Assembly (NCBI RefSeq): GCF_000223985.1 | Contig: NZ_AFWV01000005.1 | Location: forward strand, 124,001 to 188,000 | DNA: 64,000 nt | Direction: 5' to 3' | From: Thiocapsa marina 5811 | GTDB taxonomy: Bacteria; Pseudomonadota; Gammaproteobacteria; Chromatiales; Chromatiaceae | In this document: positions 1-64,000 of the stretch, in pieces | Layout of the letters: every line of letters starts with the position of its first letter | How positions within the stretch are numbered: position 1 is the stretch's first letter | Translations under genes and position numbers: made by a program | The notes under the pieces: model-generated | The model's input: only the letters and a program-made list of their open reading frames with translations | Database searches by the model: none | What the model was told of the DNA's origin: nothing

Positions 1-87
1 CGATCTGGCACAACCTCTCGGGTGCCGCGCTGGCGTCTTGGTGGGCGCGTCGAGCCCCGCGCGATTACGTCCCGCAACAAGGAATAC

Positions 88-1008
88 ATGGACATGGCGA
101 TACCTGATTTTCAAAGCATTATGCTTCCTCTACTGCGATTCTGCGCGGACGGCAACGAGCACACGAATCAGAAGGCACTGGAAGCACTCGTACAGGAGTT
201 CCAACTGAACGAGGATGAGCAGAAAGAGCTTCTGCCAAGCGGTCAGCAACGGGTGATCGACAACAGAGTTGCTTGGGCGCGAGCGCACATGAAGATGGCG
301 GAGCTGCTGGAAAACACGCGGCGGGGTGTTTTCCGCATCACGGATCGGGGCCAGGATGTCTTGAAAGGAATGCCTTCGGAGATCAACCTCCGCCTTCTTC
401 GGCAGTTTCCGGAGTATGTGGCCGCGCGTGATAAGCGTAAGGAGAACCCCGGTGATCAGGACTGTTCGGACTTTGAGGAGCGGGAGGGCAAGACGCCTGC
501 AGAGCAGCTCGAGGCAGCCTACCAAACGTTGCGCGAGAATCTTGCAGCCGAAATCCTTGCTCAGCTCAAGGGTGGCTCCGCGATGTTCTTCGAGCGTGTT
601 GTGGTCGAGGTGCTCGTCAAGATGGGATACGGTGGATCACGCAAGGACGCTGGAGAAGCCATCGGGCGAAGCGGAGACGAAGGAATTGACGGCATCATCA
701 AGGAAGACCGTCTCGGGTTGGACATCATCTACATCCAAGCGAAGAAATGGGAAGACCCCATTTCCCGACCGGAGATCCAGAAGTTTGCGGGCGCACTCCA
801 AGGTAAGCGCGCTCGTAAGGGCGTTTTCATCACGACTTCGCGATTTTGTGAAACGGCGAAGGAATTTGCCGCGAATATCGAGAACAAGATCATCCTGATC
901 GATGGGCAGCAGCTTGCGCAGTTCATGATCGACTTCGGGGTCGGCGTCGCGACCGACGCCGTTTACGAGCTCAAGCGGCTAGACTCGGATTATTTCAGCG
1001 ACACTTGA
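88..1008 (+). CDS. mrr: Mrr-type restriction endonuclease
   Basis: 306 aa, close to the length of E. coli Mrr (304 aa). Mrr enzymes are type IV-like nucleases that cut modified or foreign DNA. The N-terminal half (about residues 5-110) resembles the Mrr winged-helix DNA-recognition domain. The C-terminal half carries the PD-(D/E)XK-like Mrr catalytic core: the stretch GDEGIDGII followed by the QAK motif in IYIQAKKW, then KGVFITTS. The ATG at 88 (or 94) is preferred over the upstream ATG at 22 because AAGGA at 79-83 precedes it and the Mrr homology starts there. No methylase or other restriction subunit follows; the next genes are msrPQ. Family assignment is firm from motifs; the modification it recognises cannot be told. 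Confidence 0.88.
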   Translation: MDMAIPDFQSIMLPLLRFCADGNEHTNQKALEALVQEFQLNEDEQKELLPSGQQRVIDNRVAWARAHMKMAELLENTRRGVFRITDRGQDVLKGMPSEINLRLLRQFPEYVAARDKRKENPGDQDCSDFEEREGKTPAEQLEAAYQTLRENLAAEILAQLKGGSAMFFERVVVEVLVKMGYGGSRKDAGEAIGRSGDEGIDGIIKEDRLGLDIIYIQAKKWEDPISRPEIQKFAGALQGKRARKGVFITTSRFCETAKEFAANIENKIILIDGQQLAQFMIDFGVGVATDAVYELKRLDSDYFSDT

Positions 1009-1242
1009 AAGCGGCGCAGCCCCGCGCCGGACGGAACGCCTCGTCAAATCGGATGCGGCATCGCCCCGATCTGCGCCAAGTCTCGGGCCTCGGAATCCAT
1101 CCCGAACGCTGAGCCCTCGCGAACCGTCCGGTTCCGTCCCCATCTAATCGGCATGAAAGGATCCGGCACGGTGCCGGGTCTCTCTGATGTGCGATCCCGC
1201 GCCGACGGGCGTGGGCACCAATTCCCGAATACCGGAGACGAC

Positions 1243-2202
1243 ATGCTGATCAAGAAGCCCGCAGACATTCTACCCTCCGAGATCACGCCAGAGCAGGTGT
1301 GGCAGCGCCGACGTGAGTTCTTGAAGGCGTCGGCATCCGGGATCGGACTCGCGGCGCTGGGGTTGGCCGGCACCGCGCCGTCTCGGGTGCTGGCGGGGGA
1401 TGCGATCCCGAATATTCAGCCGAGTCCATTGAGCACGAACGAGCCGCCGACGAGCCTCGACGACATCACCAGCTACAACAATTTCTACGAGCTCGGCACG
1501 GACAAGGGCGATCCGAAGGCCAACGCCAGGTTTCTCAAGCCGCGCCCCTGGACGGTGACGGTCGACGGCGAATGTGCCGCACCGGGCGAGATCGGGATCG
1601 AGGACATCCTCGCGTCCTTCACGCAGGAAGAACGCATCTATCGTCTGCGCTGTGTCGAGGCGTGGGCCATGGTGGTGCCCTGGGTCGGATTCCCGCTCGG
1701 CGACCTGCTCAAGCGCTTCGAGCCAACCTCCAAGGCCAAGTATGTCGCGTTCGAGACACTCTATGATCCGGAGCAGATGCCGGGACAGAAGCGTCGCGTG
1801 CTCGACTGGCCCTATCGCGAAGGGCTGCGGATGGACGAGGCGATGCACCCGCTGACGATCCTCTCCACGGGTCTCTACGGCGAGCTGCTGCCGAACCAGA
1901 ACGGCGCGCCATTGCGCTTGGTCGTCCCTTGGAAGTACGGGTTCAAGAGCATCAAGTCGATCGTGCGGATCAGCTTCACCGAGAAGGAGCCGCCGGCGAC
2001 CTGGAACCGCATGCAGGCGAACGAGTACGGCTTCTATGCCAACGTCAACCCGGCCGTGGATCATCCGCGCTGGAGCCAGAAGACCCATCGCATGATCGGC
2101 GACGGCTGGCTGGCGAAGAAGCGCGAGACACTGCCGTTCAACGGCTACGGCGATCAGGTGGCCGGGCTCTATGCCGGGATGGACCTGAAGCGGTTCTTCT
2201 GA
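1243..2202 (+). CDS. msrP: Protein-methionine-sulfoxide reductase catalytic subunit MsrP
   Basis: 319 aa periplasmic molybdenum-cofactor enzyme of the sulfite-oxidase fold that reduces methionine sulfoxide in envelope proteins. A twin-arginine signal (RRREFLKAS) followed by a hydrophobic stretch and an Ala-x-Ala-type end shows Tat export. C137 in [11 protein letters not shown] matches the Mo-ligating cysteine of the family. The ATG at 1243 is chosen because GGAG at 1233-1236 lies just upstream and the Tat signal begins a normal distance after it; the longer frame from 1153 would put the signal too far inside. It is followed after 139 bp by its membrane partner msrQ, the usual msrPQ order. Confidence 0.95.
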
Positions 2203-2341
2203 TGTTCGATTTGCTCCGGAATCCGCCGTGGCACATGGCGCAGAGCGCCACGGGGATGCGTGACACCGCAGAGCGGGTGTCACGAGCGACTGATACATTG
2301 GGTGGCCGTTTGAATGCGCGAGGCCGGCGAGGCTTTCAACA

Positions 2342-2986
2342 ATGACCCGAGTTGAGATGCGTGTGCGTTACGTCAAGCCGTTGGTGTTCATGCTCTGTCT
2401 GATGCCCTTCGGTCTCTTGATCGCCCGCGGGGCGAGCGGTGCACTCGGACCCAATCCGGTCGAGGCGATCACGCATTTCACGGGTGATTGGACCTTGCGT
2501 CTTCTGCTGGCGACACTTGCGGTCACACCTTTGCGGCGTCTGACCGGGCACGTTTGGCTTGTCCGGTATCGACGCATGCTGGGCCTGTTCACCTTCTTCT
2601 ACGCGGTCCTGCACTTCACGACCTATCTTTGGCTGGATCGGTTCTTCGACTTGGGGGCGATCGCCGAGGATGTGCTGAAACGGCCCTACATTACGGTCGG
2701 CTTCGCGGCCTTCGTCCTGATGGTGCCCTTGGCGATCACCTCCACACAGGGCTGGGTGCGGCGTCTCGGGCGGCGCTGGAAGACGCTGCATCGGGCCGTC
2801 TACGCCATCGGCGTGCTCGGCGTGCTGCACTATCTCTGGCTGGTGAAGGCGGATCTCCTGGAGCCCGCGATTTACGGGGTCATTCTCGCGGTTCTGCTCG
2901 GCCTGCGCGTCCCCTGGGGCGACCTCTCCAGGCGCCTGGCGGCGAGAAGGCGTCGGCGTCCCCGGGTGGCGCCGGAACGTCGCTAA
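2342..2986 (+). CDS. msrQ: Heme-binding membrane subunit MsrQ
   Basis: 214 aa integral membrane protein of the ferric-reductase-like transmembrane family. MsrQ is a b-type cytochrome that passes electrons from the respiratory chain or a flavin reductase to periplasmic MsrP. About five to six hydrophobic helices are visible (for example VKPLVFMLCLMPFGLLIARG and ITVGFAAFVLMVPLAIT). Helix-associated histidines, as in FYAVLHFTTYLW, TLHRAVYAIGVLGVLHYLW, fit heme ligation. GAGG at 2329-2332 lies 9 nt before the ATG. Position directly after msrP supports the call. Confidence 0.95.
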   Translation: MTRVEMRVRYVKPLVFMLCLMPFGLLIARGASGALGPNPVEAITHFTGDWTLRLLLATLAVTPLRRLTGHVWLVRYRRMLGLFTFFYAVLHFTTYLWLDRFFDLGAIAEDVLKRPYITVGFAAFVLMVPLAITSTQGWVRRLGRRWKTLHRAVYAIGVLGVLHYLWLVKADLLEPAIYGVILAVLLGLRVPWGDLSRRLAARRRRRPRVAPERR

Positions 2987-3042
2987 GATGCGGCGCTGCT
3001 GTCGGCGAAACATTCGGAAAGCACTACAATGGAAAGATTGCC

Positions 3043-4239
3043 ATGCCGAAGGAGTCGGCCCTTGTGTTTACTGATGATACCCGCTCGGCGTTGCCGACGA
3101 TTCTCGTTGTCGACGACACGGTCGAGAATCTGGCCGTTCTGGCCGATCTCCTGAGTCCTCTCTATTGTGTCCGCGCCGTTCGCTCCGGTCGCAGAGCGCT
3201 GCAGGCGCTTGCCGAGCCGCGTCCCGATTTGATCCTGCTCGACGTCATGATGCCCGAGATGGATGGCTACGAGGTGATGAGGCGGTTGCGTGCCGACCCC
3301 GGCACCGCGGACATTCCGGTGATCTTCGTCACGGCATTGGACGCGGCGATGGACGAGGAGCGCGGTCTGGCGCTGGGCGCGGTGGACTACATCACCAAGC
3401 CGATCAAGCCGGCGATCGCGCTTGCCAGAATCAAGACACAACTGGAGCTGAAGTCCGCTCGCGATCGTCTGCGCAACGAGAATCTGCTGCTCGAGGCCGA
3501 GGTGTCGCGTCGCATGCAGGAGAACCTCCTCATCCAGGACGCCAGTATTCGCGCCCTTGCGCACCTGGCCGAGATCCGCGATCCCGAGACCGGCAACCAT
3601 CTGCGCCGCACCCAAGGCTATGTCGGGCTGCTCGCCGACGCCTTGCGGACGCACCCGCGTTTTGCGCCTTTTCTGACCGCTCAAACCATCGATCTTCTGG
3701 TCAAGTCCGCGCCTTTGCACGACATCGGCAAGGTCGGCGTGCCGGACTACATCCTGCTCAAGCCGGGCAAGCTGACGCCCGACGAGTGGGAGATCATGAA
3801 GACGCATAGCCGTCTGGGACGCGAGGCGATCGAGCTGGCCGAGCGCGATGCCGAGTGTCCGCTCCCCTTTTTGGCGATCGCGAAGGATATCGCGCACTAT
3901 CATCACGAGAAATGGGACGGCTCGGGGTATCCGGAGGGGCTCGAGGGCGACGCGATCCCGATCGCCGCCCGGCTCATGGCGCTTGCGGACGTCTTCGACG
4001 CCCTGATGTGCCAGCGTGTCTACAAGCTGCCCTGTCCATTTGCAGAGACCGTGACCATCATCGAGAAAGGACGCGGCACCCATTTCGACCCGGATGTGGT
4101 CGACGCCTTCCTGATGCGGCGCGAGGCGTTCAGAAGCATTGCCGAGCGCTTCGCGGACCGTGACTCGAACCGTCTCGACGGAGTCGAGCCATTGCGCGAA
4201 TCACCCGCGCTCATGCCTCCCGGCCCGGTGTCGGCCTGA
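3043..4239 (+). CDS. Response regulator with HD-GYP c-di-GMP phosphodiesterase domain
   Basis: 398 aa. Residues about 18-135 form a receiver domain ([15 protein letters not shown], phospho-acceptor D67 in [13 protein letters not shown], and K in YITKPIKP). A short coiled linker follows, then an HD-GYP domain: H226-D227 in the [10 protein letters not shown] motif and [11 protein letters not shown] from residue 287, with all signature residues present, so an active c-di-GMP phosphodiesterase is expected. The ATG at 3043 is preceded by GGAAAG at 3031-3036; the much longer upstream open frame overlaps msrQ and is not coding. It ends 29 bp before a giant hybrid kinase on the same strand, the probable phosphate donor (inference). 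Confidence 0.93.
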
Positions 4240-4268
4240 CACACACGCATCGTTCAAGGAGTCCTTCG

Positions 4269-7200
4269 ATGTCGGATGCCATCGAGTTGACCCTCGCGGA
4301 TATCATGTCACGGGCGCTGCGGTGTGTTGCGCCGTACAGTGCGCTCGGGGATGCCGTTCGGACCATGGCCCGGGAACGACTCTCGTGCATTCTCGTGCTC
4401 GAGGATGGTCGGCCCCTGGGCATCTTGACCGAGCGTGACCTCCTGCGACTGCTTGACGAGGAGGTCGATCTCGACCGTCCTGTTGCCGAGGTAATGAGTA
4501 CCCCGGTGCTCGCCATCCCGGGGGAGACCGAGTTCTCCTCCGCCTACCTCACGGCCCTCGATCACCGTGTTCGCCACTTGGTGGCGGTCGACGCGAGCGG
4601 CAAGGCGATCGGGGTCGCGAGCGAGACCGACTTCCGCCGTTATTTGACCCTGCGTCTACTTAGCCAGCTCGACGACCTGACCGCCGTGATGGATCGCGAC
4701 CTGCCGCTCCTGCCGCCCGATGGGTCCGTCGCCCAGGCGCGCCGGCTTATGCTGCGGTACCGCGCCTCTTACGTGCTCATCGCGGAGGGACGTCGCCCGC
4801 TGGGCATCCTCACCGAGCGCGACATTCCCCTTCTTTTGGGGCAGGGCAAACAGGCGCGGGGCTTGATCGTGCGCGATGTGATGCGATCCCCCGTGCGGGT
4901 GATCCGCGACGACAGCCCCGTGTCGGATGCCGCTTGTCTGATGCAGGACGAGGGTCTGCGGCATCTCGCGGTTGTCGATGCCGACGGACTGGTGACGGGG
5001 ATGTTGACGCTCCATAACCTGATGGAGCGAATCGGGTTCAACCTCCTGCAAGACGACACCAAGCGGCGAACCGAGCGATTGTTGGGGGCGCAAGCCCACG
5101 CCGAGCAGCGGCTGCGGATGGCCGTTGAAGCGTCCGGTATCGGTTTCTGGGAATTCGATCTGGCAGCGGATCGGCTCTATCGCGACGAGACGCTGCTGAA
5201 TCTGCTCGGCTTCCGGGAGTCCGAGATCCCGCTCGATCGGGCGGCTTGGCTGGAGTCCGTGCATCCGGACGACCGGGACACCGCGCTTGATGCCTTCCGT
5301 GCGGCCTTGGCACCCGGCGATCCACCGATCGAATGCGAGTACCGGAGCCGCCGCCGGGAGGGCGGTTGGGTGTGGCTCCAGACCCGCGGGCGTGTTGTCC
5401 GCCGGGATACCGCCGGACGCGCCGTTCTCGCGGTCGGAACCGCAATGGACATCACCGGGCGCCGACAATCCGAGCAACGCGTCCAACGCCTGAGCCAGCT
5501 CCACGCGGCCCTTGCTCATTGTAGCCAGGCGATCATGCGTAGCGGCCTGGAGGCCGACCTGTTGGGTGAGATCTGCAGCGCGATCGTCGAGCTCGGTGGC
5601 CTGGCAGTCGCCTGGATCGGACTCATCGACCCGGCGAGCAGTCAGTTGCGCTGGGTCGCCGGCAAGGGCCGCGGGGCCGAGGGTCCGGGCGATATCCCGA
5701 TCGAGATCGATGCCGATGCGCCGCTCGGGCGAAACCCGGTCGGCCTTGCGATCCGCGCCGAAGCCCCCTTTTGGTCGCAGGACCTGGCCGAGGATCCGGA
5801 CGCCGCACCTTGGCATCACCTCGGTGCCCTGTTCGGATGGGGCTGCACGGCGGCACTGCCTCTGCGTCGGGACGGTGGCGTCGTCGGCGTCCTCTGCGTT
5901 GCCGCGCAAGTGCCCGGGTTCTTCGACGAGGACGTTCGTCACCTCCTCGAGGCGATGGCCGCGGACATCTCGCACGCCCTCGACCACGCGGCACTCGAGG
6001 CCGAGCACAGGCGACAATCCGCTGAGACGCTCGCGGCGACGGAGCGACTGCAGACCATCATGGACGCCATTCCGGATCTCCTCTGGCTCAAGGATATGGA
6101 CGGGCGTTATCTGACCTGCAATCCGGCATTCGAGCGGTTCTTCGGCGCATCCCGGCACGCGATCGCCGGACAGCTGGACGCTGATTTCGTTGACCCGGCC
6201 CTCGCGGAAGCCTTCCGCGCAAACGACATCCACGCCTTGGAATCCGGAGGTCCGAGTTTCAACGAGGAATGGCTGACCTTCGCGTCCGACGGCTATCACG
6301 GACTCTTCGAGACCATCAAGACGCCGGTGCGCGATGCGACGGGTAGCTCGATCGGCGTCCTCGGGGTCGCACGTGACATCACCAAGCTGCGCGAGGCCCA
6401 AGATGCATTGCGCGAGCGCGAGGAGGTCTATCGCGCCATCTTCGCTCAGGCGAGCGACGGCATCATTCTCGTCGGTGCCGAGACAGCCCGTTTCGTCGAG
6501 TTCAACGATGCCGCCTGCGAGGCGCTCGGCTACAGCCGCGAGGAGTTCGCCCGGCTCGGGATCGCGGATATCGAGGCCGAGCGTGATCGAGCCGGCGTGA
6601 GGGATGGCCTGCGCATGATCGTCAGAGAAGGCCGGGGTGATTTCGACACGCTGCATCGTCACAAAGACGGCAGCATCCGGCATGTCCGAGTGGGCAATCG
6701 CGCGATCGAGATCAAGGGACATCCCTATGTTGTCGCGATCGTGACGGATATGACCGAGCGGACACTCGCCAAAGCGGAGCTGGATCTGCACCGGAATCAC
6801 CTGCGTGCGCTCGTCGATGCCAGGACCGCCGAGCTGGATGCCGCCAATCGCGATCTCGTGCGCAGCGACCGGCGTCTGAAGACGCTGTTCGACTTGAGTC
6901 AGGCTGCACCGACCTTGAGCGAGCCCGAGCTTCTGCAGGCGGGCATCGATACCGCGGTCACCCTGACCGACAGCCTTATCGGCTACCTGCATTTCGTCGA
7001 CGACGACCAGGAGGCGATCCAACTCTGCACCTGGTCCCGCGGGACGTTTGCCTACTGCACGGCGGAGCATGAGACGCACTATGCGATCTCCAAGGCCGGG
7101 GTCTGGGCGGACGCTCTGCGCACCGGGCAAGCCGTCATCCACAACGATTTTCAGGTCGCGCCCGGACGCCGTGGCTACCCGGAAGGGCATCCCCCGCTCG

Positions 7201-9194
7201 CGCGTCATCTCGGCGTGCCCGTCAAGGAGGGCGACCGCGTGCGGATGCTCATCGGCGTGGGCAACAAGCCGATCGACTACGACGAATCGGACCGCCTGCA
7301 GCTTCAGCTGGTCGGGGACGATCTGTGGCGGATCGTCATGCGCCGGCGCACCGAACTTGCGCTGGCCGAGGCCAAGGAGAGCGCCGAATCGGCCAACCGT
7401 TCCAAGAGCGCCTTCCTGGCCAACATGAGTCACGAGATTCGCACCCCGATGAACGCCATCATCGGTCTCGGCCACCTGCTCGAGCGCGAGGTGACCGACC
7501 CCAAGCCGCGCGCACAGGTCGGGAAGATGATGGATGCAGCCCGGCATCTCCTGTCGATCATCAACGACATCCTCGATCTTTCCAAGATCGAGGCCGGTCA
7601 GCTCACGCTCGAGGAGACCAACTTTTCGCCCGCTGGGCTGATTCAACACGCGTTCAGCATCCTCGGCGAGCGTGCGACGGCGAAGGGACTGACCCTCGAG
7701 CAGTCGATCGATCCGCGCATCCCGGCCATGCTCTACGGCGATGCCCATCGGCTCGGGCAGATCCTGCTGAACTATCTCGGCAATGCGATCAAGTTTTCCG
7801 AGCGGGGGACGATCCGGGTCAGCGCCCAAGCGCGCGAAGTGGACGGGCGTCGGCTCCTGCTCTGCCTCGAGGTTGCCGACGAGGGTATCGGTCTGACCCC
7901 GAGTCAGTGCGAGCGACTCTTCAAGCCATTCACGCAAGGCGACGATTCCACGACGCGTCGTTACGGCGGCACGGGTCTCGGTCTGGTTATCTGTAAACGG
8001 TTGGCCGAGCTCATGGGCGGCGAGGTCGGCGTCGAGAGCACGCCGGGGCAGGGCAGCCGATTTCGGGTCGAGGTGCCTCTGCCCTTCGACAAGGGCGCGA
8101 TCCATGGGGACGTGGATCCTTTACCCCCGACTCCGTCCGGCGACTTGGAGAGACGTCTGGCGCGCCGCTTCCGCGGGGCTCGGCTGCTCGTGGTCGAGGA
8201 TGATCCGCTCAACGCCGAGGTCGCCTGCGAGCTCTTGCGCAGGCTCGGGCTGGTCATGGAGGTTGCCGTGAACGGACAGGAGGCGGTGGACATGGTCCGC
8301 GAGCGCGACTACGCACTGGTTCTGATGGATGTGCAGATGCCGGTCATGGACGGGCTGCTCGCAACCAAGACGATTCGTCGCCTGCCCGGCCGCGAGACCC
8401 TGCCGATCCTGGCGATGACCGCCAACGCCTTCGAGGAGGATCGTCAGGCGTGCCTGGACGCCGGGATGAACGACCACATCGGTAAACCGGTGCAGCCGGA
8501 ACGTCTCTACAGCGCGCTTCTGCGCTGGCTTCCTCCGATGCCGGGAGAGCCCGGGGCAGGCGAGCACTCCACCGCGAGCCGCGTCGAAGACGTCGCATTG
8601 ACCGGCGCATTGGCGAGGATTCCCGGTCTCGACGTCGCTGCCGGTCTGCGTGCCGTCGGCTCCGACGACGCCGGTTATCGGCGGGTGCTCGACCTGTTTG
8701 CCCGGGCGCACGGCGACGTCGCGGCGGTGCTGCGCCGACGCTTGGAGGCGGGCGAGCTTGCCGAGGTGGAGCGGCTGGCATGCACGCTGAGGCGACTCTC
8801 GGGGACGCTGGGCGCGACAGCCTTGGGTACTCGCGCGGGCGCGCTGGCGGAGCGTGTCCAGACCGGTGCGTCGTCGTCGGACCTGGAGGCCGACATTGCC
8901 GACTTGGAATCTGTCCTGATTCCTCTTCTCGAGGGCATCCGCTCGGTGTCGAGCCCGCGACCGAGTGCGCCCTCCGATCTGGATTGGTCACAGGCACCGC
9001 TCGTCCTTGCCCGTCTCGAGACGCTCTTGGCCGAGGACAACACGCGTGCCAAAGACCTCTTGCTCGAGTCCGCGCCGCTGATCGAGGCGGTTTTGGGGAC
9101 ACATGCCACGCGATTTCGGAGCCAGGTCGAGCATTTCGACTTCGAGCAGGCGCTGAAGACGCTGCGTCTGGTCCTCGACACGCGCGATGGATGA
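4269..9194 (+). CDS. Giant CBS/PAS/GAF hybrid histidine kinase with degenerate HPt
   Basis: 1641 aa, soluble (no clear membrane span). Domains in order: four CBS repeats as two pairs (about 8-120 and 140-265; repeated GILTERD motifs), PAS (275-395), GAF (405-570), two PAS (585-835), GAF (870-1030), HisKA with H1055 in [16 protein letters not shown], HATPase ([18 protein letters not shown]), a receiver with D1354 in [13 protein letters not shown], an HPt-like domain (about 1455-1545) and a C-terminal helical tail shared with the next kinase. CBS pairs usually bind adenine nucleotides, so energy-status sensing is possible (inference). The HPt-like site reads [14 protein letters not shown]: Cys1505 stands where the phosphorylated His of the AHxLKG motif is expected. 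AAGGAG at 4256-4261 sets the start. Its last 8 nt overlap the next gene. Confidence 0.93.
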
Positions 9195-12100
9195 TCCGAA
9201 ACAGATTCCGCGCCGCTCGACCTGGCCGGTGTGGGCGACACTGGTCGCGGGGCTGCTCTGTACTGCGCTGCTGACCCTCGTGGTCCGAGGCGAGGTGGAG
9301 ACGCTCGCCAGGTACGAGCTGTCCTTCGTGGCGGGGGAGATCGCCGAGCGGATTCAGACCCGACTCGCCGCGCATGCGCAGATCCTGCGCAGCGGTGCGG
9401 CCCTGTTCAATGCATCCGAGGATGTCGCACGCGAAGAATGGCGGACCTTTGTCGCCGGTCTGCGGCTCGACGACCAGCTACCCGGCGTACAGGGCGTCGG
9501 TTTCGCCCGGCTGATCGCGCCCGAGCAGTTGCAGGCGCATGTCGACGCTGTGCGTCGAGAGGGGTTTCCCGACTACCGTGTCTGGCCCGAGGGCGAGCGC
9601 TCCCTCTACTCCTCGATCGTCTATCTGGAGCCTTTCAGCAGCCGCAATCTGCGCGCGTTCGGGTACGACATGTTCTCCGAGCCGGTGCGACGGGCCGCGA
9701 TGAAAGACGCCCGCGATCGGGACATCGCGGCGCTCTCGGGACGGGTCCGTCTCGTCCAAGAGACCGACGAGGACGTCCAGGCCGGCGCGCTGATGTATGT
9801 ACCTGTCTATCGCGACGGGATGCCGGTGGAGACCCTCGAGGAGCGTCGCGATGCGCTGGCGGGATGGGTTTACAGCCCTTACCGCATGAGCGACCTGATG
9901 CGCGGCATTCTGGGCGGCTGGGAGCAGAGGGACGGCACGCGGATCCGTCTCGCCGTCTACGACGGGGACACCGTTTCGCCCGAAACCTTGCTCTACGACA
10001 CTCAGCCCGCCGCACCGATTGTCGCGTCGACGGGTGGGACAGGCGTCGCCACGATTCCGCTCGAGTTCAACGGCCATCGTTGGACCCTGGTGTTTTCGAG
10101 CCAGGCGACCGGGTGGCTTTCAGGCGGGGGCGCAAAGATCTGGTCGACGGCTGCGATCGGAATACTGTTCAGCCTTCTCCTCGCGGGCCTCGTTCATGCA
10201 GTCGCCAGGTCGCGCGCGCAGGCCGCGCGTTTGACCGTGGAGCTCGATGCACACAGACGCACGGAGCGCTCGCTCGATGTTGCTTTGACCAAGTACCGAA
10301 CCCTGTTCGACAGCTTTCCGCTCGGCATCACGGTCGCCGACGCGGACGGCGCCATCGTCGAGGCCAATCCCATCGCCGAGAGGCTGCTCGGGATCTCGCG
10401 CGAAGAGCAGCTGCGCCGCACGCTCGGCGGTGCCGAGTGGGATCTGATCCGTCCGGACGGGACACCGATGCCGTCATCCGAATATCCCGCCATTCTGGCT
10501 TTGCAGGCCCGATCGGGATTGAATTGCGCGGAGATGGGGATCCGCAAGCCGGATGGTCGGGTGACCTGGCTCGGCGTGGTCGCAACAGGTCTGCCATTGG
10601 CAGGGTATGGCGTGGTCGTCACCTACGCAGACATCACCGAGCGGTTCCGGGAGCAGCAGGCACGCGAGACGCTCGGCGTCGCGGCACGCTTGGCGGTCTG
10701 TTCGGAGGACGCGGCGGAGTTTTGCCAAGCACTCGCACAGCTGCTGTCCACGCGCCTTGCCTGGCCCATCGTCGCGATCGAGACCTACGACCGCGCGTCC
10801 GAGGAGATGGTCTTCGTCGGTGCCGTCGGGATTCCGGGGCCGCTGGACGGACCCTTGCGGGTTCCGGTCGATCAGACTCTATCCGGATGGGTCGCGACGC
10901 GCGGCGAGTCATTGGTGGAGCTCCATGCCGATCGGCGACCCGAGTACGCCCTGCCGGCGTTGCGTGCACTCGACGTCGTCAGCTTCGTCTGCATCCCGCT
11001 CAAGATCGGGGAGCGGGTGCTGGGAACCCTCTCGCTCGGCGACATGCGGCGACGCCCGGAGGCACCCGAATGGGTGGGCATGTTGCAGACCATCGCAGAT
11101 ACCGCCGCCGATTCCATGGTGCGCCTGGCCGCCCAGGCGGCTTTGCGCGAGAGCGAACGCAACTATCGAGTTTTGGTCGACAATCTCTGCGCCGGTTTGG
11201 TCACCCATGCCCCCGACACCCGGATTCTTTACGCCAATCCGATGGCGAACCATCTCTTGGGGCTGACGACCGATCAGATGCTGGGCCTTGCAGCCGTTGA
11301 TCCGAGGTGGCATTTCATTCGGGAGAACGGGACACCGATGCCGGTGGACGAGTATCCGGTCACGCGTGTCGCCGAGACCGGACAGGTCTTCCAGAGCCTC
11401 AACCTGGGTATCGTCAGACCCGATCGCACGGCGCCCGTGTGGGTGCAGTGCGAGGCGCATCCGTTGCACGACGAGCAGGGCCGGATGCAGAAAATCATTG
11501 TCACCTTCTTCGATATCTCACTCCGCAAGGCGGCCGAGACCGAGCTCGATCAGTATCGCCATCATCTCGAGGATCTGGTTGCGGAGCGGACCTCGCAGCT
11601 TGCGGAGGCCCGGGAGGCCGCGGAGGCCGCAAACCGGGCCAAGACGCGGTTCCTGGCCAACATGACCCACGAGATTCGCACCCCGATGAACGCCATTCTC
11701 GGGCTCAATCATCTCCTTCTGAAGGAGGTGACCGCGCCCGAGGCTCGATCCAGGCTGCGCAAGCTCGGCGAGGCCGCGTCTCATCTGCTGCTGATCATCG
11801 ACGATATCCTCGACCTGTCGAAGATCGAGTCCGATCGACTTGTCTTGGAGGAGGCGCGGTTCTCGCCGGCGACGGCGATCGAGCGGGTTATCGGTCTGCT
11901 CGGCGATCGTGCAGCCGAGAAGGGTCTGCGGCTTCGCGCGACAATCGATCCGTGCCTGCCCGCTCGGGTGATCGGGGATCCGCTGCGTCTGGAGCAGGTC
12001 TTGGTCAACTTCCTCGGTAACGCCGTCAAGTTCTCCGAGCAGGGCGAGATCCAGGTGCGCGGGATTCTGGCCGAGGAGACCGAGGACAGCGTTCTCGTGC

Positions 12101-13053
12101 GTCTGGAGGTGGAGGACCAAGGGATTGGATTGACCCCGGACCAACAGGGGCGCCTGTTCCAACCCTTCATCCAAGCCGACGACTCGACCACGCGTCGCCA
12201 TGGCGGCACCGGACTCGGTCTCGCGATCGTCAAGCGATTGGCCACCCTCATGGGGGGCGCGGTCGGCGTGACCAGTACCCCGGGGCAAGGCAGTCTCTTT
12301 TGGATGACCGCGCGTTTGCGCCGGGACGATCGGCCGGCACAGCCGACGCCCGCCTCTGCTGCGATGTCGACAACGGCGCCGGAACAGCTCATCGCTCGGC
12401 GTTATTCCGGCACGCCGATCCTCTTGGTCGAGGATGATCCGATCAATCGGGACGTCGCCCTCGATTTGCTGGAAGAGACGGGACTCCTCGTGGATCTGGC
12501 CGACGACGGTTCAGCCGCCGTCGAACGGGTGCGCGAGCGCGACTATGCCTTGGTCGTCATGGATGTGCAGATGCCGCGGATGGACGGATTGGCCGCCACC
12601 CGCGCCATACGCGCGCTCCTGGGTCGGACGGATCTGCCCATCCTGGCGATGACGGCGGGGACCTTCGAGGAGGATCGCGCACGTTGCCTGGATGCCGGGA
12701 TGAACGACTTCATCGGCAAACCCGTCGAGCCGGCGCGATTGTACGCCGCCCTGCTGCGCTGGTTGCCTGCCGTGCCCCCGGAGCCCTCGAGTGCGAACGG
12801 TGACGCGACGGCCGAGCCGACGCAGGTCGATGGCGCGACCTCGAACGCGGATCCGGCCATCGCGCAGGTCCTCTTGGCCCAGTTGGAGTTCTTGCTCTCA
12901 GAAGGTGACCCTCGAGCTCTCCAGGTTTGGGCCGATCTCGCGAGCTTGGATGCTCCTGTCCTCGCGGAGGATTTTGAGGAGATCCGGGACGATATCGAGC
13001 GTGGATCGTATGGCCGGGCGCTCGAGACCCTGCGTCGTGCCCGTCGGGAGTGA
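9187..13053 (+). CDS. CHASE-domain hybrid histidine kinase
   Basis: 1288 aa membrane kinase. An N-terminal membrane span (about 9-30) is followed by a periplasmic CHASE sensor domain (to about 300; contains [11 protein letters not shown]), a second span (about 315-340), then PAS, GAF and PAS modules, HisKA with H828 in [17 protein letters not shown], HATPase ([18 protein letters not shown]) and a receiver with D1126 in [13 protein letters not shown]. No HPt lies between the receiver and the C-terminal helical tail, so phosphate must pass to a separate HPt protein or the receiver is regulatory. It overlaps the preceding kinase by 8 nt (ATGGATGA), indicating co-translation. The two kinases are clearly related from the HisKA onward, as by duplication (inference). 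Confidence 0.93.
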
Positions 13054-13233
13054 GTCGGATTGTTGGCGTTCGTTCACTCGGCGCCGGCACTTGCGCCGGC
13101 AGCAGCACGCGTTTGAGCCAGACGACCTATCCGTCCAAGCGCCCGCAGCCTTCGCCTCGGCAGCGTACAAGAGACCCGGCGTACGACTGATGAGAGGCTA
13201 TCATCGCTTTTTCGACGCAGCCAATGGAGCCTC

Positions 13234-15741
13234 ATGAGGAACAGGGTTGTCTGTGCAGCCAGGGATCGACCCGATAGCGAGCCCTGTAGAACGCGCAGCG
13301 GTTCCCCTGCGCGCCTGGCACTGTTTTGCGTCGCCATCTGTGCCGCACTCCCGGCCCTTGCCCTGGACAGCGTGACCCTGCAACTGAAATGGCGCCATCA
13401 GTTTCAGTTCGCCGGCTACTACACGGCGCTGGAAAAGGGCTATTACCGTGACGCGGGGTTGGATGTCCGCATCCTCGAGGCCGAGCCGCAGACCGATCCC
13501 GTCGCCGAGGTGATTTCGGGCGCTGCGCAGTTCGGGATCGGCAGCAGCGAGCTTCTGCTGTCGCGACAGATCCATCCCGTCGTCGCATTGGCCCCGATCT
13601 ACCAGCACTCGCCGTTCGAGCTCCTGGTCCGCGCCGATCGCGCGAGCAATCTCCATGAATTGGTCGGACAGCCCATCATGCTGGAGGCCGGCTCGGCCGA
13701 GATCCTGGCCCTGTTCCTGAAGGAAGGTGTCGAGCCCGACGCACTGACGATCTCTCCCCACAGTCTGGGGGTCGATGCGCTTCTGCATAACGAGGTGGCT
13801 GCGATGTCGGCCTATTCCACCACGGAACCTTATCTTCTGCGCCAGGCCGGTCTTGTCTACAACGAATTCTCGGCCCGCGCGGGCGGTATCGATTTCTACG
13901 GCGACATCCTCTTTACCAGCGAGTCCGAACTGAAATCCAACCCCGAGCGAACACGGGCCTTTCTCGCCGCCAGCCTGAAAGGCTGGCATGACGCCATGGC
14001 GCACATCGATGAAAGCATCGAGCTCATCATGGCGAAATACAACAGCCAAGACCGCACCCGCGCGCACTATCGCTTCGAGGCCGAGGAGAGTCGGCGTCTG
14101 ATGCAGCCGGACCTGGTCGCGATCGGGCATGTCAACCCCGGCCGCTGGCGTCATATCGCCGATACCTATGCCGCGTTGGGCATGCTGCCCGAGCAGTTCC
14201 CGCTGGATGGGTTTCTCTATGAGGTCAAGACGCCCCGACTCGATCCGGGCTTGGTCGCCGCGCTGACCTTTGCCTTGGCGACGGCGCTGACACTGGCCTT
14301 GCTGACCTGGCGCGTGTATGGCCTGAACCTGCGTCTGCGCGGGGAGATCGCACGGCGCGCGAGGTTGAACCAAGAGCTCGCCGAGAGCGAGGCACTGCAC
14401 CGCCTGCTCACGGAGAACAGCGGCGATGTCATCTGGATGCTCGACCTGGCCAGTCAGCGGTTCGATTATGTCAGTCCCTCGGTGGAACGCCTGCGCGGCT
14501 TCACGCCGGAGGAAGTGATCGCGCAACCCATGGAGGACGCCCTCACTCCGGAATCGGCGGAGAAGGTCGAGGCCCTCATGCGCGAGACGATCGAGCGCCT
14601 CTTGGCGGGCGATACCGAGGCGGTCTACGTCACCACCGAGGTCGACCAACCACACCGCGACGGCAGCATCGTGCCGACGGAAGTCGTCACAACCTATCTG
14701 ATGGACGAGGCCGGTCACCCCGTCAAGCTCCTCGGCATCACGCGCGACATCTCCCGACGCAAGGCGCTGGAGTCTGAACTGCGTACCCGCCTCGCCGCCA
14801 TCGAGGCTGCGGCCGACGCGATCGTCATCACCGACACCCAGGGCCACCTGCTGTATGTCAATCCTGCCTTCACTCGGCAAACCGGCTACGATCCGAAATC
14901 GGTCAAAGGTCGTTTCACCCGGATCCTCAACAGCGGCAAACAGTCCAGGGAGTTTTATGCGCAGCTCTGGCAGACCGTACTGGCCGGCCGGATCTGGCGG
15001 GGCGAATTGATCAATCGTCGCAAGAACGGTGAGCTTTACGAGGAGGAAATGACCATCTCCCCCGTCACGAACGATCAAGGCAAGATCGAGTATTTCGTCG
15101 CCGTCAAGCGCGATATCAGCGGGCAGCGCGCCATGGAACGCGCCCTGCAGGCCGCGAACCGGGAGCTTCAACAGAACCTGAACAAGATTGGTCGCCTGCA
15201 GGACATCCTCGCCGAACAGGCGGTCCGGGATCCGATGACCGGCCTCTATAACCGGCGTTATCTCGACGAGACCCTCCCACGCGAATTCGCCCGCGCCGAG
15301 CGCGAGGGATATCCCTTGGCCGTCGCCATGATCGACGTCGACTTCTTCAAGCGTATCAACGACACCTGGGGACACCCGGCCGGCGATGAGATCCTCAAGG
15401 TGCTGGCCCAGTGCCTGCGGGTGGGGGTCCGCGAGGGCGATATCGTCTGTCGCTATGGCGGCGAGGAATTCCTGCTGTTGCTGCCGCGTATCGCCCTGGA
15501 GATCGCATTCCAGCGCGCAGAGCGCTTGCGCCGAGATTTCGCCGACAGCGCGCTGGAGTGGGGCGAGGCCCGGATCCAGGCAACGCTATCGATCGGGCTC
15601 GCGAGTTTTCCCGACCATGCCCGAACCCCGAACGCACTCATCGCGCAGGCCGACACGGCCCTGTATCGCGCGAAGCGATCGGGACGCAACCGAACCGAGA
15701 TCGCATCAGCCGCCGCATCCGGAGCGAGCACCAAGGGATAG
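13234..15741 (+). CDS. NMT1/THI5-type periplasmic sensor diguanylate cyclase
   Basis: 835 aa. A signal-like N-terminus precedes an NMT1/THI5-type solute-binding domain (about residues 45-330; LKWRHQFQFAGYYTALEKGYY is the classic start of that fold). A membrane span near 345-365 (LVAALTFALATALTLALLTW) follows, then two PAS domains and a GGDEF domain. The active site is GGEEF at 742-746, and R733-D736 (REGD) five residues upstream matches the product-inhibition I-site, so an active, feedback-controlled cyclase is expected. GGAG lies 4 nt before the ATG, slightly close. It is 180 bp after the kinase pair, on the same strand. The ligand of the binding domain (pyrimidine-, riboflavin- or sulfonate-like) cannot be read from sequence. 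Confidence 0.92.
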   Translation: MRNRVVCAARDRPDSEPCRTRSGSPARLALFCVAICAALPALALDSVTLQLKWRHQFQFAGYYTALEKGYYRDAGLDVRILEAEPQTDPVAEVISGAAQFGIGSSELLLSRQIHPVVALAPIYQHSPFELLVRADRASNLHELVGQPIMLEAGSAEILALFLKEGVEPDALTISPHSLGVDALLHNEVAAMSAYSTTEPYLLRQAGLVYNEFSARAGGIDFYGDILFTSESELKSNPERTRAFLAASLKGWHDAMAHIDESIELIMAKYNSQDRTRAHYRFEAEESRRLMQPDLVAIGHVNPGRWRHIADTYAALGMLPEQFPLDGFLYEVKTPRLDPGLVAALTFALATALTLALLTWRVYGLNLRLRGEIARRARLNQELAESEALHRLLTENSGDVIWMLDLASQRFDYVSPSVERLRGFTPEEVIAQPMEDALTPESAEKVEALMRETIERLLAGDTEAVYVTTEVDQPHRDGSIVPTEVVTTYLMDEAGHPVKLLGITRDISRRKALESELRTRLAAIEAAADAIVITDTQGHLLYVNPAFTRQTGYDPKSVKGRFTRILNSGKQSREFYAQLWQTVLAGRIWRGELINRRKNGELYEEEMTISPVTNDQGKIEYFVAVKRDISGQRAMERALQAANRELQQNLNKIGRLQDILAEQAVRDPMTGLYNRRYLDETLPREFARAEREGYPLAVAMIDVDFFKRINDTWGHPAGDEILKVLAQCLRVGVREGDIVCRYGGEEFLLLLPRIALEIAFQRAERLRRDFADSALEWGEARIQATLSIGLASFPDHARTPNALIAQADTALYRAKRSGRNRTEIASAAASGASTKG

Positions 15742-15801
15742 GCCATCCGCCTGGTCGACGCGCCTAATCTACCCGCTCGATACCGGCCGCCTGACGAGCT
15801 A

Positions 15802-16218
15802 AGTCACAACATCAACGGCGCCATCGACTTGGAGCGGATGGAGCCGGTGGTGCGCTAGGACGACACCATCAACGCCGACTCGACCATTGCGCTGTTCGAT
15901 CAGCTGCTGTTGGCCTATGCCTACGCCGCGTGCATTGATGTGATCTGCGACAACGCGCGCTATTACCGATCGAAAGCCGTCCAGGCGTACCTCGAGGATT
16001 CGCGCATCAAGCTGGTTTTTCTTCCTCCGTATGCTCCGAATCTCAATCGGATCGAGAGACTATGGAAGCTCTTCAAGAAAACGACGCTCTATAATCGTTA
16101 TTATGAATCGTTCGGCGATTTTCGGAACGCTTGCGAAGGGTTCTTCGACAACTCGCATCTCTATCGTGATCAGATGCGCTCGTTGTAGACCGAAAACGTC
16201 GCGGTTGTCGGCGAGTAA
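15802..16218 (+). pseudogene. IS630-family transposase remnant
   Basis: The C-terminal half of an IS630/Tc1-like DDE transposase in one frame with two internal stops. The frame reads INGAIDLERMEPVVR, then TAG at 15856, then DDTINADSTIALFDQLL, the DNARYYRS block holding the second catalytic Asp, LPPYAPNLNRIERLWK holding the final Glu, a stop at 16186, and finally TENVAVVGE to 16218, which resembles the usual IS630 C-terminus. The N-terminal half and first Asp are absent, and no clear terminal inverted repeats or TA duplication were seen. It lies between the GGDEF gene and the 3' end of an RND pump. It is certainly inactive. Confidence 0.85.
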
Positions 16219-16441
16219 AAGCGTCGAAAATTTCGCATTCGCTGAGTATGCATATGAATCAATGGTATGGATGGACCGCGGGCCTGAAATCGGCCCCGCC
16301 CGTGTTAAAGATGGGCTAGTTTAAAGGGTCGGTTCGGCCGGACCTACGGGCACACCGGCTTCAGCGCGATGCGCGCGTTCGGTAGTGGCCGCGTCGAGAG
16401 ACATCAGCCACGTCCTCGGGCCGAGCCCGTTGAGCCGACGG

Positions 16442-19400
16442 TCAGGACTGTCGCGCCGGTTCGGAGGTCTGGACACCGATGGTGCGGTGCCGCTCCGGCG
16501 AGAGGAGCATGTAGAACGCGGGCACCACGAAGAGCGTGAAGAGCGTGCCGATACCCAGCCCGGTGACGATCACCAACCCGATGTCGAAGCGGCTGACGGC
16601 GCCCGGACCGCTGGCGGTGAGAAGCGGGATCATGGCGACCAACATCGAAACTGTCGTCATCAGGATGGGGCGCAGCCGGATCGAAGACGCCTGCTCGACC
16701 GCGTCGCGTTTGGATAGACCCTCGCGCTCGCGAAGCTGGTTGGCGAACTCCACGATCAGGATCCCGTTCTTGGCGATCAGACCGATGAGTGTGATGAGCC
16801 CGACCTGGGTATAGATGTTGACGCTGGCGAACCCGAGAAAGAGGAAGGCGAGGGCTCCGGCGATGGTGAGCGGGACGGACATGAGGACGACGAAGGGGTC
16901 CCGCCAGCTCTCGAACTGGGCGGCCAGCACCAGATAGATGATCAGGAGCGAGAGGAAGAAGGTCACCTCGAGTGCGGCGCCTTCGGTCTTGAACTGACGC
17001 GACTCGCCCTTGTAGTCCCAGCGTACGCCGCGCGGGAAGAGTGCGGAGGCCTCTTGCTCGAGATAGGCGAGGGCGGCACCCAAGGGCACGCCGGGCGTCA
17101 TGACGCCGGAGAGGGTGATGGCGTTGAGCTGCTGGAACTGAACCCGCTTGGAAGGCTCGACCTCGTCGCGGACCTCGATCAGGGCCGACAACGGGATCAG
17201 ATCGCCCGCAGCGTTGCGGACATAGAAATCCCGTAACGTTCCGATATCGTTGCGGAATTGCTGTGCGACCTGAGGGATGACCTGATAGCTGCGGCCTTCG
17301 AGGCTGAACCAGTTGACGTAGTCTTCGTTGAGCATGGCCGAGAGACTGCGTCCGAGATCGGCCATGCTGATCCCGAGATCGCCGGCGAGATCGCGATCGA
17401 CCTCCAGGACGGTGCGCGGCCGCTCGTACTTGATGTCCTTGCTCAGGAACATGAAGTTTCCGCTGGCCATGGCCTTGCCGAGCAGCTGGTCGGCGAGTCC
17501 ATCGAGCTCGGCGAAGGGGCGATCCGACAGCACGACGAACTCGACCGGAATCCCGTTGCCCGGTGTGGGCAGGCTCGGACGGGGGAAGACCACGGTCTGC
17601 ATGCCGGTGATCTCCCCGAGCATGCCCTGGAGCTGCGGCTGGATCTCCATCTGGGAGCGCTCGCGCTCCGACGGCGGCGACATCTTGAAGCCGCCGAAGG
17701 TCATGCTTTGGTCCCCGCCCATGCCCGCGATGATGAAGCTCTCCTTGTACTCGGGAAAGGACTCGAACAACGGCAGCATCTCGTCGATATACCGAAGATT
17801 GAGATCGACGGTCGCGGTCTGGGGCGTGGTGCCCATGAAGAACAGGATGCTCTGATCCTCGGTCGGTGCGAGCTCCTTTTTCGTCATCGAGTACATCCCG
17901 TAGATGGCGCCGAGGATGACGACGGCGACCAAGAGGGTGACGCCCGGATACTTCAGCCAACCATGCAGCAAGCGCCGATAGCCCTCGGCAAGTCCGGTGA
18001 AGGCGTGCTCGACGCCGCGCTCGAAACGGCCTTGCTCGCTCCCGGCACGGAGAACGTGTCCTGCCAGCATCGGCGAGAGGGTCAGGGCGACGATACCCGA
18101 AACCACCACGGCCCCGGCGAGGGTGAAGGCGAACTCGGTAAAGAGTGATCCGACTAGCCCGCCCATGAAACCGATGGGGGCATAGACGGCAACCAAGGTC
18201 GTGGTCATGGCGATGATCGGCATGGCCAGCTCGCGCGCGCCGTCGATCGCGGCCTGCGTCCCGCTCTTGCCCATCTCGATGTGTCGGTGCACGTTCTCGA
18301 CCACGATGATGGCGTCGTCGACGACAAGACCAATGGCCAGGACCATCGCCAGCAATGTCAGAAGGTTGATCGAGAAACCTAGGAGCAACATGATAAAGCC
18401 GGCGCCGACGATCGAGAGCGGGACGGCGACGGATGGGACCAGGGCGGCACGGATCGAGCCGAGCGACAGGAAGATGACGAGCAGTACGATCAGCACCGCT
18501 TCGGCAAGTGTCTTGAAGACCTCCGTAATGGACTCCTCGATGAACTCGCTGGCGTCGTAGGGCACGAATGCCTTCAGCCCTTCCGGGAACTGGGTCTCGA
18601 GCTCGGGCATCAGGTTGCGCACGCGTGCGGCGACGTCGAGCGGATTGGAGCCCGGTGCGGGCTCGATGCCGATGAAGATGGCCGGGATGCCTTTGTAGAG
18701 CGTTGCGGAATCATAGGTCTTGGCACCCATCTCCACCTCGGCGATGTCGTCGAGACGAATCAAGGTGTCGTCTTGGGTGCGCACCACCAGGCGCTGGAAA
18801 TCCTCGACCCGACTGACGTCCGTGGTCGCCGACAGATCGATCTGGACCTGATCGCCGCGTAGCCGCCCGATACCGGCGAGATAGTTGTTCTCGGCGAGCA
18901 CGCGGGCGACCTCGTCGCCGCTGACGCCGAGCGAGGCCATGCGCGCGGGGTCGAGCCAGATCCGCATCGCGAAGGTTTGATCGCCGAAGATCTCGGCCTT
19001 GGCAATGCCTTCCAGCGCCTGGAGCTGGGGCTGGACGACGCGGATCAGGTAGTCCGTGATCTGCGGAAGCGTCATCTCCTCGCTGTAGAAGGCGAGATAC
19101 ATGAGGGCGGTCGAGTCTCCGGTCGTGGAGTCGATGACCGGATTCTGGGCCGCCTCGGGCAGCACGTTGAGACGGCTGGCGACCTTCGCCTGGATCTCGG
19201 CGACGGCGGCGTTGGGGTCGTAGTTGAGACGCATGTTCGCCTCGATGACCGACACCCCGGCCGTGCTGGTGCCGACCAGATACTCGATCCCGTTGGCCTC
19301 GGCGATCGCCTGCTGCAGCGGTGTCGTGATGAAGCCCTGGACCAGGTCGCTGCTGGCGCCGGGGTAGGCTGTCGTGATGGTGACGACGGTATTTTGGGTC

Positions 19401-19516
19401 GCCGGGTATTGGCGGATCTCCAGGTCGACGAAGGCGCGGATGCCGAGGATGAAGATCAACAGGCTGACGACGGTGGCCAGGACCGGTCGGTGGACGAAGA
19501 TGTCGGTGAACTTCAT
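16442..19516 (-). CDS. RND (HAE1-type) multidrug efflux permease
   Basis: 1024 aa inner-membrane proton-driven pump. The start MKFTDIFVHRPVLATVVSLL and the TTAYPGASSDLVQ motif are typical of AcrB/MexF/MexK-like permeases. The mid-protein proton-relay region AIGLVVDDAIIVVENVHRH carries the paired Asp residues (DD) of the family, and a second membrane bundle with GLIAKNGILIVEFANQ follows. Twelve spans and two large periplasmic loops are expected. Its ATG overlaps the stop of the adaptor gene (19513-19516), so the two are translationally coupled. No outer-membrane channel gene or TetR-type regulator is adjacent. Confidence 0.94.
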   Translation of the reverse strand: MKFTDIFVHRPVLATVVSLLIFILGIRAFVDLEIRQYPATQNTVVTITTAYPGASSDLVQGFITTPLQQAIAEANGIEYLVGTSTAGVSVIEANMRLNYDPNAAVAEIQAKVASRLNVLPEAAQNPVIDSTTGDSTALMYLAFYSEEMTLPQITDYLIRVVQPQLQALEGIAKAEIFGDQTFAMRIWLDPARMASLGVSGDEVARVLAENNYLAGIGRLRGDQVQIDLSATTDVSRVEDFQRLVVRTQDDTLIRLDDIAEVEMGAKTYDSATLYKGIPAIFIGIEPAPGSNPLDVAARVRNLMPELETQFPEGLKAFVPYDASEFIEESITEVFKTLAEAVLIVLLVIFLSLGSIRAALVPSVAVPLSIVGAGFIMLLLGFSINLLTLLAMVLAIGLVVDDAIIVVENVHRHIEMGKSGTQAAIDGARELAMPIIAMTTTLVAVYAPIGFMGGLVGSLFTEFAFTLAGAVVVSGIVALTLSPMLAGHVLRAGSEQGRFERGVEHAFTGLAEGYRRLLHGWLKYPGVTLLVAVVILGAIYGMYSMTKKELAPTEDQSILFFMGTTPQTATVDLNLRYIDEMLPLFESFPEYKESFIIAGMGGDQSMTFGGFKMSPPSERERSQMEIQPQLQGMLGEITGMQTVVFPRPSLPTPGNGIPVEFVVLSDRPFAELDGLADQLLGKAMASGNFMFLSKDIKYERPRTVLEVDRDLAGDLGISMADLGRSLSAMLNEDYVNWFSLEGRSYQVIPQVAQQFRNDIGTLRDFYVRNAAGDLIPLSALIEVRDEVEPSKRVQFQQLNAITLSGVMTPGVPLGAALAYLEQEASALFPRGVRWDYKGESRQFKTEGAALEVTFFLSLLIIYLVLAAQFESWRDPFVVLMSVPLTIAGALAFLFLGFASVNIYTQVGLITLIGLIAKNGILIVEFANQLREREGLSKRDAVEQASSIRLRPILMTTVSMLVAMIPLLTASGPGAVSRFDIGLVIVTGLGIGTLFTLFVVPAFYMLLSPERHRTIGVQTSEPARQS

Positions 19517-20679
19517 GTCGCCGTATCCTCGGGTTCCCGTTCGGACTCGGACTCGGGTTCGGATTCGGGTGCAGACTTGGGCTCGGATGTATCGGAGGCG
19601 CCCGCCGCGTCCTGCGCATCCACGATGCGGACCTCCTGGCCGTTGCTGAGCTTCACTTGCCCGGACAAGACGACGCGGTCGCCCTCGGCAAGTCCTTCCA
19701 GAACGGCGATCTCGTCCCCGCGCACCGCGCCGGTGCGGACCTGGGTGCGTTCGACGCGCGTTTTGCCGTCCTCCTCGCGGATGACGAAGACCGAGTCGCC
19801 GTAGGTGTTGAAGGCGATGGCCTCACGCGGAATGGTCAGTACCGCCTCTTCGCGCGGCAAAAGGGTCGCGACCCGCGCAAACATGCCGGGGCGAAGCGCC
19901 AGATCCGGATTGCTCAGGCCCGCACGGACACGGACATTGCGCGTGCCCCGGTCGATCCCCGGGCTGATGACCTGAATCGCCCCGTCGAAGGTTCGGTCCG
20001 GATGGGCGGAGACGCGCACCTGCACCGCTTGCCCGACCTTCAGGAGTCCAAGGTGGCGCTCGGGCAGAGCGTAGTCGACATAAATCGGGTCCAGTGTCTG
20101 AAGCGGAACGATCGACGATCCTTCTGCTAGGAACTGTCCGAGGTCGATCCGACGGATGCCGAGCTGTCCGTCGAACGGAGCTCGGATGGTCTTCTTCTCG
20201 ATCGTCGCCTGCTTGGCCTTGACCTGCGCGCGGGCCTGGTCGAGCTGTGCGCTGATCTCGTCGAAGTCCCCTTGCGCGACGGCACGCTCCTTGAGCAGCG
20301 AGCGGTTGCGATCGACCTTGATCTTCGCGAGGCGTTCCGCGGCCTGCAATCCCTCCAAGTCGGCTCGGTCGACCTCGTCGGCCAGCCTGACCAGGATGTC
20401 GCCTTTCTTGACCATCGCGCCCGATTCGAACTCGATCGCCGTGACCTGTCCGGCGACCTCGTTGTTGACCTCGACGCCCTGAATCGCCTGCAAGGTACCG
20501 ACCGCCTGCAGTGCGGGCTCCCAGGCGGTCGCCTCGACCGCGACGGCGGTCACCGTCGGCGCCGGCATGGGTTGCGAGAACATGGCGATCTCGGACTGAA
20601 TCTGAGTGTATTTGACGTAGGCGAGGGCACCGATCACGGCGGCCAGCACCATCAAGACAAGCAGGATACGGACGAACAT
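19513..20679 (-). CDS. RND efflux periplasmic adaptor (membrane fusion protein)
   Basis: 388 aa. An N-terminal membrane anchor (residues 3-22) precedes biotinyl-lipoyl hairpin halves (NNEVAGQVTAIEFESGAMVKK and IRAPFDGQLGIRRIDLGQFL), a coiled-coil hairpin between them (about 105-165) and a beta-barrel domain. It joins the RND permease to an outer-membrane channel. The C-terminal 30 residues are a low-complexity Ser/Glu/Pro stretch (SEPESESEREPED) that is not part of the usual fold. The stop overlaps the permease start by 4 nt. A short palindromic-ended repeat (20696-20781) lies just upstream. Confidence 0.93.
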   Translation of the reverse strand: MFVRILLVLMVLAAVIGALAYVKYTQIQSEIAMFSQPMPAPTVTAVAVEATAWEPALQAVGTLQAIQGVEVNNEVAGQVTAIEFESGAMVKKGDILVRLADEVDRADLEGLQAAERLAKIKVDRNRSLLKERAVAQGDFDEISAQLDQARAQVKAKQATIEKKTIRAPFDGQLGIRRIDLGQFLAEGSSIVPLQTLDPIYVDYALPERHLGLLKVGQAVQVRVSAHPDRTFDGAIQVISPGIDRGTRNVRVRAGLSNPDLALRPGMFARVATLLPREEAVLTIPREAIAFNTYGDSVFVIREEDGKTRVERTQVRTGAVRGDEIAVLEGLAEGDRVVLSGQVKLSNGQEVRIVDAQDAAGASDTSEPKSAPESEPESESEREPEDTAT

Positions 20680-20695
20680 GAGCGAGCTGTGCCTC

Positions 20696-20781
20696 TAAAC
20701 CGCGCCCGGCGCGGTATGCGATGTTTATCGGATGGGATCGGCCCCGGCAGACTTGACGGCCGCTGGATCCTGCACGGTTTA
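20696..20781. repeat. Dispersed TIR element, copy 1 (86 bp)
   Basis: Begins TAAACCGCG and ends CACGGTTTA, imperfect inverted ends shared with five other copies in the window. An inner hairpin CCGCGCC-C-GGCGCGG sits next to the left end. The right-end TTA (20779-20781) is, on the minus strand, the TAA stop codon of the CysZ-J gene. The element lies between that gene and the downstream RND adaptor gene, so it could end or attenuate read-through. Confidence 0.75.
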
Positions 20782-21960
20782 GTCCAACAGGACCTGTTTC
20801 GCCTCGTTGATCTTGGCGGCCAGATAGTCCGAGCCGCCGCGGTCCGGATGCAGTCGCTGGATGAGTCGCCGGTGCGCGCCCCGAACCTCCGGCGGACCGG
20901 CGTCGGGGCCGATACCGAGGATGGCGCGGGCCTCGTCCGGCTGCATGCGCTCGATCGGTGTGCGCGGTGTCTCGGCGTGTCGGCGGCGCGGTGCCTCCGC
21001 AGTCTTGCGGCCGCGTTCGCGATCGAGATAGACCTCGAGCGCCTCGGCCGACTCGGGGTCGCCGGCATAGCAGTGCTCGAGCATCTCGACGAGATCTTCG
21101 GTCGGCACCTGATCGAGCGAACGTCCGGCATGTGGTCCGACCAGAACCTCGCCGCCGATGCGCCCCGAAAGATGGTCGATCTCGAGCAGAACGCTGCGCG
21201 TCGCGACACGCGACCGGGTCGAGCTCTGATAGTGGGTCGCGCCCTTGAGCTCGCGGACCCACATGGCGGTGGCGCCCGCTACGGCGCTCGGCATCAGTAT
21301 GAAATTAACCACCGGGATCATGCTCAGTGTGGCCGCCGATGCGCCGAAACCAAGGCTCATTGCCCGTTGCCGACCGAGACGTCGGCGCATCTCGCGCAAC
21401 TTCATCCCGTGGTTTCCCATCGGATAATCCGAGTACTGAACGGCCAATACCCAGGCAATGTAAAGAAACCAGAGGACTTGTCCGATGACCGGTATAAACA
21501 GCAAGAGCAGGAAAGGGATCGCTAGAACAACGGCGTAAAGAAGTTTTCGGATCTCTTCCACGAGCGTCGGCACAATGTCGGACATGACGCCGGCAAGGGT
21601 GCTGCCCTCATCGAGCGGTCGCCCGGTCAGCATCCGCTCGACCTTCTCGGCCAAGAGGCTGTTGAAGGGCGACGCGATCAGATTTGCCGCCAGCGCGAAG
21701 AGGTTGAAGACCACGACGAGCAGGACCAGCACGAAAAGAGGCCAAAGCACCCAGTCCAGCCAGCCGAGCCAGCTCGGAAGGCGCGCGTCGAGGGTCGCGA
21801 GGAGGTTCCCGAACAGACGCACGCCCAAGGCGATGGCGGCAGAGAAGATGAGAATATTGACCGCGAGCGGGATCACGACGAATCGCCGCAACCCGGGTCG
21901 GGTGATCAGTCGCATACCTTGTAGTAGGTATCCGGCGCCTGAGAGAGGATTGGTTGCCAT
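20779..21960 (-). CDS. CysZ-like (EI24) membrane protein fused to a C-terminal J domain
   Basis: 393 aa. Residues about 1-235 match the CysZ/EI24 family, linked to sulfate uptake in E. coli: NPLSGAGYLLQGMRLI at the start, several hydrophobic segments, and LSMIPVVNFILMPSAVAGATAMW closing the module. From about 245 the sequence changes to the pattern of a separate gammaproteobacterial DnaJ-domain protein (TRSVLLEIDHLSGRIGGEVL, then DPESAEALEVYLDRE). The end is a J domain with the functional HPD in RLIQRLHPDRGGSDYLAAKI. I know the two halves as separate proteins; here they share one uninterrupted frame. ATG 21960 is preferred over an upstream GTG at 21969; neither has a strong ribosome site. The stop lies in a dispersed repeat. 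Confidence 0.88.
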   Translation of the reverse strand: MATNPLSGAGYLLQGMRLITRPGLRRFVVIPLAVNILIFSAAIALGVRLFGNLLATLDARLPSWLGWLDWVLWPLFVLVLLVVVFNLFALAANLIASPFNSLLAEKVERMLTGRPLDEGSTLAGVMSDIVPTLVEEIRKLLYAVVLAIPFLLLLFIPVIGQVLWFLYIAWVLAVQYSDYPMGNHGMKLREMRRRLGRQRAMSLGFGASAATLSMIPVVNFILMPSAVAGATAMWVRELKGATHYQSSTRSRVATRSVLLEIDHLSGRIGGEVLVGPHAGRSLDQVPTEDLVEMLEHCYAGDPESAEALEVYLDRERGRKTAEAPRRRHAETPRTPIERMQPDEARAILGIGPDAGPPEVRGAHRRLIQRLHPDRGGSDYLAAKINEAKQVLLD

Positions 21961-22345
21961 AGCGATCACGGGCGGCCGCAGCCTTTATCGAATCGGGTGA
22001 GTGCGGAACCGGGTCCCGGATCCAGAGGTCGGCACGGGCGTCGGTGCGCGTCTTGCCCGGCCGGCGATGTCCGCCGCAGTATAGCCGGGGCGCCCGCCAT
22101 GGGGCAGTCGGCATATCCCGCGTGACGGCCGACCGCCGAGAGGGCGGCGGCATCTGTCGGCGAGCGCTCGCTCGCCCCGGCGGACCTCCGGTGCTGCGGG
22201 GCCTGGGCCGAGCGCGATGGCTTCGACGCACACCCGATTGCAGCTCGATTGTGGTTCTCCCTTGAACCCGCGCGCCTATTCAGGCAGCCTAAGCAGGTTT
22301 TATGACCAAATCCATTTTTAACTGTCCCACACGAGGATCAACCTG
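21961..22345. other. Intergenic region between divergent genes
   Basis: About 385 bp between the divergent CysZ-J gene (minus) and the Pro/Ala-rich protein gene (plus). No supported open frame was found; short frames here have no ribosome site or recognisable family. The promoter of the plus-strand gene is probably in the AT-richer last 80 bp, and GAGGA at about 22332-22336 serves as its ribosome site. Confidence 0.5.
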
Positions 22346-23848
22346 ATGAAAGAGGTCGTGGCCACGCCCGCACGAGCGCGGGCAAAACTGGCGACTATCG
22401 ATATCGGTAAGACGTCCGTCTGGACCGTGGCCGTCGTGACTGTTGTCGGAACCCTGTACGTCACGCTTGCAGACCCTTTCGAGGAACCCGCGCCGCTCTC
22501 GCCGATTCAAGTCGCGGCGAATCTCGCCCCGATCGGAACCGTGGCGGTGACGCAGCCGCCTGCGCCTGCCGAGCCCACGCCCGCGCCGGTGGCCCAAGCA
22601 CCTGTCGAGCAGGCACCCGCGGAGCCCGAGGCAGCTCCCTCGCAAGCCGCCGGCGCGCCTCACTTCGCGCCTTTGCCGGCAGCGCCCGCAGAGAGTCCGG
22701 CGCAGCAGGCACTTGCGCCCGAGCCGTCAGCTCAACCCCCTGCTGAAGAGGCGGCCGCGAAGCCCGAGACCGTTCGTTCCGAGGTCGCCGGCGCCCGCCA
22801 CTTCGCGCCTCTGCCGGCAGTCCCCGCGCCGGCGCCCGAACCCGCAACGACGGTGGATTCCGCTGCCGTCGAGCCCGCGTCCGAGGCTGTCCCCGATGTC
22901 GCGGGCGAATCCGAGACCGCAACGGTCACGGAGATCGAGCCCGCAACCGCTCCGGCGAGCGAGGCCGAAGCCTCTGCCCCGGTTGCCGAGCCGGCCGCAG
23001 AGGTCACCGCGGAGCCGGCTCCGGTGAAGCCCGCGTCTCCGGCGGTCCGACGGCCGACAGAGTATCGGATGCCGCATTTCGCGCCCCTGCGGGGTGCGAC
23101 GACGACCGCTACGCCGAGCCCTGCGGCGGCACCCTCCCTTGCGCACCCGACCCGTCCTGTCCTTCAGGATGCGCCTGCCCCGACCGTCTCGGCCCCGCCG
23201 GCTGCCGCGCCCGTCGAAGAGCCGGTCGGCGCGAAGAGTGTCCCCGAGGCGCCGGACGCCCTCATCGAGGTGCCGGTGGCCATCGTGCCGATGACCCCGG
23301 AGCCTGTTTCCGAGCCTCCGGCGGCGGAGCCGGCAGCGGCTGAAGCGCATATGATCGAGGCGGAGGTCGTCGAGGCGCCGCCGGCCGCAGGCTCGGCATC
23401 CCCCGAGTCGGCCGCGGCAACGAACGATCAGCCGGTCGCGGCGGCACCCGCTCCGGCGCAGGTACCTGCTCCGGCAGCGGTGCCCGCTCCGGCGGCCGCA
23501 CCCGCTCCGGCCGAGGTGCCTGCTCCGGCGGCAGCGGTGCCCGCTCCGGCCGAGACACCCGCCCCGGCTGCGGCGCCTGCTCCGGCAGCCGCACCCGCTC
23601 CGGCCGAGACACCCGCCTCGGCTGCGGCGCCTGCTCCGGCAGTCGCACCCGCTCCGGCCGAGACACCCGCTCCGGCTGCGGCGTCTGCTCCGGCAGAAGC
23701 ACCTGCTCCGGTCGAGGCGCCTGCCCCGACCCCGGCGCCGGCTGTTGTTGCGCCGTTGGTGCCGGTCCCGGCAACGGAGGTCACTCCGACTCCTCCCGTT
23801 GTCGAGCCGATGCCGCGTTGGATGAATCACTTCGGGCCCATGCGCTGA
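22346..23848 (+). CDS. Pro/Ala-rich membrane-anchored protein with repeated HFAPL motif
   Basis: 500 aa of unknown family. A short N-terminal cytoplasmic part is followed by one membrane span (about 27-44, SVWTVAVVTVVGTLYVTLA); the rest is probably periplasmic and dominated by Pro, Ala and Glu, like the stalk of TonB-type proteins. A motif His-Phe-(Ala/Gly)-Pro-(Leu/Met) recurs at residues 106, 152, 244 and 495: APHFAPLPA, ARHFAPLPA, MPHFAPLRG and the extreme C-terminal NHFGPMR. Residues about 400-455 are encoded by 54-bp tandem repeats. The DUF2333 gene follows after 158 bp on the same strand, so a shared envelope role is possible (inference). Long minus-strand frames across it are artefacts of the repetitive composition. 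Confidence 0.8.
   Translation: MKEVVATPARARAKLATIDIGKTSVWTVAVVTVVGTLYVTLADPFEEPAPLSPIQVAANLAPIGTVAVTQPPAPAEPTPAPVAQAPVEQAPAEPEAAPSQAAGAPHFAPLPAAPAESPAQQALAPEPSAQPPAEEAAAKPETVRSEVAGARHFAPLPAVPAPAPEPATTVDSAAVEPASEAVPDVAGESETATVTEIEPATAPASEAEASAPVAEPAAEVTAEPAPVKPASPAVRRPTEYRMPHFAPLRGATTTATPSPAAAPSLAHPTRPVLQDAPAPTVSAPPAAAPVEEPVGAKSVPEAPDALIEVPVAIVPMTPEPVSEPPAAEPAAAEAHMIEAEVVEAPPAAGSASPESAAATNDQPVAAAPAPAQVPAPAAVPAPAAAPAPAEVPAPAAAVPAPAETPAPAAAPAPAAAPAPAETPASAAAPAPAVAPAPAETPAPAAASAPAEAPAPVEAPAPTPAPAVVAPLVPVPATEVTPTPPVVEPMPRWMNHFGPMR
23541..23702 (+). repeat. 54-bp in-frame tandem repeat (3 copies)
   Basis: Three head-to-tail copies start at 23541, 23595 and 23649, each beginning CCGCTCCGGCCGAGACACCC. 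Each encodes an 18-residue Pro/Ala unit (PAPAETPAxAAAxAPAxA), and partial copies flank them. Length change by slipped-strand or recombination events would keep the frame. Confidence 0.85.
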
Positions 23849-24006
23849 ACCGAGGTTTCCGCATCGGCCCACTCGATGGGCCGGTGCGGGCCTTGCCCGC
23901 CGGGTGCGTGACGACGGCGTAGCCGCGAGCTCGACATCGCTTCGAGGTCTCCGAGCGGCATCGCGGGCCCACGAATGCACACGCCTCAGAAAACATGGAG
24001 AATGTA

Positions 24007-25059
24007 ATGGAAAAGCCGCTCTCGAAGACCGTCACCAAGGTCGTCAAACTCTACGATCCGAGGACCTGGCGCGAAAAGGGTCTCTGGTGGACTGCCGGAC
24101 TGTTTGTCGTCACCTACCTGATCGTGATCACGGTACTCGGGATCTTCTGGTCGCGCTCCCCGTCGACCTTCGACGTCCGCGAGAAGGCGGCGAGCTTGGC
24201 CGGCGGCGATACCGCGAGCCTCGTGACAGGCACCTATACGACGGCGGTCGCCATCGGCATCGCCGAGACCCTGTTGGAGAAACCGGGCGGCTATCTCAGC
24301 AACGACATGACCCCGCCGGGTCTCTTGCTGGACAATATTCCGAACTGGGAGTTCGGAGCCTTGACCGAGCTGCGCGATCTGGCCCGCTCGATGCGCAACG
24401 ACTTCTCCCGCTCGCAGTCGCAATCGGTCGAAGACAAGGATCTTCAGGTGGCCGAGCCTCAGTTCAGCTATGACTCCGAGTCTTGGATCCTGCCGTCGAC
24501 CGAGTCGGAGTATCGCAAAGGGGTCGAGGCAATGTATTCCTACTTCACTCGACTCAGCGACGGCAACAAAGGCGACGGGCAGTTTTTCGCGCGTTCGGAC
24601 AATCTGAGCGCTTATCTCGCGGTCGTGGAGAAGCGTTTAGGCAGCCTCGCGCAACGCCTATCTTACGCCGTCGGGCAGGCCCAGCTGGATCTTTCGCTTG
24701 CCGGCGATCCGAGTGCGCGGGAGGCCCGCCCGACACCCGAGGTGATTCGGAACAAGACACCCTGGATGGACATCGACGATGTCTTTTTCGAGGCGCGCGG
24801 CTACACCTGGGCTCTGTTGCAGACCTTGCAGGCACTGTCGATCGATTTCGAGGCGGTGCTCGAGGACAAGACCGCGCAGCGTTCGCTCGACGAGATCATC
24901 CGCGAGCTCGGAAATACGCAGAATCCCATCTGGAGCCCCATGATCCTGAACGGTACCGGATTCGGCCCGATGGGCAATCATTCGCTCGTGATGGCGTCCT
25001 ATATCTCCCGTGCGAACGCGGCGATCATCGATCTCCGCAATCTCCTGGAGCGGGGCTGA
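24007..25059 (+). CDS. DUF2333 family membrane protein
   Basis: 350 aa. One N-terminal membrane span (GLWWTAGLFVVTYLIVITVLG) is followed by a large, probably periplasmic domain. Features I associate with DUF2333 are GGYLSNDMTPPGLLLDNIPNWEFG, ELRDLARSMRNDFSRSQSQS and MDIDDVFFEARGYTWALLQTL. The family's function is unknown. ATG 24007 is preferred over the in-frame ATG at 23995 because GGAG at 23997-24000 lies 6 nt upstream. It follows the HFAPL-motif protein on the same strand and converges on cysC. Confidence 0.88.
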   Translation: MEKPLSKTVTKVVKLYDPRTWREKGLWWTAGLFVVTYLIVITVLGIFWSRSPSTFDVREKAASLAGGDTASLVTGTYTTAVAIGIAETLLEKPGGYLSNDMTPPGLLLDNIPNWEFGALTELRDLARSMRNDFSRSQSQSVEDKDLQVAEPQFSYDSESWILPSTESEYRKGVEAMYSYFTRLSDGNKGDGQFFARSDNLSAYLAVVEKRLGSLAQRLSYAVGQAQLDLSLAGDPSAREARPTPEVIRNKTPWMDIDDVFFEARGYTWALLQTLQALSIDFEAVLEDKTAQRSLDEIIRELGNTQNPIWSPMILNGTGFGPMGNHSLVMASYISRANAAIIDLRNLLERG

Positions 25060-25074
25060 GGGAGCGAGTCTGAG

Positions 25075-25094
25075 CGCCGCGCGCAGACGCGGCG
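25075..25094. terminator. Hairpin between convergent genes
   Basis: A 7-bp perfect stem (CGCCGCG/CGCGGCG) with a 6-nt loop sits between the convergent DUF2333 and cysC genes. It has no T-run on either side, so a terminator role is only suggested by its position. Confidence 0.4.
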
Positions 25095-25112
25095 TCCGAC
25101 AGGCGCGGGATC

Positions 25113-25772
25113 TCAGGCCCTCGGCAGGATGATCCCGCTTTCGCGTAGGTAGGCGATCACCTCGTCGGCCAGGACATCCGGCGGGTTTCGGCCGGCATGG
25201 AGCTGGAGCTCCGGTGCGGTCGGGGCCTCGTACGGATCGTCGATCCCCGTGAAGCCCTTGATCTCGCCGGCGCGGGCCTTCTTATATAGCCCCTTGGGAT
25301 CGCGGGTTTCGCAGATCTCGATCGGGGTATCGATGAAGACCTCGATGAAATCGCCTTCCGGCATGGCGCGTCGCACCCGTTCACGGTCCGCCCGGTAGGG
25401 GCTGATGAATGCGGTCAGGGCGATGATCCCGGCCTGTGCAAAAAGGTGAGCGACTGCACCAATGCGACGAATGTTTTCTTCACGATCCATTGCGGAGAAT
25501 CCAAGGCCGAAACGCTGGGCGAACTCCTCGCCGTGGATCTCGCGGAGCATCCCGGGGCCGGCGTTGAGGGCGTGGCGGACGTTATCGCCGTCCAGCACTG
25601 CGCTGTGGATGCCCTGCTGGTGGAGCCGATGGTCCAGTGTGTTGGCGATCGTGCTTTTTCCCGAGCCGCTGAGTCCGGTGAACCAGAGCACGCAGCCCTT
25701 GTGGCCCTTCATCGCTTCGCGATCCAAGCGAGAGACCTGATGTTCGTGCCAGGTCACATTGGTGTCGTTCAT
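25113..25772 (-). CDS. cysC: Adenylyl-sulfate kinase (APS kinase)
   Basis: 219 aa. It phosphorylates adenosine 5'-phosphosulfate to PAPS, for assimilation or sulfotransfer. The P-loop GLSGSGKST (about residues 34-42), LDGDNVRHALN, FSAMDREENIRRIGAVAHLF, FISPYRADRERVR and the DPKGLYKKARAGEIKGFTGI stretch are hallmark CysC motifs. ATG 25772 is chosen because GGAGGA lies 6 nt upstream; a TTG two codons earlier is less likely. No sulfurylase (cysND or sat) is adjacent. Confidence 0.96.
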   Translation of the reverse strand: MNDTNVTWHEHQVSRLDREAMKGHKGCVLWFTGLSGSGKSTIANTLDHRLHQQGIHSAVLDGDNVRHALNAGPGMLREIHGEEFAQRFGLGFSAMDREENIRRIGAVAHLFAQAGIIALTAFISPYRADRERVRRAMPEGDFIEVFIDTPIEICETRDPKGLYKKARAGEIKGFTGIDDPYEAPTAPELQLHAGRNPPDVLADEVIAYLRESGIILPRA

Positions 25773-25997
25773 GGTCAATCCTCCAGGCTGTTTAATGGGT
25801 CGGCGCTCAAGTCAAGCAATAATAGTGCCGCGTACGCGATTCCTGGGCCTTGGCGCAATCGACACCGATCCCTGCGGAACGGTCTCCGGCGCTTTGAGCG
25901 AGCGACCTCGTCATCACGTCCAAAGCGGACGCGTCCCGAGAAAACCCGAGCCGGAGCACCGCGTTTGCGGTTATGAAGCGGCGCCGAGCGGCGGCGT

Positions 25998-26393
25998 TCA
26001 GGTCGCCGATGCGCGGGGGAGCGCGAACTGGGTCTCGACCGTGCCGCCGCAGCCGACGATGCACTCTTCATGCTGAATCCTGCAGATCGTCATGTCCGCA
26101 GCCTCGCATGGTGCGGGCCTGATGCAGAGCGCGCCCGGCGTGGCGAGACAGGCATCGTGTTCCGCCGAGAGCCGCTCGTAAAAAACTCGACACTCGTCCT
26201 CGCGCGTCCGTTGTCGCTGCTCGCACTGACTCCGGCTCAGTTCGCAACTTGCGACGCAAGCCTGTGCTTGCGGGTCCGTGGGCGGAATCAAGCTTCTTTC
26301 CTGCAGGTGATTTGTGCATCCGGCGGCTGCAAGTATCGCAAAGACGCCGATCGCGAGGCGCGCTGTGCGCACTGAAAAGATCCAGTTTGCCAT
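25998..26393 (-). CDS. Small cysteine-rich lipoprotein
   Basis: 131 aa of unknown family. A signal peptide ends in the lipobox LAAAGC (Cys about residue 26), so the mature protein should be lipid-anchored. The mature part is Cys-rich, with CVASCELSRSQCEQR, DECRVF, DACLATPGALC, PCEAADMTICR and ECIVGCGG, suggesting several disulfides in the periplasm or on the outer membrane. ATG 26393 is chosen because it places the signal peptide at the N-terminus; its ribosome site is weak. It is 27 bp downstream of another small membrane-protein gene on the same strand. Confidence 0.7.
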   Translation of the reverse strand: MANWIFSVRTARLAIGVFAILAAAGCTNHLQERSLIPPTDPQAQACVASCELSRSQCEQRQRTREDECRVFYERLSAEHDACLATPGALCIRPAPCEAADMTICRIQHEECIVGCGGTVETQFALPRASAT

Positions 26394-26419
26394 TGATGAT
26401 CTCGAGTGGGTCGGTAAGG

Positions 26420-26725
26420 TCATTGTCGTCTGCGCAGGCGGCGACCGAGCAGATAAAGCAGGGCACTGTTGATGCCGACGCCGATTGCAAGCAGGGCCAG
26501 GTTGAGTGCGGCCGAGTCGATTCCGAGTAGACCGTTGACCTGACTGACGAGCAGGCTCCATGGTAGCGCAAAGAGGACGAGAAAGATCCCGGACGATGGA
26601 TCGCCGCCGAACAGCAGGAGCGCGATGGCACCGACGGATACGGCGAGATAAAGGGCAATGAGGTTGCGCATCGCCGCCGGGATTTCGCTCTGCGCGGCGC
26701 TGGCCTTACGGGGGGCTTGTGGCAT
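26420..26725 (-). CDS. Small membrane protein, unknown family
   Basis: 101 aa with three hydrophobic segments (about 20-40, 45-62 and 72-92) and a short, strongly basic C-terminus (GRRLRRRQ). It has no motif I recognise; the profile resembles small SCO4225-type or other uncharacterised membrane proteins. ATG 26725 has GGAG 6 nt upstream. The frame is open further upstream, but that part has no ribosome site and lies over the intergenic region. It probably forms an operon with the downstream lipoprotein gene. Confidence 0.65.
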   Translation of the reverse strand: MPQAPRKASAAQSEIPAAMRNLIALYLAVSVGAIALLLFGGDPSSGIFLVLFALPWSLLVSQVNGLLGIDSAALNLALLAIGVGINSALLYLLGRRLRRRQ

Positions 26726-26866
26726 GATGAGCTCCTGCCGATTCGGGGATTGGACAGAGACGATGATCGGGCAGAGTCGGGCCGGTTGAGGGCCCATCAG
26801 ACCAAACCATTCGAGCGACCCGGGCGATCGCCCGGTTTGCCGACGACGGGCCGTGGAGAGACGCAA

Positions 26867-26974
26867 ATGAGCAAAGGCGAAGACAAGAAGAAGGAAGCGA
26901 AGAAACAGCCGTTGAAGAACATGAAGGAAAAACGTGCGGAGAAGAAGGCGAAGAAGGGCGGCCGAAGCGGCTGA
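26867..26974 (+). CDS. Small lysine-rich protein
   Basis: 35 aa, about 40 percent Lys, with Glu and Arg also common (MSKGEDKKKEAKKQPLKN at the start, ending KKGGRSG). GGAG about 8 nt upstream of ATG 26867 supports translation. I have seen short MSKG-type Lys-rich proteins annotated in many proteobacteria without function; a nucleic-acid-binding or charge-buffering role is guesswork. It converges with the iron transporter operon. Confidence 0.6.
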   Translation: MSKGEDKKKEAKKQPLKNMKEKRAEKKAKKGGRSG

Positions 26975-27027
26975 GTGCACCGAGCGCAAGCTGTACCCGA
27001 TTGCCTTGATCCGCGTCCATTTGCGGG

Positions 27028-28131
27028 TCAGGTTCGCGCCGGAGGACAGCTCGTCGCCACGTCTTCCGGCGCATCCGGCTCGCCGCCCGTGCAGGGAAAG
27101 ACGACGAGGTGATCGGCTTCGAGACGGATCCCGATCTCATCCCCGACCGCGTGCTGATGATGGCTCGGGACCAAGCACAGGACCTCGGTGCCGCTCGCCA
27201 ACCTGAGCTGGTAGAGGTATTCGGCGCCGCGAAAGGAGCGTTCCACGACGACAGCGCGCCTCGGGCTCGTTTCGTCGTAGAGCATATCGTCCGGTCGGAT
27301 CAATACCTCCGCCGTTGTTCCGGGCAAAAGACCATGCGGTTTGCTACCCGCGACGCGTCCCAGCTCGGTCTTCACGCGTGTCTCGTCCACGACGACCGCC
27401 GGGAGTAAGACGCCCTGGCCGATGAAACCGGCAACGAAGCGGTCGGCAGGCTCGTGGTAGAGGCCGAACCCGGTTCCCCATTGACGGATCTCGCCGTTGG
27501 CGATCACGCCGATCTGATCGGCCATGGCGAAGGCTTCGAGCTGATCGTGGGTGACGAGGATCGCTGTGACGCCCTCGCGTCTGAGTAGATTCCTGACCTC
27601 GCGCGCGAGCTGCTCGCGCAGCTCCGCGTCCATGCTGGAAAAGGGCTCGTCGAGCAACAGGATGTCGGGGCGCGGCGCCATGGCGCGGGCGAGGGCGACC
27701 CGCTGCTGCATGCCTCCGGAGAGCTCGTGTGGATACAGGGACGCGGCTTGACGCAGGTCGACCAGATCCAGGAGCTCCGCGACACGACGCTCCCGCTCGA
27801 CCCGTTTGAGTCCGCGCAGCCCGAACGCGACGTTGCGTGCGACCGTGAGGTGCGGGAACAAGGCGAAGTCCTGAAAGACCATGCCGACCCGCCGCTGCTC
27901 CGGGGGGAGGGTGTCGCCGGGAACCGAGACGCGACGTCCGTGCAGCAGGACCTCGCCGCCGCTGACCGGCTCGAACCCGGCGATAGCGCGCAGCAAGGTC
28001 GTCTTGCCGCAGCCGCTCGGCCCGAGCAGACACCCGATGATGCCTTGCTCGAGGACGAAGGACACATCGTGCACGATCCTGGTGTCGCCATAAGCGACGC
28101 TGACGTCTCTGACCTCAAGCTGTGTCGGCAT
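27028..28131 (-). CDS. fbpC: Ferric iron ABC transporter ATP-binding protein
   Basis: 367 aa. Walker A GPSGCGKTT, Q-loop FQDFALFPHLTV, signature LSGGMQQRVALARA, Walker B ILLLDEPFSSMD and the H-loop in ILVTHDQ are all present. A C-terminal TOBE-like regulatory part (about 240-350) is as in FbpC and related Fe3+, sulfate and polyamine ATPases. It overlaps the permease gene by 17 nt and is last in a minus-strand operon after the iron-binding protein and permease, which fixes the likely substrate as ferric iron. Confidence 0.92.
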   Translation of the reverse strand: MPTQLEVRDVSVAYGDTRIVHDVSFVLEQGIIGCLLGPSGCGKTTLLRAIAGFEPVSGGEVLLHGRRVSVPGDTLPPEQRRVGMVFQDFALFPHLTVARNVAFGLRGLKRVERERRVAELLDLVDLRQAASLYPHELSGGMQQRVALARAMAPRPDILLLDEPFSSMDAELREQLAREVRNLLRREGVTAILVTHDQLEAFAMADQIGVIANGEIRQWGTGFGLYHEPADRFVAGFIGQGVLLPAVVVDETRVKTELGRVAGSKPHGLLPGTTAEVLIRPDDMLYDETSPRRAVVVERSFRGAEYLYQLRLASGTEVLCLVPSHHQHAVGDEIGIRLEADHLVVFPCTGGEPDAPEDVATSCPPART

Positions 28132-29761
28132 TGCGGGACTTGGTGATTGAACGGCTCAGCAGGATAACCGGAACCAAGCCTGCAAGCACGATGGTCAGCG
28201 CGGCAGGCGCGGTGTCGGCCAAGCGCTCGTCGGAGGCCAGCTCGTAGGCGCGTACCGCGAGGGTGTTGAAGTTGAAGGGTCGCAGGATCAGGGTCGCCGG
28301 AAGCTCCTTGAGCACGTCGACGAAGACCAGGAGCACCGCGGTGAGCAGACTGCCCCTGAGCATCGGGATGTGGATGCGCCGCAAGACCTGGTCCGGTCGA
28401 TAGCCCATCGCCCGACCGGCCTCGTCCATGGACGGGCGGATGCGCCCGAGCCCCGCCTCGACCGTCTGCAGTGAAACGGCCAGAAAGCGCGTCAGGTAGG
28501 CGAAGATCAGTGCGGCCAGGGTTCCGCTCAGCAACAGGCCGGTGGAGACGTCGAAGGTGCGGCGCATCCAGGCGTCCAATGTATTGTCGAACCAGGCGAA
28601 GGGGATGATGACGCCGATGGCGATCACCGTCCCGGGAATGGCGTAACCGAGACCCGCGACCTTCACGGCCGCCGTGACCGTTCGGGTCGGATGCAGCCGT
28701 TTGCCGTAGCCCAGCAGCAGCGCGAGCAGCAAGGCGATGAACGCGGCGATGGCTGCGAGCTCGAGACTGTTGCGCACGAGGCGCCAGAAGGCGGCGTCGT
28801 AGGCGCCATCGGCGATCGTCAGTGCCCAGGTTGCAAGCTGTCCGGCGGGGATCAGGAACCCGAACATCAGCGGAATCAAGCAAAAGACGATGGCTGCGGC
28901 GGCACGCGAGCCGGTCAGGTGGTAACGGCGGATCGATTGATGCCGCCGACCGGTATCATGGTATCGCGCTTGGCTGCGCGAGATCCGTTCCAACGCGATC
29001 AACACCAGGACGAAGCCGAGCAGCATCGCCGAGAGCTGGGCCGCGGCTGCCGCGTTGTTCAGACCGAACCAAGTGCGGAAGATCCCGGTCGTGAAGGTTT
29101 GAACGCCGAAATACTGCACCGTACCGTAATCGGCCAGAGTCTCCATCAGGGCCAGGGTCAGCCCGGCGACGATGGCGGGGCGTGCCAGGGGCAGGGCGAC
29201 CGAGAAGAAGGTGCGCCAGGGGCCATTCCCGAGCGTGCGGCTGACGTCGAGCACGCAGATCGACTGGCTGAGAAAGGCGGCTCGGCTGAGCAAATAAACA
29301 TAAGGGTACAGGACCAGGGCGAGCATCGTGGCGGCCCCTTCCAGTGAACGGATCTCGGGAAACCAATAGTCTCCGAAACCCCAGCCGGTCCAGTCGCGCA
29401 GCGTGCTCTGAACCGGTCCGGCGAAATCGAGCATGCCGGTATAGGTGTAGGCGATGATGTAGGCGGGCATCGCCATGGGCAGGATCAGCGCCCACTCGAA
29501 CAGGCCGCGTCCCGGAAAGCGACACATGCTCGTCAGCCAGGCCGTGCCGACGCCGCCGATCAGGGTTCCGACCGCCACGCCGAGCATCAACAGCAGGGTA
29601 TTGAGCACATAGTCGGCGAGAACCGTGTCGACGAGGTGCTGCCAGACATCGCCGGCGGGGATCAGGACGAAGCCGACGATCACGAGCACCGGCAGGCCGG
29701 TCAAGAGCGCGATCGCGACGATGTTCGCCGACCATAACCCTCGGCGCCCCTGCGTGCTCAC
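28115..29761 (-). CDS. fbpB: Ferric iron ABC transporter permease (FbpB type)
   Basis: 548 aa, a duplicated permease with about 12 membrane spans, as in FbpB/SfuB. EAA-like loops occur in each half, for example DVSRTLGNGPWRTFFSVALPLARPA and MDEAGRAMGYRPDQVLRRIHIP. It moves ferric iron delivered by the periplasmic binding protein across the inner membrane. It lies 98 bp after the binding-protein gene; a GCCGGC hairpin-like pair lies in that gap. It overlaps the ATPase gene by 17 nt. Confidence 0.93.
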   Translation of the reverse strand: MSTQGRRGLWSANIVAIALLTGLPVLVIVGFVLIPAGDVWQHLVDTVLADYVLNTLLLMLGVAVGTLIGGVGTAWLTSMCRFPGRGLFEWALILPMAMPAYIIAYTYTGMLDFAGPVQSTLRDWTGWGFGDYWFPEIRSLEGAATMLALVLYPYVYLLSRAAFLSQSICVLDVSRTLGNGPWRTFFSVALPLARPAIVAGLTLALMETLADYGTVQYFGVQTFTTGIFRTWFGLNNAAAAAQLSAMLLGFVLVLIALERISRSQARYHDTGRRHQSIRRYHLTGSRAAAAIVFCLIPLMFGFLIPAGQLATWALTIADGAYDAAFWRLVRNSLELAAIAAFIALLLALLLGYGKRLHPTRTVTAAVKVAGLGYAIPGTVIAIGVIIPFAWFDNTLDAWMRRTFDVSTGLLLSGTLAALIFAYLTRFLAVSLQTVEAGLGRIRPSMDEAGRAMGYRPDQVLRRIHIPMLRGSLLTAVLLVFVDVLKELPATLILRPFNFNTLAVRAYELASDERLADTAPAALTIVLAGLVPVILLSRSITKSRNADTA

Positions 29762-29859
29762 GATCGCCTCATCTTGGAAAAGGACTGCCTCCGGGGTTGG
29801 GGATAGCCGGCACGAGAGGCCGGCCAGCCCCCATTATCGCGTCTCGGACGGTCGCGCGT

Positions 29860-30903
29860 CTATTTCCAGCCGGCGCGGTCCATCAGACGCACGGCATCCG
29901 GGCCGAGCTCGCCGAGTTTGGAGAGTTGAATGTCGTCGGCTTTGAAGTCGCCCCAGGAGCGCAGAAGGTCGCTGACCTGAGCGTCGGGGACGACGGGGTA
30001 CTCTCCGTTGACCTCCGCATACCAGGCCTGAGACTCCGGGCCGACGAGGAATTCCGCGAGCTTGATCGCCGCCTCCTTGTTCTTGGCAGCGCCGGTCATG
30101 GCGATGCCGCTGACATTGACGTGGGCTCCGCGCCCGTCCTGATTGGGCCAGAAGACCCGGACCGCCTCCGCCGCGGACATCTGGCTCGGATCACCGGAGC
30201 TCAGCATCCCGGCGAGATAGTAGGTGTTGGCGATTGCGATGTCGCATTGCCCGGCCGCCGCTGCCGCGATCTGATCACGATCGCCGCCTTTGGGCGGACG
30301 CGCCATGTTGGCGACCAGGCCCTTCGCCCACGCCTCGGTGGCCTCGACCCCGTCGGCGGCGATCATGGAGGCAACCATTGACTGGTTATAGACATTGTCG
30401 GAAGAGCGGATGCAGATACGACCCTTCCACTGGGGCTCGGCGAGCGCCTCGTAGGTCGTGAGGCTGGTCGGATCGACCTTACCCTCGACATAGAGGATGG
30501 GGCGCGCGCGCAGGGACAGACCGAACCAGTGCCCCTCGGGATCGCGATAGGCCTCCGGGATCGCCTCGATCAACACGTCGCTGTCGATCGGCTGGGTCAC
30601 CCCGGCCGCTTTGGCGCGATAGAGGTTGCCGGCATCGACCGTTACAAGCAGATCGGCAGGCGAGTTGATCCCCTCGCTCTCGAGGCGCTTGAGCAAGGTC
30701 TCGGCCTTGTCCGTGACCATGTTGACCTTGATGCCGGTCTGCTCCGTGAAACGGTCCAGCAAGGGTTTGATCAGCTCTTCCTTGCGTGCCGAGTAGAGGT
30801 TGACCTCTTCTTCGGCCGCGGCAACGCTCGGCGGGAGGGCGAAGAGGAGCGCCGCGGCGATCCCGCCGGTGATCGATGAGATGAGATAGCTTGATGGTTT
30901 CAT
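29860..30903 (-). CDS. fbpA: Periplasmic ferric iron-binding protein (FbpA type)
   Basis: 347 aa. A signal peptide (MKPSSYLISSITGGIAAALL, ending near AAAEE) is followed by the class-1 extracellular Fe3+-binding fold: VNLYSARKEELIKPLLDRF, LLVTVDAGNLYRAKAAG and IANTYYLAGML, whose adjacent tyrosines match the Fe-ligand Tyr pair of FbpA/FutA-like proteins. ATG 30903 has AGGAGG about 9 nt upstream. The promoter region holds a Fur-box-like palindrome, so iron repression is expected. Confidence 0.93.
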   Translation of the reverse strand: MKPSSYLISSITGGIAAALLFALPPSVAAAEEEVNLYSARKEELIKPLLDRFTEQTGIKVNMVTDKAETLLKRLESEGINSPADLLVTVDAGNLYRAKAAGVTQPIDSDVLIEAIPEAYRDPEGHWFGLSLRARPILYVEGKVDPTSLTTYEALAEPQWKGRICIRSSDNVYNQSMVASMIAADGVEATEAWAKGLVANMARPPKGGDRDQIAAAAAGQCDIAIANTYYLAGMLSSGDPSQMSAAEAVRVFWPNQDGRGAHVNVSGIAMTGAAKNKEAAIKLAEFLVGPESQAWYAEVNGEYPVVPDAQVSDLLRSWGDFKADDIQLSKLGELGPDAVRLMDRAGWK

Positions 30904-30967
30904 GCGGTTGGGCCTCCTGTCGGGCCGACTGTGGTCTGGGGTCGTGACGCGTTTTCGTGTCGCGAAC

Positions 30968-30996
30968 AGAATAATGGGAACCGTTCGCATTAACAA
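30968..30996 (-). promoter_or_regulatory. fbpA promoter with Fur-box-like operator
   Basis: On the minus strand a -35 TTGTTA (30991-30996) and a -10 TATTCT (30968-30973) are 17 nt apart. The spacer and its edges (30973-30991) are the palindrome AATGCGAACGGTTCCCATT, whose arms AATGxGAA/TTCxCATT fit common Fur sites of the AATGAGAAT...ATTCTCATT type. A repressor there would block RNA polymerase directly. The site is read by eye; no matrix was run. Confidence 0.65.
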
Positions 30997-31154
30997 GTCC
31001 ACCCTGAATGTATTGCGAAAATTCGAATATAATCGCGCTGTTGTTTTAGTGGCCGCGCGGATGCACTTGAAACCCGGGCGCGGTGCTCGGACATCAGAGG
31101 CGGCGAGAGCCTCGCCAAACCGATCCCGATGCGTTCCGGAAGTCCCGCGGGATA

Positions 31155-31182
31155 TTGAAACCCGCAGCGAAGGGCGTATAGT
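31155..31182 (+). promoter_or_regulatory. Putative sufB sigma-70 promoter
   Basis: TTGAAA (31155-31160), a 16-nt spacer and TATAGT (31177-31182) lie 41 nt before the sufB start codon. No convincing IscR or SufR palindrome was seen beside it. The divergent fbpA promoter lies about 160 bp away. Confidence 0.55.
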
Positions 31183-31223
31183 AAATACCCAGTAAAACGC
31201 TCAAGAAAACGGAGCCAGGAGAG

Positions 31224-32669
31224 ATGACCTCAACCCAAGCTGTCGACGATATCGTCCGATCCGAGTACGAGCATGGTTTCGTGACCGAGATCGAGTCCGA
31301 TACCCTGCCGCCCGGTCTGGACGAAGGGGTGGTGCGTGCCATCTCCGCCCGCAAGGGCGAACCTGAGTTCATGACCGAGTGGCGGCTCAAGGCCTATCGG
31401 CATTGGTTGACCATGCCGACGCCGCACTGGGCCTCGGTCCATTATCCGCCGATCGATTTCCAATCGATCTCGTACTTCTCGGCCCCGAAGCGCCCTGAAG
31501 ACATGCCCAAGAGCCTCGACGAGATCGACCCCGCCTTGCTCGAGACCTACGAGAAGCTCGGCATCCCGATCGAGGAGCAAAAGGCGCTCGCCGGGATTGC
31601 CGTCGATGCAGTGTTCGACAGCGTCTCCGTCGCCACGACCTTCCGTTCCGCGTTGGCGGATGCGGGCGTGATCTTCTGCTCCATCTCGGAGGCGGTCCAC
31701 GAGCATCCGGAGCTGATTCAGAAATATCTGGGCTCGGTTGTTCCGCATACCGATAACTTCTATGCCGGACTCAACGCAGCGGTCTTCAGCGACGGCACCT
31801 TCGTCTATGTTCCCGAGGGGGTGCGCTGTCCGATGGAGCTCAGCACCTACTTTCGGATCAATGCACGCAACACGGGTCAGTTCGAGCGAACCCTGATCGT
31901 CGCCGAGGCCGGGAGCTACGTCAGCTACCTCGAAGGTTGCACGGCGCCCCAGCGCGACGAGAACCAGCTCCACGCCGCGGTTGTCGAGCTGATCGCCATG
32001 GACGACGCCGAGATCAAGTACTCGACGGTTCAGAACTGGTATCCAGGCGACGCCGAAGGCCGTGGCGGCATCTACAACTTCGTCACCAAGCGCGGAGATT
32101 GTCGCGGTGCGCGCTCCAAGATCTCCTGGACTCAGGTCGAGACCGGCTCCGCGATCACCTGGAAATATCCCAGCTGCATCCTGCGCGGCGACGACTCGAT
32201 CGGCGAGTTCTACTCGGTGGCCGTCACCAAGGGCCGTCAGCAAGCCGATACCGGCACCAAGATGATCCACCTCGGGCGCAACACCCGCTCGACCATCGTC
32301 TCCAAGGGGATCTCCGCCGGCGAGGGTCAGCAGACCTATCGCGGCCTGGTGCGGATCAGTCAGCGGGCCGAGGGTGCGCGCAATCACACCCAGTGCGACT
32401 CTCTGCTGATCGGGGACCGGTGCACCGCGAACACCTTTCCGTACATCGAGGTCAAGCACCCGAGCGCGAATCTCGAGCATGAGGCAACCACCTCGAAGAT
32501 CAGTGACGATCAGCTGTTCTACTGCCGCTCGCGCGGACTCACCGAGGAAGACGCGGTCTCGATGATCGTCAACGGCTTCTGCAAAGAGGTCTTCAACGAG
32601 CTGCCGATGGAGTTCGCGGTCGAGGCACAGAAGCTCTTGAGTATCAGCTTGGAAGGCGCCGTCGGTTGA
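31224..32669 (+). CDS. sufB: Fe-S cluster assembly scaffold protein SufB
   Basis: 481 aa. SufB pairs with SufD and the ATPase SufC to build Fe-S clusters. Typical stretches are [69 protein letters not shown] split over a conserved Cys, [15 protein letters not shown] and [12 protein letters not shown], the last with the conserved cluster/persulfide Cys. GGAG at 31211-31214 is 9 nt before the ATG. It is the first gene of a sufB-C-D-T cluster, separated from sufC by 213 bp containing a dispersed repeat and an inverted repeat. Confidence 0.97.
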
Positions 32670-32675
32670 ACCTTG

Positions 32676-32760
32676 TTGAGCCGCGTTCGGATGATCATGC
32701 ACGCTTCGTGCATTTGTTCGGTCTCGCGGCGATCAACGCCCTTCGCGCGACGCGGTTCAA
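32676..32760. repeat. Dispersed TIR element, copy 2 (85 bp, variant ends)
   Basis: Ends are TTGAGCCGCG and CGCGGTTCAA, the same ends as the other copies with two compensating changes that keep them complementary. Inside is a perfect hairpin ATGCACG-CTT-CGTGCAT (32697-32713) followed by TTGTT. It starts 6 nt after the sufB stop codon. Confidence 0.65.
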
Positions 32761-32808
32761 GACCTTGAAACGAAATTAAATACATCGATCGCGTCAGCTC
32801 GGACGTTT

Positions 32809-32830
32809 ATCGACTGGCTCTCTAGTCGAT
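32809..32830. promoter_or_regulatory. Inverted repeat upstream of sufC
   Basis: ATCGACT-8 nt-AGTCGAT, a perfect 7-bp palindrome ending 52 nt before the sufC start. It could be an operator or an mRNA hairpin; no known binding motif was recognised. Confidence 0.4.
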
Positions 32831-32882
32831 CCGATCAAAAGATCGAGCATGTTGCGCCGGACGCGATCGATCAGGAGACTTA

Positions 32883-33637
<755 letters not shown>

Positions 33638-33641
<4 letters not shown>

Positions 33642-34963
33642 ACGGCGCGGCGCCCACCAGCTTCGACACCTGGCTCTCCGCGCGTGCGGATGGCGAGGCC
33701 GGCGCCGGGCTCGATTGGCTCGAGGCGCAGCGGCGCAGCGCACTCCACCAGGTGCGCGAGCAAGGCGTGCCGGGAACCAAACAGGAGGCGTGGCGCTATA
33801 CCAGTCTGAAGCGACTGATCGAGCAGGGTTTTGCGCGTGTGGAGGACGAGGTCACCGCGCTGCAGCTGCACGACATCGAGGAGTTGCTGATACCGGGGCT
33901 GGATAGCCATCGCGTGGTGATGGTGAACGGACGTTATACGCCTTCGCTGTCGGCACTCGGCGACCTCCCCCCGGGGGTTCGCGTCACCGGTCTACGGGCC
34001 CTGCTCGCAAGCGATCCCGACGCCCTGCGCGAGCGACTCAACGGCGTCGCCGGCGAGAGTCAGCCTTTATTTGCAGCCCTGAACACGGCGGGCCTGGACG
34101 ACGGCCTGGTGGTCTTGCTCGACCGCGGTGCCGTCCTGGAACGGCCGATCGAGCTGATCCATCTCTCCGTCGGCATGGACGAGCCGCGGGTTGCACAGCC
34201 CCGCCATTTGGTCGCGCTTGCCGACGGCGCGCAGGCGAGCCTGATCGAGCGGTACGTGAGTCTCGGCGAGTCGCTCTACTGCACCAACTCGGTGTTGGAG
34301 CTGTCGCTCGGGCGGGACGCGGTGCTGAAGCACGACCGAATCCAGATCGAGAGTCCGAATGCATTCCATATCACGGGCCTTTATCTGAGCCAGGACGCCG
34401 GCAGCCGTTATGTCGGCGTCAACGTCGGCCTGGGCGCTGCCTGGGCGCGGACCGATCTGGTCACCCGCTTCAGAGGCGAACACGCCGAATGCGACCTGCA
34501 GGGGCTCTATCTGGCGGGCGACCGTCAATTGATGGACTACCACATCGACGTGGATCATGCGGTTCCGTCGTGCTCGAGCCGCGAGACCTTCAAGGGCATC
34601 CTCTACGGCAAGGGCCGGGCGGTGTTCGACGGGCGTGTCGTTGTAGCCAAGGATGCGCAAAAGACCGACGCGGCCATGTCGAACAAGAATCTCATGCTGT
34701 CCCAGAATGCGGAGATCGATACCAAGCCGCAGCTCGAGATCAACGCCGACGATGTGAAGTGCAGCCACGGCACGACGGTCGGCCAAATCGAGCCCGAGAA
34801 GCTGTTCTATCTGCGCTCGCGCGGCATCTCCGCGCCGCTCGCGCGGCGCATGCTTTGCATGGGATTCGCCGAGGAGATCATCGATGCATTGCAGAGCGAT
34901 GCACTGCGCGAGGTGGTTTCGGAGGAGGTCGGGCGTCGACTCGAAACAGCTCCATTAACCTAA
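33638..34963 (+). CDS. sufD: Fe-S cluster assembly protein SufD
   Basis: 441 aa paralogue of SufB with the N-terminal extension typical of SufD (WLEAQRRSALHQVREQGVPGTKQEAWRYTSLKRL, the GTKxExWRYT motif). The C-terminal beta-helix core contains HVDHAVPSCSSRETFKGIL-like sequence (seen as YHIDVDHAVPSCSSRETFKG), KCSHGTTVGQIEPEKLFYLRSRG and GFAEEIIDAL. It overlaps sufC by 4 nt. Its TAA stop (34961-34963) is the first three bases of a dispersed TIR element. Confidence 0.96.
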
Positions 34964-35072
34964 ACCGCGTTCGCAGTAGTCTTCGATGGACGCGGCGACG
35001 TTCATGGAGGCAATAGGCTCCGCGAGGACCGAGTCGAACGAAAGCATCGCATGTCGCACCGGACGCGGTTTA
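34961..35072. repeat. Dispersed TIR element, copy 3 (112 bp)
   Basis: Begins TAAACCGCG and ends CGCGGTTTA, with perfect 9-bp inverted ends. The opening TAA is the sufD stop codon. It is longer than the other copies. It ends 28 nt before the sufT start, so it fills nearly the whole gap between sufD and sufT. Confidence 0.8.
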
Positions 35073-35100
35073 ACCGGAAATTGTAGTCAAGAGGTCGAGC

Positions 35101-35505
35101 ATGAACAGACTGGCCCGCTTCGCCGGCTTCGGGAAGCACGACGAGGAAAGTGCGAATTCGGCCGTGCTGACGGAGGATGTCGCGGTCGAGCAGATGAACG
35201 CCGAGGAGCTGCGCGAGCCGATCATCGAAGCGCTTCGCACGGTGCAGGACCCCGAGATACCCATCAATATCTATGACTTGGGCCTAATCTACCGGGTCGA
35301 CATCTCCCCGGTGGGCGATGTGTCGATCGACATGACGCTGACCGCGCCGGCCTGTCCGGTCGCCGGCATGATGCCGATCATGGTCAAGGATGCCGTTTCG
35401 AGGGTCGAGGGCGTCGGCCTGGTTCAGGTCGAGCTGGTGTGGGATCCGCCCTGGAGCCAGACAAACATGAGCGACGAGGCGCGTCTCCAGCTCGGGTTGA
35501 TGTGA
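35101..35505 (+). CDS. sufT: SufT-like Fe-S assembly factor (MIP18/DUF59 family)
   Basis: 134 aa. A short variable N-terminus precedes a DUF59 domain with IIEALRTVQDPEIPINIYDLGLIY, the TLTAPACPVAGMMP block with the conserved Cys, and ELVWDPPWSQTNMSDEAR. SufT-type proteins help mature Fe-S proteins and commonly close suf operons. GAGG lies 6 nt before the ATG. No cysteine desulfurase (sufS) or sufU/sufE follows; the next gene is on the other strand. Confidence 0.93.
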   Translation: MNRLARFAGFGKHDEESANSAVLTEDVAVEQMNAEELREPIIEALRTVQDPEIPINIYDLGLIYRVDISPVGDVSIDMTLTAPACPVAGMMPIMVKDAVSRVEGVGLVQVELVWDPPWSQTNMSDEARLQLGLM

Positions 35506-35511
35506 CGGCGC

Positions 35512-35595
35512 TAAACCGCGTCCGGAGCGAATGGCTTACTTTCGAGTGAGCTCGACGTTCGGTGCACCTGCATTCCGTAGTGGGAACGCGGTTTA
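35512..35595. repeat. Dispersed TIR element, copy 4 (84 bp)
   Basis: Begins TAAACCGCG and ends CGCGGTTTA, with perfect 9-bp ends. It starts 6 nt after the sufT stop codon. A second copy follows 22 bp later, reaching the 3' end of the convergent phosphodiesterase gene. Confidence 0.8.
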
Positions 35596-35617
35596 AAATT
35601 GAATATTTTCGATATCT

Positions 35618-35701
35618 TAAACCACGCAGACTCCAACGTTCGTCAAGTCTGCGGGCCCGATCCCATCCAGAACTGTCACACACTGCGCCAAGCGCGGTTT
35701 A
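35618..35701. repeat. Dispersed TIR element, copy 5 (84 bp)
   Basis: Begins TAAACCACG (one mismatch) and ends CGCGGTTTA. An inner stem GCAGACT/AGTCTGC lies next to the left end. The right-end TTA (35699-35701) is the TAA stop of the minus-strand phosphodiesterase gene. Confidence 0.78.
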
Positions 35702-36901
35702 AGTGCGCAATAGACACAAGGGCACCCGAAGCTCGGCGTCGCTGAGCCCGCCGTGGACCCCGATCTGCCGATGTGGCTGCTCGAAGGGCAGCCACTGTCG
35801 GATCACCCCGTTGCCCCTCGGAAGCAGGCAGACATCCCCGACGCGCTCCATGAACCGCGGATGTCGCTTTCCGGTGCCGAAAAAACCCTCCTCGACGAGC
35901 TGCGCGCTCGCCACCAGATCGACTCGGTCCGCCAGGACGTCGCTGCAATGATCGCGAAAGGCGTCCGCATGTCCAGATCGCAGATAGCAAAAAGCCGCTC
36001 TAGGCTCTCCGCACAGCGGAAGTAAGAGATGGGTTTCAAGCTCGGGATGATCGGCGAGATCGATCGTGTCCGCGGGCCGCGTATCCAACTGCCCGTGATC
36101 CGCGCTGATCAGCAGCACGGTGTCCGTACCGGCGATCTCGTGCATGAAGGACGCAATCTCCTGCTCGATCTCGCGAAGATGGGCCAATGCGGCCGGACTC
36201 TCCATGCCCTGCTCGTGACCGATGGCGTCCAATCGCGGCCAATAAAGATAGAGGTACTTGGGTTCACGTCGACGCCGCCCCCAGCCGCGGAGAACCCCCG
36301 CGGTTCGCACGAACATGTCGCGCAATCCCTTGAAGGTCGCCAGCTCGCCGCGTCCGAGGTGCGCGCGGTTGAAGTCCGACCGGGCGATATGCGCCGGCGA
36401 GACCAGGATGCTGCGGGTGGCAATCCGGTCGGTGATCGGTGTGTTTGCGAAGAGCTTGACCGGATCGATCCCGGCCTTTCGATACGGGACACCGCCGAAG
36501 CGTGGCGTGCCCGGCAGCACCGTCATCACGCATCCGAGCTCGCCGAGATAGGTATGCCAGCCGGTGAGCCCGTGTGCGAGCGGCGCCTCGCCGGTCAGAA
36601 AGGTCGGGATCGCCGCCGCCGTCGTCGAGGGAAAGACCGAGGTGAGGATCGCGCGTCGGGCTCGGCTCAGGATCCCGTCCGGTGATTGCCTGGCGAGCCA
36701 ATCGGCGCCGAGGCCGTCGATCACCAGCAGAATGAGGTTGGTGGCTTGCGCCAGCTCATCCGTCGGCAGATCGCGCAGGCTCGGGGCGTCGGATCGCCCG
36801 CCGCGGGCCTGGATGATGCTGCTCATCAGATTGACGATGCCGCCGCCGTCGTAGTCCGGTCGTGCCGTCGCGGTCGCTTCCGCTGGCCGGGGATTGACCA
36901 T
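35699..36901 (-). CDS. Type I phosphodiesterase / nucleotide pyrophosphatase family protein
   Basis: 400 aa, alkaline-phosphatase superfamily. Metal and catalytic signatures of the NPP group are present in order: ILLVIDGLGADWL (Asp), FPSTTAAAIPTFLTGEAP (nucleophile Thr), YLYWPRLDAIGHEQG (Asp and His), LLISADHGQ (Asp-His) and QIGVHGGLSDAEL (His). No signal peptide is seen, so it is probably cytoplasmic. A nucleotide- or phosphonate-type diester substrate is possible but unproved. It converges with sufT and its stop codon is provided by a dispersed repeat. Confidence 0.88.
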   Translation of the reverse strand: MVNPRPAEATATARPDYDGGGIVNLMSSIIQARGGRSDAPSLRDLPTDELAQATNLILLVIDGLGADWLARQSPDGILSRARRAILTSVFPSTTAAAIPTFLTGEAPLAHGLTGWHTYLGELGCVMTVLPGTPRFGGVPYRKAGIDPVKLFANTPITDRIATRSILVSPAHIARSDFNRAHLGRGELATFKGLRDMFVRTAGVLRGWGRRRREPKYLYLYWPRLDAIGHEQGMESPAALAHLREIEQEIASFMHEIAGTDTVLLISADHGQLDTRPADTIDLADHPELETHLLLPLCGEPRAAFCYLRSGHADAFRDHCSDVLADRVDLVASAQLVEEGFFGTGKRHPRFMERVGDVCLLPRGNGVIRQWLPFEQPHRQIGVHGGLSDAELRVPLCLLRT

Positions 36902-36971
36902 GATTCCACCCCCCCGTTGCGTGTTGGTCGGTCAAGGCCGTTGCGATCTCGGCTTCGAGCCTCGTCGCGGA

Positions 36972-37784
36972 TCACCACACCAGCATCAGGATGACGGCGC
37001 CCAGCAGGATCCGGTAGATCACGAAGGGCAGCATGCTGATGCGTTCGATGAATTTTAGGAAGTAGTGAATGGTCAGGTAGGCGAAGACGAAGGACAGGGC
37101 CGCTCCGAGCAACAACGACATCCAGTCGACCGGCTCGCCGGCCTGCAGCAGGTCGAGCGTTTCCAGCCCGCCCGCCATGATGATGGTCGGGATCGCGAGC
37201 AGGAACGAAAAGCGCGAGGCCGCCTTGCGGGTCAGTCCGAGCATGAGCGCCGCCGTGATGGTGATGCCCGAGCGCGAGGTCCCCGGAATGATCGCGATCG
37301 CCTGCATGACGCCGACGAACAGGGCCGCCTTCCAGCCGAGGCTGTACTCGTCGCGCGCACGTTTTCCGCTGAAGTCCGCCCACCACAGCAGCAATCCGAA
37401 GCCGATACTGGTGGCCGCAACCACCAGGGCGACGAGGGTCGGGTCGTCGCGCAAGACCTCGAGCACGGACTTCAGCGGCAGGCCAAGCAGGACCACAGGC
37501 AGGGTGGCGAGGATGATCATCCAGCCGAGGCGGGCATCGGGTGCGTCGAATCGGCGTGTGCGCAACGACTGCAGCACGGCGATCGTCATGGTCACGATCT
37601 CGCGCCTGAAATAGAGCATCACCGCGGCGAGTGTACCCAAATGCAACGCGACATCGAAGGCGAGACTCTGCAGCTCGTAGCCGAACAGCAGCGGTGTCAG
37701 AATCAGATGTCCCGAGCTCGAGATCGGCAAGAACTCGGTAATGCCCTGAACGAACGCAAGTAAGACGATCTGAATGGTTTCCAA
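36972..37784 (-). CDS. uppP: Undecaprenyl-diphosphatase UppP (BacA)
   Basis: 270 aa, normal for the family. It dephosphorylates undecaprenyl pyrophosphate to recycle the cell-wall lipid carrier and gives bacitracin tolerance. The two signatures GITEFLPISSSGHLIL (residues 15-30) and PGTSRSGITITAALMLGL, with the catalytic Glu, His and Arg, are intact, with about eight membrane spans. It lies 70 bp upstream of the phosphodiesterase gene on the same strand. Confidence 0.96.
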   Translation of the reverse strand: METIQIVLLAFVQGITEFLPISSSGHLILTPLLFGYELQSLAFDVALHLGTLAAVMLYFRREIVTMTIAVLQSLRTRRFDAPDARLGWMIILATLPVVLLGLPLKSVLEVLRDDPTLVALVVAATSIGFGLLLWWADFSGKRARDEYSLGWKAALFVGVMQAIAIIPGTSRSGITITAALMLGLTRKAASRFSFLLAIPTIIMAGGLETLDLLQAGEPVDWMSLLLGAALSFVFAYLTIHYFLKFIERISMLPFVIYRILLGAVILMLVW

Positions 37785-37917
37785 CGAACGGCGCTCCTCG
37801 GGATTGAAGGCCCGGATTATACGCGGCGGCCCGGCCCTTTCGCTGCCGATCGACGACGTCGGGCTTGCTGATCAATCCGGCCACGGCGCGGAGCGCAGCG
37901 CACGGAGGACAAGCACC

Positions 37918-38003
37918 GTAGGGTGGACAAGCGCAGCGCAGTCCACCAAGTGCCGGCGCCGACGCAAGACTCGGTGGACTTCGCTCTTGCTCGTCCACCC
38001 TAC
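37918..38003. repeat. GTAGGGTGGAC-type palindromic repeat
   Basis: Starts GTAGGGTGGACAAGCGCAGC and ends GTCCACCCTAC; the ends are perfect 11-bp inverted repeats around an inner GTCCACC/GGTGGAC pair. This matches a widespread proteobacterial REP-like intergenic sequence I know as GTAGGGTGGA-type. It lies between uppP and a phosphopantetheinyl transferase, directly beside a copy of the other repeat family. Confidence 0.8.
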
Positions 38004-38008
38004 CGGCC

Positions 38009-38094
38009 TAAACCGCGCCGGCTCCAACACGTGTCGGAGCCGGCGCGGCCAAGCCAATCCAACAAACGACGCCTATCGCTCCGGGTGCGGTTTA
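38009..38094. repeat. Dispersed TIR element, copy 6 (86 bp)
   Basis: Begins TAAACCGCG and ends GTGCGGTTTA. Positions 38013-38048 form a 13-bp perfect stem (CCGCGCCGGCTCC and its complement) with a 10-nt loop. The right-end TTA (38092-38094) is the TAA stop codon of the minus-strand phosphopantetheinyl transferase gene. Confidence 0.8.
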
Positions 38095-38823
38095 GAGCAG
38101 ATCGAATGTCGACCAGTCCTTCACCGGCGGCAGGGTCTCGCGCGCGACCGCGGCGATATAGCCCGTCTCCGGGATGCAATGCAAAACCGCCGGCGGTTGC
38201 GCGCCGGCGGGTCGGGGTCGAAAGAGTCCTCGACCGTCGGCCTTGGCATCCGCCTCGAGTGCGGTCCAGGCGCGGTAGAAGCAAGCGAGACGCTCGTCCT
38301 GCGGAGCCGATGCAAGGGTCTGCAACACCTCGGGGGCAAACATGCGTTGCGCCACGGCTTCGATACTGTGACGCGGGCGGATCCACTCGCAGTCCACACC
38401 GACATCGGCGCTCCGTCCGGCCCCGGCGCAGATGGCAACCAAGGCCAGATCGCCGGTCGTCGTCAAGTTGAACGAGATCGGCACGGTTGCGTCGGCGAGT
38501 GCGGGCTTGCCGGCCGGGCCGTAGGCGAACCGGAGCGACCTCGGCGATGCGTCGAGATAGCGCGAGAGGATCTCACGCAGTCCGGCATGGGCGCGGATAT
38601 AGCGTTCGCGATAGGGTGCATGACGGATCCTCGATGCGCGTTCGCGCTGACCATCCCCGAGCAGGCTCAGCCCGTACGAGAGGTCGGTCCCGTCTGCATC
38701 GGTGCGGATCCGCCACAGATGCAGCTCACCCGATCCGATCTCGTATCGGATCGTCCCGTCGGTCCACTCGAGCGTCGGGGGGGGCGTCATCGCACCCTCG
38801 TCATCCAGTCTTTGCATCGACAT
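38092..38823 (-). CDS. 4'-phosphopantetheinyl transferase, Sfp family
   Basis: 243 aa, Sfp-length. It transfers the phosphopantetheine arm of CoA to carrier proteins. Present are the motif GVDCEWI (GVDxE, Mg ligands), YGPAGKPAL, and FYRAWTALEADAKADGRGL, which corresponds to WxxKEAxxK but has Leu at the first Lys. The usual FNxSHSGD block reads FNLTTTGD, so the conserved His is replaced by Thr. The core Asp, Glu and second Lys remain, so activity is likely but specificity may be altered. Starts at 38823 or 38817 (AGAGG about 9-15 nt upstream). No synthase genes are adjacent. Confidence 0.85.
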   Translation of the reverse strand: MSMQRLDDEGAMTPPPTLEWTDGTIRYEIGSGELHLWRIRTDADGTDLSYGLSLLGDGQRERASRIRHAPYRERYIRAHAGLREILSRYLDASPRSLRFAYGPAGKPALADATVPISFNLTTTGDLALVAICAGAGRSADVGVDCEWIRPRHSIEAVAQRMFAPEVLQTLASAPQDERLACFYRAWTALEADAKADGRGLFRPRPAGAQPPAVLHCIPETGYIAAVARETLPPVKDWSTFDLL

Positions 38824-38963
38824 GCGTTGTGACCTCTATCCTCAATCTTCCTATAATCGACGAAATCCCGGCAAACAGGGTGCGTCGATCTCGGTCGGGA
38901 CGCCGGCGATCGAGTCGAGGCGCGCGTGTCGGATCAACTCGCTCACCGCTGGAGGCTAGGGTC

Positions 38964-39179
38964 TTGCAGACTCTCGAGCAATGTCGTGTCGATGCGCGTA
39001 TCGAGGCCGTGTGCAGCAAGGGTTGCAGGCAGGTCAGGCAAGATATCGCCGCCTTGGAGGCCGGGGCAGAATTGCCCGAGACGCGTGATCTGACTGAAGA
39101 GGAGCGAAACATCCTTCTGCGCGAGCTCAAGCAGATCATGGCCGTCTACGGCGATGCCTGCCGGCTGCCGCCGCCGTGA
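38964..39179 (+). CDS. Small conserved protein, TTG start
   Basis: 71 aa, no named family. The TTG at 38964 is chosen because GGAGG (38951-38955) lies 8 nt upstream and no ATG exists in frame nearby. The protein has CSKGCRQVRQDIAALEAG, then LPETRDLTEEERNILLREL and KQIMAVYGDACRL; the CxxxC pair and the helix ending MAVY look like a small conserved gammaproteobacterial hypothetical. It precedes tex by 78 bp on the same strand. Confidence 0.65.
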   Translation: MQTLEQCRVDARIEAVCSKGCRQVRQDIAALEAGAELPETRDLTEEERNILLRELKQIMAVYGDACRLPPP

Positions 39180-39257
39180 GAGTCTGCACCCTTCGCGCCG
39201 GGGGTGTATGCTCCCGCCGCCATCCATCCTGATCCGCCGCATCGGAACCCATCGCGC

Positions 39258-41639
39258 ATGACCGACATCACCCGGACCCTCAGCCAGGAGCTAGCCGCTC
39301 GACCCGAGCAGGTCGAGGCCGCCATCCGACTGCTCGACGAGGGTGCGACCGTGCCCTTCATCGCGCGTTACCGCAAGGAGGCCACCGGAGGGCTGGACGA
39401 TATCCAGCTGCGCTTGCTCGAAGAGCGCCTGGTCTATCTGCGCGATTTGAACGAGCGTCGCGCGACCGTGCTCAAGAGCATCGAGGAGCAGGGGAAGCTC
39501 ACGCCCGAGCTCCAAGCCGAGATCGTCGGCGCCGAGACCAAGCAGCGTCTCGAAGACCTCTATCTGCCCTTCAAGCCCAAGCGGCGCACCAAGGCCCAGA
39601 TCGCGCGCGAGGCGGGGCTCGAGCCCTTGGCCGACGCGTTGCTTGCGGATCCGAGCCTGTCGCCCGATTCGTACGCGGCCTCCTATGTGGACTCCGCCAA
39701 GGGCGTGGAGGATATCGCAGCCGCCCTGGAAGGCGCGCGTCAGATCTTGATGGAGCGTTTCGCCGAGGATCCCGAGCTGACCGGACGTCTGCGCGATCAC
39801 CTCTGGGAGAAGGGCATCCTGGTCTCCAAGGTCATGGCGGGCAAGGAAGAAGAGGGCAATAAGTTCTCGGATTATTTCGACTATCGCGAGCCCCTCGCAC
39901 GCATTCCGTCGCATCGCGCGCTGGCCTTGTTTCGCGGGCGCAACCAAGGCGTCCTGCACCTGGAGCTGTTGGCCGGGGAGGGCGATGATCCGGATGCCGT
40001 CTGTCGCGGTCTGATCGCCTCGCGCTTCGGGGTCCGTCAGGCCGGGCGCCCGGCCGACGACTGGCTGATCGAGACGGTGCGAAAGACGTGGCGGATCAAG
40101 CTGCTCACGCGTCTCGATTTGGAGCTCAAGGGGCGCATGCTCGAGGCGGCCGAAGAGGAGGCGATCCGCGTCTTCGGGCTCAACCTCAAGGCGCTCCTGC
40201 TGGCCGCCCCGGCGGGCCGGCTACCGACGCTCGGGCTGGATCCCGGATTGCGTACCGGGGTGAAGGTCGCCATCGTCGACGGCACCGGGCGTGTGGCGGC
40301 GACCGACACCATCTATCCCCATGTGCCGAAGAACCAATGGGATGCCTCGATCGCGCGTCTTGCCCTGTTGGCGAAGGAGCACGGGGTGAAGCTCGTGAGC
40401 ATCGGCAACGGGACCGGCTCGCGCGAGACCGACCGGCTGGTGCGCGAGCTGATCCAGAGGCATCCGGAGCTCGGACTGCGCTCGCTCGTCGTGAGCGAGG
40501 CGGGCGCCTCGGTCTATTCGGCCTCCGAATTCGCCTCCAAGGAGCTGCCCGAGCTCGATGTTTCGCTGCGCGGCGCGGTCTCGATCGCACGCCGACTGCA
40601 GGATCCGCTTGCCGAGCTGGTGAAGATCGAGCCCAAGGCGATCGGTGTGGGCCAGTACCAGCACGACGTGAACCAGCCCAGACTTGCGCGCGCCCTGGAT
40701 ACCGTGGTGGAGGACTGCGTGAACGCCGTCGGGGTGGATCTGAACACCGCCTCCGTGCCGCTCCTGACGCAGGTCTCCGGACTCAACCGCACCCTGGCCG
40801 AGAATATCGTCCAGTTTCGCGAAACCAACGGGGCCTTTTCCAACCGCAAGCGCCTGATGGCGGTCCCGCGCTTCGGCGAGAAGGCATTCCAGCAGAGTGC
40901 AGGCTTCCTGCGGGTGCGCGACGGCGACGAACCGCTGGATGCCTCTGCCGTTCACCCGGAGGCCTATCCGTTGGTGCGCAACATCCTCGCGGAGACCGGC
41001 AAGCCCATCACCGCCCTGATCGGCGACAGTGCGACCCTGCGCCGCCTGGATCCCGCCCGCTTCACGGACGAGCGTTTCGGTCTGCCGACGGTGAAAGACA
41101 TCCTCGCCGAGCTGGAAAAACCCGGCCGCGATCCGCGGCCCGAGTTCAAGACCGCCCAACTCAAAGAGGGAGTGGAGACACTCAAGGATCTCAAGCCCGA
41201 CATGATCCTGGAGGGCACCGTCACCAACGTGACCAACTTCGGCGCCTTCGTGGACATCGGGGTCCACCAGGACGGTTTGGTGCACATCTCCGCCCTGGCC
41301 GATCGTTTCGTGAAGGATCCACATGCCGTGGTCAAGTCCGGCGATTTGGTCAAGGTCAAGGTGATGGAGGTGGATCTTGCTCGAAAACGCATCGCGCTCA
41401 GCATGCGTCTGGGCGATGTCGCGTCCGAGCGTGCGGCCGGCGAGACATCCGAGAGCCGCTCGCAGGGTCGAGAGCCGCGCCCGAGACCGCAAGACACGCA
41501 TGGTCGGACCGGTCGCTCGGCCGAGGCACGCCCGGCGCCCGGCGGGCGAGCTGCGACGCGCGCCAAGGCGCCTGCGCCCGCGGCGGCCCCCGGCGGCGGG
41601 ACCATGGCGGATGCCTTCGCCAAGGCCAAGCGCAGCTGA
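39258..41639 (+). CDS. tex: Tex-like RNA-binding transcription accessory protein
   Basis: 793 aa. The N-terminal Tex helix-turn-helix/YqgF-like region ([26 protein letters not shown] split across the family signature; [19 protein letters not shown]), helix-hairpin-helix modules ([19 protein letters not shown]) and a C-terminal S1 domain ([20 protein letters not shown], then DGLVHIS) are all present. The last 80 residues are a low-complexity Arg/Pro/Ala tail. ATG 39258 begins the normal Tex start [12 protein letters not shown]. Confidence 0.95.
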
Positions 41640-41670
41640 GTCGCCACATCGCTACAAGGCGACGGCCACG

Positions 41671-42006
41671 ATGGGCCGCTCCTCCTCCGCCGACGATCTG
41701 TTGCGCACGCGGGTCTACCGCGCGGCCTCCGCGATTCATGGCCAAGGGTGCTTCGCCAAGATCGCGTTGCGCAGCGGCGACTTTATCGGGAGGTACGAAG
41801 GCACGGAGGTGGACCGCGACGGCACCTACGTGCTGTGGGCCTACGACACCGAGGGCAACGTCCTGACCGCTCGCGAGGGTCGCAATCTTCTGCGCTGGCT
41901 GAACCACAGCGACGATCCGAACGCGGAGTTCGACGGATTCGATCTCTATGCCCGTCGTGCGATCGCGATCGACGAAGAGATCACCTTCGACTACGGCGGC
42001 GGCTGA
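41671..42006 (+). CDS. Small SET-domain protein
   Basis: 111 aa, a nearly bare SET fold. RVYRAASAIHGQGCFAKIALRSGDFIGRYEG starts the domain (shown by GxGxFA); NLLRWLNHSDDPNAEF carries the NHS..PN cofactor motif and EEITFDYGG the closing catalytic Tyr motif. SET enzymes methylate protein lysines; bacterial single-domain forms are known, but their targets are mostly unknown. There is no post-SET cysteine cluster. It is 31 bp after tex on the same strand, and an RND adaptor gene follows. Confidence 0.85.
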   Translation: MGRSSSADDLLRTRVYRAASAIHGQGCFAKIALRSGDFIGRYEGTEVDRDGTYVLWAYDTEGNVLTAREGRNLLRWLNHSDDPNAEFDGFDLYARRAIAIDEEITFDYGGG

Positions 42007-42098
42007 CCATTCGGTCTCGGCGAGTTGTTCGGATCGAGTTGCTTTGGACGGGTCTCGCCCCGACACTACGCACCCTAGCAGTCACCCCGCGAGTCGCC

Positions 42099-43331
42099 GT
42101 GAACCGCCTGACCAAGTTTTTGTTGCCCCTCCTGATCCTCGCCGTCGGTTTCGGAGTCTTTCAGTACCTCAAGCAGACCCGCCCGGAGCGTGCGCCCGCG
42201 GAGATCGTCGAGCGCGTTTGGCGAGTCGAGGCCGAAACGGTCGAGCCGCGCCGGCTCTCGCCCGGGCTCGAGCTTTACGGGAGCGTCGAGACGCCGGACC
42301 TTCTGCGTGCGGCGGCCTCGGCACAGGCGCGGGTGGCTCGAGTGCTGGTGCGCGAGGGCGATCGCGTCGAGGCGGGACAGCTCTTGGTCGAGCTCGATCC
42401 CCGTGACTTCAGCTTCCGTCTCGCACAGGCTCAGGCCCAGATCGACGAGCTCGAGGCCCAGGTCGAGAGCGAGCGCACCAAGCACGAGACCGATCTCGCC
42501 GCGCTCGAGCAGGAGCGCAAGCTGCTCGCGATCGCACAAGACGGGGTCGAGCGGGCCTCGCAGCTGACCAAGCAGAAGGTCGGCTCCCAAAACGACCTGG
42601 ATATCGCCGAGCAGGAATTGGCCCGCCAGATGTTGGCCGTGAGCAACCGCGAGATGAGCATCGCGGATTTCGCGGCGCGCGAACGCGCGCTCGAGGCGAG
42701 ACTGGCGAGCGCCAGGGCGCGGCTCGAGGAGGTCGCGTTGGAGCTCGAGCGCGCACCGGTGGTCGCGCCCTACGATGCGATCATCGCCGACGTCTCGGTC
42801 ACGGCCGGCGATCAGGTGCGCAAGGACGATGTCCTGCTCACGCTCTACGCGATCGATAGCCTGGAGGTCCGCGCGCGGATCCCGGCGCCCTTCCAAGCGG
42901 AGTTGGCCGCCTCGCTTCAGGCCGAGGGACGACTGCCCGCGACAGCTACCGTCGGGGATCGTCCCGTGCAGCTCTCCCTGGAGCGCCTCGCCGGCGAGGC
43001 GAGCGCGAGCGGGATCGACGGACTCTTCGATGTCGAGGACGAAGCCGGTCTTCTCCGCGCCGGGCAGATGATCTCGTTGCGTCTGGACCGTCCGCCGCAG
43101 GAGGACGTGGTGCCGGCCCCCTTCGGTGCCGTCTACGGCGGCGATCGCGTCTACAAGCTCGTCGACGGCCGTATGAAGGGCGTACCCGTGCGCAGTCTGG
43201 GCAGTTGGTTTACCGATGGCGGCGAGGAACGTCTTCTGGTTCAGGCACCGGATCTCGCGACGGGAGATCGCCTCATCGTGACCCATATGCCCAATGCCGT
43301 GGACGGGCTGCGGGTGGAGACGGTGCAGTGA
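42099..43331 (+). CDS. RND efflux periplasmic adaptor
   Basis: 410 aa with GTG start (42099). A membrane anchor (FLLPLLILAVGFGVFQYL) precedes lipoyl halves (AQARVARVLVREGDRVEAGQ and VVAPYDAIIADVSVTAGDQV), with a long coiled-coil hairpin (about 105-215) between them, then barrel and C-terminal domains. The ribosome site is weak. The stop overlaps the start of the partner permease gene (GTGA at 43328-43331), so the pair is translationally coupled. Confidence 0.92.
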   Translation: MNRLTKFLLPLLILAVGFGVFQYLKQTRPERAPAEIVERVWRVEAETVEPRRLSPGLELYGSVETPDLLRAAASAQARVARVLVREGDRVEAGQLLVELDPRDFSFRLAQAQAQIDELEAQVESERTKHETDLAALEQERKLLAIAQDGVERASQLTKQKVGSQNDLDIAEQELARQMLAVSNREMSIADFAARERALEARLASARARLEEVALELERAPVVAPYDAIIADVSVTAGDQVRKDDVLLTLYAIDSLEVRARIPAPFQAELAASLQAEGRLPATATVGDRPVQLSLERLAGEASASGIDGLFDVEDEAGLLRAGQMISLRLDRPPQEDVVPAPFGAVYGGDRVYKLVDGRMKGVPVRSLGSWFTDGGEERLLVQAPDLATGDRLIVTHMPNAVDGLRVETVQ

Positions 43332-46300
43332 CGAACAGCAAACCCGCCAAGGAGAAGGTGGTCAAGGGGCATCAGAACGACATCGTCGGCCTCTTTGCCC
43401 ACCACAAGGTCGCGGCCAACCTCTTGATGGCGATCATGATCCTGAGCGGGATCTTCGCGCTGGATCGCCTGAACGTTCAGTTCTTCCCGAACTTCGACCT
43501 GGACCTGGTGACGGTGCGAGTGGTCTGGACGGGTGCGAGTGCGGAGGACATCGAGGACGGCATCACCAATCCACTCGAACAGCGTCTGCGCTCGGTCGAC
43601 GAGCTGCGCAAGATGACCTCCACGTCGACGCAGGGTATTTCGTCGATCACGCTCGAGTTCAACGAGGGAGTGGACCCCTTGCTGGCCCTGGACCAGGTCC
43701 GCCGCCTGGTCGATGATTTCCGCAACCTTCCTCAGGACGCCGAGAAGCCCGAGGTGGCGTTGGTCACGCGCTACGAGTCGGTCGCCCGGCTGGTTCTGAC
43801 CGGGCTCGAACGCCCGGACGAGCTCCGCCATCTGGCACGCCGCTTCGAGTCCGAGCTGCTCGAAAACGGTATCGACAAGGTGGAGATCCGCGGGTTGCCG
43901 CTGGAGGAGATCAGCATCCAGGTCGACCAGGCGCAGCTCGAAGAGCTGGGCCTGGGGCTGCCGCAGATCGGCGAGCGGGTCGGTGCATTCAGCCGCGATC
44001 TTCCTGCCGGCGCCATCGGTCGGGGCGAGGCGACGCGCGAGCTGCGCAGCCTGGACAAGCGTCGTGACGCGCTCGAGTTCGCGCAGATCCCCATCAAGAC
44101 CGAGGAAACCCTGAATCTGCAGCTCGGGGATATCGCCGAGATCGAACGGGTGCCGCGCGACGCGACCCTGCGGCTCTCGATGAACGGAAGCCCCGCGGTC
44201 GAGATGATCCTGCAGCGCGCCGAGACGGGCAACTCGCTCGCCGCGGCCAAGGCGCTCGACACCTGGCTCGCCGAGACGCGTCCGTTGCTTCCGCCCGGGG
44301 TCGAGCTGGTCGTCTACGATGCCTCCTGGGAGTTGATCCGCGACCGCATCATGTTGCTGGTGACCAACGGGGCCGGTGGTCTCGTCTTGGTCGTGGCGAT
44401 CCTCTTTCTTTTCTTGAGCGGTCGAGTCGCTTTCTGGGTCGCCTGGGGGATCCCGGTGTCCTTTATGGCGACCCTCTTCATCCTCTATCTCGCCGGCGGC
44501 AGCATCAACATGATGAGCCTCTTCGCGCTCATCATGGCGCTGGGCATCATCGTGGACGATGCCATCGTGGTCGGGGAGGATGCGATGGCCCATCATCAGA
44601 TGGGCGAGGATCCGCTCCTCGCGGCCGAGGGCGGGGTGCGCCGGATGCTCGCGCCGGTGGTTGCGTCCTCGCTGACGACCATCGCGGCGTTCCTCCCGCT
44701 GATGTTGGTCGGCGGCGTCATCGGCAACATCCTGAACGTGATTCCCTTGGTGATCGTCGCCGTCATCCTTGCCTCGCTCTTGGAGAGCATGCTGGTACTG
44801 CCCGGGCATCTGCGCAGCGCCTTCGTGCACTCGCACAAGGTCAAGCCGGACTCGCTGCGTGCACGCTTGGACCGGGGCTTCGAATACTTTCGCGACCGCT
44901 TGTTCCGGCCTCTGGTGACGGTCGCCGTCCACCATCGTTTCGCGACCATTGCCGGTGCCGTAGCGGCCTTGATGATCGCTGTCGGCCTCCTGGCCGGCGG
45001 GCGCTTGGGTTTCGTGTTCTTCCCGACGCCGGAAGGTCAGATCGTCACGGCAAACGCGACCTTTGTCGCCGGCACACCGCGCGCGCGGGTCGATGCACTC
45101 TTGGAGCACCTCGACGAGACCTTGTGGGAGACCGAACGGGCCTTCGATCAGGGCAAGCTGGTCAACCTGGCGATCGCGCTGCACGGCTCCAAAGGCGACA
45201 GTAGCGGCTCCTCCGCGGATCAGCTCGGCGCCCTGCAGGTGGAGTTGGTGGCGCCCGATGCGCGCGATGTGCGCAACGAGGAGTTCATTCGGGCCTGGCA
45301 GGAGCGTATCGAGCTGCCGGCCGGACTCGAGGGCTTCACCATCGCCTCGCGGCGCGCCGGTCCGCCCGGACGAGACCTGACGGTACGGCTCTTCGGTGCG
45401 GATGCTACGACGCTCAAGGACGCGGCGCTCGACATCTCCGAGGTTCTGAAAGGGATCTCGGGCGTGACGGCCGTCGAGGACGACATGGCCTTCGGGCGCG
45501 AGCAGATCATCTACTCGCTGACCCCCGCCGGACAGGCGCTCGGGCTCACGGTCGCCGAGTTGGGAACTCAGCTGCGGACCGCCTTCGAGGGGCAGCTGGT
45601 CCAGATCTTCCAAGACGGTGCCGACGAGGTCGAGGTTCGTGTCAAGCTCCCGAGGGCCGAGCGCGAGCGCCTCGGCACGCTCGAGCGCATGAATATCCGC
45701 CTTTCCGACGGAACCTCGGTGCCGCTGACGACGGTCGCGCAATGGCGCTCGCAACGCGGCTTCGAGATCCTGCGTCATGCCGAGGGCAAGTTGGCGGTCG
45801 AGGTCTCGGCGGACGTCGACTCCGACGTCAACAATGCCGGGACCATCATCGAAGGGCTGATCGCCTCGACCCTGCCGGAGCTCGAGGCCAACTACGGGAT
45901 CAGCTACTCCTTCGAGGGGCGATCCGCCGACCAGCGCGAGACCCTGGGGGACATGCGCAAAGGTTTAGTTCTCGGCTTGGTTCTGATCTATATCATCCTG
46001 ACGTGGGTTTTCTCGTCCTACGGCTGGCCGTTGGTCGTCATGGCCGCGATCCCGTTTGGTTTGACCGGTGCGCTCTTCGGGCATTGGCTGATCGGCATCG
46101 ATGTCACCATCCTCTCGCTGTTCGGGATGTTCGGTCTGTCCGGGATCGTCATCAACGACTCGATCATCCTGGTCAAGTTCTATCAGGAGCAGCTCGACCA
46201 AGGGGTCGCCAGCCGCGATGCCCTCGTCGAGGCCGCCTGCCAGCGCCTGCGGGCCGTACTCTTGACCTCGCTGACCACGATCGCCGGCCTGACGCCGCTC

Positions 46301-46477
46301 CTGTTCGAGAAATCCGTTCAGGCCCAATTCCTGATCCCGATGGCGACCTCGATCGCCTTCGGACTCGGGTTTGCGACCCTCTTGGTTCTGCTCGTGATTC
46401 CGGCATTGCTCTCGATCCACGACAGTGCTCATGGACGTCTGGGCCGGTTGTTCAGGTCGGACCCGGCACCGGCGTGA
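43328..46477 (+). CDS. RND (HAE1-type) efflux permease, second system
   Basis: 1049 aa with GTG start. The N-terminus FAHHKVAANLLMAIMILSG, then the PLEQRLRSVDEL porter motif and the mid-protein IMALGIIVDDAIVVGEDAMAHH with its Asp pair, mark an AcrB-superfamily pump of a subfamily distinct from the one at 16.4-19.5 kb. The second half repeats the membrane bundle (GLSGIVINDSIILVKFYQEQ). No outer-membrane factor gene follows; two hairpins and a convergent kinase gene do. Confidence 0.92.
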   Translation: MTNSKPAKEKVVKGHQNDIVGLFAHHKVAANLLMAIMILSGIFALDRLNVQFFPNFDLDLVTVRVVWTGASAEDIEDGITNPLEQRLRSVDELRKMTSTSTQGISSITLEFNEGVDPLLALDQVRRLVDDFRNLPQDAEKPEVALVTRYESVARLVLTGLERPDELRHLARRFESELLENGIDKVEIRGLPLEEISIQVDQAQLEELGLGLPQIGERVGAFSRDLPAGAIGRGEATRELRSLDKRRDALEFAQIPIKTEETLNLQLGDIAEIERVPRDATLRLSMNGSPAVEMILQRAETGNSLAAAKALDTWLAETRPLLPPGVELVVYDASWELIRDRIMLLVTNGAGGLVLVVAILFLFLSGRVAFWVAWGIPVSFMATLFILYLAGGSINMMSLFALIMALGIIVDDAIVVGEDAMAHHQMGEDPLLAAEGGVRRMLAPVVASSLTTIAAFLPLMLVGGVIGNILNVIPLVIVAVILASLLESMLVLPGHLRSAFVHSHKVKPDSLRARLDRGFEYFRDRLFRPLVTVAVHHRFATIAGAVAALMIAVGLLAGGRLGFVFFPTPEGQIVTANATFVAGTPRARVDALLEHLDETLWETERAFDQGKLVNLAIALHGSKGDSSGSSADQLGALQVELVAPDARDVRNEEFIRAWQERIELPAGLEGFTIASRRAGPPGRDLTVRLFGADATTLKDAALDISEVLKGISGVTAVEDDMAFGREQIIYSLTPAGQALGLTVAELGTQLRTAFEGQLVQIFQDGADEVEVRVKLPRAERERLGTLERMNIRLSDGTSVPLTTVAQWRSQRGFEILRHAEGKLAVEVSADVDSDVNNAGTIIEGLIASTLPELEANYGISYSFEGRSADQRETLGDMRKGLVLGLVLIYIILTWVFSSYGWPLVVMAAIPFGLTGALFGHWLIGIDVTILSLFGMFGLSGIVINDSIILVKFYQEQLDQGVASRDALVEAACQRLRAVLLTSLTTIAGLTPLLFEKSVQAQFLIPMATSIAFGLGFATLLVLLVIPALLSIHDSAHGRLGRLFRSDPAPA

Positions 46478-46497
46478 CCCTTCTCGGGTGGCGTACG

Positions 46498-46544
46498 CGA
46501 CACCGCTGCGGCGGTGTCGTGCCTCTCCCGGCGCTATGCGCCGG
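46498..46544. terminator. Two tandem hairpins between convergent genes
   Basis: Stem 1 is CGACACCGC-TGCG-GCGGTGTCG (46498-46519) and stem 2 is CCGGCGC-TAT-GCGCCGG (46528-46544). They lie between the convergent RND permease and RIO kinase genes. Neither has a T-run, so they may be folding barriers that end transcription in both directions. Confidence 0.5.
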
Positions 46545-46571
46545 TTCAGGTCGATCCGTACGAATCGCCGG

Positions 46572-47417
46572 TCATGCCTCCTCGCGCCCTTGGCGACGCC
46601 TGATCGCATCCTCGCGTGCATCGTTGATTTCACGCATGATGCCTTCGATATCGGCTTCCTTGTTGGCGCCCTTGAAGTGCCCGGTCAACGTGATCTCCGG
46701 CGTCAAGGCGCCGGTTTCGTAGATGTACCAGATCTCCTTCGCGTAGCTCGTCGAGAGCAGCTCCGGGGCGAATTGACCGAAGTAGGCCGCCAGGTTCCCG
46801 ACATCGCGCTCCAGCATTCGCGCGGCATTGTTGTTGGCCGCCGCGTCGACCGCTTGCGGGAGATCGATGATCACGGGACCATCCTGATCGACCAGGATGT
46901 TGAATTCCGAGAGATCGCCGTGCACGATCCCGCTGCAGAGCATGCGCACCACATCCTTGAGTAGGATCCCGTGGTACCGAAGCGCGTCCTCGCCCGTCAG
47001 GTCCAGATCATTGAGCCGCGGCGCTGCATTGCCCTCGTCGTCGGTGACCAGCTCCATCAACAAGACGCCCTCGACATAGAGGTGAGGCTTTGGAACACGC
47101 ACACCCGCAGCGGCCAAGCGGTAGAGTGCGTCGACCTCGGTGTTCTGCCAAACGTCCTCCTGCTGTTGGCGTCCGTATCGCGAGCCTTTCGCCATCGCCC
47201 GCGCCTGCCGGCTGTTTCGCACCTTACGGCCTTCGCTGTATAAGACCTGCTTGTGAAAACCCCGCTGATTTGCTTCCTTGTAGACCTTGGCGCAGCGCAC
47301 CGCGCCATCGGCATGCACCACATAGACGGCGGCCTCCTTGCCGCTCTTGAGCGGACGGATCACCTCGTCGATGAGACCGTCGCGGACCAAGGGTTCGAGA
47401 CGCTTTGGAATCTTCAT
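46572..47417 (-). CDS. RIO-family serine/threonine protein kinase
   Basis: 281 aa. The start MKIPKRLEPLVRDGLIDEVI and SGKEAAVYVVHADG resemble PA4780-type bacterial RIO kinases. Catalytic motifs are the Lys in RCAKVYKEANQRGF, HGDLSEFNIL (catalytic Asp and Asn) and VIIDLPQAVD (metal Asp). ATG 47417 is chosen over 47423 and an open extension further upstream because AGGA lies 5 nt before it and homology begins there. Substrates are unknown. It is divergent from a small conserved gene. Confidence 0.88.
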   Translation of the reverse strand: MKIPKRLEPLVRDGLIDEVIRPLKSGKEAAVYVVHADGAVRCAKVYKEANQRGFHKQVLYSEGRKVRNSRQARAMAKGSRYGRQQQEDVWQNTEVDALYRLAAAGVRVPKPHLYVEGVLLMELVTDDEGNAAPRLNDLDLTGEDALRYHGILLKDVVRMLCSGIVHGDLSEFNILVDQDGPVIIDLPQAVDAAANNNAARMLERDVGNLAAYFGQFAPELLSTSYAKEIWYIYETGALTPEITLTGHFKGANKEADIEGIMREINDAREDAIRRRQGREEA

Positions 47418-47701
47418 AGACATCCTGGTGTGAAATGGCAAAGTCCGGGCGAAATCGGCGCCGCCCAAGAGCAGTTTCTCGACGCCCGAATGACCGCCGA
47501 TGGCGTTCGAGCGATACGCGTTGAGTTGATGACCGGGAATTGCGACGGACGCTCGACCCGACGGCGCGGGCGGAGGGCTCGATCGGAAGGGCCAAGGCCA
47601 AGATTAACACGTTGGCCCGGGCTGACTGTGCCGGCGTCTCTCCACGACAGGTTACGCATTCGAAGCGCAAGAGCATCGTGAAACCGGACTCCCGAACCGC
47701 C

Positions 47702-47962
47702 ATGCGACACCTTATCGACGAGGTGCGCGCAGCGATCCCGTTCGACGCGGATGATGCGCGCGTCTGCAGCGGTGATTGCGCCGGTTGCTCGCAGAAGCTG
47801 TTGGACTATCTGGAGGGAGAGCTGGAGGCCTGGCAGCAGCGGCTCGCCGAGGGCGACCGGCCAAGTCTTGCAGACCTATCGCGTCTAGCCAAGACCGCTC
47901 GCAAGATCCATCGTGTATTGGTGCGAAACGGCATCCTGCCCAGGGTGGCTGATCGTGGATAG
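47702..47962 (+). CDS. Small conserved cysteine-containing protein
   Basis: 86 aa, similar from memory to a conserved Pseudomonas/gammaproteobacterial hypothetical. It has MRHLIDEVRAAIPF at the start, a VCSGDCAGCSQKLLDYL cluster of three closely spaced Cys (CxxxCxxC, possibly metal binding) and a helical end LAKTARKIHRVLVRNG. ATG 47702 is where the homology begins; no strong ribosome site is visible, and the frame is open upstream to 47540. Confidence 0.7.
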   Translation: MRHLIDEVRAAIPFDADDARVCSGDCAGCSQKLLDYLEGELEAWQQRLAEGDRPSLADLSRLAKTARKIHRVLVRNGILPRVADRG

Positions 47963-47987
47963 CGGGGAAGCTTGCGTTGGCCTGTGC

Positions 47988-48074
47988 CTAGCCGGCCGCC
48001 TTGTCCGGCAGCTGTCGGCTGAGCTCGTCGTAGCGAATATTCAGGCGGCTGTTTTTCTTGGCGGCCTGGCTCAT
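47988..48074 (-). CDS. Possible 28-residue small protein
   Basis: Starts MSQAAKKNSRLNIRYDEL and ends with an Ala-Ala-Gly tail before TAG. GGAG lies 6 nt before the ATG on the minus strand, a good ribosome site for so short a frame. It is basic at the N-terminus and otherwise helical; no family is recognised. It could be the fossil N-terminus of a longer gene or a true small protein. Confidence 0.35.
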   Translation of the reverse strand: MSQAAKKNSRLNIRYDELSRQLPDKAAG

Positions 48075-48674
48075 CGTGGACTCCGGAGACGGAAGGCACC
48101 CAAAACTGCGCCGTACCTACGCACATGGCAGGCCGGCGGCGGTGCATCGGCACCGCGCTGATTGGGTTGGGGATAGCAAGAGGTTCTCCCGCGATGACAC
48201 GAAGTGGTCCTCGAGCCCGATCAGCGGTCACGTGGCTCAAGTATCGCGACGGCCCGGAATCGACCTGAACCTGACGCCCGGCCGACGCGCTCCTGCGGCG
48301 GCTCAATTCGCTTTAGTCCAGGGACAAAAGTCATAACCCTCGTCTCTCGCACCGGCGATGCATGGTCTGAAGCAAGATCGCTTCCGCGCGATCGGCGACG
48401 AAGATGCGTGGCGCCCCTGTCGGCACAATCTCGGAGTCGGCTTTGTCGATGCGCCGTTGTAACGTTGCTCACAGCGGACCGATCGTGCGAGGGACCACCA
48501 GCGGCGCCGAGCTGGTGTTCGCCGGTCGGCTCACCGAGGCCGACCAGGCGCGCCCAGCCAGGGGCCTGGCACAGAGCTGCCCGATTGCCCGGCACTTCCC
48601 AGCAATACGGCGGGCGGTCAAGGCGTACCGGGAGACAGTGGCGGAAGAGACAAAAAGCCCGAAAGGAGCGCTCG
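48075..48674. other. Region with no supported gene
   Basis: About 600 bp between the small genes at 48 kb and the AraC-type regulator. Several overlapping frames are open on both strands, but none has a ribosome site or a recognisable motif. It may hold worn-out coding DNA. Confidence 0.4.
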
Positions 48675-49757
48675 CTACGGGAAAGTGTTGCCCACGGCCG
48701 CTCTTGTCCCGCCGCCTGAGTGCCCCGTCCAGAAGGGCGGGTGATCGCCCGGGAAGGGGCGGGCGAGGGTGCTGGAGGGTGGTTCACCAAAGACACTGCG
48801 GTAGTGAGCAGCCAGGCGACCAAGCTGGGTGAACCCCAGATGATAGGCGAGATCGGTGACCGTCGATTCCCCCGCGGCGCTGGCGAGCAGGGCTCGGCGC
48901 AGGGCATGGACGCGCAGCTGCCGCATGAAGACCCCCGGGGAGACACCCAGATTCTTGCGAAAGGCGTACTCCAGGGCGCGGGCGCTCACCCCGGCCGCGG
49001 CGCACAAACCGCCAAGCTCCAAAGTCGTCAGGTCGGCGTAGCGAATCGCCTCGATCGCGCGGTCGTAGCCGCGCAACCGCTGGGTCTTCGGCTTCGGCAA
49101 GGTGCGCCACTCCGTCGGCAGGACGCGCGCCGCAAATCCCCGCACCAGCTCCCGCTCCAGGGCGAGCACGGCGGCGGGATACCGGAGCATTTCCGGCGAC
49201 CCATGCACGCGCGCCAGGAGCCCGTTCATCCAAAGGCCCAGGCCCCGGACTGTCTCGGCACAGGCGGGCAGCACGCGTGCCGCGGCCCTGGCCTCCAGCA
49301 GCTCCACCTGCTCCGGGGGTAGGTGTTGGCGCAGCAGCGACCGCTGCACCAGGAACAGCAGATGCTCTTGGCCCTCGTCGAGCACCGCCTCCAGCCCCGT
49401 GGGCAGGGTGGCGGGCAACCCGCGCTCGTGCAATGGCCGTCTGAAGTACGAGGTCTGACCGCCAAGCTTGACCGGTACCGCGCAGGCGAGCATCCCCTCG
49501 GGCGAGAGCGCCTGAACCCGAATCCGGGTCGCGCACGACTCTCGGTAAAGAATGCAGTTGGGCGTAGCGAGGAAGACCTTGCGGATCCGAAAGGGTCCGC
49601 TGCCGATCGGGGTGCCGATGACCTCCCAGGGCTGGGCGCTACGCTCCCAGCAGCAGGGATCGTCGCTGTCCTGGATGCCGGCCAACGCCAACGGGGTGCC
49701 CCGCCTGTCCTTCAGATCGATCCCAGCCGAAGCTGTGCCCGAAAGCACTGCGCCCAT
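48675..49757 (-). CDS. AraC-family transcriptional regulator
   Basis: 360 aa. The C-terminal 100 residues hold the two helix-turn-helix units: LGGLCAAAGVSARALEYAFRKNLGVSP and the second-helix stretch STVTDLAYHLGFTQLGRLAAHY with the conserved GF. The N-terminal two thirds are an effector/dimerisation region I cannot assign. ATG 49757 is taken because the protein fold starts there; the frame stays open to 49889. It is divergent from a sulfatase gene with 438 bp between them, including an inverted repeat, so it is the likely regulator of the sulfatase cluster (inference). Confidence 0.85.
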   Translation of the reverse strand: MGAVLSGTASAGIDLKDRRGTPLALAGIQDSDDPCCWERSAQPWEVIGTPIGSGPFRIRKVFLATPNCILYRESCATRIRVQALSPEGMLACAVPVKLGGQTSYFRRPLHERGLPATLPTGLEAVLDEGQEHLLFLVQRSLLRQHLPPEQVELLEARAAARVLPACAETVRGLGLWMNGLLARVHGSPEMLRYPAAVLALERELVRGFAARVLPTEWRTLPKPKTQRLRGYDRAIEAIRYADLTTLELGGLCAAAGVSARALEYAFRKNLGVSPGVFMRQLRVHALRRALLASAAGESTVTDLAYHLGFTQLGRLAAHYRSVFGEPPSSTLARPFPGDHPPFWTGHSGGGTRAAVGNTFP

Positions 49758-49928
49758 TTCCTTCTCTCTTCGCAAATCGAATAGCGGCCCAGCGAAACGA
49801 TAGCCTATTCTCCGCCTCGGTGTCCTGCGGAGACTGCCCGGTGCCGCGTCGGATCGGTCAACAAGCCCGCAAGCGCGACCTTGGCGCACTCTGCTCAGCA
49901 GCTCCCGACATCCGAGATAGAACCGGAC

Positions 49929-50051
49929 GATGCCGAAACCGACGGCATCGCAGCCCCTTCATGGGCACCGGCGTCAACGCTGAGCAGAAAGCGAGCCCTG
50001 CCGAGGTGTGGCACGAGAATCCAGTCTCTTCGTTTTCGTACACAAGAGACT
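49929..50051. promoter_or_regulatory. Inverted repeats in the AraC/sulfatase divergent region
   Basis: Perfect inverted repeat AGTCTCTT (50023-50030) and AAGAGACT (50044-50051) with centres 21 bp apart, about two helical turns, 144 bp before the sulfatase start. A second palindrome GATGCCG-7 nt-CGGCATC lies at 49929-49949. They are candidate regulator sites; AraC proteins more often use direct repeats. The rest of 49758-50195 shows no gene. Confidence 0.45.
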
Positions 50052-50195
50052 CTCCCAACCAGTGCTGTCGTTCAAGCACCCGGAGGGAGGCCCACCGATC
50101 TCCCTCATGAAAGTTGACGATCGAATGTGACCGAGCTCGGCCGCTGGCGAATCTCAACCGCAACCGTGCTCAACCTGAACCCAGAGAGGATTCAC

Positions 50196-51776
50196 ATGAT
50201 GCAAACAGAGGATCCGCAGCGGCACCGCCGTCACCGCTTACTCGGCGCCCTCGGCCTGACCCTGACCGCGCTCGGAGCCCTGTCCTTAGCGGGGGCGGCA
50301 GACAAACCCAACATCCTGGTCGTCTGGGGCGACGACATCGGCCAGTCGAACATCAGCACCTACACCCATGGGCTGATGGGCTATCAAACCCCCAACATCG
50401 ACCGCATCGCGTCTGAAGGCATGACCTTCACCGACTACTACGGCGAGCAGTCCTGCACCGCCGGGCGCTCGTCCTTCATCACCGGCCAGAGTGTGTTCCG
50501 CACCGGGCTCTCGAAGGTCGGCATGCCGGGCGCCGCCGAGGGCATGCAGATCCAGGACCCGACCATCGCAGGCCTCCTGAAGGCACAAGGCTATGCGACC
50601 GGGCAGTTCGGCAAGAATCACCTGGGCGACCAGGATTCGATGCTGCCGACCAACAACGGTTTCGACGAATTCTTCGGCAACCTCTATCACCTCAACGCCG
50701 AGGAAGAGCCCGAGAACGAGGACTATCCGAAGGATCCCGAGTTCCGCAAGCGCTACGGCCCGCGCGGCGTCATCCATTCCTGGGCACTGCCGGACGGCAC
50801 CCAGCGGATCGAGGACACCGGCCCCCTGACCAGGAAGCGCATGGAGACGGTGGACGACGAGACCTCGGACCGCGCGCTCGGTTTCATCGAGGAGCAGACC
50901 AAGGCCGGCAAGCCCTGGTTCGTCTGGTGGAACGGCACCCGCATGCACTTTCGCACCCACGTCAAGGACGAGCTGCGCGGCATCTCGGGGCAGGACGAAT
51001 ACTCCGACGGCATGGTCGAGCACGACATGCACATCGGCAAGTTCCTGAAGAAGCTCGACGAACTGGGGATCGCCGACAACACCATCGTCTTCTACTCCAC
51101 CGACAACGGCCCGCACATGAACACCTGGCCGGATGCGGCGATGACACCCTTCCGCGGCGAGAAGAACACCAACTGGGAGGGCGGCTGGCGCGTGCCCGCG
51201 ATGGTGCGCTGGCCGGGGCACATCAAGCCCGGCACCTGGAACAACCAGATCGTCCACCACATGGACTGGACGCCGACCTTCCTGGCCATCGCGGGCGAGC
51301 CCAACATCAAGGAGAAGCTCCTCACCGGTTACCAGGCGAACGGGCGCGACTACAAAGTCCACCTCGACGGTTACAACATCCTGCCGATGCTGACCGGCGC
51401 GGTGCAGGACAGCCCGCGTAAGGAGATCTTCTACTTCTCCGACGACGGCGATATGACCGCCCTGCGCTACGGCGACTGGAAGGCGATCTTCCTGGAACAG
51501 CGCGCGGAGGCGACCTTCCAGTCCTGGCGCGAGCCCTTCGTGCACCTGCGCGTGCCGCTGCTCGAGAACCTGCGTCGCGACCCCTACGAGCGCGGTATGG
51601 TCACCTCCAACACCTATGACGACTGGTTCCTGGATCGGGTCTTCCTGCTGTCGGCGGCCAAGGACTACGTTGGCCAGTTCCTCATGACCTTCAAGGACTT
51701 CCCGCCCAGGCAAAAGGCCGGGAGCTTCAACCTGGACCAAGTGATGGAGCAATTGACGAGTCCAGGCGTGCACTGA
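50196..51776 (+). CDS. Arylsulfatase, intact
   Basis: 526 aa exported sulfatase. A signal peptide (basic RHRRHRLLG, then LTLTALGALSLAGAA) is followed by NILVVWGDDIG (metal Asp pair) and the sulfatase signature EQSCTAGRSSFITG with C87, the residue converted to formylglycine (CxAxR form). TGQFGKNHLGD has Asn where many arylsulfatases have Trp in GKWHLG; FYSTDNGPH supplies further metal ligands. It frees sulfate from sulfate esters in the periplasm. AGAGGA is 5 nt before the ATG. No formylglycine-generating enzyme is encoded in the window. Confidence 0.93.
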   Translation: MMQTEDPQRHRRHRLLGALGLTLTALGALSLAGAADKPNILVVWGDDIGQSNISTYTHGLMGYQTPNIDRIASEGMTFTDYYGEQSCTAGRSSFITGQSVFRTGLSKVGMPGAAEGMQIQDPTIAGLLKAQGYATGQFGKNHLGDQDSMLPTNNGFDEFFGNLYHLNAEEEPENEDYPKDPEFRKRYGPRGVIHSWALPDGTQRIEDTGPLTRKRMETVDDETSDRALGFIEEQTKAGKPWFVWWNGTRMHFRTHVKDELRGISGQDEYSDGMVEHDMHIGKFLKKLDELGIADNTIVFYSTDNGPHMNTWPDAAMTPFRGEKNTNWEGGWRVPAMVRWPGHIKPGTWNNQIVHHMDWTPTFLAIAGEPNIKEKLLTGYQANGRDYKVHLDGYNILPMLTGAVQDSPRKEIFYFSDDGDMTALRYGDWKAIFLEQRAEATFQSWREPFVHLRVPLLENLRRDPYERGMVTSNTYDDWFLDRVFLLSAAKDYVGQFLMTFKDFPPRQKAGSFNLDQVMEQLTSPGVH

Positions 51777-51893
51777 TCCCGGGGTTGAGCGGCGGACAGG
51801 GATGTCAAGCCATCTCGCGAAGGGATCAGTAACGGGTCTTCGCCGCAGGTCACCTGCTCGGCAGCCAGCCAACGACTTTCCCGAGGAGCGATC

Positions 51894-52451
51894 ATGCGCC
51901 ATCTGCTGACCCTTGTTGCCATACTCGCCTTCAGTCCATTCGCGAGCGCCGGGCCGCTCCCATCCTTGACGGGCGGACGGACGGATCGACCCAGACCGTG
52001 ATCACCGCATTCGTCGACGGCGTGACGACCGCGAGCAGCCCGAGCTTCGTGCCCCCGGCCGAGCGCATTGCCGTCTTCGACATCGCCTTGGCCACCGGTC
52101 TCGTGCTGGCGCTTCCCGCTGCCCACGCCGACGATGCGGCGGCCCTCGCCAAGGAGCTGTCCATTCGCCGGGCCGAGCGATCGCGCGGATATCAACGCCA
52201 CTTTTCTCCAGCCCTTTGTAACCTACACCACACCCAACGCCTGGACCTTCTCCCTCCAGACCGAGTCCACCTACGATTGGCAGGGAGATCAATGGAACGT
52301 GCCGATCGCCGCCCAGGTCGCCAAGTTGACCAAGATCGGCGGACAATTGGTCCAGTTACAGGCCGGCCCGCGCTATTACGCAGCGAGCACGGACACGGGA
52401 CCCGAGGGCTGGGCCCTTCGATTCAATGTCGTGCTGTTGTTTCCGACATAG
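51894..52451 (+). pseudogene. Chimeric scar: HAD phosphatase 5' end joined to outer-membrane protein pieces
   Basis: A good ribosome site (GAGGAG) and ATG 51894 begin a signal peptide (MRHLLTLVAILAFSPFASA). A frameshift near 51956-51985 then moves to STQTVITAFVDGVTTASSP and FVPPAERIAVFD, the start of a secreted HAD phosphatase, cut at the first catalytic Asp. At about 52081 the sequence jumps to IALATGLVLALPAAHADDAA, the signal peptide of a different protein. At about 52165 it jumps again to NATFLQPFVTYTT, continuing to PEGWALRFNVVLLFPT and a stop at 52451, the C-terminus of a neuromedin-U/transporter-like outer-membrane protein. At least two deletions and a frameshift are needed; no product is expected. 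Confidence 0.75.
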
Positions 52452-52552
52452 GGATGCCTAGGCGACCGTTTATGCCGAGCGGCGCCCGAGGTCCGGACGC
52501 TTTTCCGACCCCACTTTGCCACCCCCTTTGCCAACCATAGAGGAGCTTCCCC

Positions 52553-54959
52553 ATGAGATGGCCGATCGGAGCCCGCGCGATTGCTGTCCCGAGGTTCGAA
52601 CCCGTCAATGCGATCAAGGCGCTTGGCGCAGGCACGCTGTTGCTGGCGTCTGCGTTCGCACTCGCACAGCCGCCCGCCGAGGGCGACACCACCGCGGAGG
52701 ACCGCAGCGTCCTGCCGATGCCCCTGTCGCCGTTTGAAGGCAAGATCGGCAAGACTTACCAGGACTCCGAGTCCGCCTGGCAGCATCCGCCGGCCGCCCC
52801 CGTGGGCGCGCCGAACGTGATCGTCATCCTGCTCGACGACGTGGGCTTCGGCCAGACTTCGACCTTCGGCGGCCTGATTCCGACGCCGAACCTCGACCAG
52901 CTCGCGTCTGAGGGACTGCGCTATAACCGCTTCCACACCACCGCCATCTGCGGCCCGTCGCGCGCCGCGCTGCTCACCGGGCGCAATCATCACGACACCG
53001 GCAATGGCTTTCTCATGGAGTGGGCCACCGGGTTTCCCAATTACTCCACGATGATGCCGCGCACCACCGCGACCATCGGCGCGGTCCTCAAGGACAACGG
53101 CTACACCACTTGGTGGTACGGCAAGAACCACAACACCCCGGATTGGGAAACCACCGTTGCCGGTCCTTTCGACCGCTGGCCCACCGGTATGGGCTTCGAC
53201 TACTTCTTCGGCTTCAACGCCGGTGAGACCCACCAGTATTACCCGGTCAATCTTCGAGAACACGGTGCCGGTGGAGCCCGACAAGACCCCCGAGCAGGGC
53301 TACCACTTCATGACCGACATGACCGATCGGGCCATCGCCCGGATGAAGCTCTCCAAGTCGGTCGCTCCGGACAAGCCATTCTTCATGTATTTCGCCCCCG
53401 GCGCCATGCATGCCCCCCATCATGTCACCGCCGAGTGGCGCGACCGCTTCAAGGGCGAGTTCGATATGGGCTGGGAGCAGTACCGGGAGCTGGTGTACAA
53501 GCGGCAGATCGAGATGGGCATCATCCCGCCCGGCACCCAGCTGACGCCGCGTCCGGATTGGGTACCGGCGTGGGACAGCCTCAGCGCCGAGCAAAAGCGG
53601 CTGTATACCGCCTTCATGGAAAACTTCGCCGGCTTCTTTGCCTTCACCGACCACGAGATCGGGCGCCTGCTCGATGCCGTGAAGGCGCTGCCCGACGCCG
53701 ACAACACCCTCGTCATCTATATCGTCGGCGACAACGGCGCCTCCGCCGAAGGCGGTCCGGACGGCACGCTCAACGAGATCAAGGGACTCAACGGCCTCTC
53801 GACCACCATCGAAGAGATCCTTGCCCACATCGACACCCTCGGAGGCCCAGAGTCCGAGCCGCACTATCCCGTCGGCTGGGCCTGGGCGGGCAACACCCCC
53901 TTCCAGTGGGTCAAGCAGGTCGCCTCCCATCTGGGTGGCACCCGCAACCCGATGGTCGTCTCCTGGCCGGCGCGGATCAAACACGACGACAAGCCGCGGG
54001 ACGCCTTCCTCCATCTGGTCGATGTCGTCCCCACGATTCTGGATGCCGCGCAGATTCCGATGCCAAAGACGGTCAACGGTATTGAGCAACTGCCGCTGGC
54101 CGGCAAGTCCTTCCTCGCGAGCTTCGCCGACCCCGGCTTTCAGGGCCGCCCCGAGCAGTATTTCGAGGTCCTCAGCAATCGGTCCATCTACGCCGACGGC
54201 TGGAAGGCGAATGCCCAGCACACCCTGCCCTGGCGCCAGGACCTGGCCCCCGGCAATTGGGACAAGGACCGCTGGGAGCTCTATGACCTGAAGGCCGACT
54301 TCTCCGAGGCCAACGACCTCGCCGGCCAGATGCCGGACAAGCTCGCGGAGATGAAGACGAAATTCGACGCGGCGGCGCAGCGCTATGACGTCTATCCGCT
54401 CGACGACCGCGGGGCGGCGCGTATCGCCATCCCCAAGCCCCTCGCGCCCGGCGCCGATCCCCGGGCCACCCGCTTCACCTATTTCACCGGCGCGACGCGG
54501 ATCGCCGAGCCCGCCGCGCCACCGATGAAGAACCGCTCCTGGACGCTGACCGCCAAGGTGAAGACGGACGGGGCCAACACCGACGGGGTCATCATGGCCT
54601 TCGGCGGGGTCGCCGCCGGCCTGTCGCTCTATCTCAAGGACGGGGTCCCGATCTTCGATTACAACTACTTCGAGAAGCACACCGTGCTCAAGGGCCAGGC
54701 ACCGCTGCCCGTCGGCGCGACCACTGTCGCGTTGGATTTCGACTACGCGGGCGGCGGCGTCGGCAAGGGCGCGATGCTGCGGCTCAAGGTCGATGGCAAG
54801 CAGGTCGCGGAAGGCCGGATGGAGGCCACGGTGCCGGGCCGCTTCGGGATCGACACCTTTGGTATCGGCGAGGACACGGGCCAGCCTGTCACTTTCGACT
54901 ACCAGCCCCCGTTCCCCTTCACCGGCCAGATCGAAGAGGTCGACATACAAGTGCGATAG
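52553..54959 (+). pseudogene. Arylsulfatase with a single frameshift
   Basis: About 800 codons in two frames. The first (from ATG 52553, with AGGAG 7 nt upstream) has a signal-like region, [19 protein letters not shown] and the signature [16 protein letters not shown] with C133 for formylglycine (CxPxR). After AAT at 53249-53251 the frame changes: the homology resumes as [19 protein letters not shown] one base later, at 53253, and continues to 54959 with [13 protein letters not shown] and a C-terminal beta domain ([14 protein letters not shown]). One inserted base or two lost bases at about 53252 explain it. It is either a recent pseudogene or a sequencing error; no slippery site is seen. Otherwise complete. 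Confidence 0.85.
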
Positions 54960-55163
54960 CCCGCGCCATCCCTCCCCGGCGAAACTCAGCATGCGATCTG
55001 CAGGGCAGCCTGCGGATCGCATCATGTCCTGCTCGCTTCGGGCGACTGAAATCGGCTTCCCTGCTCGGGGGGGAACGCGCGACTGCTCAGTGCTCCCCCT
55101 GAGGGTTTGAGAAGCGACTGCATTGAGCGTCGATCCGCTCACCAAACGAAGGCTCCCGGTACC

Positions 55164-56132
55164 ATGAAGCATCAGAGAAGCACGTTCTTGGGCCACACGG
55201 CAGGCGGCCTCGCCCTCGTCGTCTGCGCGCTCGTCCACTTGAGCGCGGCAGCCACCGAAGGCGGCACCAGTCACTACCTGCCCGGCGCGGTGGCGACGCT
55301 GATCGACTTGGCGCCCACCCAGCCTGGCTGGGTGGTCGAGCCGGTGTACCTCCACTACGACGGTGAGGCGGGAACCAAGAAAACCCTTCCGGTCGCCGGC
55401 CTCGATGCCCTCGGCCTTAAGGCGAACCTCGACGCCCTGTTGATCGGCGGCTTCTATACCCTCGATCAAAAGGTTCTGGGGGCGCACTACAGCGTCGGCG
55501 CCATGCTTCCCTACATCTGGATCACGGCGGAAGCGAAGATCGAGACCGTCATCGGGAACCCGCGGGTGCGGGACACCGAGGAGGGGCTCGGCGATGTGAC
55601 ACTGATTCCGGTCATGCTCGGCTGGAAAGAGGACTCCTGGCAATACGATCTGGCGCTCTCGGTCTATGCCCCGACCGGGAAATACGAAGTCGGCCGCCTC
55701 GCCAATCCCGGGCTCAACTACTGGAGCATCAACCCCATCGCCGGCGTCGCCTACGGCAACCCCAAGACCGGCTTCAACGCGGCCCTGCACGGCGGAGTCA
55801 TGTTCAACACGGAGAACCCGGACACCGATTACCGAAGCGGCACGCTGATGCATCTGGAGGGCAGCGTCCAGCAGCTCATCCCCGCGGGGAAAGGCTTTCT
55901 CACCCTGGGCCTCGAAGGCTTCTGGGTGGAACAGGTGACCGCGGACAGCGGACAGCGTCCGATCCTCGGCGACTTCAAGGGCCGCACGGCCGGACTTGGG
56001 CCGGTGCTTGGCTATGTGCTCCCTTTGGGTCAACAGAATGTCGTCACCGAGGTGCGATGGCTCCGGGAGTTGGATACCAAGAACCGGCTCGAGGGGGACT
56101 ACGTCTGGCTCAAGCTCGTCTATCAGTTTTAG
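55164..56132 (+). CDS. Outer-membrane beta-barrel protein, phenol-MetA-degradation-like
   Basis: 322 aa. A signal peptide (MKHQRSTFLGHTAGGLALVV, ending near SAAATEGG) leads into a barrel with GTSHYLPGAVATLIDLAP, GDVTLIPVMLGWKED, LALSVYAPTGKYE and the final aromatic LKLVYQF typical of outer-membrane proteins. These blocks match the SphA/MetA-pathway barrel family (PF13557-like), often near aromatic or sulfatase loci. ATG 55164 is set by the signal peptide. It follows the frameshifted sulfatase by about 200 bp and may import products or substrates (inference). Confidence 0.82.
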   Translation: MKHQRSTFLGHTAGGLALVVCALVHLSAAATEGGTSHYLPGAVATLIDLAPTQPGWVVEPVYLHYDGEAGTKKTLPVAGLDALGLKANLDALLIGGFYTLDQKVLGAHYSVGAMLPYIWITAEAKIETVIGNPRVRDTEEGLGDVTLIPVMLGWKEDSWQYDLALSVYAPTGKYEVGRLANPGLNYWSINPIAGVAYGNPKTGFNAALHGGVMFNTENPDTDYRSGTLMHLEGSVQQLIPAGKGFLTLGLEGFWVEQVTADSGQRPILGDFKGRTAGLGPVLGYVLPLGQQNVVTEVRWLRELDTKNRLEGDYVWLKLVYQF

Positions 56133-56168
56133 CCGGCGCGCGCGCCTGACACCTTCGCGATCAAGGGG

Positions 56169-56521
56169 TCAACATTTCGCTGCGTCATCGTCATGCAGGC
56201 GAGCGGCCCGGGGTACCTTCACGGCGATCTGCGACTTTCCTCTGGGCAGAGAATCCTTCCCGGCAAAGTCGGCCGTTCCAGGCTGAGTAAGTTGTCGACG
56301 AAGGTCGGACGGCCATCGCGCAGGTAGAGGCCGGGGCCGACTTCGAGGCCACCCTCGGTGACGATCATGCCGTTGCCGCCGCCTTCCGGCAGCTCGATGT
56401 CGGCGGTGATGGTCCAGGATTCGTTCAGCAGCAGCGGCGAGCTGCTCAAAGGCAGGCCCACCACGCACGGGTAATGGACCAGCTTTTGCCAGGAGACGAG
56501 GTCTAGACTGATGCCTTTGGG
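56169..56521 (-). pseudogene. Sulfatase C-terminal remnant
   Basis: The minus strand reads SWQKLVHYPCVVGLPLSSSP, then NESWTITADIELPEGGGNG, TEGGLE and LYLRDGRPTFVDNLL, the C-terminal beta domain of a second kind of arylsulfatase. Near 56270 the frame slips and continues as FAGKDSLPRGKSQIAVKV to a stop at 56169. The N-terminal and catalytic parts are absent, and an in-frame stop bounds it at 56522. Confidence 0.75.
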
Positions 56522-57095
56522 CTAAGGCGAAGGGGCAACACCATCGGCCGAGCAAGACTCCCGGGGGAGTATCTGTCGCTCTAGGCCACGGCGAGTGTCC
56601 GCTGCCCGGTCGACTGCGGACCCCGGCTGGCGCGGCACCGGTGTCTCCAACGGGTCGTTATTTGCCGCCGGTACAGCAGCCTCGACTTTCCGCCCAAGCG
56701 TCGAACAGTCGCTCGGCTTGACCTGACTTGCGATGGCTCGCGGATGATTGTGGGTGCGCATTGTGGGTCCACGGGAAGCCTCGAGGCGAACGAGAATCGC
56801 GAAACCGCTTGGTGGATTGGCGACGGTGCCATCGTTCGGCATGGTCAGTGCGGATGAGAGCGGGCGCTCCCTGTGACATGGCGTGAGCGACAACACCCTG
56901 CGTTGTCGGTCCCGGGGACCTGGGCTTCAGGAGCATCCGTCTCGGTTGCCTGCCCCAGGCTTGCGATCTCTCAACGCACCCTACCGGCATTGTGGACCTA
57001 TAATGCGCCCCCTGAACGCTCGGACGGCCGCATGAAGCACTCCAGGGGCCGTTCGACCCCCGGATTCAGGCCACAACAGGACAGAGAGACCCATC
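56522..57095. other. Region with no supported gene
   Basis: About 570 bp between the sulfatase scrap and a small gene. Frames open on both strands lack ribosome sites and recognised motifs. The last 50 bp (AGAGAG near 57080) serve the next gene. Confidence 0.4.
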
Positions 57096-57377
57096 ATGCC
57101 GATTCCAACGCAACAGGCCATCGACGAGGCCTTCGCTGCGCTCGTCTACGATCGTGACGAGCGCAAGGCGCCGGATGCGCACCGCAGCAGCAAGTTCCGG
57201 GTGGGCTGGGCTGCCGCGCTGGAGGGAAAGGTGTACGAGCCCGAGAAGCTCGAGCGTTTGACCTGGCTCAACCTCGGCTATCGCCTGAGTCGGCACTTCG
57301 GCGCACTGACGCCGGAGCAGATCGATGTCGTGTACGACTACTTGGCGGCGAGCTGGCGGGAGCCCTGCGTGGCTTGA
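57096..57377 (+). CDS. Small hypothetical protein
   Basis: 93 aa, unknown family. It is helical and charged, with [55 protein letters not shown] and [12 protein letters not shown] purine-rich ribosome site (AGAGAG) precedes the ATG. Its last 40 nt overlap the 3' end of the convergent copper ATPase gene. Confidence 0.65.
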
Positions 57378-59803
57378 CCGAAGCGCCGCAGCCGCAGGCT
57401 GTTGGTGACGACGAAGAGGCTCGACACGCTCATGGCGGCGGCGGCGAGCATGGGGTTGAGGAGCCACCCGGTGAGCGGGAAGAAGACGCCGGCCGCGAGC
57501 GGGATGAGCGCGACGTTGTAGGCGTAGGCCCAGAAAAAATTGATGCGGATAGTGCGCAGTGTCTTGCGTGCCAGCGCGATCGCGGCGGCCGTGCCGCGCA
57601 GGTCGCCCTGCATCAGGATGACCTCGCCGGCTTCGACCGCGATATCCGTACCCGTGCCGATCGCGATGCCGACATCCGCCTGCGCAAGGGCCGGGGCGTC
57701 GTTGATGCCGTCCCCGACGAAGGCGACGCGACGCCCCTCGGCTTGCAGACGCTTGACCTCGGCGGCCTTGTCCGCCGGAAGCACCTCGGCGAGGACGCGC
57801 GTGATGCCGACTTGGCGAGCGATTGCCTCGGCGGTCCGGCGCCCGTCGCCGGTCAGCATCCCGACCTCGAGCCCGAGCGCACGCAGTTGCGCGATTGCCT
57901 CTCGGCTGCCGGCCTTGATGGGATCCGCGACCGCAAGAACCGCGATCAGGCGTCCATCCGCCGCGACATAGATCGGGGTCTGGCCTTCCGCGCCGAGGCG
58001 CTCGGCGACCTCGCTCGCGGCGTCCAAAGACACCGCCAGCCGCTCCATCCAACGCCGCGCACCGACGGCGATCCTTTGCTCGCCGACCTGGCCCTGAATG
58101 CCGAACCCGGGCTCGGCTTCGATCTGCGCGACCTCCGGCAGGGTCAATCCCCGTGCCTTGGCGTCCGCAACGACGGCAGCGGCGATCGGATGCTCGCTGT
58201 GATGCTCGACCGCCGCCGTCAGAGCCAGCGCCGTGTCCTTCTCCATACCGTAGGCGTGGAGCGCGACGAGTGCCGGACGGCCCTCGGTCAAGGTCCCGGT
58301 CTTGTCCAGGACGAGGGTGTCTACGCGGGCCAGCGTCTCGAGCGCGGCACCGTTGCGCACGAGGATCCCCAAGGCCGCGCCGCGTCCGGTCGCGACCATG
58401 ATGGCCGTCGGCGTCGCGAGCCCCATCGCGCAGGGGCAAGCGATCAGCAGCACGCTGACCGCGGCGACGAAGGCATAGCTCAAGGCCGGCTGCGGACCCA
58501 GCCAGAGCCAGACCGCGAAGGTCACGAGCGCGACGAGCATGACCAGGGGTACGAACACGGCGGCGATCCGGTCGGCGACTCGCTGGATCGGCGGCTTGCC
58601 GGATTGGGCGTCCTCGACCAGCCGGATGATCTGCGCCAGCACCGTCTCCGCACCCACGCGGGTGGCGCGGTAGCGGAAGGATCCCGTCTGATTGAGCGTG
58701 CCGCCGATGACCGCGTCTCCGGGATCCTTGCGCACCGGCACCGGCTCGCCGCTGATCATGGATTCGTCGACCCGACTGCCGCCCTCGGTCAGGGTGCCGT
58801 CGACCGGGATGCGCTCCCCCGGGCGCACCTGGATGACGTCGCCCGGAACGACCGCGTCGGCGGGGATCTCGATCTCGCCGTCCGGGCCGATGATGCGGGC
58901 GGTCTTCGGCTGGAGGGTCACCAGACGTCGAATGGCCTGCGAGGTTCGTCCCTTGGCGACCGCTTCGAGATAACGCCCGAGCAGGATCAGGGTCACGATG
59001 ACCGCGGCGGCCTCGAAATAGAGATGGACCGTCCCGGCGGGAAACACCCCCGGAAGGGTCAGCGCCAGCAACGAGTAGAGATAGGCCGCGCCGCTGCCGA
59101 GCATCACCAGACTGTCCATGCCGGGGCTCAGGTGCCGAAGCTCGGTGAGGCCGCGTGCGAGGAAGCGCCGCCCGGACCAGAAGAGCACCGGGGTGGCCAG
59201 CACCAGCTCGAGCCAGGCCCACAGGCCCTTCGGTGCCAGCTTGGCCATGAGCGCATCGAGTCCAGGCACGACCATCGGCCCCATGCTGATCAGCAACAGC
59301 GGCAGGGTCAGGGACGCGGCGACGCGCAGATCGCTTTTGAGTCGGCGCAGCTCCTGCGCCTTGCGCGTCTCGTCCGTTTCGGTGCGTTGCTCGGGCGTGG
59401 CCGGCTCATAGCCGGCCGCGCGGATTGATTGGGCGATGCGCTCCGGGCTCACCGTCGCGGGGAGATAGCTGACGGTCGCCGATTCGGTCCCGAGATTGAC
59501 CGTCGCTTCGATGACGCCCGGCACGGCCTGAATGGCCCGTTCCACGCGCGCCACACAGGACGCGCAGGTCATGCCGCCGACGCCGAAGGTGACCGACTCG
59601 AGCACCGGCTCGTAACCCGCGCTGCGAACCGCATCGAGCAAGGCCGGTACGGTCGCCTGATCGTAGCGCACGACTGCGGTGCCGGCCGCCAGGTTGACCG
59701 TCGCGGATGCCACGCCCGGAGCACGGGCGATTGCGCGCTCCACACGCGCCACGCAGGATGCGCAGCTCATTCCCCCGACACCGATCCGGACCTCTTGTGT
59801 CAT
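57338..59803 (-). CDS. copA: Copper-exporting P1B-type ATPase
   Basis: 821 aa. Two N-terminal heavy-metal domains each carry [15 protein letters not shown] (about 10-25 and 75-90). Membrane motif [10 protein letters not shown] marks Cu(I) transport, DKTGTLTEG holds the phosphorylated Asp, and [20 protein letters not shown] the hinge; the HP site ([12 protein letters not shown]) is present. It exports Cu(I) from the cytoplasm. No CueR/CopR regulator is adjacent. The 3' end overlaps a convergent small gene by 40 nt. Confidence 0.96.
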
Positions 59804-59817
59804 GGGTCGACCTAGCT

Positions 59818-60066
59818 CTAGGCGCCCGTCGGGGCGAACGGGTCGGTGACGAGGTCGCCGTCGATCATCCGCGTAGGGGAGCCGCAGCTCTTGCGCCGTC
59901 GGGCCTTGCCGAACTGCGCGAACGCGGCTTCGGCAGTCAGCTCAAGCAGACTGACCCGGACCAACGTCTCCGAAATGGCAGTGAAGTGCATCGTCGATGT
60001 CACGGGTGTTTCGAATGTCCCTCTGCCTTCGACAACAGAAAGAGGTTCGCGATCGCCATCGGCCAT
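59818..60066 (-). CDS. Possible small protein upstream of copA
   Basis: 82 aa at most; a shorter form could start at the internal Met (59991, [20 protein letters not shown]). No family is recognised; it contains [18 protein letters not shown]. It ends 14 bp before copA on the same strand, which fits an operon, but there is no clear ribosome site and a frame is open on the other strand too. Confidence 0.3.
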
Positions 60067-60238
60067 TCCGAGCGACGATTCTCCGGAACCTGTGGCGGCG
60101 ACACCTGTCGGCTTGGATCGATCCCTCGCGGTACGCGCCGGGGGCGTCCAATTGCCGGATCTTGGGTGGCGCGGGCGAGGATGATCTGGCTCTGGGCGAG
60201 ATTATCATCGCCTAGAGCGAGCCATGGGGTTGCGTAGT

Positions 60239-62215
60239 CTAGCCCTGCCGATGTCCAAAGCGTCGAATGCCCATAAGCAACATGACCAGGGCAAGCAAAC
60301 CCGCCGTCCACACACCCAGTGTTGGAACCGCCACCCCGTGGCGCCCACGGAGGAGAATGACTTCCCAACCCCCTAGCGTCGGGCGCAGCGCTTGCGCCGT
60401 CGATGCCGTGCCGTCGTCCTCGGCAACCGGGGCCGCTTGTTCCGCCAAGAGGTTCATGGGGTTTGCGGTACCGATCCAGAGCTCGTCGCCCGACACCATG
60501 GCCCGGATCCCGTAGTTGGCAACATTTCCGATACCGCCGATCGCCTCGGGTAGCGCATAGCCGGTCGTGTCGTCGAACCGATAGATATCGGCCCCCGGGA
60601 AGATGAGCGGAAAGCGGATGGCAGCCAAGTCCTCGGGGTCGATGGTGTCCATAATGCCGCTGTCGATGATCGCATTGATCTCGTCTCGAAAGGCGTCGGA
60701 GGCAAACAACTCCGTGCCCAGGAGAAAGGTCCAGTCAAAGGTCCCGACGAATAACCTCCCATCGTGTACGGCCATGGTCCAACTGTAGAGATTGAAAAAA
60801 TCGTTGAAACCGGAGTAGCCGAGCTGAGGCTCCGGATTATCCATGTTGTTTGGAACAAAGTTGACGTAGGTGCGCGACACCGGGTCATAACTGGGTAGGA
60901 TCGGCATCCCGTACACGAGCTCGACACTGCTGCCGCGCATTCGGAACACGCTTGTTGCGCGGTAGGTTCCTAGAAATGCCCCTAGGATCTCGGTCGCATC
61001 CAGAGAGCCGCTGCGATCTGCGTCGAGGTTATAGTCGGGATTGCAGGTCGTCACCCGGCAGAGCTCATGGGTGCGGAGTGCCGCGAAGATGCCGCCGACC
61101 GGAAAATGCATCGTGCCGAAGTACAAGTATCCCCCGAATGATGCCATTGCGCCGCCCGCATAGCTGCGTGCCGTGACGGCATCGGGCTCGTACTCGTCGA
61201 ATCCGAATTCGCGAATGAAGCTGGCGCTGCTGGTAGGTAAGCTGCCGTCCGCGCCGAGTTTCGAGGGACTGCGGTAGATACCGGGCACGACCCCACCGCC
61301 GTTGCGCACATCGGGCCAGGTACTCACGTACAGATAGCCGTTATGCGCAGCGGCAAAGGCGGCCTGCTGGCTCGGCACGGTGCCGACGAGGGCGAACGTC
61401 AAAGGGCTGCCCATCGAACCGCTCCAGCGCAGAATACTGCCGTTGCCGGAATTGTTCGCAACCGTCATGTATAACTGATCTCCGATGCGTGTTATCCCGC
61501 GAACGTTGTAATAGTCGGAAAATTTCCGGCTGCCCAGGAAAGAGCCCGTGCTTGCTCGAAAGGCAAACACGTACACGGCGTCTTCGCTGTGGGCGGGGCC
61601 GGCCAACAACACGACATCGTTTAATGCGCCGACCGCGCGCAGCCCCATCGTTTTCTGAAGATCGGCAAGCCCGGAGCCGGACAAGGTCGGTTGGACAGTG
61701 GTCCGTTTAATCAGGTCGTATCTGTAGATTTCGGGCAAGCGCCAGTCGCTCATGCCCGGCACGCCGGCTTGGCCGGCCGCGCCTTCGCACACGTAGGCGT
61801 TGTTCTCGGTCGTGAGCTGAATACCGATTGTATCCTTGAAAACGGTGCAGATGGCGTTTGCCAACGTCCCCCACCAGAGCGAGTCGTCCGATTGGGCCAT
61901 ACCCCAAACGTAACCGCCGTTCACCTTCGGGACGCCGCCTGGCTCGCAGGGTGGCGCCGCGGTTCCGTTGCGCGCGTCGCCGATTCCGTAGAAGCAGTCA
62001 TCCACCGGGGCGTTTGCGACGGGCTCTCGCTCGCGAGGCGGAAAGGCCGCGGTTTCAGCTCGCGCTACGTGATCGGGCGTCGGGGCGTCCGGATACTGTT
62101 GCAGCCAGAATTGGTTGAGATCCTGCAAAGCCTTGTCCGGTGTCGCGGCATGCAGAGACCCCGCTGCAATCGAACCGATGGAGCAGCATAGGATCGCGTA
62201 AGCAAAGCGTCGCAT
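60239..62215 (-). CDS. Secreted repeat protein with IPTL-CTERM-like sorting tail
   Basis: 658 aa. A signal peptide (MRRFAYAILCCSIGSIAAGS) is followed by a large domain with many GxLYxxT/GTF turns (for example NGYLYVSTWPD, GGYLYFGTMHFP, DGRLFVGTFDWTF, GDELWIGTANP), suggesting a beta-propeller. An EF-hand-like calcium loop (LDADRSGSLDATEILGAFL) sits near residue 400. The C-terminus is VPTLGVWTAGLLALVMLL followed by RRFGHRQG: a PTL motif, one span and basic residues, as in IPTL-CTERM proteins sorted and cleaved by an exosortase-like enzyme. Function unknown. Confidence 0.8.
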   Translation of the reverse strand: MRRFAYAILCCSIGSIAAGSLHAATPDKALQDLNQFWLQQYPDAPTPDHVARAETAAFPPREREPVANAPVDDCFYGIGDARNGTAAPPCEPGGVPKVNGGYVWGMAQSDDSLWWGTLANAICTVFKDTIGIQLTTENNAYVCEGAAGQAGVPGMSDWRLPEIYRYDLIKRTTVQPTLSGSGLADLQKTMGLRAVGALNDVVLLAGPAHSEDAVYVFAFRASTGSFLGSRKFSDYYNVRGITRIGDQLYMTVANNSGNGSILRWSGSMGSPLTFALVGTVPSQQAAFAAAHNGYLYVSTWPDVRNGGGVVPGIYRSPSKLGADGSLPTSSASFIREFGFDEYEPDAVTARSYAGGAMASFGGYLYFGTMHFPVGGIFAALRTHELCRVTTCNPDYNLDADRSGSLDATEILGAFLGTYRATSVFRMRGSSVELVYGMPILPSYDPVSRTYVNFVPNNMDNPEPQLGYSGFNDFFNLYSWTMAVHDGRLFVGTFDWTFLLGTELFASDAFRDEINAIIDSGIMDTIDPEDLAAIRFPLIFPGADIYRFDDTTGYALPEAIGGIGNVANYGIRAMVSGDELWIGTANPMNLLAEQAAPVAEDDGTASTAQALRPTLGGWEVILLRGRHGVAVPTLGVWTAGLLALVMLLMGIRRFGHRQG

Positions 62216-62737
62216 CAGTTAACCTCTAGCAGCGGATGTTTGGAGCGAGATGACCATGGTAAAGCGGCGGCCGCGAACATCCATGGTATAGGTGTGGGTG
62301 GCAATAGGGCAAGAAAATTATGAATTAAGAATAAGTTTGTAAGGTATAACACGAATCGATGACGACACGGTCGAAAGCAAGTTTCGTCAAAGACGGGCCA
62401 ATTCCGGGGGTATTCAAACGATCGGACGCGGGTGGGGGGATGGTCGCTTCCGAGAGATGCTGAACAGACAGAAATCCGGTTTCGACGACGATTACGCCGA
62501 GCTCCTGCCGGCGACGATCGTCCTCGCGGATCGGTCGCTCGAACAGGACGAACAGCTTGCTGGAGACATCCGTCTCGCTACTGCCGGCCCGCGGCGGCCG
62601 AAAGCAAGGGCACCAATCCACATCGCGGAGGATGAGCACCGAGGCGCGTCCGATCTAGCCGATCAGCCGTCTGCGCCCCGGCGTTCTTAAGGTGTCGTGA
62701 TCGAAGGGATTGGATTCGTCATCCTGGCCCGGAAAGA
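62216..62737. other. Intergenic region without a supported gene
   Basis: About 520 bp between two minus-strand genes. An AT-rich stretch (about 62310-62350) probably holds the promoter of the IPTL-CTERM-like protein gene. A 104-residue minus-strand frame (62325-62639) has no recognised family or ribosome site. Confidence 0.45.
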
Positions 62738-64000
62738 TCAGAGTTTGCGCGCCGGTTCCTCGAGCCGGGATCCCGTGGCGGCTGCCCGGAATCCGGGTGT
62801 TGGCTCCAGGCGGCGCAGAGAGTGTTGGTCGCCGCCGAAGATGTCGCGCGCAAGGATGCGGATGGCAGCCAGCCAAGCGGTGGAGGCCTCGCAGGCCGCG
62901 GGTTGATTCTCCGGATTCCGACAGACGGTCGCCGTGTCACGGTCGGCGATGACGTGCATGCCGGGTAGCGGTCGGATTGCCGGTGACCCGGGCTCGGGTG
63001 CAGTGAGGGCCATCATCGAGGGGCGCGCATCGCCCAAGAGTCGCAGGAGCAGCCCGGGGAGTTGATAGAAGGGCAGGTCGCCGGTCTTGACAACGCCGCG
63101 TTGTCCGTCGATCAGGATCAAGGGCGTGGAGACGACGGTGCGAAACATCGCGTCGGTGAACTCGGCGCGATTCGAGGCCAAGAGGCCGGATTCCCTGAAG
63201 CCGCCGAAGTGATTGCCGAGCGCGGGCAGATGGTCGCCGAAAAGGACGATGAGCCCGTCGGGGTCGAGCTGTCTGAGCTCACGCAGAAACGCCATTAGCT
63301 CGCGTGATTTGTAGTACAGGGTATTGGCGTATGCCTCGACGGTCGCGTGGCCCTCGGCCGCTTCGATGACCGCCGGGCGCCGGGCGTTCAACGGGTAGGG
63401 AAGATGTCCGAAATAGGTCAGGACATAATTGAAGGCGGGCGTGGATCCCTGCAGCTGCGGTCCGAGCTTGTCGAGCACCTGGCGGTAAAGCGAGGCGTCG
63501 CCCAGAAAGCCCTCGTTCATGTCGTCGAGCTCGAAATCGCCGTCTGACCAATAGGTGTCGAATCCGATGCGACGATACGCGTTGACCCGATTCCAGAAAG
63601 ACGCCGCGTTGGGGTGCGACGCGAACGACCGGTAGCCGGCGCTCGCCAAATGGCGCGGCAGACAGGGGGCTTCGTTGCGCAGTCCGCCCTCGAAGAAGAC
63701 GTTGTCGCGTTCGACCGGGAAGCCGCAGAGGACCTCGAACTCGGTATTGGCGGTGTAGCCGCCGAAGACCGGCGCGAGCGCATGGGCGTTGCCGGAGGCC
63801 GCCCAGAGCGCGCGGAAAGCCGGATCGAGCGGATCCGCCGAGAGCTCGGATGCGCCGAGCAGCATCGGATCCCAAAAGGACTCGAGCACGATCATGTGAA
63901 GATTGCGCGTCGGGCCGACGGGTGTCGCGACCTTGAGGACGTCGCTCGGGGTGGATGCCCCGAGTCGCGCGAGCGCCTCGGCGACCTCGCCGGCAGACGG
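62738..64000 (-). CDS. LtaS/OpgB-family phosphotransferase, C-terminal part (runs off window)
   Basis: At least 420 codons, open to the last base of the window with no start. This is the extracytoplasmic sulfatase-fold domain of the LtaS/MdoB superfamily, which moves phosphoglycerol or phosphoethanolamine groups in the envelope. Signatures are MIVLESFWDPML (metal Glu), GGYTANTEFEVLCGFP (nucleophile Thr), FNYVLTYFGHLPYP and LIVLFGDHLPALG (metal Asp-His). The membrane-spanning N-terminus should lie beyond the window. Confidence 0.85.
   Translation of the reverse strand, partial: PSAGEVAEALARLGASTPSDVLKVATPVGPTRNLHMIVLESFWDPMLLGASELSADPLDPAFRALWAASGNAHALAPVFGGYTANTEFEVLCGFPVERDNVFFEGGLRNEAPCLPRHLASAGYRSFASHPNAASFWNRVNAYRRIGFDTYWSDGDFELDDMNEGFLGDASLYRQVLDKLGPQLQGSTPAFNYVLTYFGHLPYPLNARRPAVIEAAEGHATVEAYANTLYYKSRELMAFLRELRQLDPDGLIVLFGDHLPALGNHFGGFRESGLLASNRAEFTDAMFRTVVSTPLILIDGQRGVVKTGDLPFYQLPGLLLRLLGDARPSMMALTAPEPGSPAIRPLPGMHVIADRDTATVCRNPENQPAACEASTAWLAAIRILARDIFGGDQHSLRRLEPTPGFRAAATGSRLEEPARKL

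What the first reader, a model, noticed from the sequence alone, without database searches (positions are those of the whole stretch)
20696..38094. Six dispersed elements with TAAACCGCG/CGCGGTTTA ends, all placed exactly at gene 3' ends
Copies at 20696-20781, 32676-32760, 34961-35072, 35512-35595, 35618-35701 and 38009-38094. Five are 84-86 bp and one is 112 bp. The ends are inverted repeats, and most copies have an inner hairpin. In four copies the terminal TAA is the stop codon of the neighbouring gene (CysZ-J, sufD, phosphodiesterase, phosphopantetheinyl transferase); the other two begin 6 nt after a stop (sufB, sufT). Each gene reads into the element. The copy with changed ends (TTGAGCCGCG/CGCGGTTCAA) keeps complementarity, which implies selection for the fold. 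This looks like a short mobile or spread palindromic element used as a gene terminator or 3'-end protector. I do not recognise the family.
Basis: seen in the sequence. Interest (0 to 1): 0.78.

Follow-up and report, generated by a model that had tools for sequence, protein, structure and literature searches.

The report
Mobile palindromic element at stop codons
Purple sulfur bacteria carry hundreds of short mobile DNA pieces that slip into the stop codon or the first bases after a gene without changing the protein, and the older ones keep a matching stem at a fixed length, which suggests that the folded form may be useful.

Summary
The host genome (family Chromatiaceae, probably Thiocapsa) holds 313 copies with exact ends, 70-100 bp long; the reversed-pattern control finds none. 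Of 171 copies studied, 156 are 84-86 bp.

The common form is a head-to-head pair of two unlike modules around an AT-rich spacer of 22-25 bp. Filled and empty sites in same-genus genomes show insertion into a TA that is then duplicated; the target is YTAR. TAA and TAG stops often contain YTAR, so insertion there leaves the protein intact. That explains the exact stop-codon fusion. A preference for the first ~20 bp after genes goes beyond site supply and promoter avoidance; REPs are reported to share it.

Older copies keep the spacing and a stem whose arms change together (33 of 163 candidates at 85-88 bp, 26 of 2664 at other lengths). At shared loci arms diverge more slowly than interiors.

A terminator role is not supported; a stem in the mRNA 3' region is plausible but untested. 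No transposase was found. It resembles TA-flanked MITEs and REPINs but fits neither fully.

The parts
20696..20781 (+). single module, A type, 86 bp; its last three bases (TTA) are the stop codon of the minus-strand CysZ-like gene
32677..32759 (.). left module of the sufB|sufC pair, 83 bp (85 bp, 32676-32760, with arms TTGAGCCGCG/CGCGGTTCAA); begins 6-7 nt after the sufB TGA
32760..32784 (.). AT-rich spacer of the sufB|sufC pair, 25 bp
34961..35072 (.). 112-bp copy; first TAA is the sufD stop; a whole pair stands here in G121, G120 and G023, so probably a deletion product
35512..35595 (+). left module of the pair between the sufT-like and the phosphodiesterase gene, C type, 84 bp
35596..35617 (.). 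22-bp AT-rich spacer of that pair
35618..35701 (-). right module of that pair, A type, 84 bp; its end TTA is the stop codon of the minus-strand phosphodiesterase gene
38009..38094 (-). single module, A' type with strong inner hairpin, 86 bp; its end TTA is the stop codon of the minus-strand phosphopantetheinyl-transferase gene

Best explanation
A miniature, non-coding mobile element of Thiocapsa and relatives. Its common mobile unit is two unlike 84-86 bp modules in head-to-head orientation, joined by a 22-25 bp AT-rich spacer; each module is closed by its own 9-11 bp inverted arms (TAAACCGCGYC...GRCGCGGTTTA). A transposase acting in trans inserts the unit, or a single module, into the TA of YTAR and duplicates the TA (shown by filled and empty sites; the enzyme is inferred). 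Because the element starts with AA after the TA, an insertion into TAA or TAG stops rebuilds TAA and leaves the protein unchanged (follows from the sequence). Insertions are found mainly within about 20 bp of a stop codon (shown), because the insertion machinery prefers such places, because they are transcribed but free of essential signals, or because the stem is of use there (inferred). In long-lived copies the interior drifts while arm pairing and module length are kept (shown statistically), most likely because the module acts as a stem in the mRNA 3' region (inferred). Transposase family (IS630/Tc1-mariner type), transcription and any effect on mRNA are inferred, not shown.
For: Copy number and controls. 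Spread: 12 of 116 genomes drawn from the family have exact copies, own genome included; the four of the own genus in that draw have 313, 213, 121 and 275. Pairs: 53 of 57 adjacent modules head-to-head, 50 of 57 join one A-class with one B/C-class module; 30 of 31 head-to-head in 800 kb of two same-genus genomes. Target: 85 of 90 TA-ended loci read YTAR. Filled/empty sites with one TA: three are clean to the base (own C58:209578 against G121, G023b:70441 against G121, G121a:108695 against G023) and three are cleared with small differences nearby (own C62:132109, own C62:128737, G121a:177239); four of the six units are pairs, two are singles. Two places where neighbouring modules share one TA. 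Use of YTAR sites: stop 48 used/170 free, up to 60 bp downstream 22/108, other intergenic 15/698, divergent 5/318, genes 0/816; convergent regions: stop 20 of 78, 0-20 bp 7 of 27, 21-60 bp 1 of 22, beyond 1 of 52. Pairing: 33 of 163 non-coding CGCG..CGCG candidates at 85-88 bp have at least 5 of 6 complementary outer bases, against 26 of 2664 at other lengths; 24 of the 33 are fully complementary against 3.9 with partners swapped. At six orthologous loci arms changed at 10 of 180 sites, interiors at 102 of 663 (summed by hand).
Against: No transposase with these ends was found: one search lists 44 DDE_3 (IS630-type) matches in 10 genomes, and none of the 31 such loci that I could read has the ends as flanking inverted repeats (one, L273, holds two end words on the same side). 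Nor was a longer element with these ends and a transposase gene seen in the sequence in hand. Two loci give an empty relative without a recognisable TA (sufT|phosphodiesterase and C58:114382, both in G023). Copies found by their interiors, mostly young, show little compensation: 4 paired against 114 one-sided arm changes in 207 of 216 copies. The RNA-level prediction of G-U over A-C intermediates is not significant (27 against 18, p 0.23). Orientation of pairs relative to the gene is not biased (17 AB, 12 BA). Low indel rates may explain part of the length conservation. Young and old loci are equally common at 3' ends (51 of 66, 36 of 50; 18 mixed loci left out), so slow sorting by selection does not explain placement. 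The six orthologous loci were picked because one genome's copy has good ends, which favours conserved arms somewhat.
Confidence: 0.7

Rival explanations
1. Intrinsic transcription terminator that spread by being useful at gene ends.
For: Position at 3' ends and in convergent regions; the AT-rich spacer of pairs holds T runs in one direction.
Against: No terminator-like site at any of the six modules in the 7.1 kb scanned; copies lie between same-direction suf genes; close tandem gene pairs are occupied as often as convergent ones (24 of 100, 28 of 127); pairs show no preferred orientation to the gene.
Confidence: 0.08
2. A REP/REPIN element moved by a RAYT tyrosine transposase.
For: Inverted conserved ends at set spacing, compensatory changes, head-to-head dimers and location just downstream of genes are also described for REPs and REPINs (PMC3116915 and PMC3733652, passages); 8 Y1_Tnp matches in the genome.
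Against: No GTAG tag at the ends; TA on both sides with target YTAR; none of the eight Y1_Tnp loci has the element on both sides (one, L168, has a single module near one end). The genome has a separate GTAGGGTG family, and inverted GGGTGGACAAGC repeats stand on both sides of one Y1_Tnp gene.
Confidence: 0.1
3. Pure selfish MITE: the 3'-end bias is where insertion is preferred or harmless, and paired arm changes arise by template switching between the arms, without use to the host.
For: Interior evolves like ordinary intergenic DNA (18.6% against 19.1%); young copies show one-sided decay; bias already present in young loci.
Against: Arms diverge more slowly than interiors at shared loci; many different arm words all remain paired in copies with decayed interiors; convergent sites more than 60 bp from a stop, where no promoter is at risk, are nearly empty (1 of 52), though an insertion preference would explain that too.
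Confidence: 0.35
4. DNA-level structure: a protein bridges, or a cruciform forms from, arms held about eight helical turns apart, for nucleoid or supercoiling control.
For: Length of 84-86 bp is kept in all types; no orientation effect for pairs.
Against: The arms vary in sequence while staying paired, which a sequence-specific protein would not need; the preference for the first 20 bp after genes points to transcripts.
Confidence: 0.1

Closest known systems
TA-flanked bacterial MITEs: RUP, ERIC/IRU, Correia/NEMIS
   Same: About 100-200 bp, terminal inverted repeats, TA at the ends and target duplication, transcripts predicted to fold (PMC2229807, section 4 read); ERIC RNA reported to affect mRNA stability of flanking genes (same paper, passages).
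   Different: Sequence and host differ; here two unlike modules of set length in head-to-head pairs, arms that co-vary in old copies, and 48 of 218 usable stop-codon sites occupied. I ran no sequence comparison with those families.
REPIN (REP doublet moved by RAYT)
   Same: Inverted ends at a set distance, variable middle whose length matters, compensatory changes (PMC3116915, passages).
   Different: No GTAG, TA on both sides with YTAR target, no linked RAYT found.
CGTC-tagged REPs
   Same: Head-to-head dimers, located close (<20 bp) downstream of genes, no known transposase (PMC3733652, abstract and passages); the old-copy consensus contains CGTC at positions 8-11.
   Different: Those have 8-9 bp stems with 4-5 base loops and an unpaired tag; here CGTC is part of an 11-bp stem around a loop of about 62-64 bases.
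IS630/Tc1-mariner insertion sequences
   Same: TA target, duplicated (PMC2170065, abstract and passages); IS630 preference for CTAG seen there only as a reference title.
   Different: No such transposase locus that I could read carries the AACCGCG ends.

Membership tests
MITE of a TA-duplicating (IS630/Tc1-mariner type) transposon | short, non-coding, terminal inverted repeats, many copies | tested here: met
MITE of a TA-duplicating (IS630/Tc1-mariner type) transposon | TA target duplicated on insertion | tested here: met
   six filled/empty loci, three of them clean to the base; YTAR at 85 of 90 loci; two further empty loci show no TA
MITE of a TA-duplicating (IS630/Tc1-mariner type) transposon | ends shared with an autonomous element | tested here: not met
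   none of 31 readable IS630-type loci has the ends; not exhaustive, 44 matches were listed and other transposase families with TA targets were not searched
REP/REPIN | GTAG tag and linked RAYT gene | tested here: not met
   no GTAG in the arms; eight Y1_Tnp loci not flanked on both sides by the element
CGTC-tagged REP | 8-9 bp stem, 4-5 base loop, unpaired CGTC tag | tested here: not met
   CGTC lies inside the paired arms; loop about 62-64 bases
Intrinsic terminator | short GC-rich hairpin followed by a T run | tested here: not met
   7.1 kb that hold six of the seven modules of the window
Known structured RNA family | match to an Rfam model | tested here: not met
   no match at gathering score in the window
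Functional mRNA 3'-end stem | effect on RNA ends or stability | not testable with these tools
   needs RNA data

The most novel reading that the evidence does not exclude
The family is a mobile element that the host has turned, many times over, into a fixed-length stem just after stop codons: old copies that can probably no longer move keep an 84-86 bp frame and a covarying closing stem because the mRNA needs it, so the genome carries hundreds of 3'-end RNA structures, many of which arose by insertion into the stop codon itself.
Probability: 0.3. Interest if true: 0.78.

Novelty: new variant of a known kind. Interest (0 to 1): 0.57.

Why it matters
It gives a simple, testable reason why a repeat can sit exactly on a stop codon: the target YTAR contains the first bases of TAA/TAG and the element restores TAA. 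It also provides hundreds of natural copies of different age in same-genus genomes, in which one can ask whether a selfish palindrome becomes a useful mRNA end structure. Earlier work notes REP and BOX ends that supply stop codons and REPs close to gene 3' ends (PMC3733652, PMC3049150; passages); occupancy per available target site, as measured here, separates target supply from true preference.

Tried and rejected
Structured RNA of a known family: no Rfam match at gathering score. tRNA: no ARAGORN hit in the window. IS630-type driver: none of 31 readable loci has the ends as flanking inverted repeats. Y1/RAYT driver: none of eight loci flanked on both sides. Autonomous element with the modules as its two ends: in the stretches between outward-facing modules I recognised no transposase; in the own genome and L074/L090 I judged translations by eye without a family search, in G121 Pfam gave biotin-dependent carboxylase genes; a second G121 stretch was not opened. 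Spread by viruses: no exact match in viral contigs; the plasmid search used a locus with suf genes, the eight rows shown lie in suf homologues or unannotated records, so it says little about the element. The Laspinema hit looks like chance: its stretch is unlike the element and reads like coding DNA (by eye). RNA-level test by G-U against A-C: not significant. Indel rate as proof of length selection: not significant (6 against 41 regions). Orientation: pairs 17 AB, 12 BA; singles 27 same, 14 opposite, read as weak. Arm changes: reciprocal rows count a locus twice, so I summed one direction of each by hand (six loci) and dropped the row G121b:125010, whose partner is misaligned; two of the 33 (arms GCCCCG/CGGGAC) are copies of another repeat, and the length range 85-88 was chosen; in the sister samples (all positions, 400 kb each) several hits are plainly not this element. 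One search's occupancy table left stop-codon sites out of the free count; one search replaces it. One search places 84 TA-ended loci; others lie outside its intergenic limits. Gene calls come from my own ORF script: starts are rough, stops firm. The genus name is inferred from named records that share the element, not from a direct match of the window.

Print searches: 'Thiocapsa' with 'miniature inverted-repeat' 0 papers; 'Chromatiaceae, repetitive, palindromic' 1, seen as listing; MITE, stop codon, IS630 and others 97, 20 listed; ERIC/TA/stop codon 9, 8 listed; Yersinia palindromes 1; the end words as letters 72, the 20 listed unrelated by title; purple sulfur bacteria with repeats 42, 20 listed, none on this subject by title; IS630 CTAG 3; ERIC compensatory 3. 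Opened: PMC2229807 (passages, section 4), PMC3733652 (abstract, passages), PMC3049150, PMC2170065 and PMC3116915 (passages).
Full report
What was checked. In the whole 5.59-Mb genome of the window the exact ends TAAACCGCG and CGCGGTTTA stand at a total length of 70-100 bp 313 times; the control pattern, read backwards, gives 0. Of 116 family genomes drawn, own included, 12 have exact copies, and the four of the own genus in that draw have 313, 213, 121 and 275.

Anatomy. In 1.64 Mb (29%) of the genome I find 171 hits with at most two mismatches in 18 end bases and a length of 78-92 bp; 156 are 84-86 bp. 124 fall into six sequence types and 47 into small or single groups with very different interiors, which still share a weak consensus. 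Adjacent modules form pairs, mostly with a 22-25 bp AT-rich spacer: 53 of 57 are head-to-head and 50 of 57 join one A-class with one B/C-class module; in 800 kb of two same-genus genomes 30 of 31 are head-to-head. So a common unit is a pair of unlike modules of about 190-195 bp, in either orientation; of 124 loci, 80 are nonetheless single modules, 41 double and 3 triple (counting only copies with good ends).

Movement. Comparison with same-genus genomes gives filled and empty sites: the empty site has a single TA where the filled site has TA on both sides. Three cases are clean to the base (two pairs, one single) and three more agree with small differences nearby (two pairs, one single). Two other loci have an empty relative without a recognisable TA. 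Twice two modules share one TA. At 85 of 90 TA-ended loci the rebuilt target is YTAR. At sufT-like|phosphodiesterase no module is seen in G023, G122 and G119, and in G117 a pair of other types stands at the same TA in the opposite orientation. TA-duplicating transposases of the IS630/Tc1-mariner type behave like this (PMC2170065, abstract and passages); the transposase itself was not found.

Why stop codons. A YTAR target includes CTAG, CTAA, TTAG and TTAA, so every TAA or TAG stop after a pyrimidine is a target, and because the element begins with AA the stop is rebuilt as TAA. At the sufD stop, a more distant genome without the element (G116) reads CTAG, and two others have TGA at the same codon. 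Relative to available sites, use is 48 to 170 free at stops, 22 to 108 within 60 bp downstream, 15 to 698 elsewhere between genes, 5 to 318 in divergent regions and 0 to 816 inside genes. Stop and near-downstream sites do not differ (p 0.27). Thus the exact fusion with stop codons needs no recognition of stop codons. The preference for gene 3' ends itself is real: in convergent regions, where no promoter can be harmed, 27 of 105 sites at the stop or within 20 bp are used against 1 of 22 at 21-60 bp and 1 of 52 beyond. Young and old loci share this bias (51 of 66 and 36 of 50), so it is set at or soon after insertion. A similar closeness to gene ends is reported for REPs (PMC3733652, passages).

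Pairing and length. Genome-wide, I asked only for CGCG..CGCG in non-coding DNA with neither arm reading TAAAC. At total length 85-88 bp (chosen after the survey), 33 of 163 have at least 5 of 6 complementary outer bases; at other lengths 26 of 2664 do (p 6e-27); 24 of the 33 are fully complementary against 3.9 when partners are swapped, and there are 19 different left arm words (two of the 33 belong to another repeat). Smaller samples of two same-genus genomes point the same way (7 of 317 against 50 of 5821, p 0.03; 13 of 312 against 52 of 4828, p 1e-4). These copies have diverged interiors. Against this, 216 copies found by their interiors, mostly young, show 4 paired and 114 one-sided arm changes (207 counted); their arms differ from the consensus at 4.5% of sites, their interiors from the type consensus at 13.2%. 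So pairing is kept in copies that have lasted. At six shared loci the arms changed at 10 of 180 sites and the interiors at 102 of 663 (summed), while interiors diverge as ordinary intergenic DNA does (18.6% and 19.1%). The interior does not fold better than chance except in type A'.

Function. A terminator is unlikely: no terminator-like site at the six modules scanned, copies between same-direction suf genes, equal occupancy in close tandem and convergent settings (24 of 100, 28 of 127), no orientation bias for pairs. The pattern (just after the stop, pairing kept, interior free) fits a stem in the mRNA 3' region, as proposed for other MITEs and REPs (PMC2229807 and PMC3733652, passages). I did not test RNA. 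The G-U test for RNA-level selection was not significant, and template switching between arms could also create paired changes.

Placement among known things. It works like a TA-flanked MITE in its movement and like a REPIN in its set spacing and compensatory arms (PMC3116915, passages), but it lacks GTAG and a linked RAYT, and it differs from CGTC-tagged REPs in stem and loop. I file it as a new variant of the known kind 'small palindromic mobile elements'.

Noticed in passing
window 37918-38003: A second dispersed family, GTAGGGTGGACAAGCG...CACCCTAC, REP-like with GTAG; the 8-mer GTAGGGTG occurs 111 times (both strands) in 1.64 Mb, and inverted GGGTGGACAAGC repeats flank a Y1_Tnp (possible RAYT) gene at G000:C62:147573-147854 (L173).
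   Followed up: partly
G000:C61:47519-47541: A 23-bp minimal copy, TAAACCGCG CCGGG CGCGGTTTA, with only the two arms left.
   Followed up: no
G121 and G117, sufB|sufC region (L218, L217): The outer arm is repeated in tandem two or three times (TTGAACCGC units of about 10-11 bp).
   Followed up: no
L127, about 2040-2300: An AT-rich insert of roughly 250 bp with inverted ends near GTTCTACTTTGTTA interrupts a module in another genome; looks like a different small mobile element.
   Followed up: no
G122 sufB|sufC (L221): In a same-genus genome with few matches to the element (6) the same pair has decayed and its arms no longer match, while five genomes with the pair readable keep the arms.
   Followed up: no
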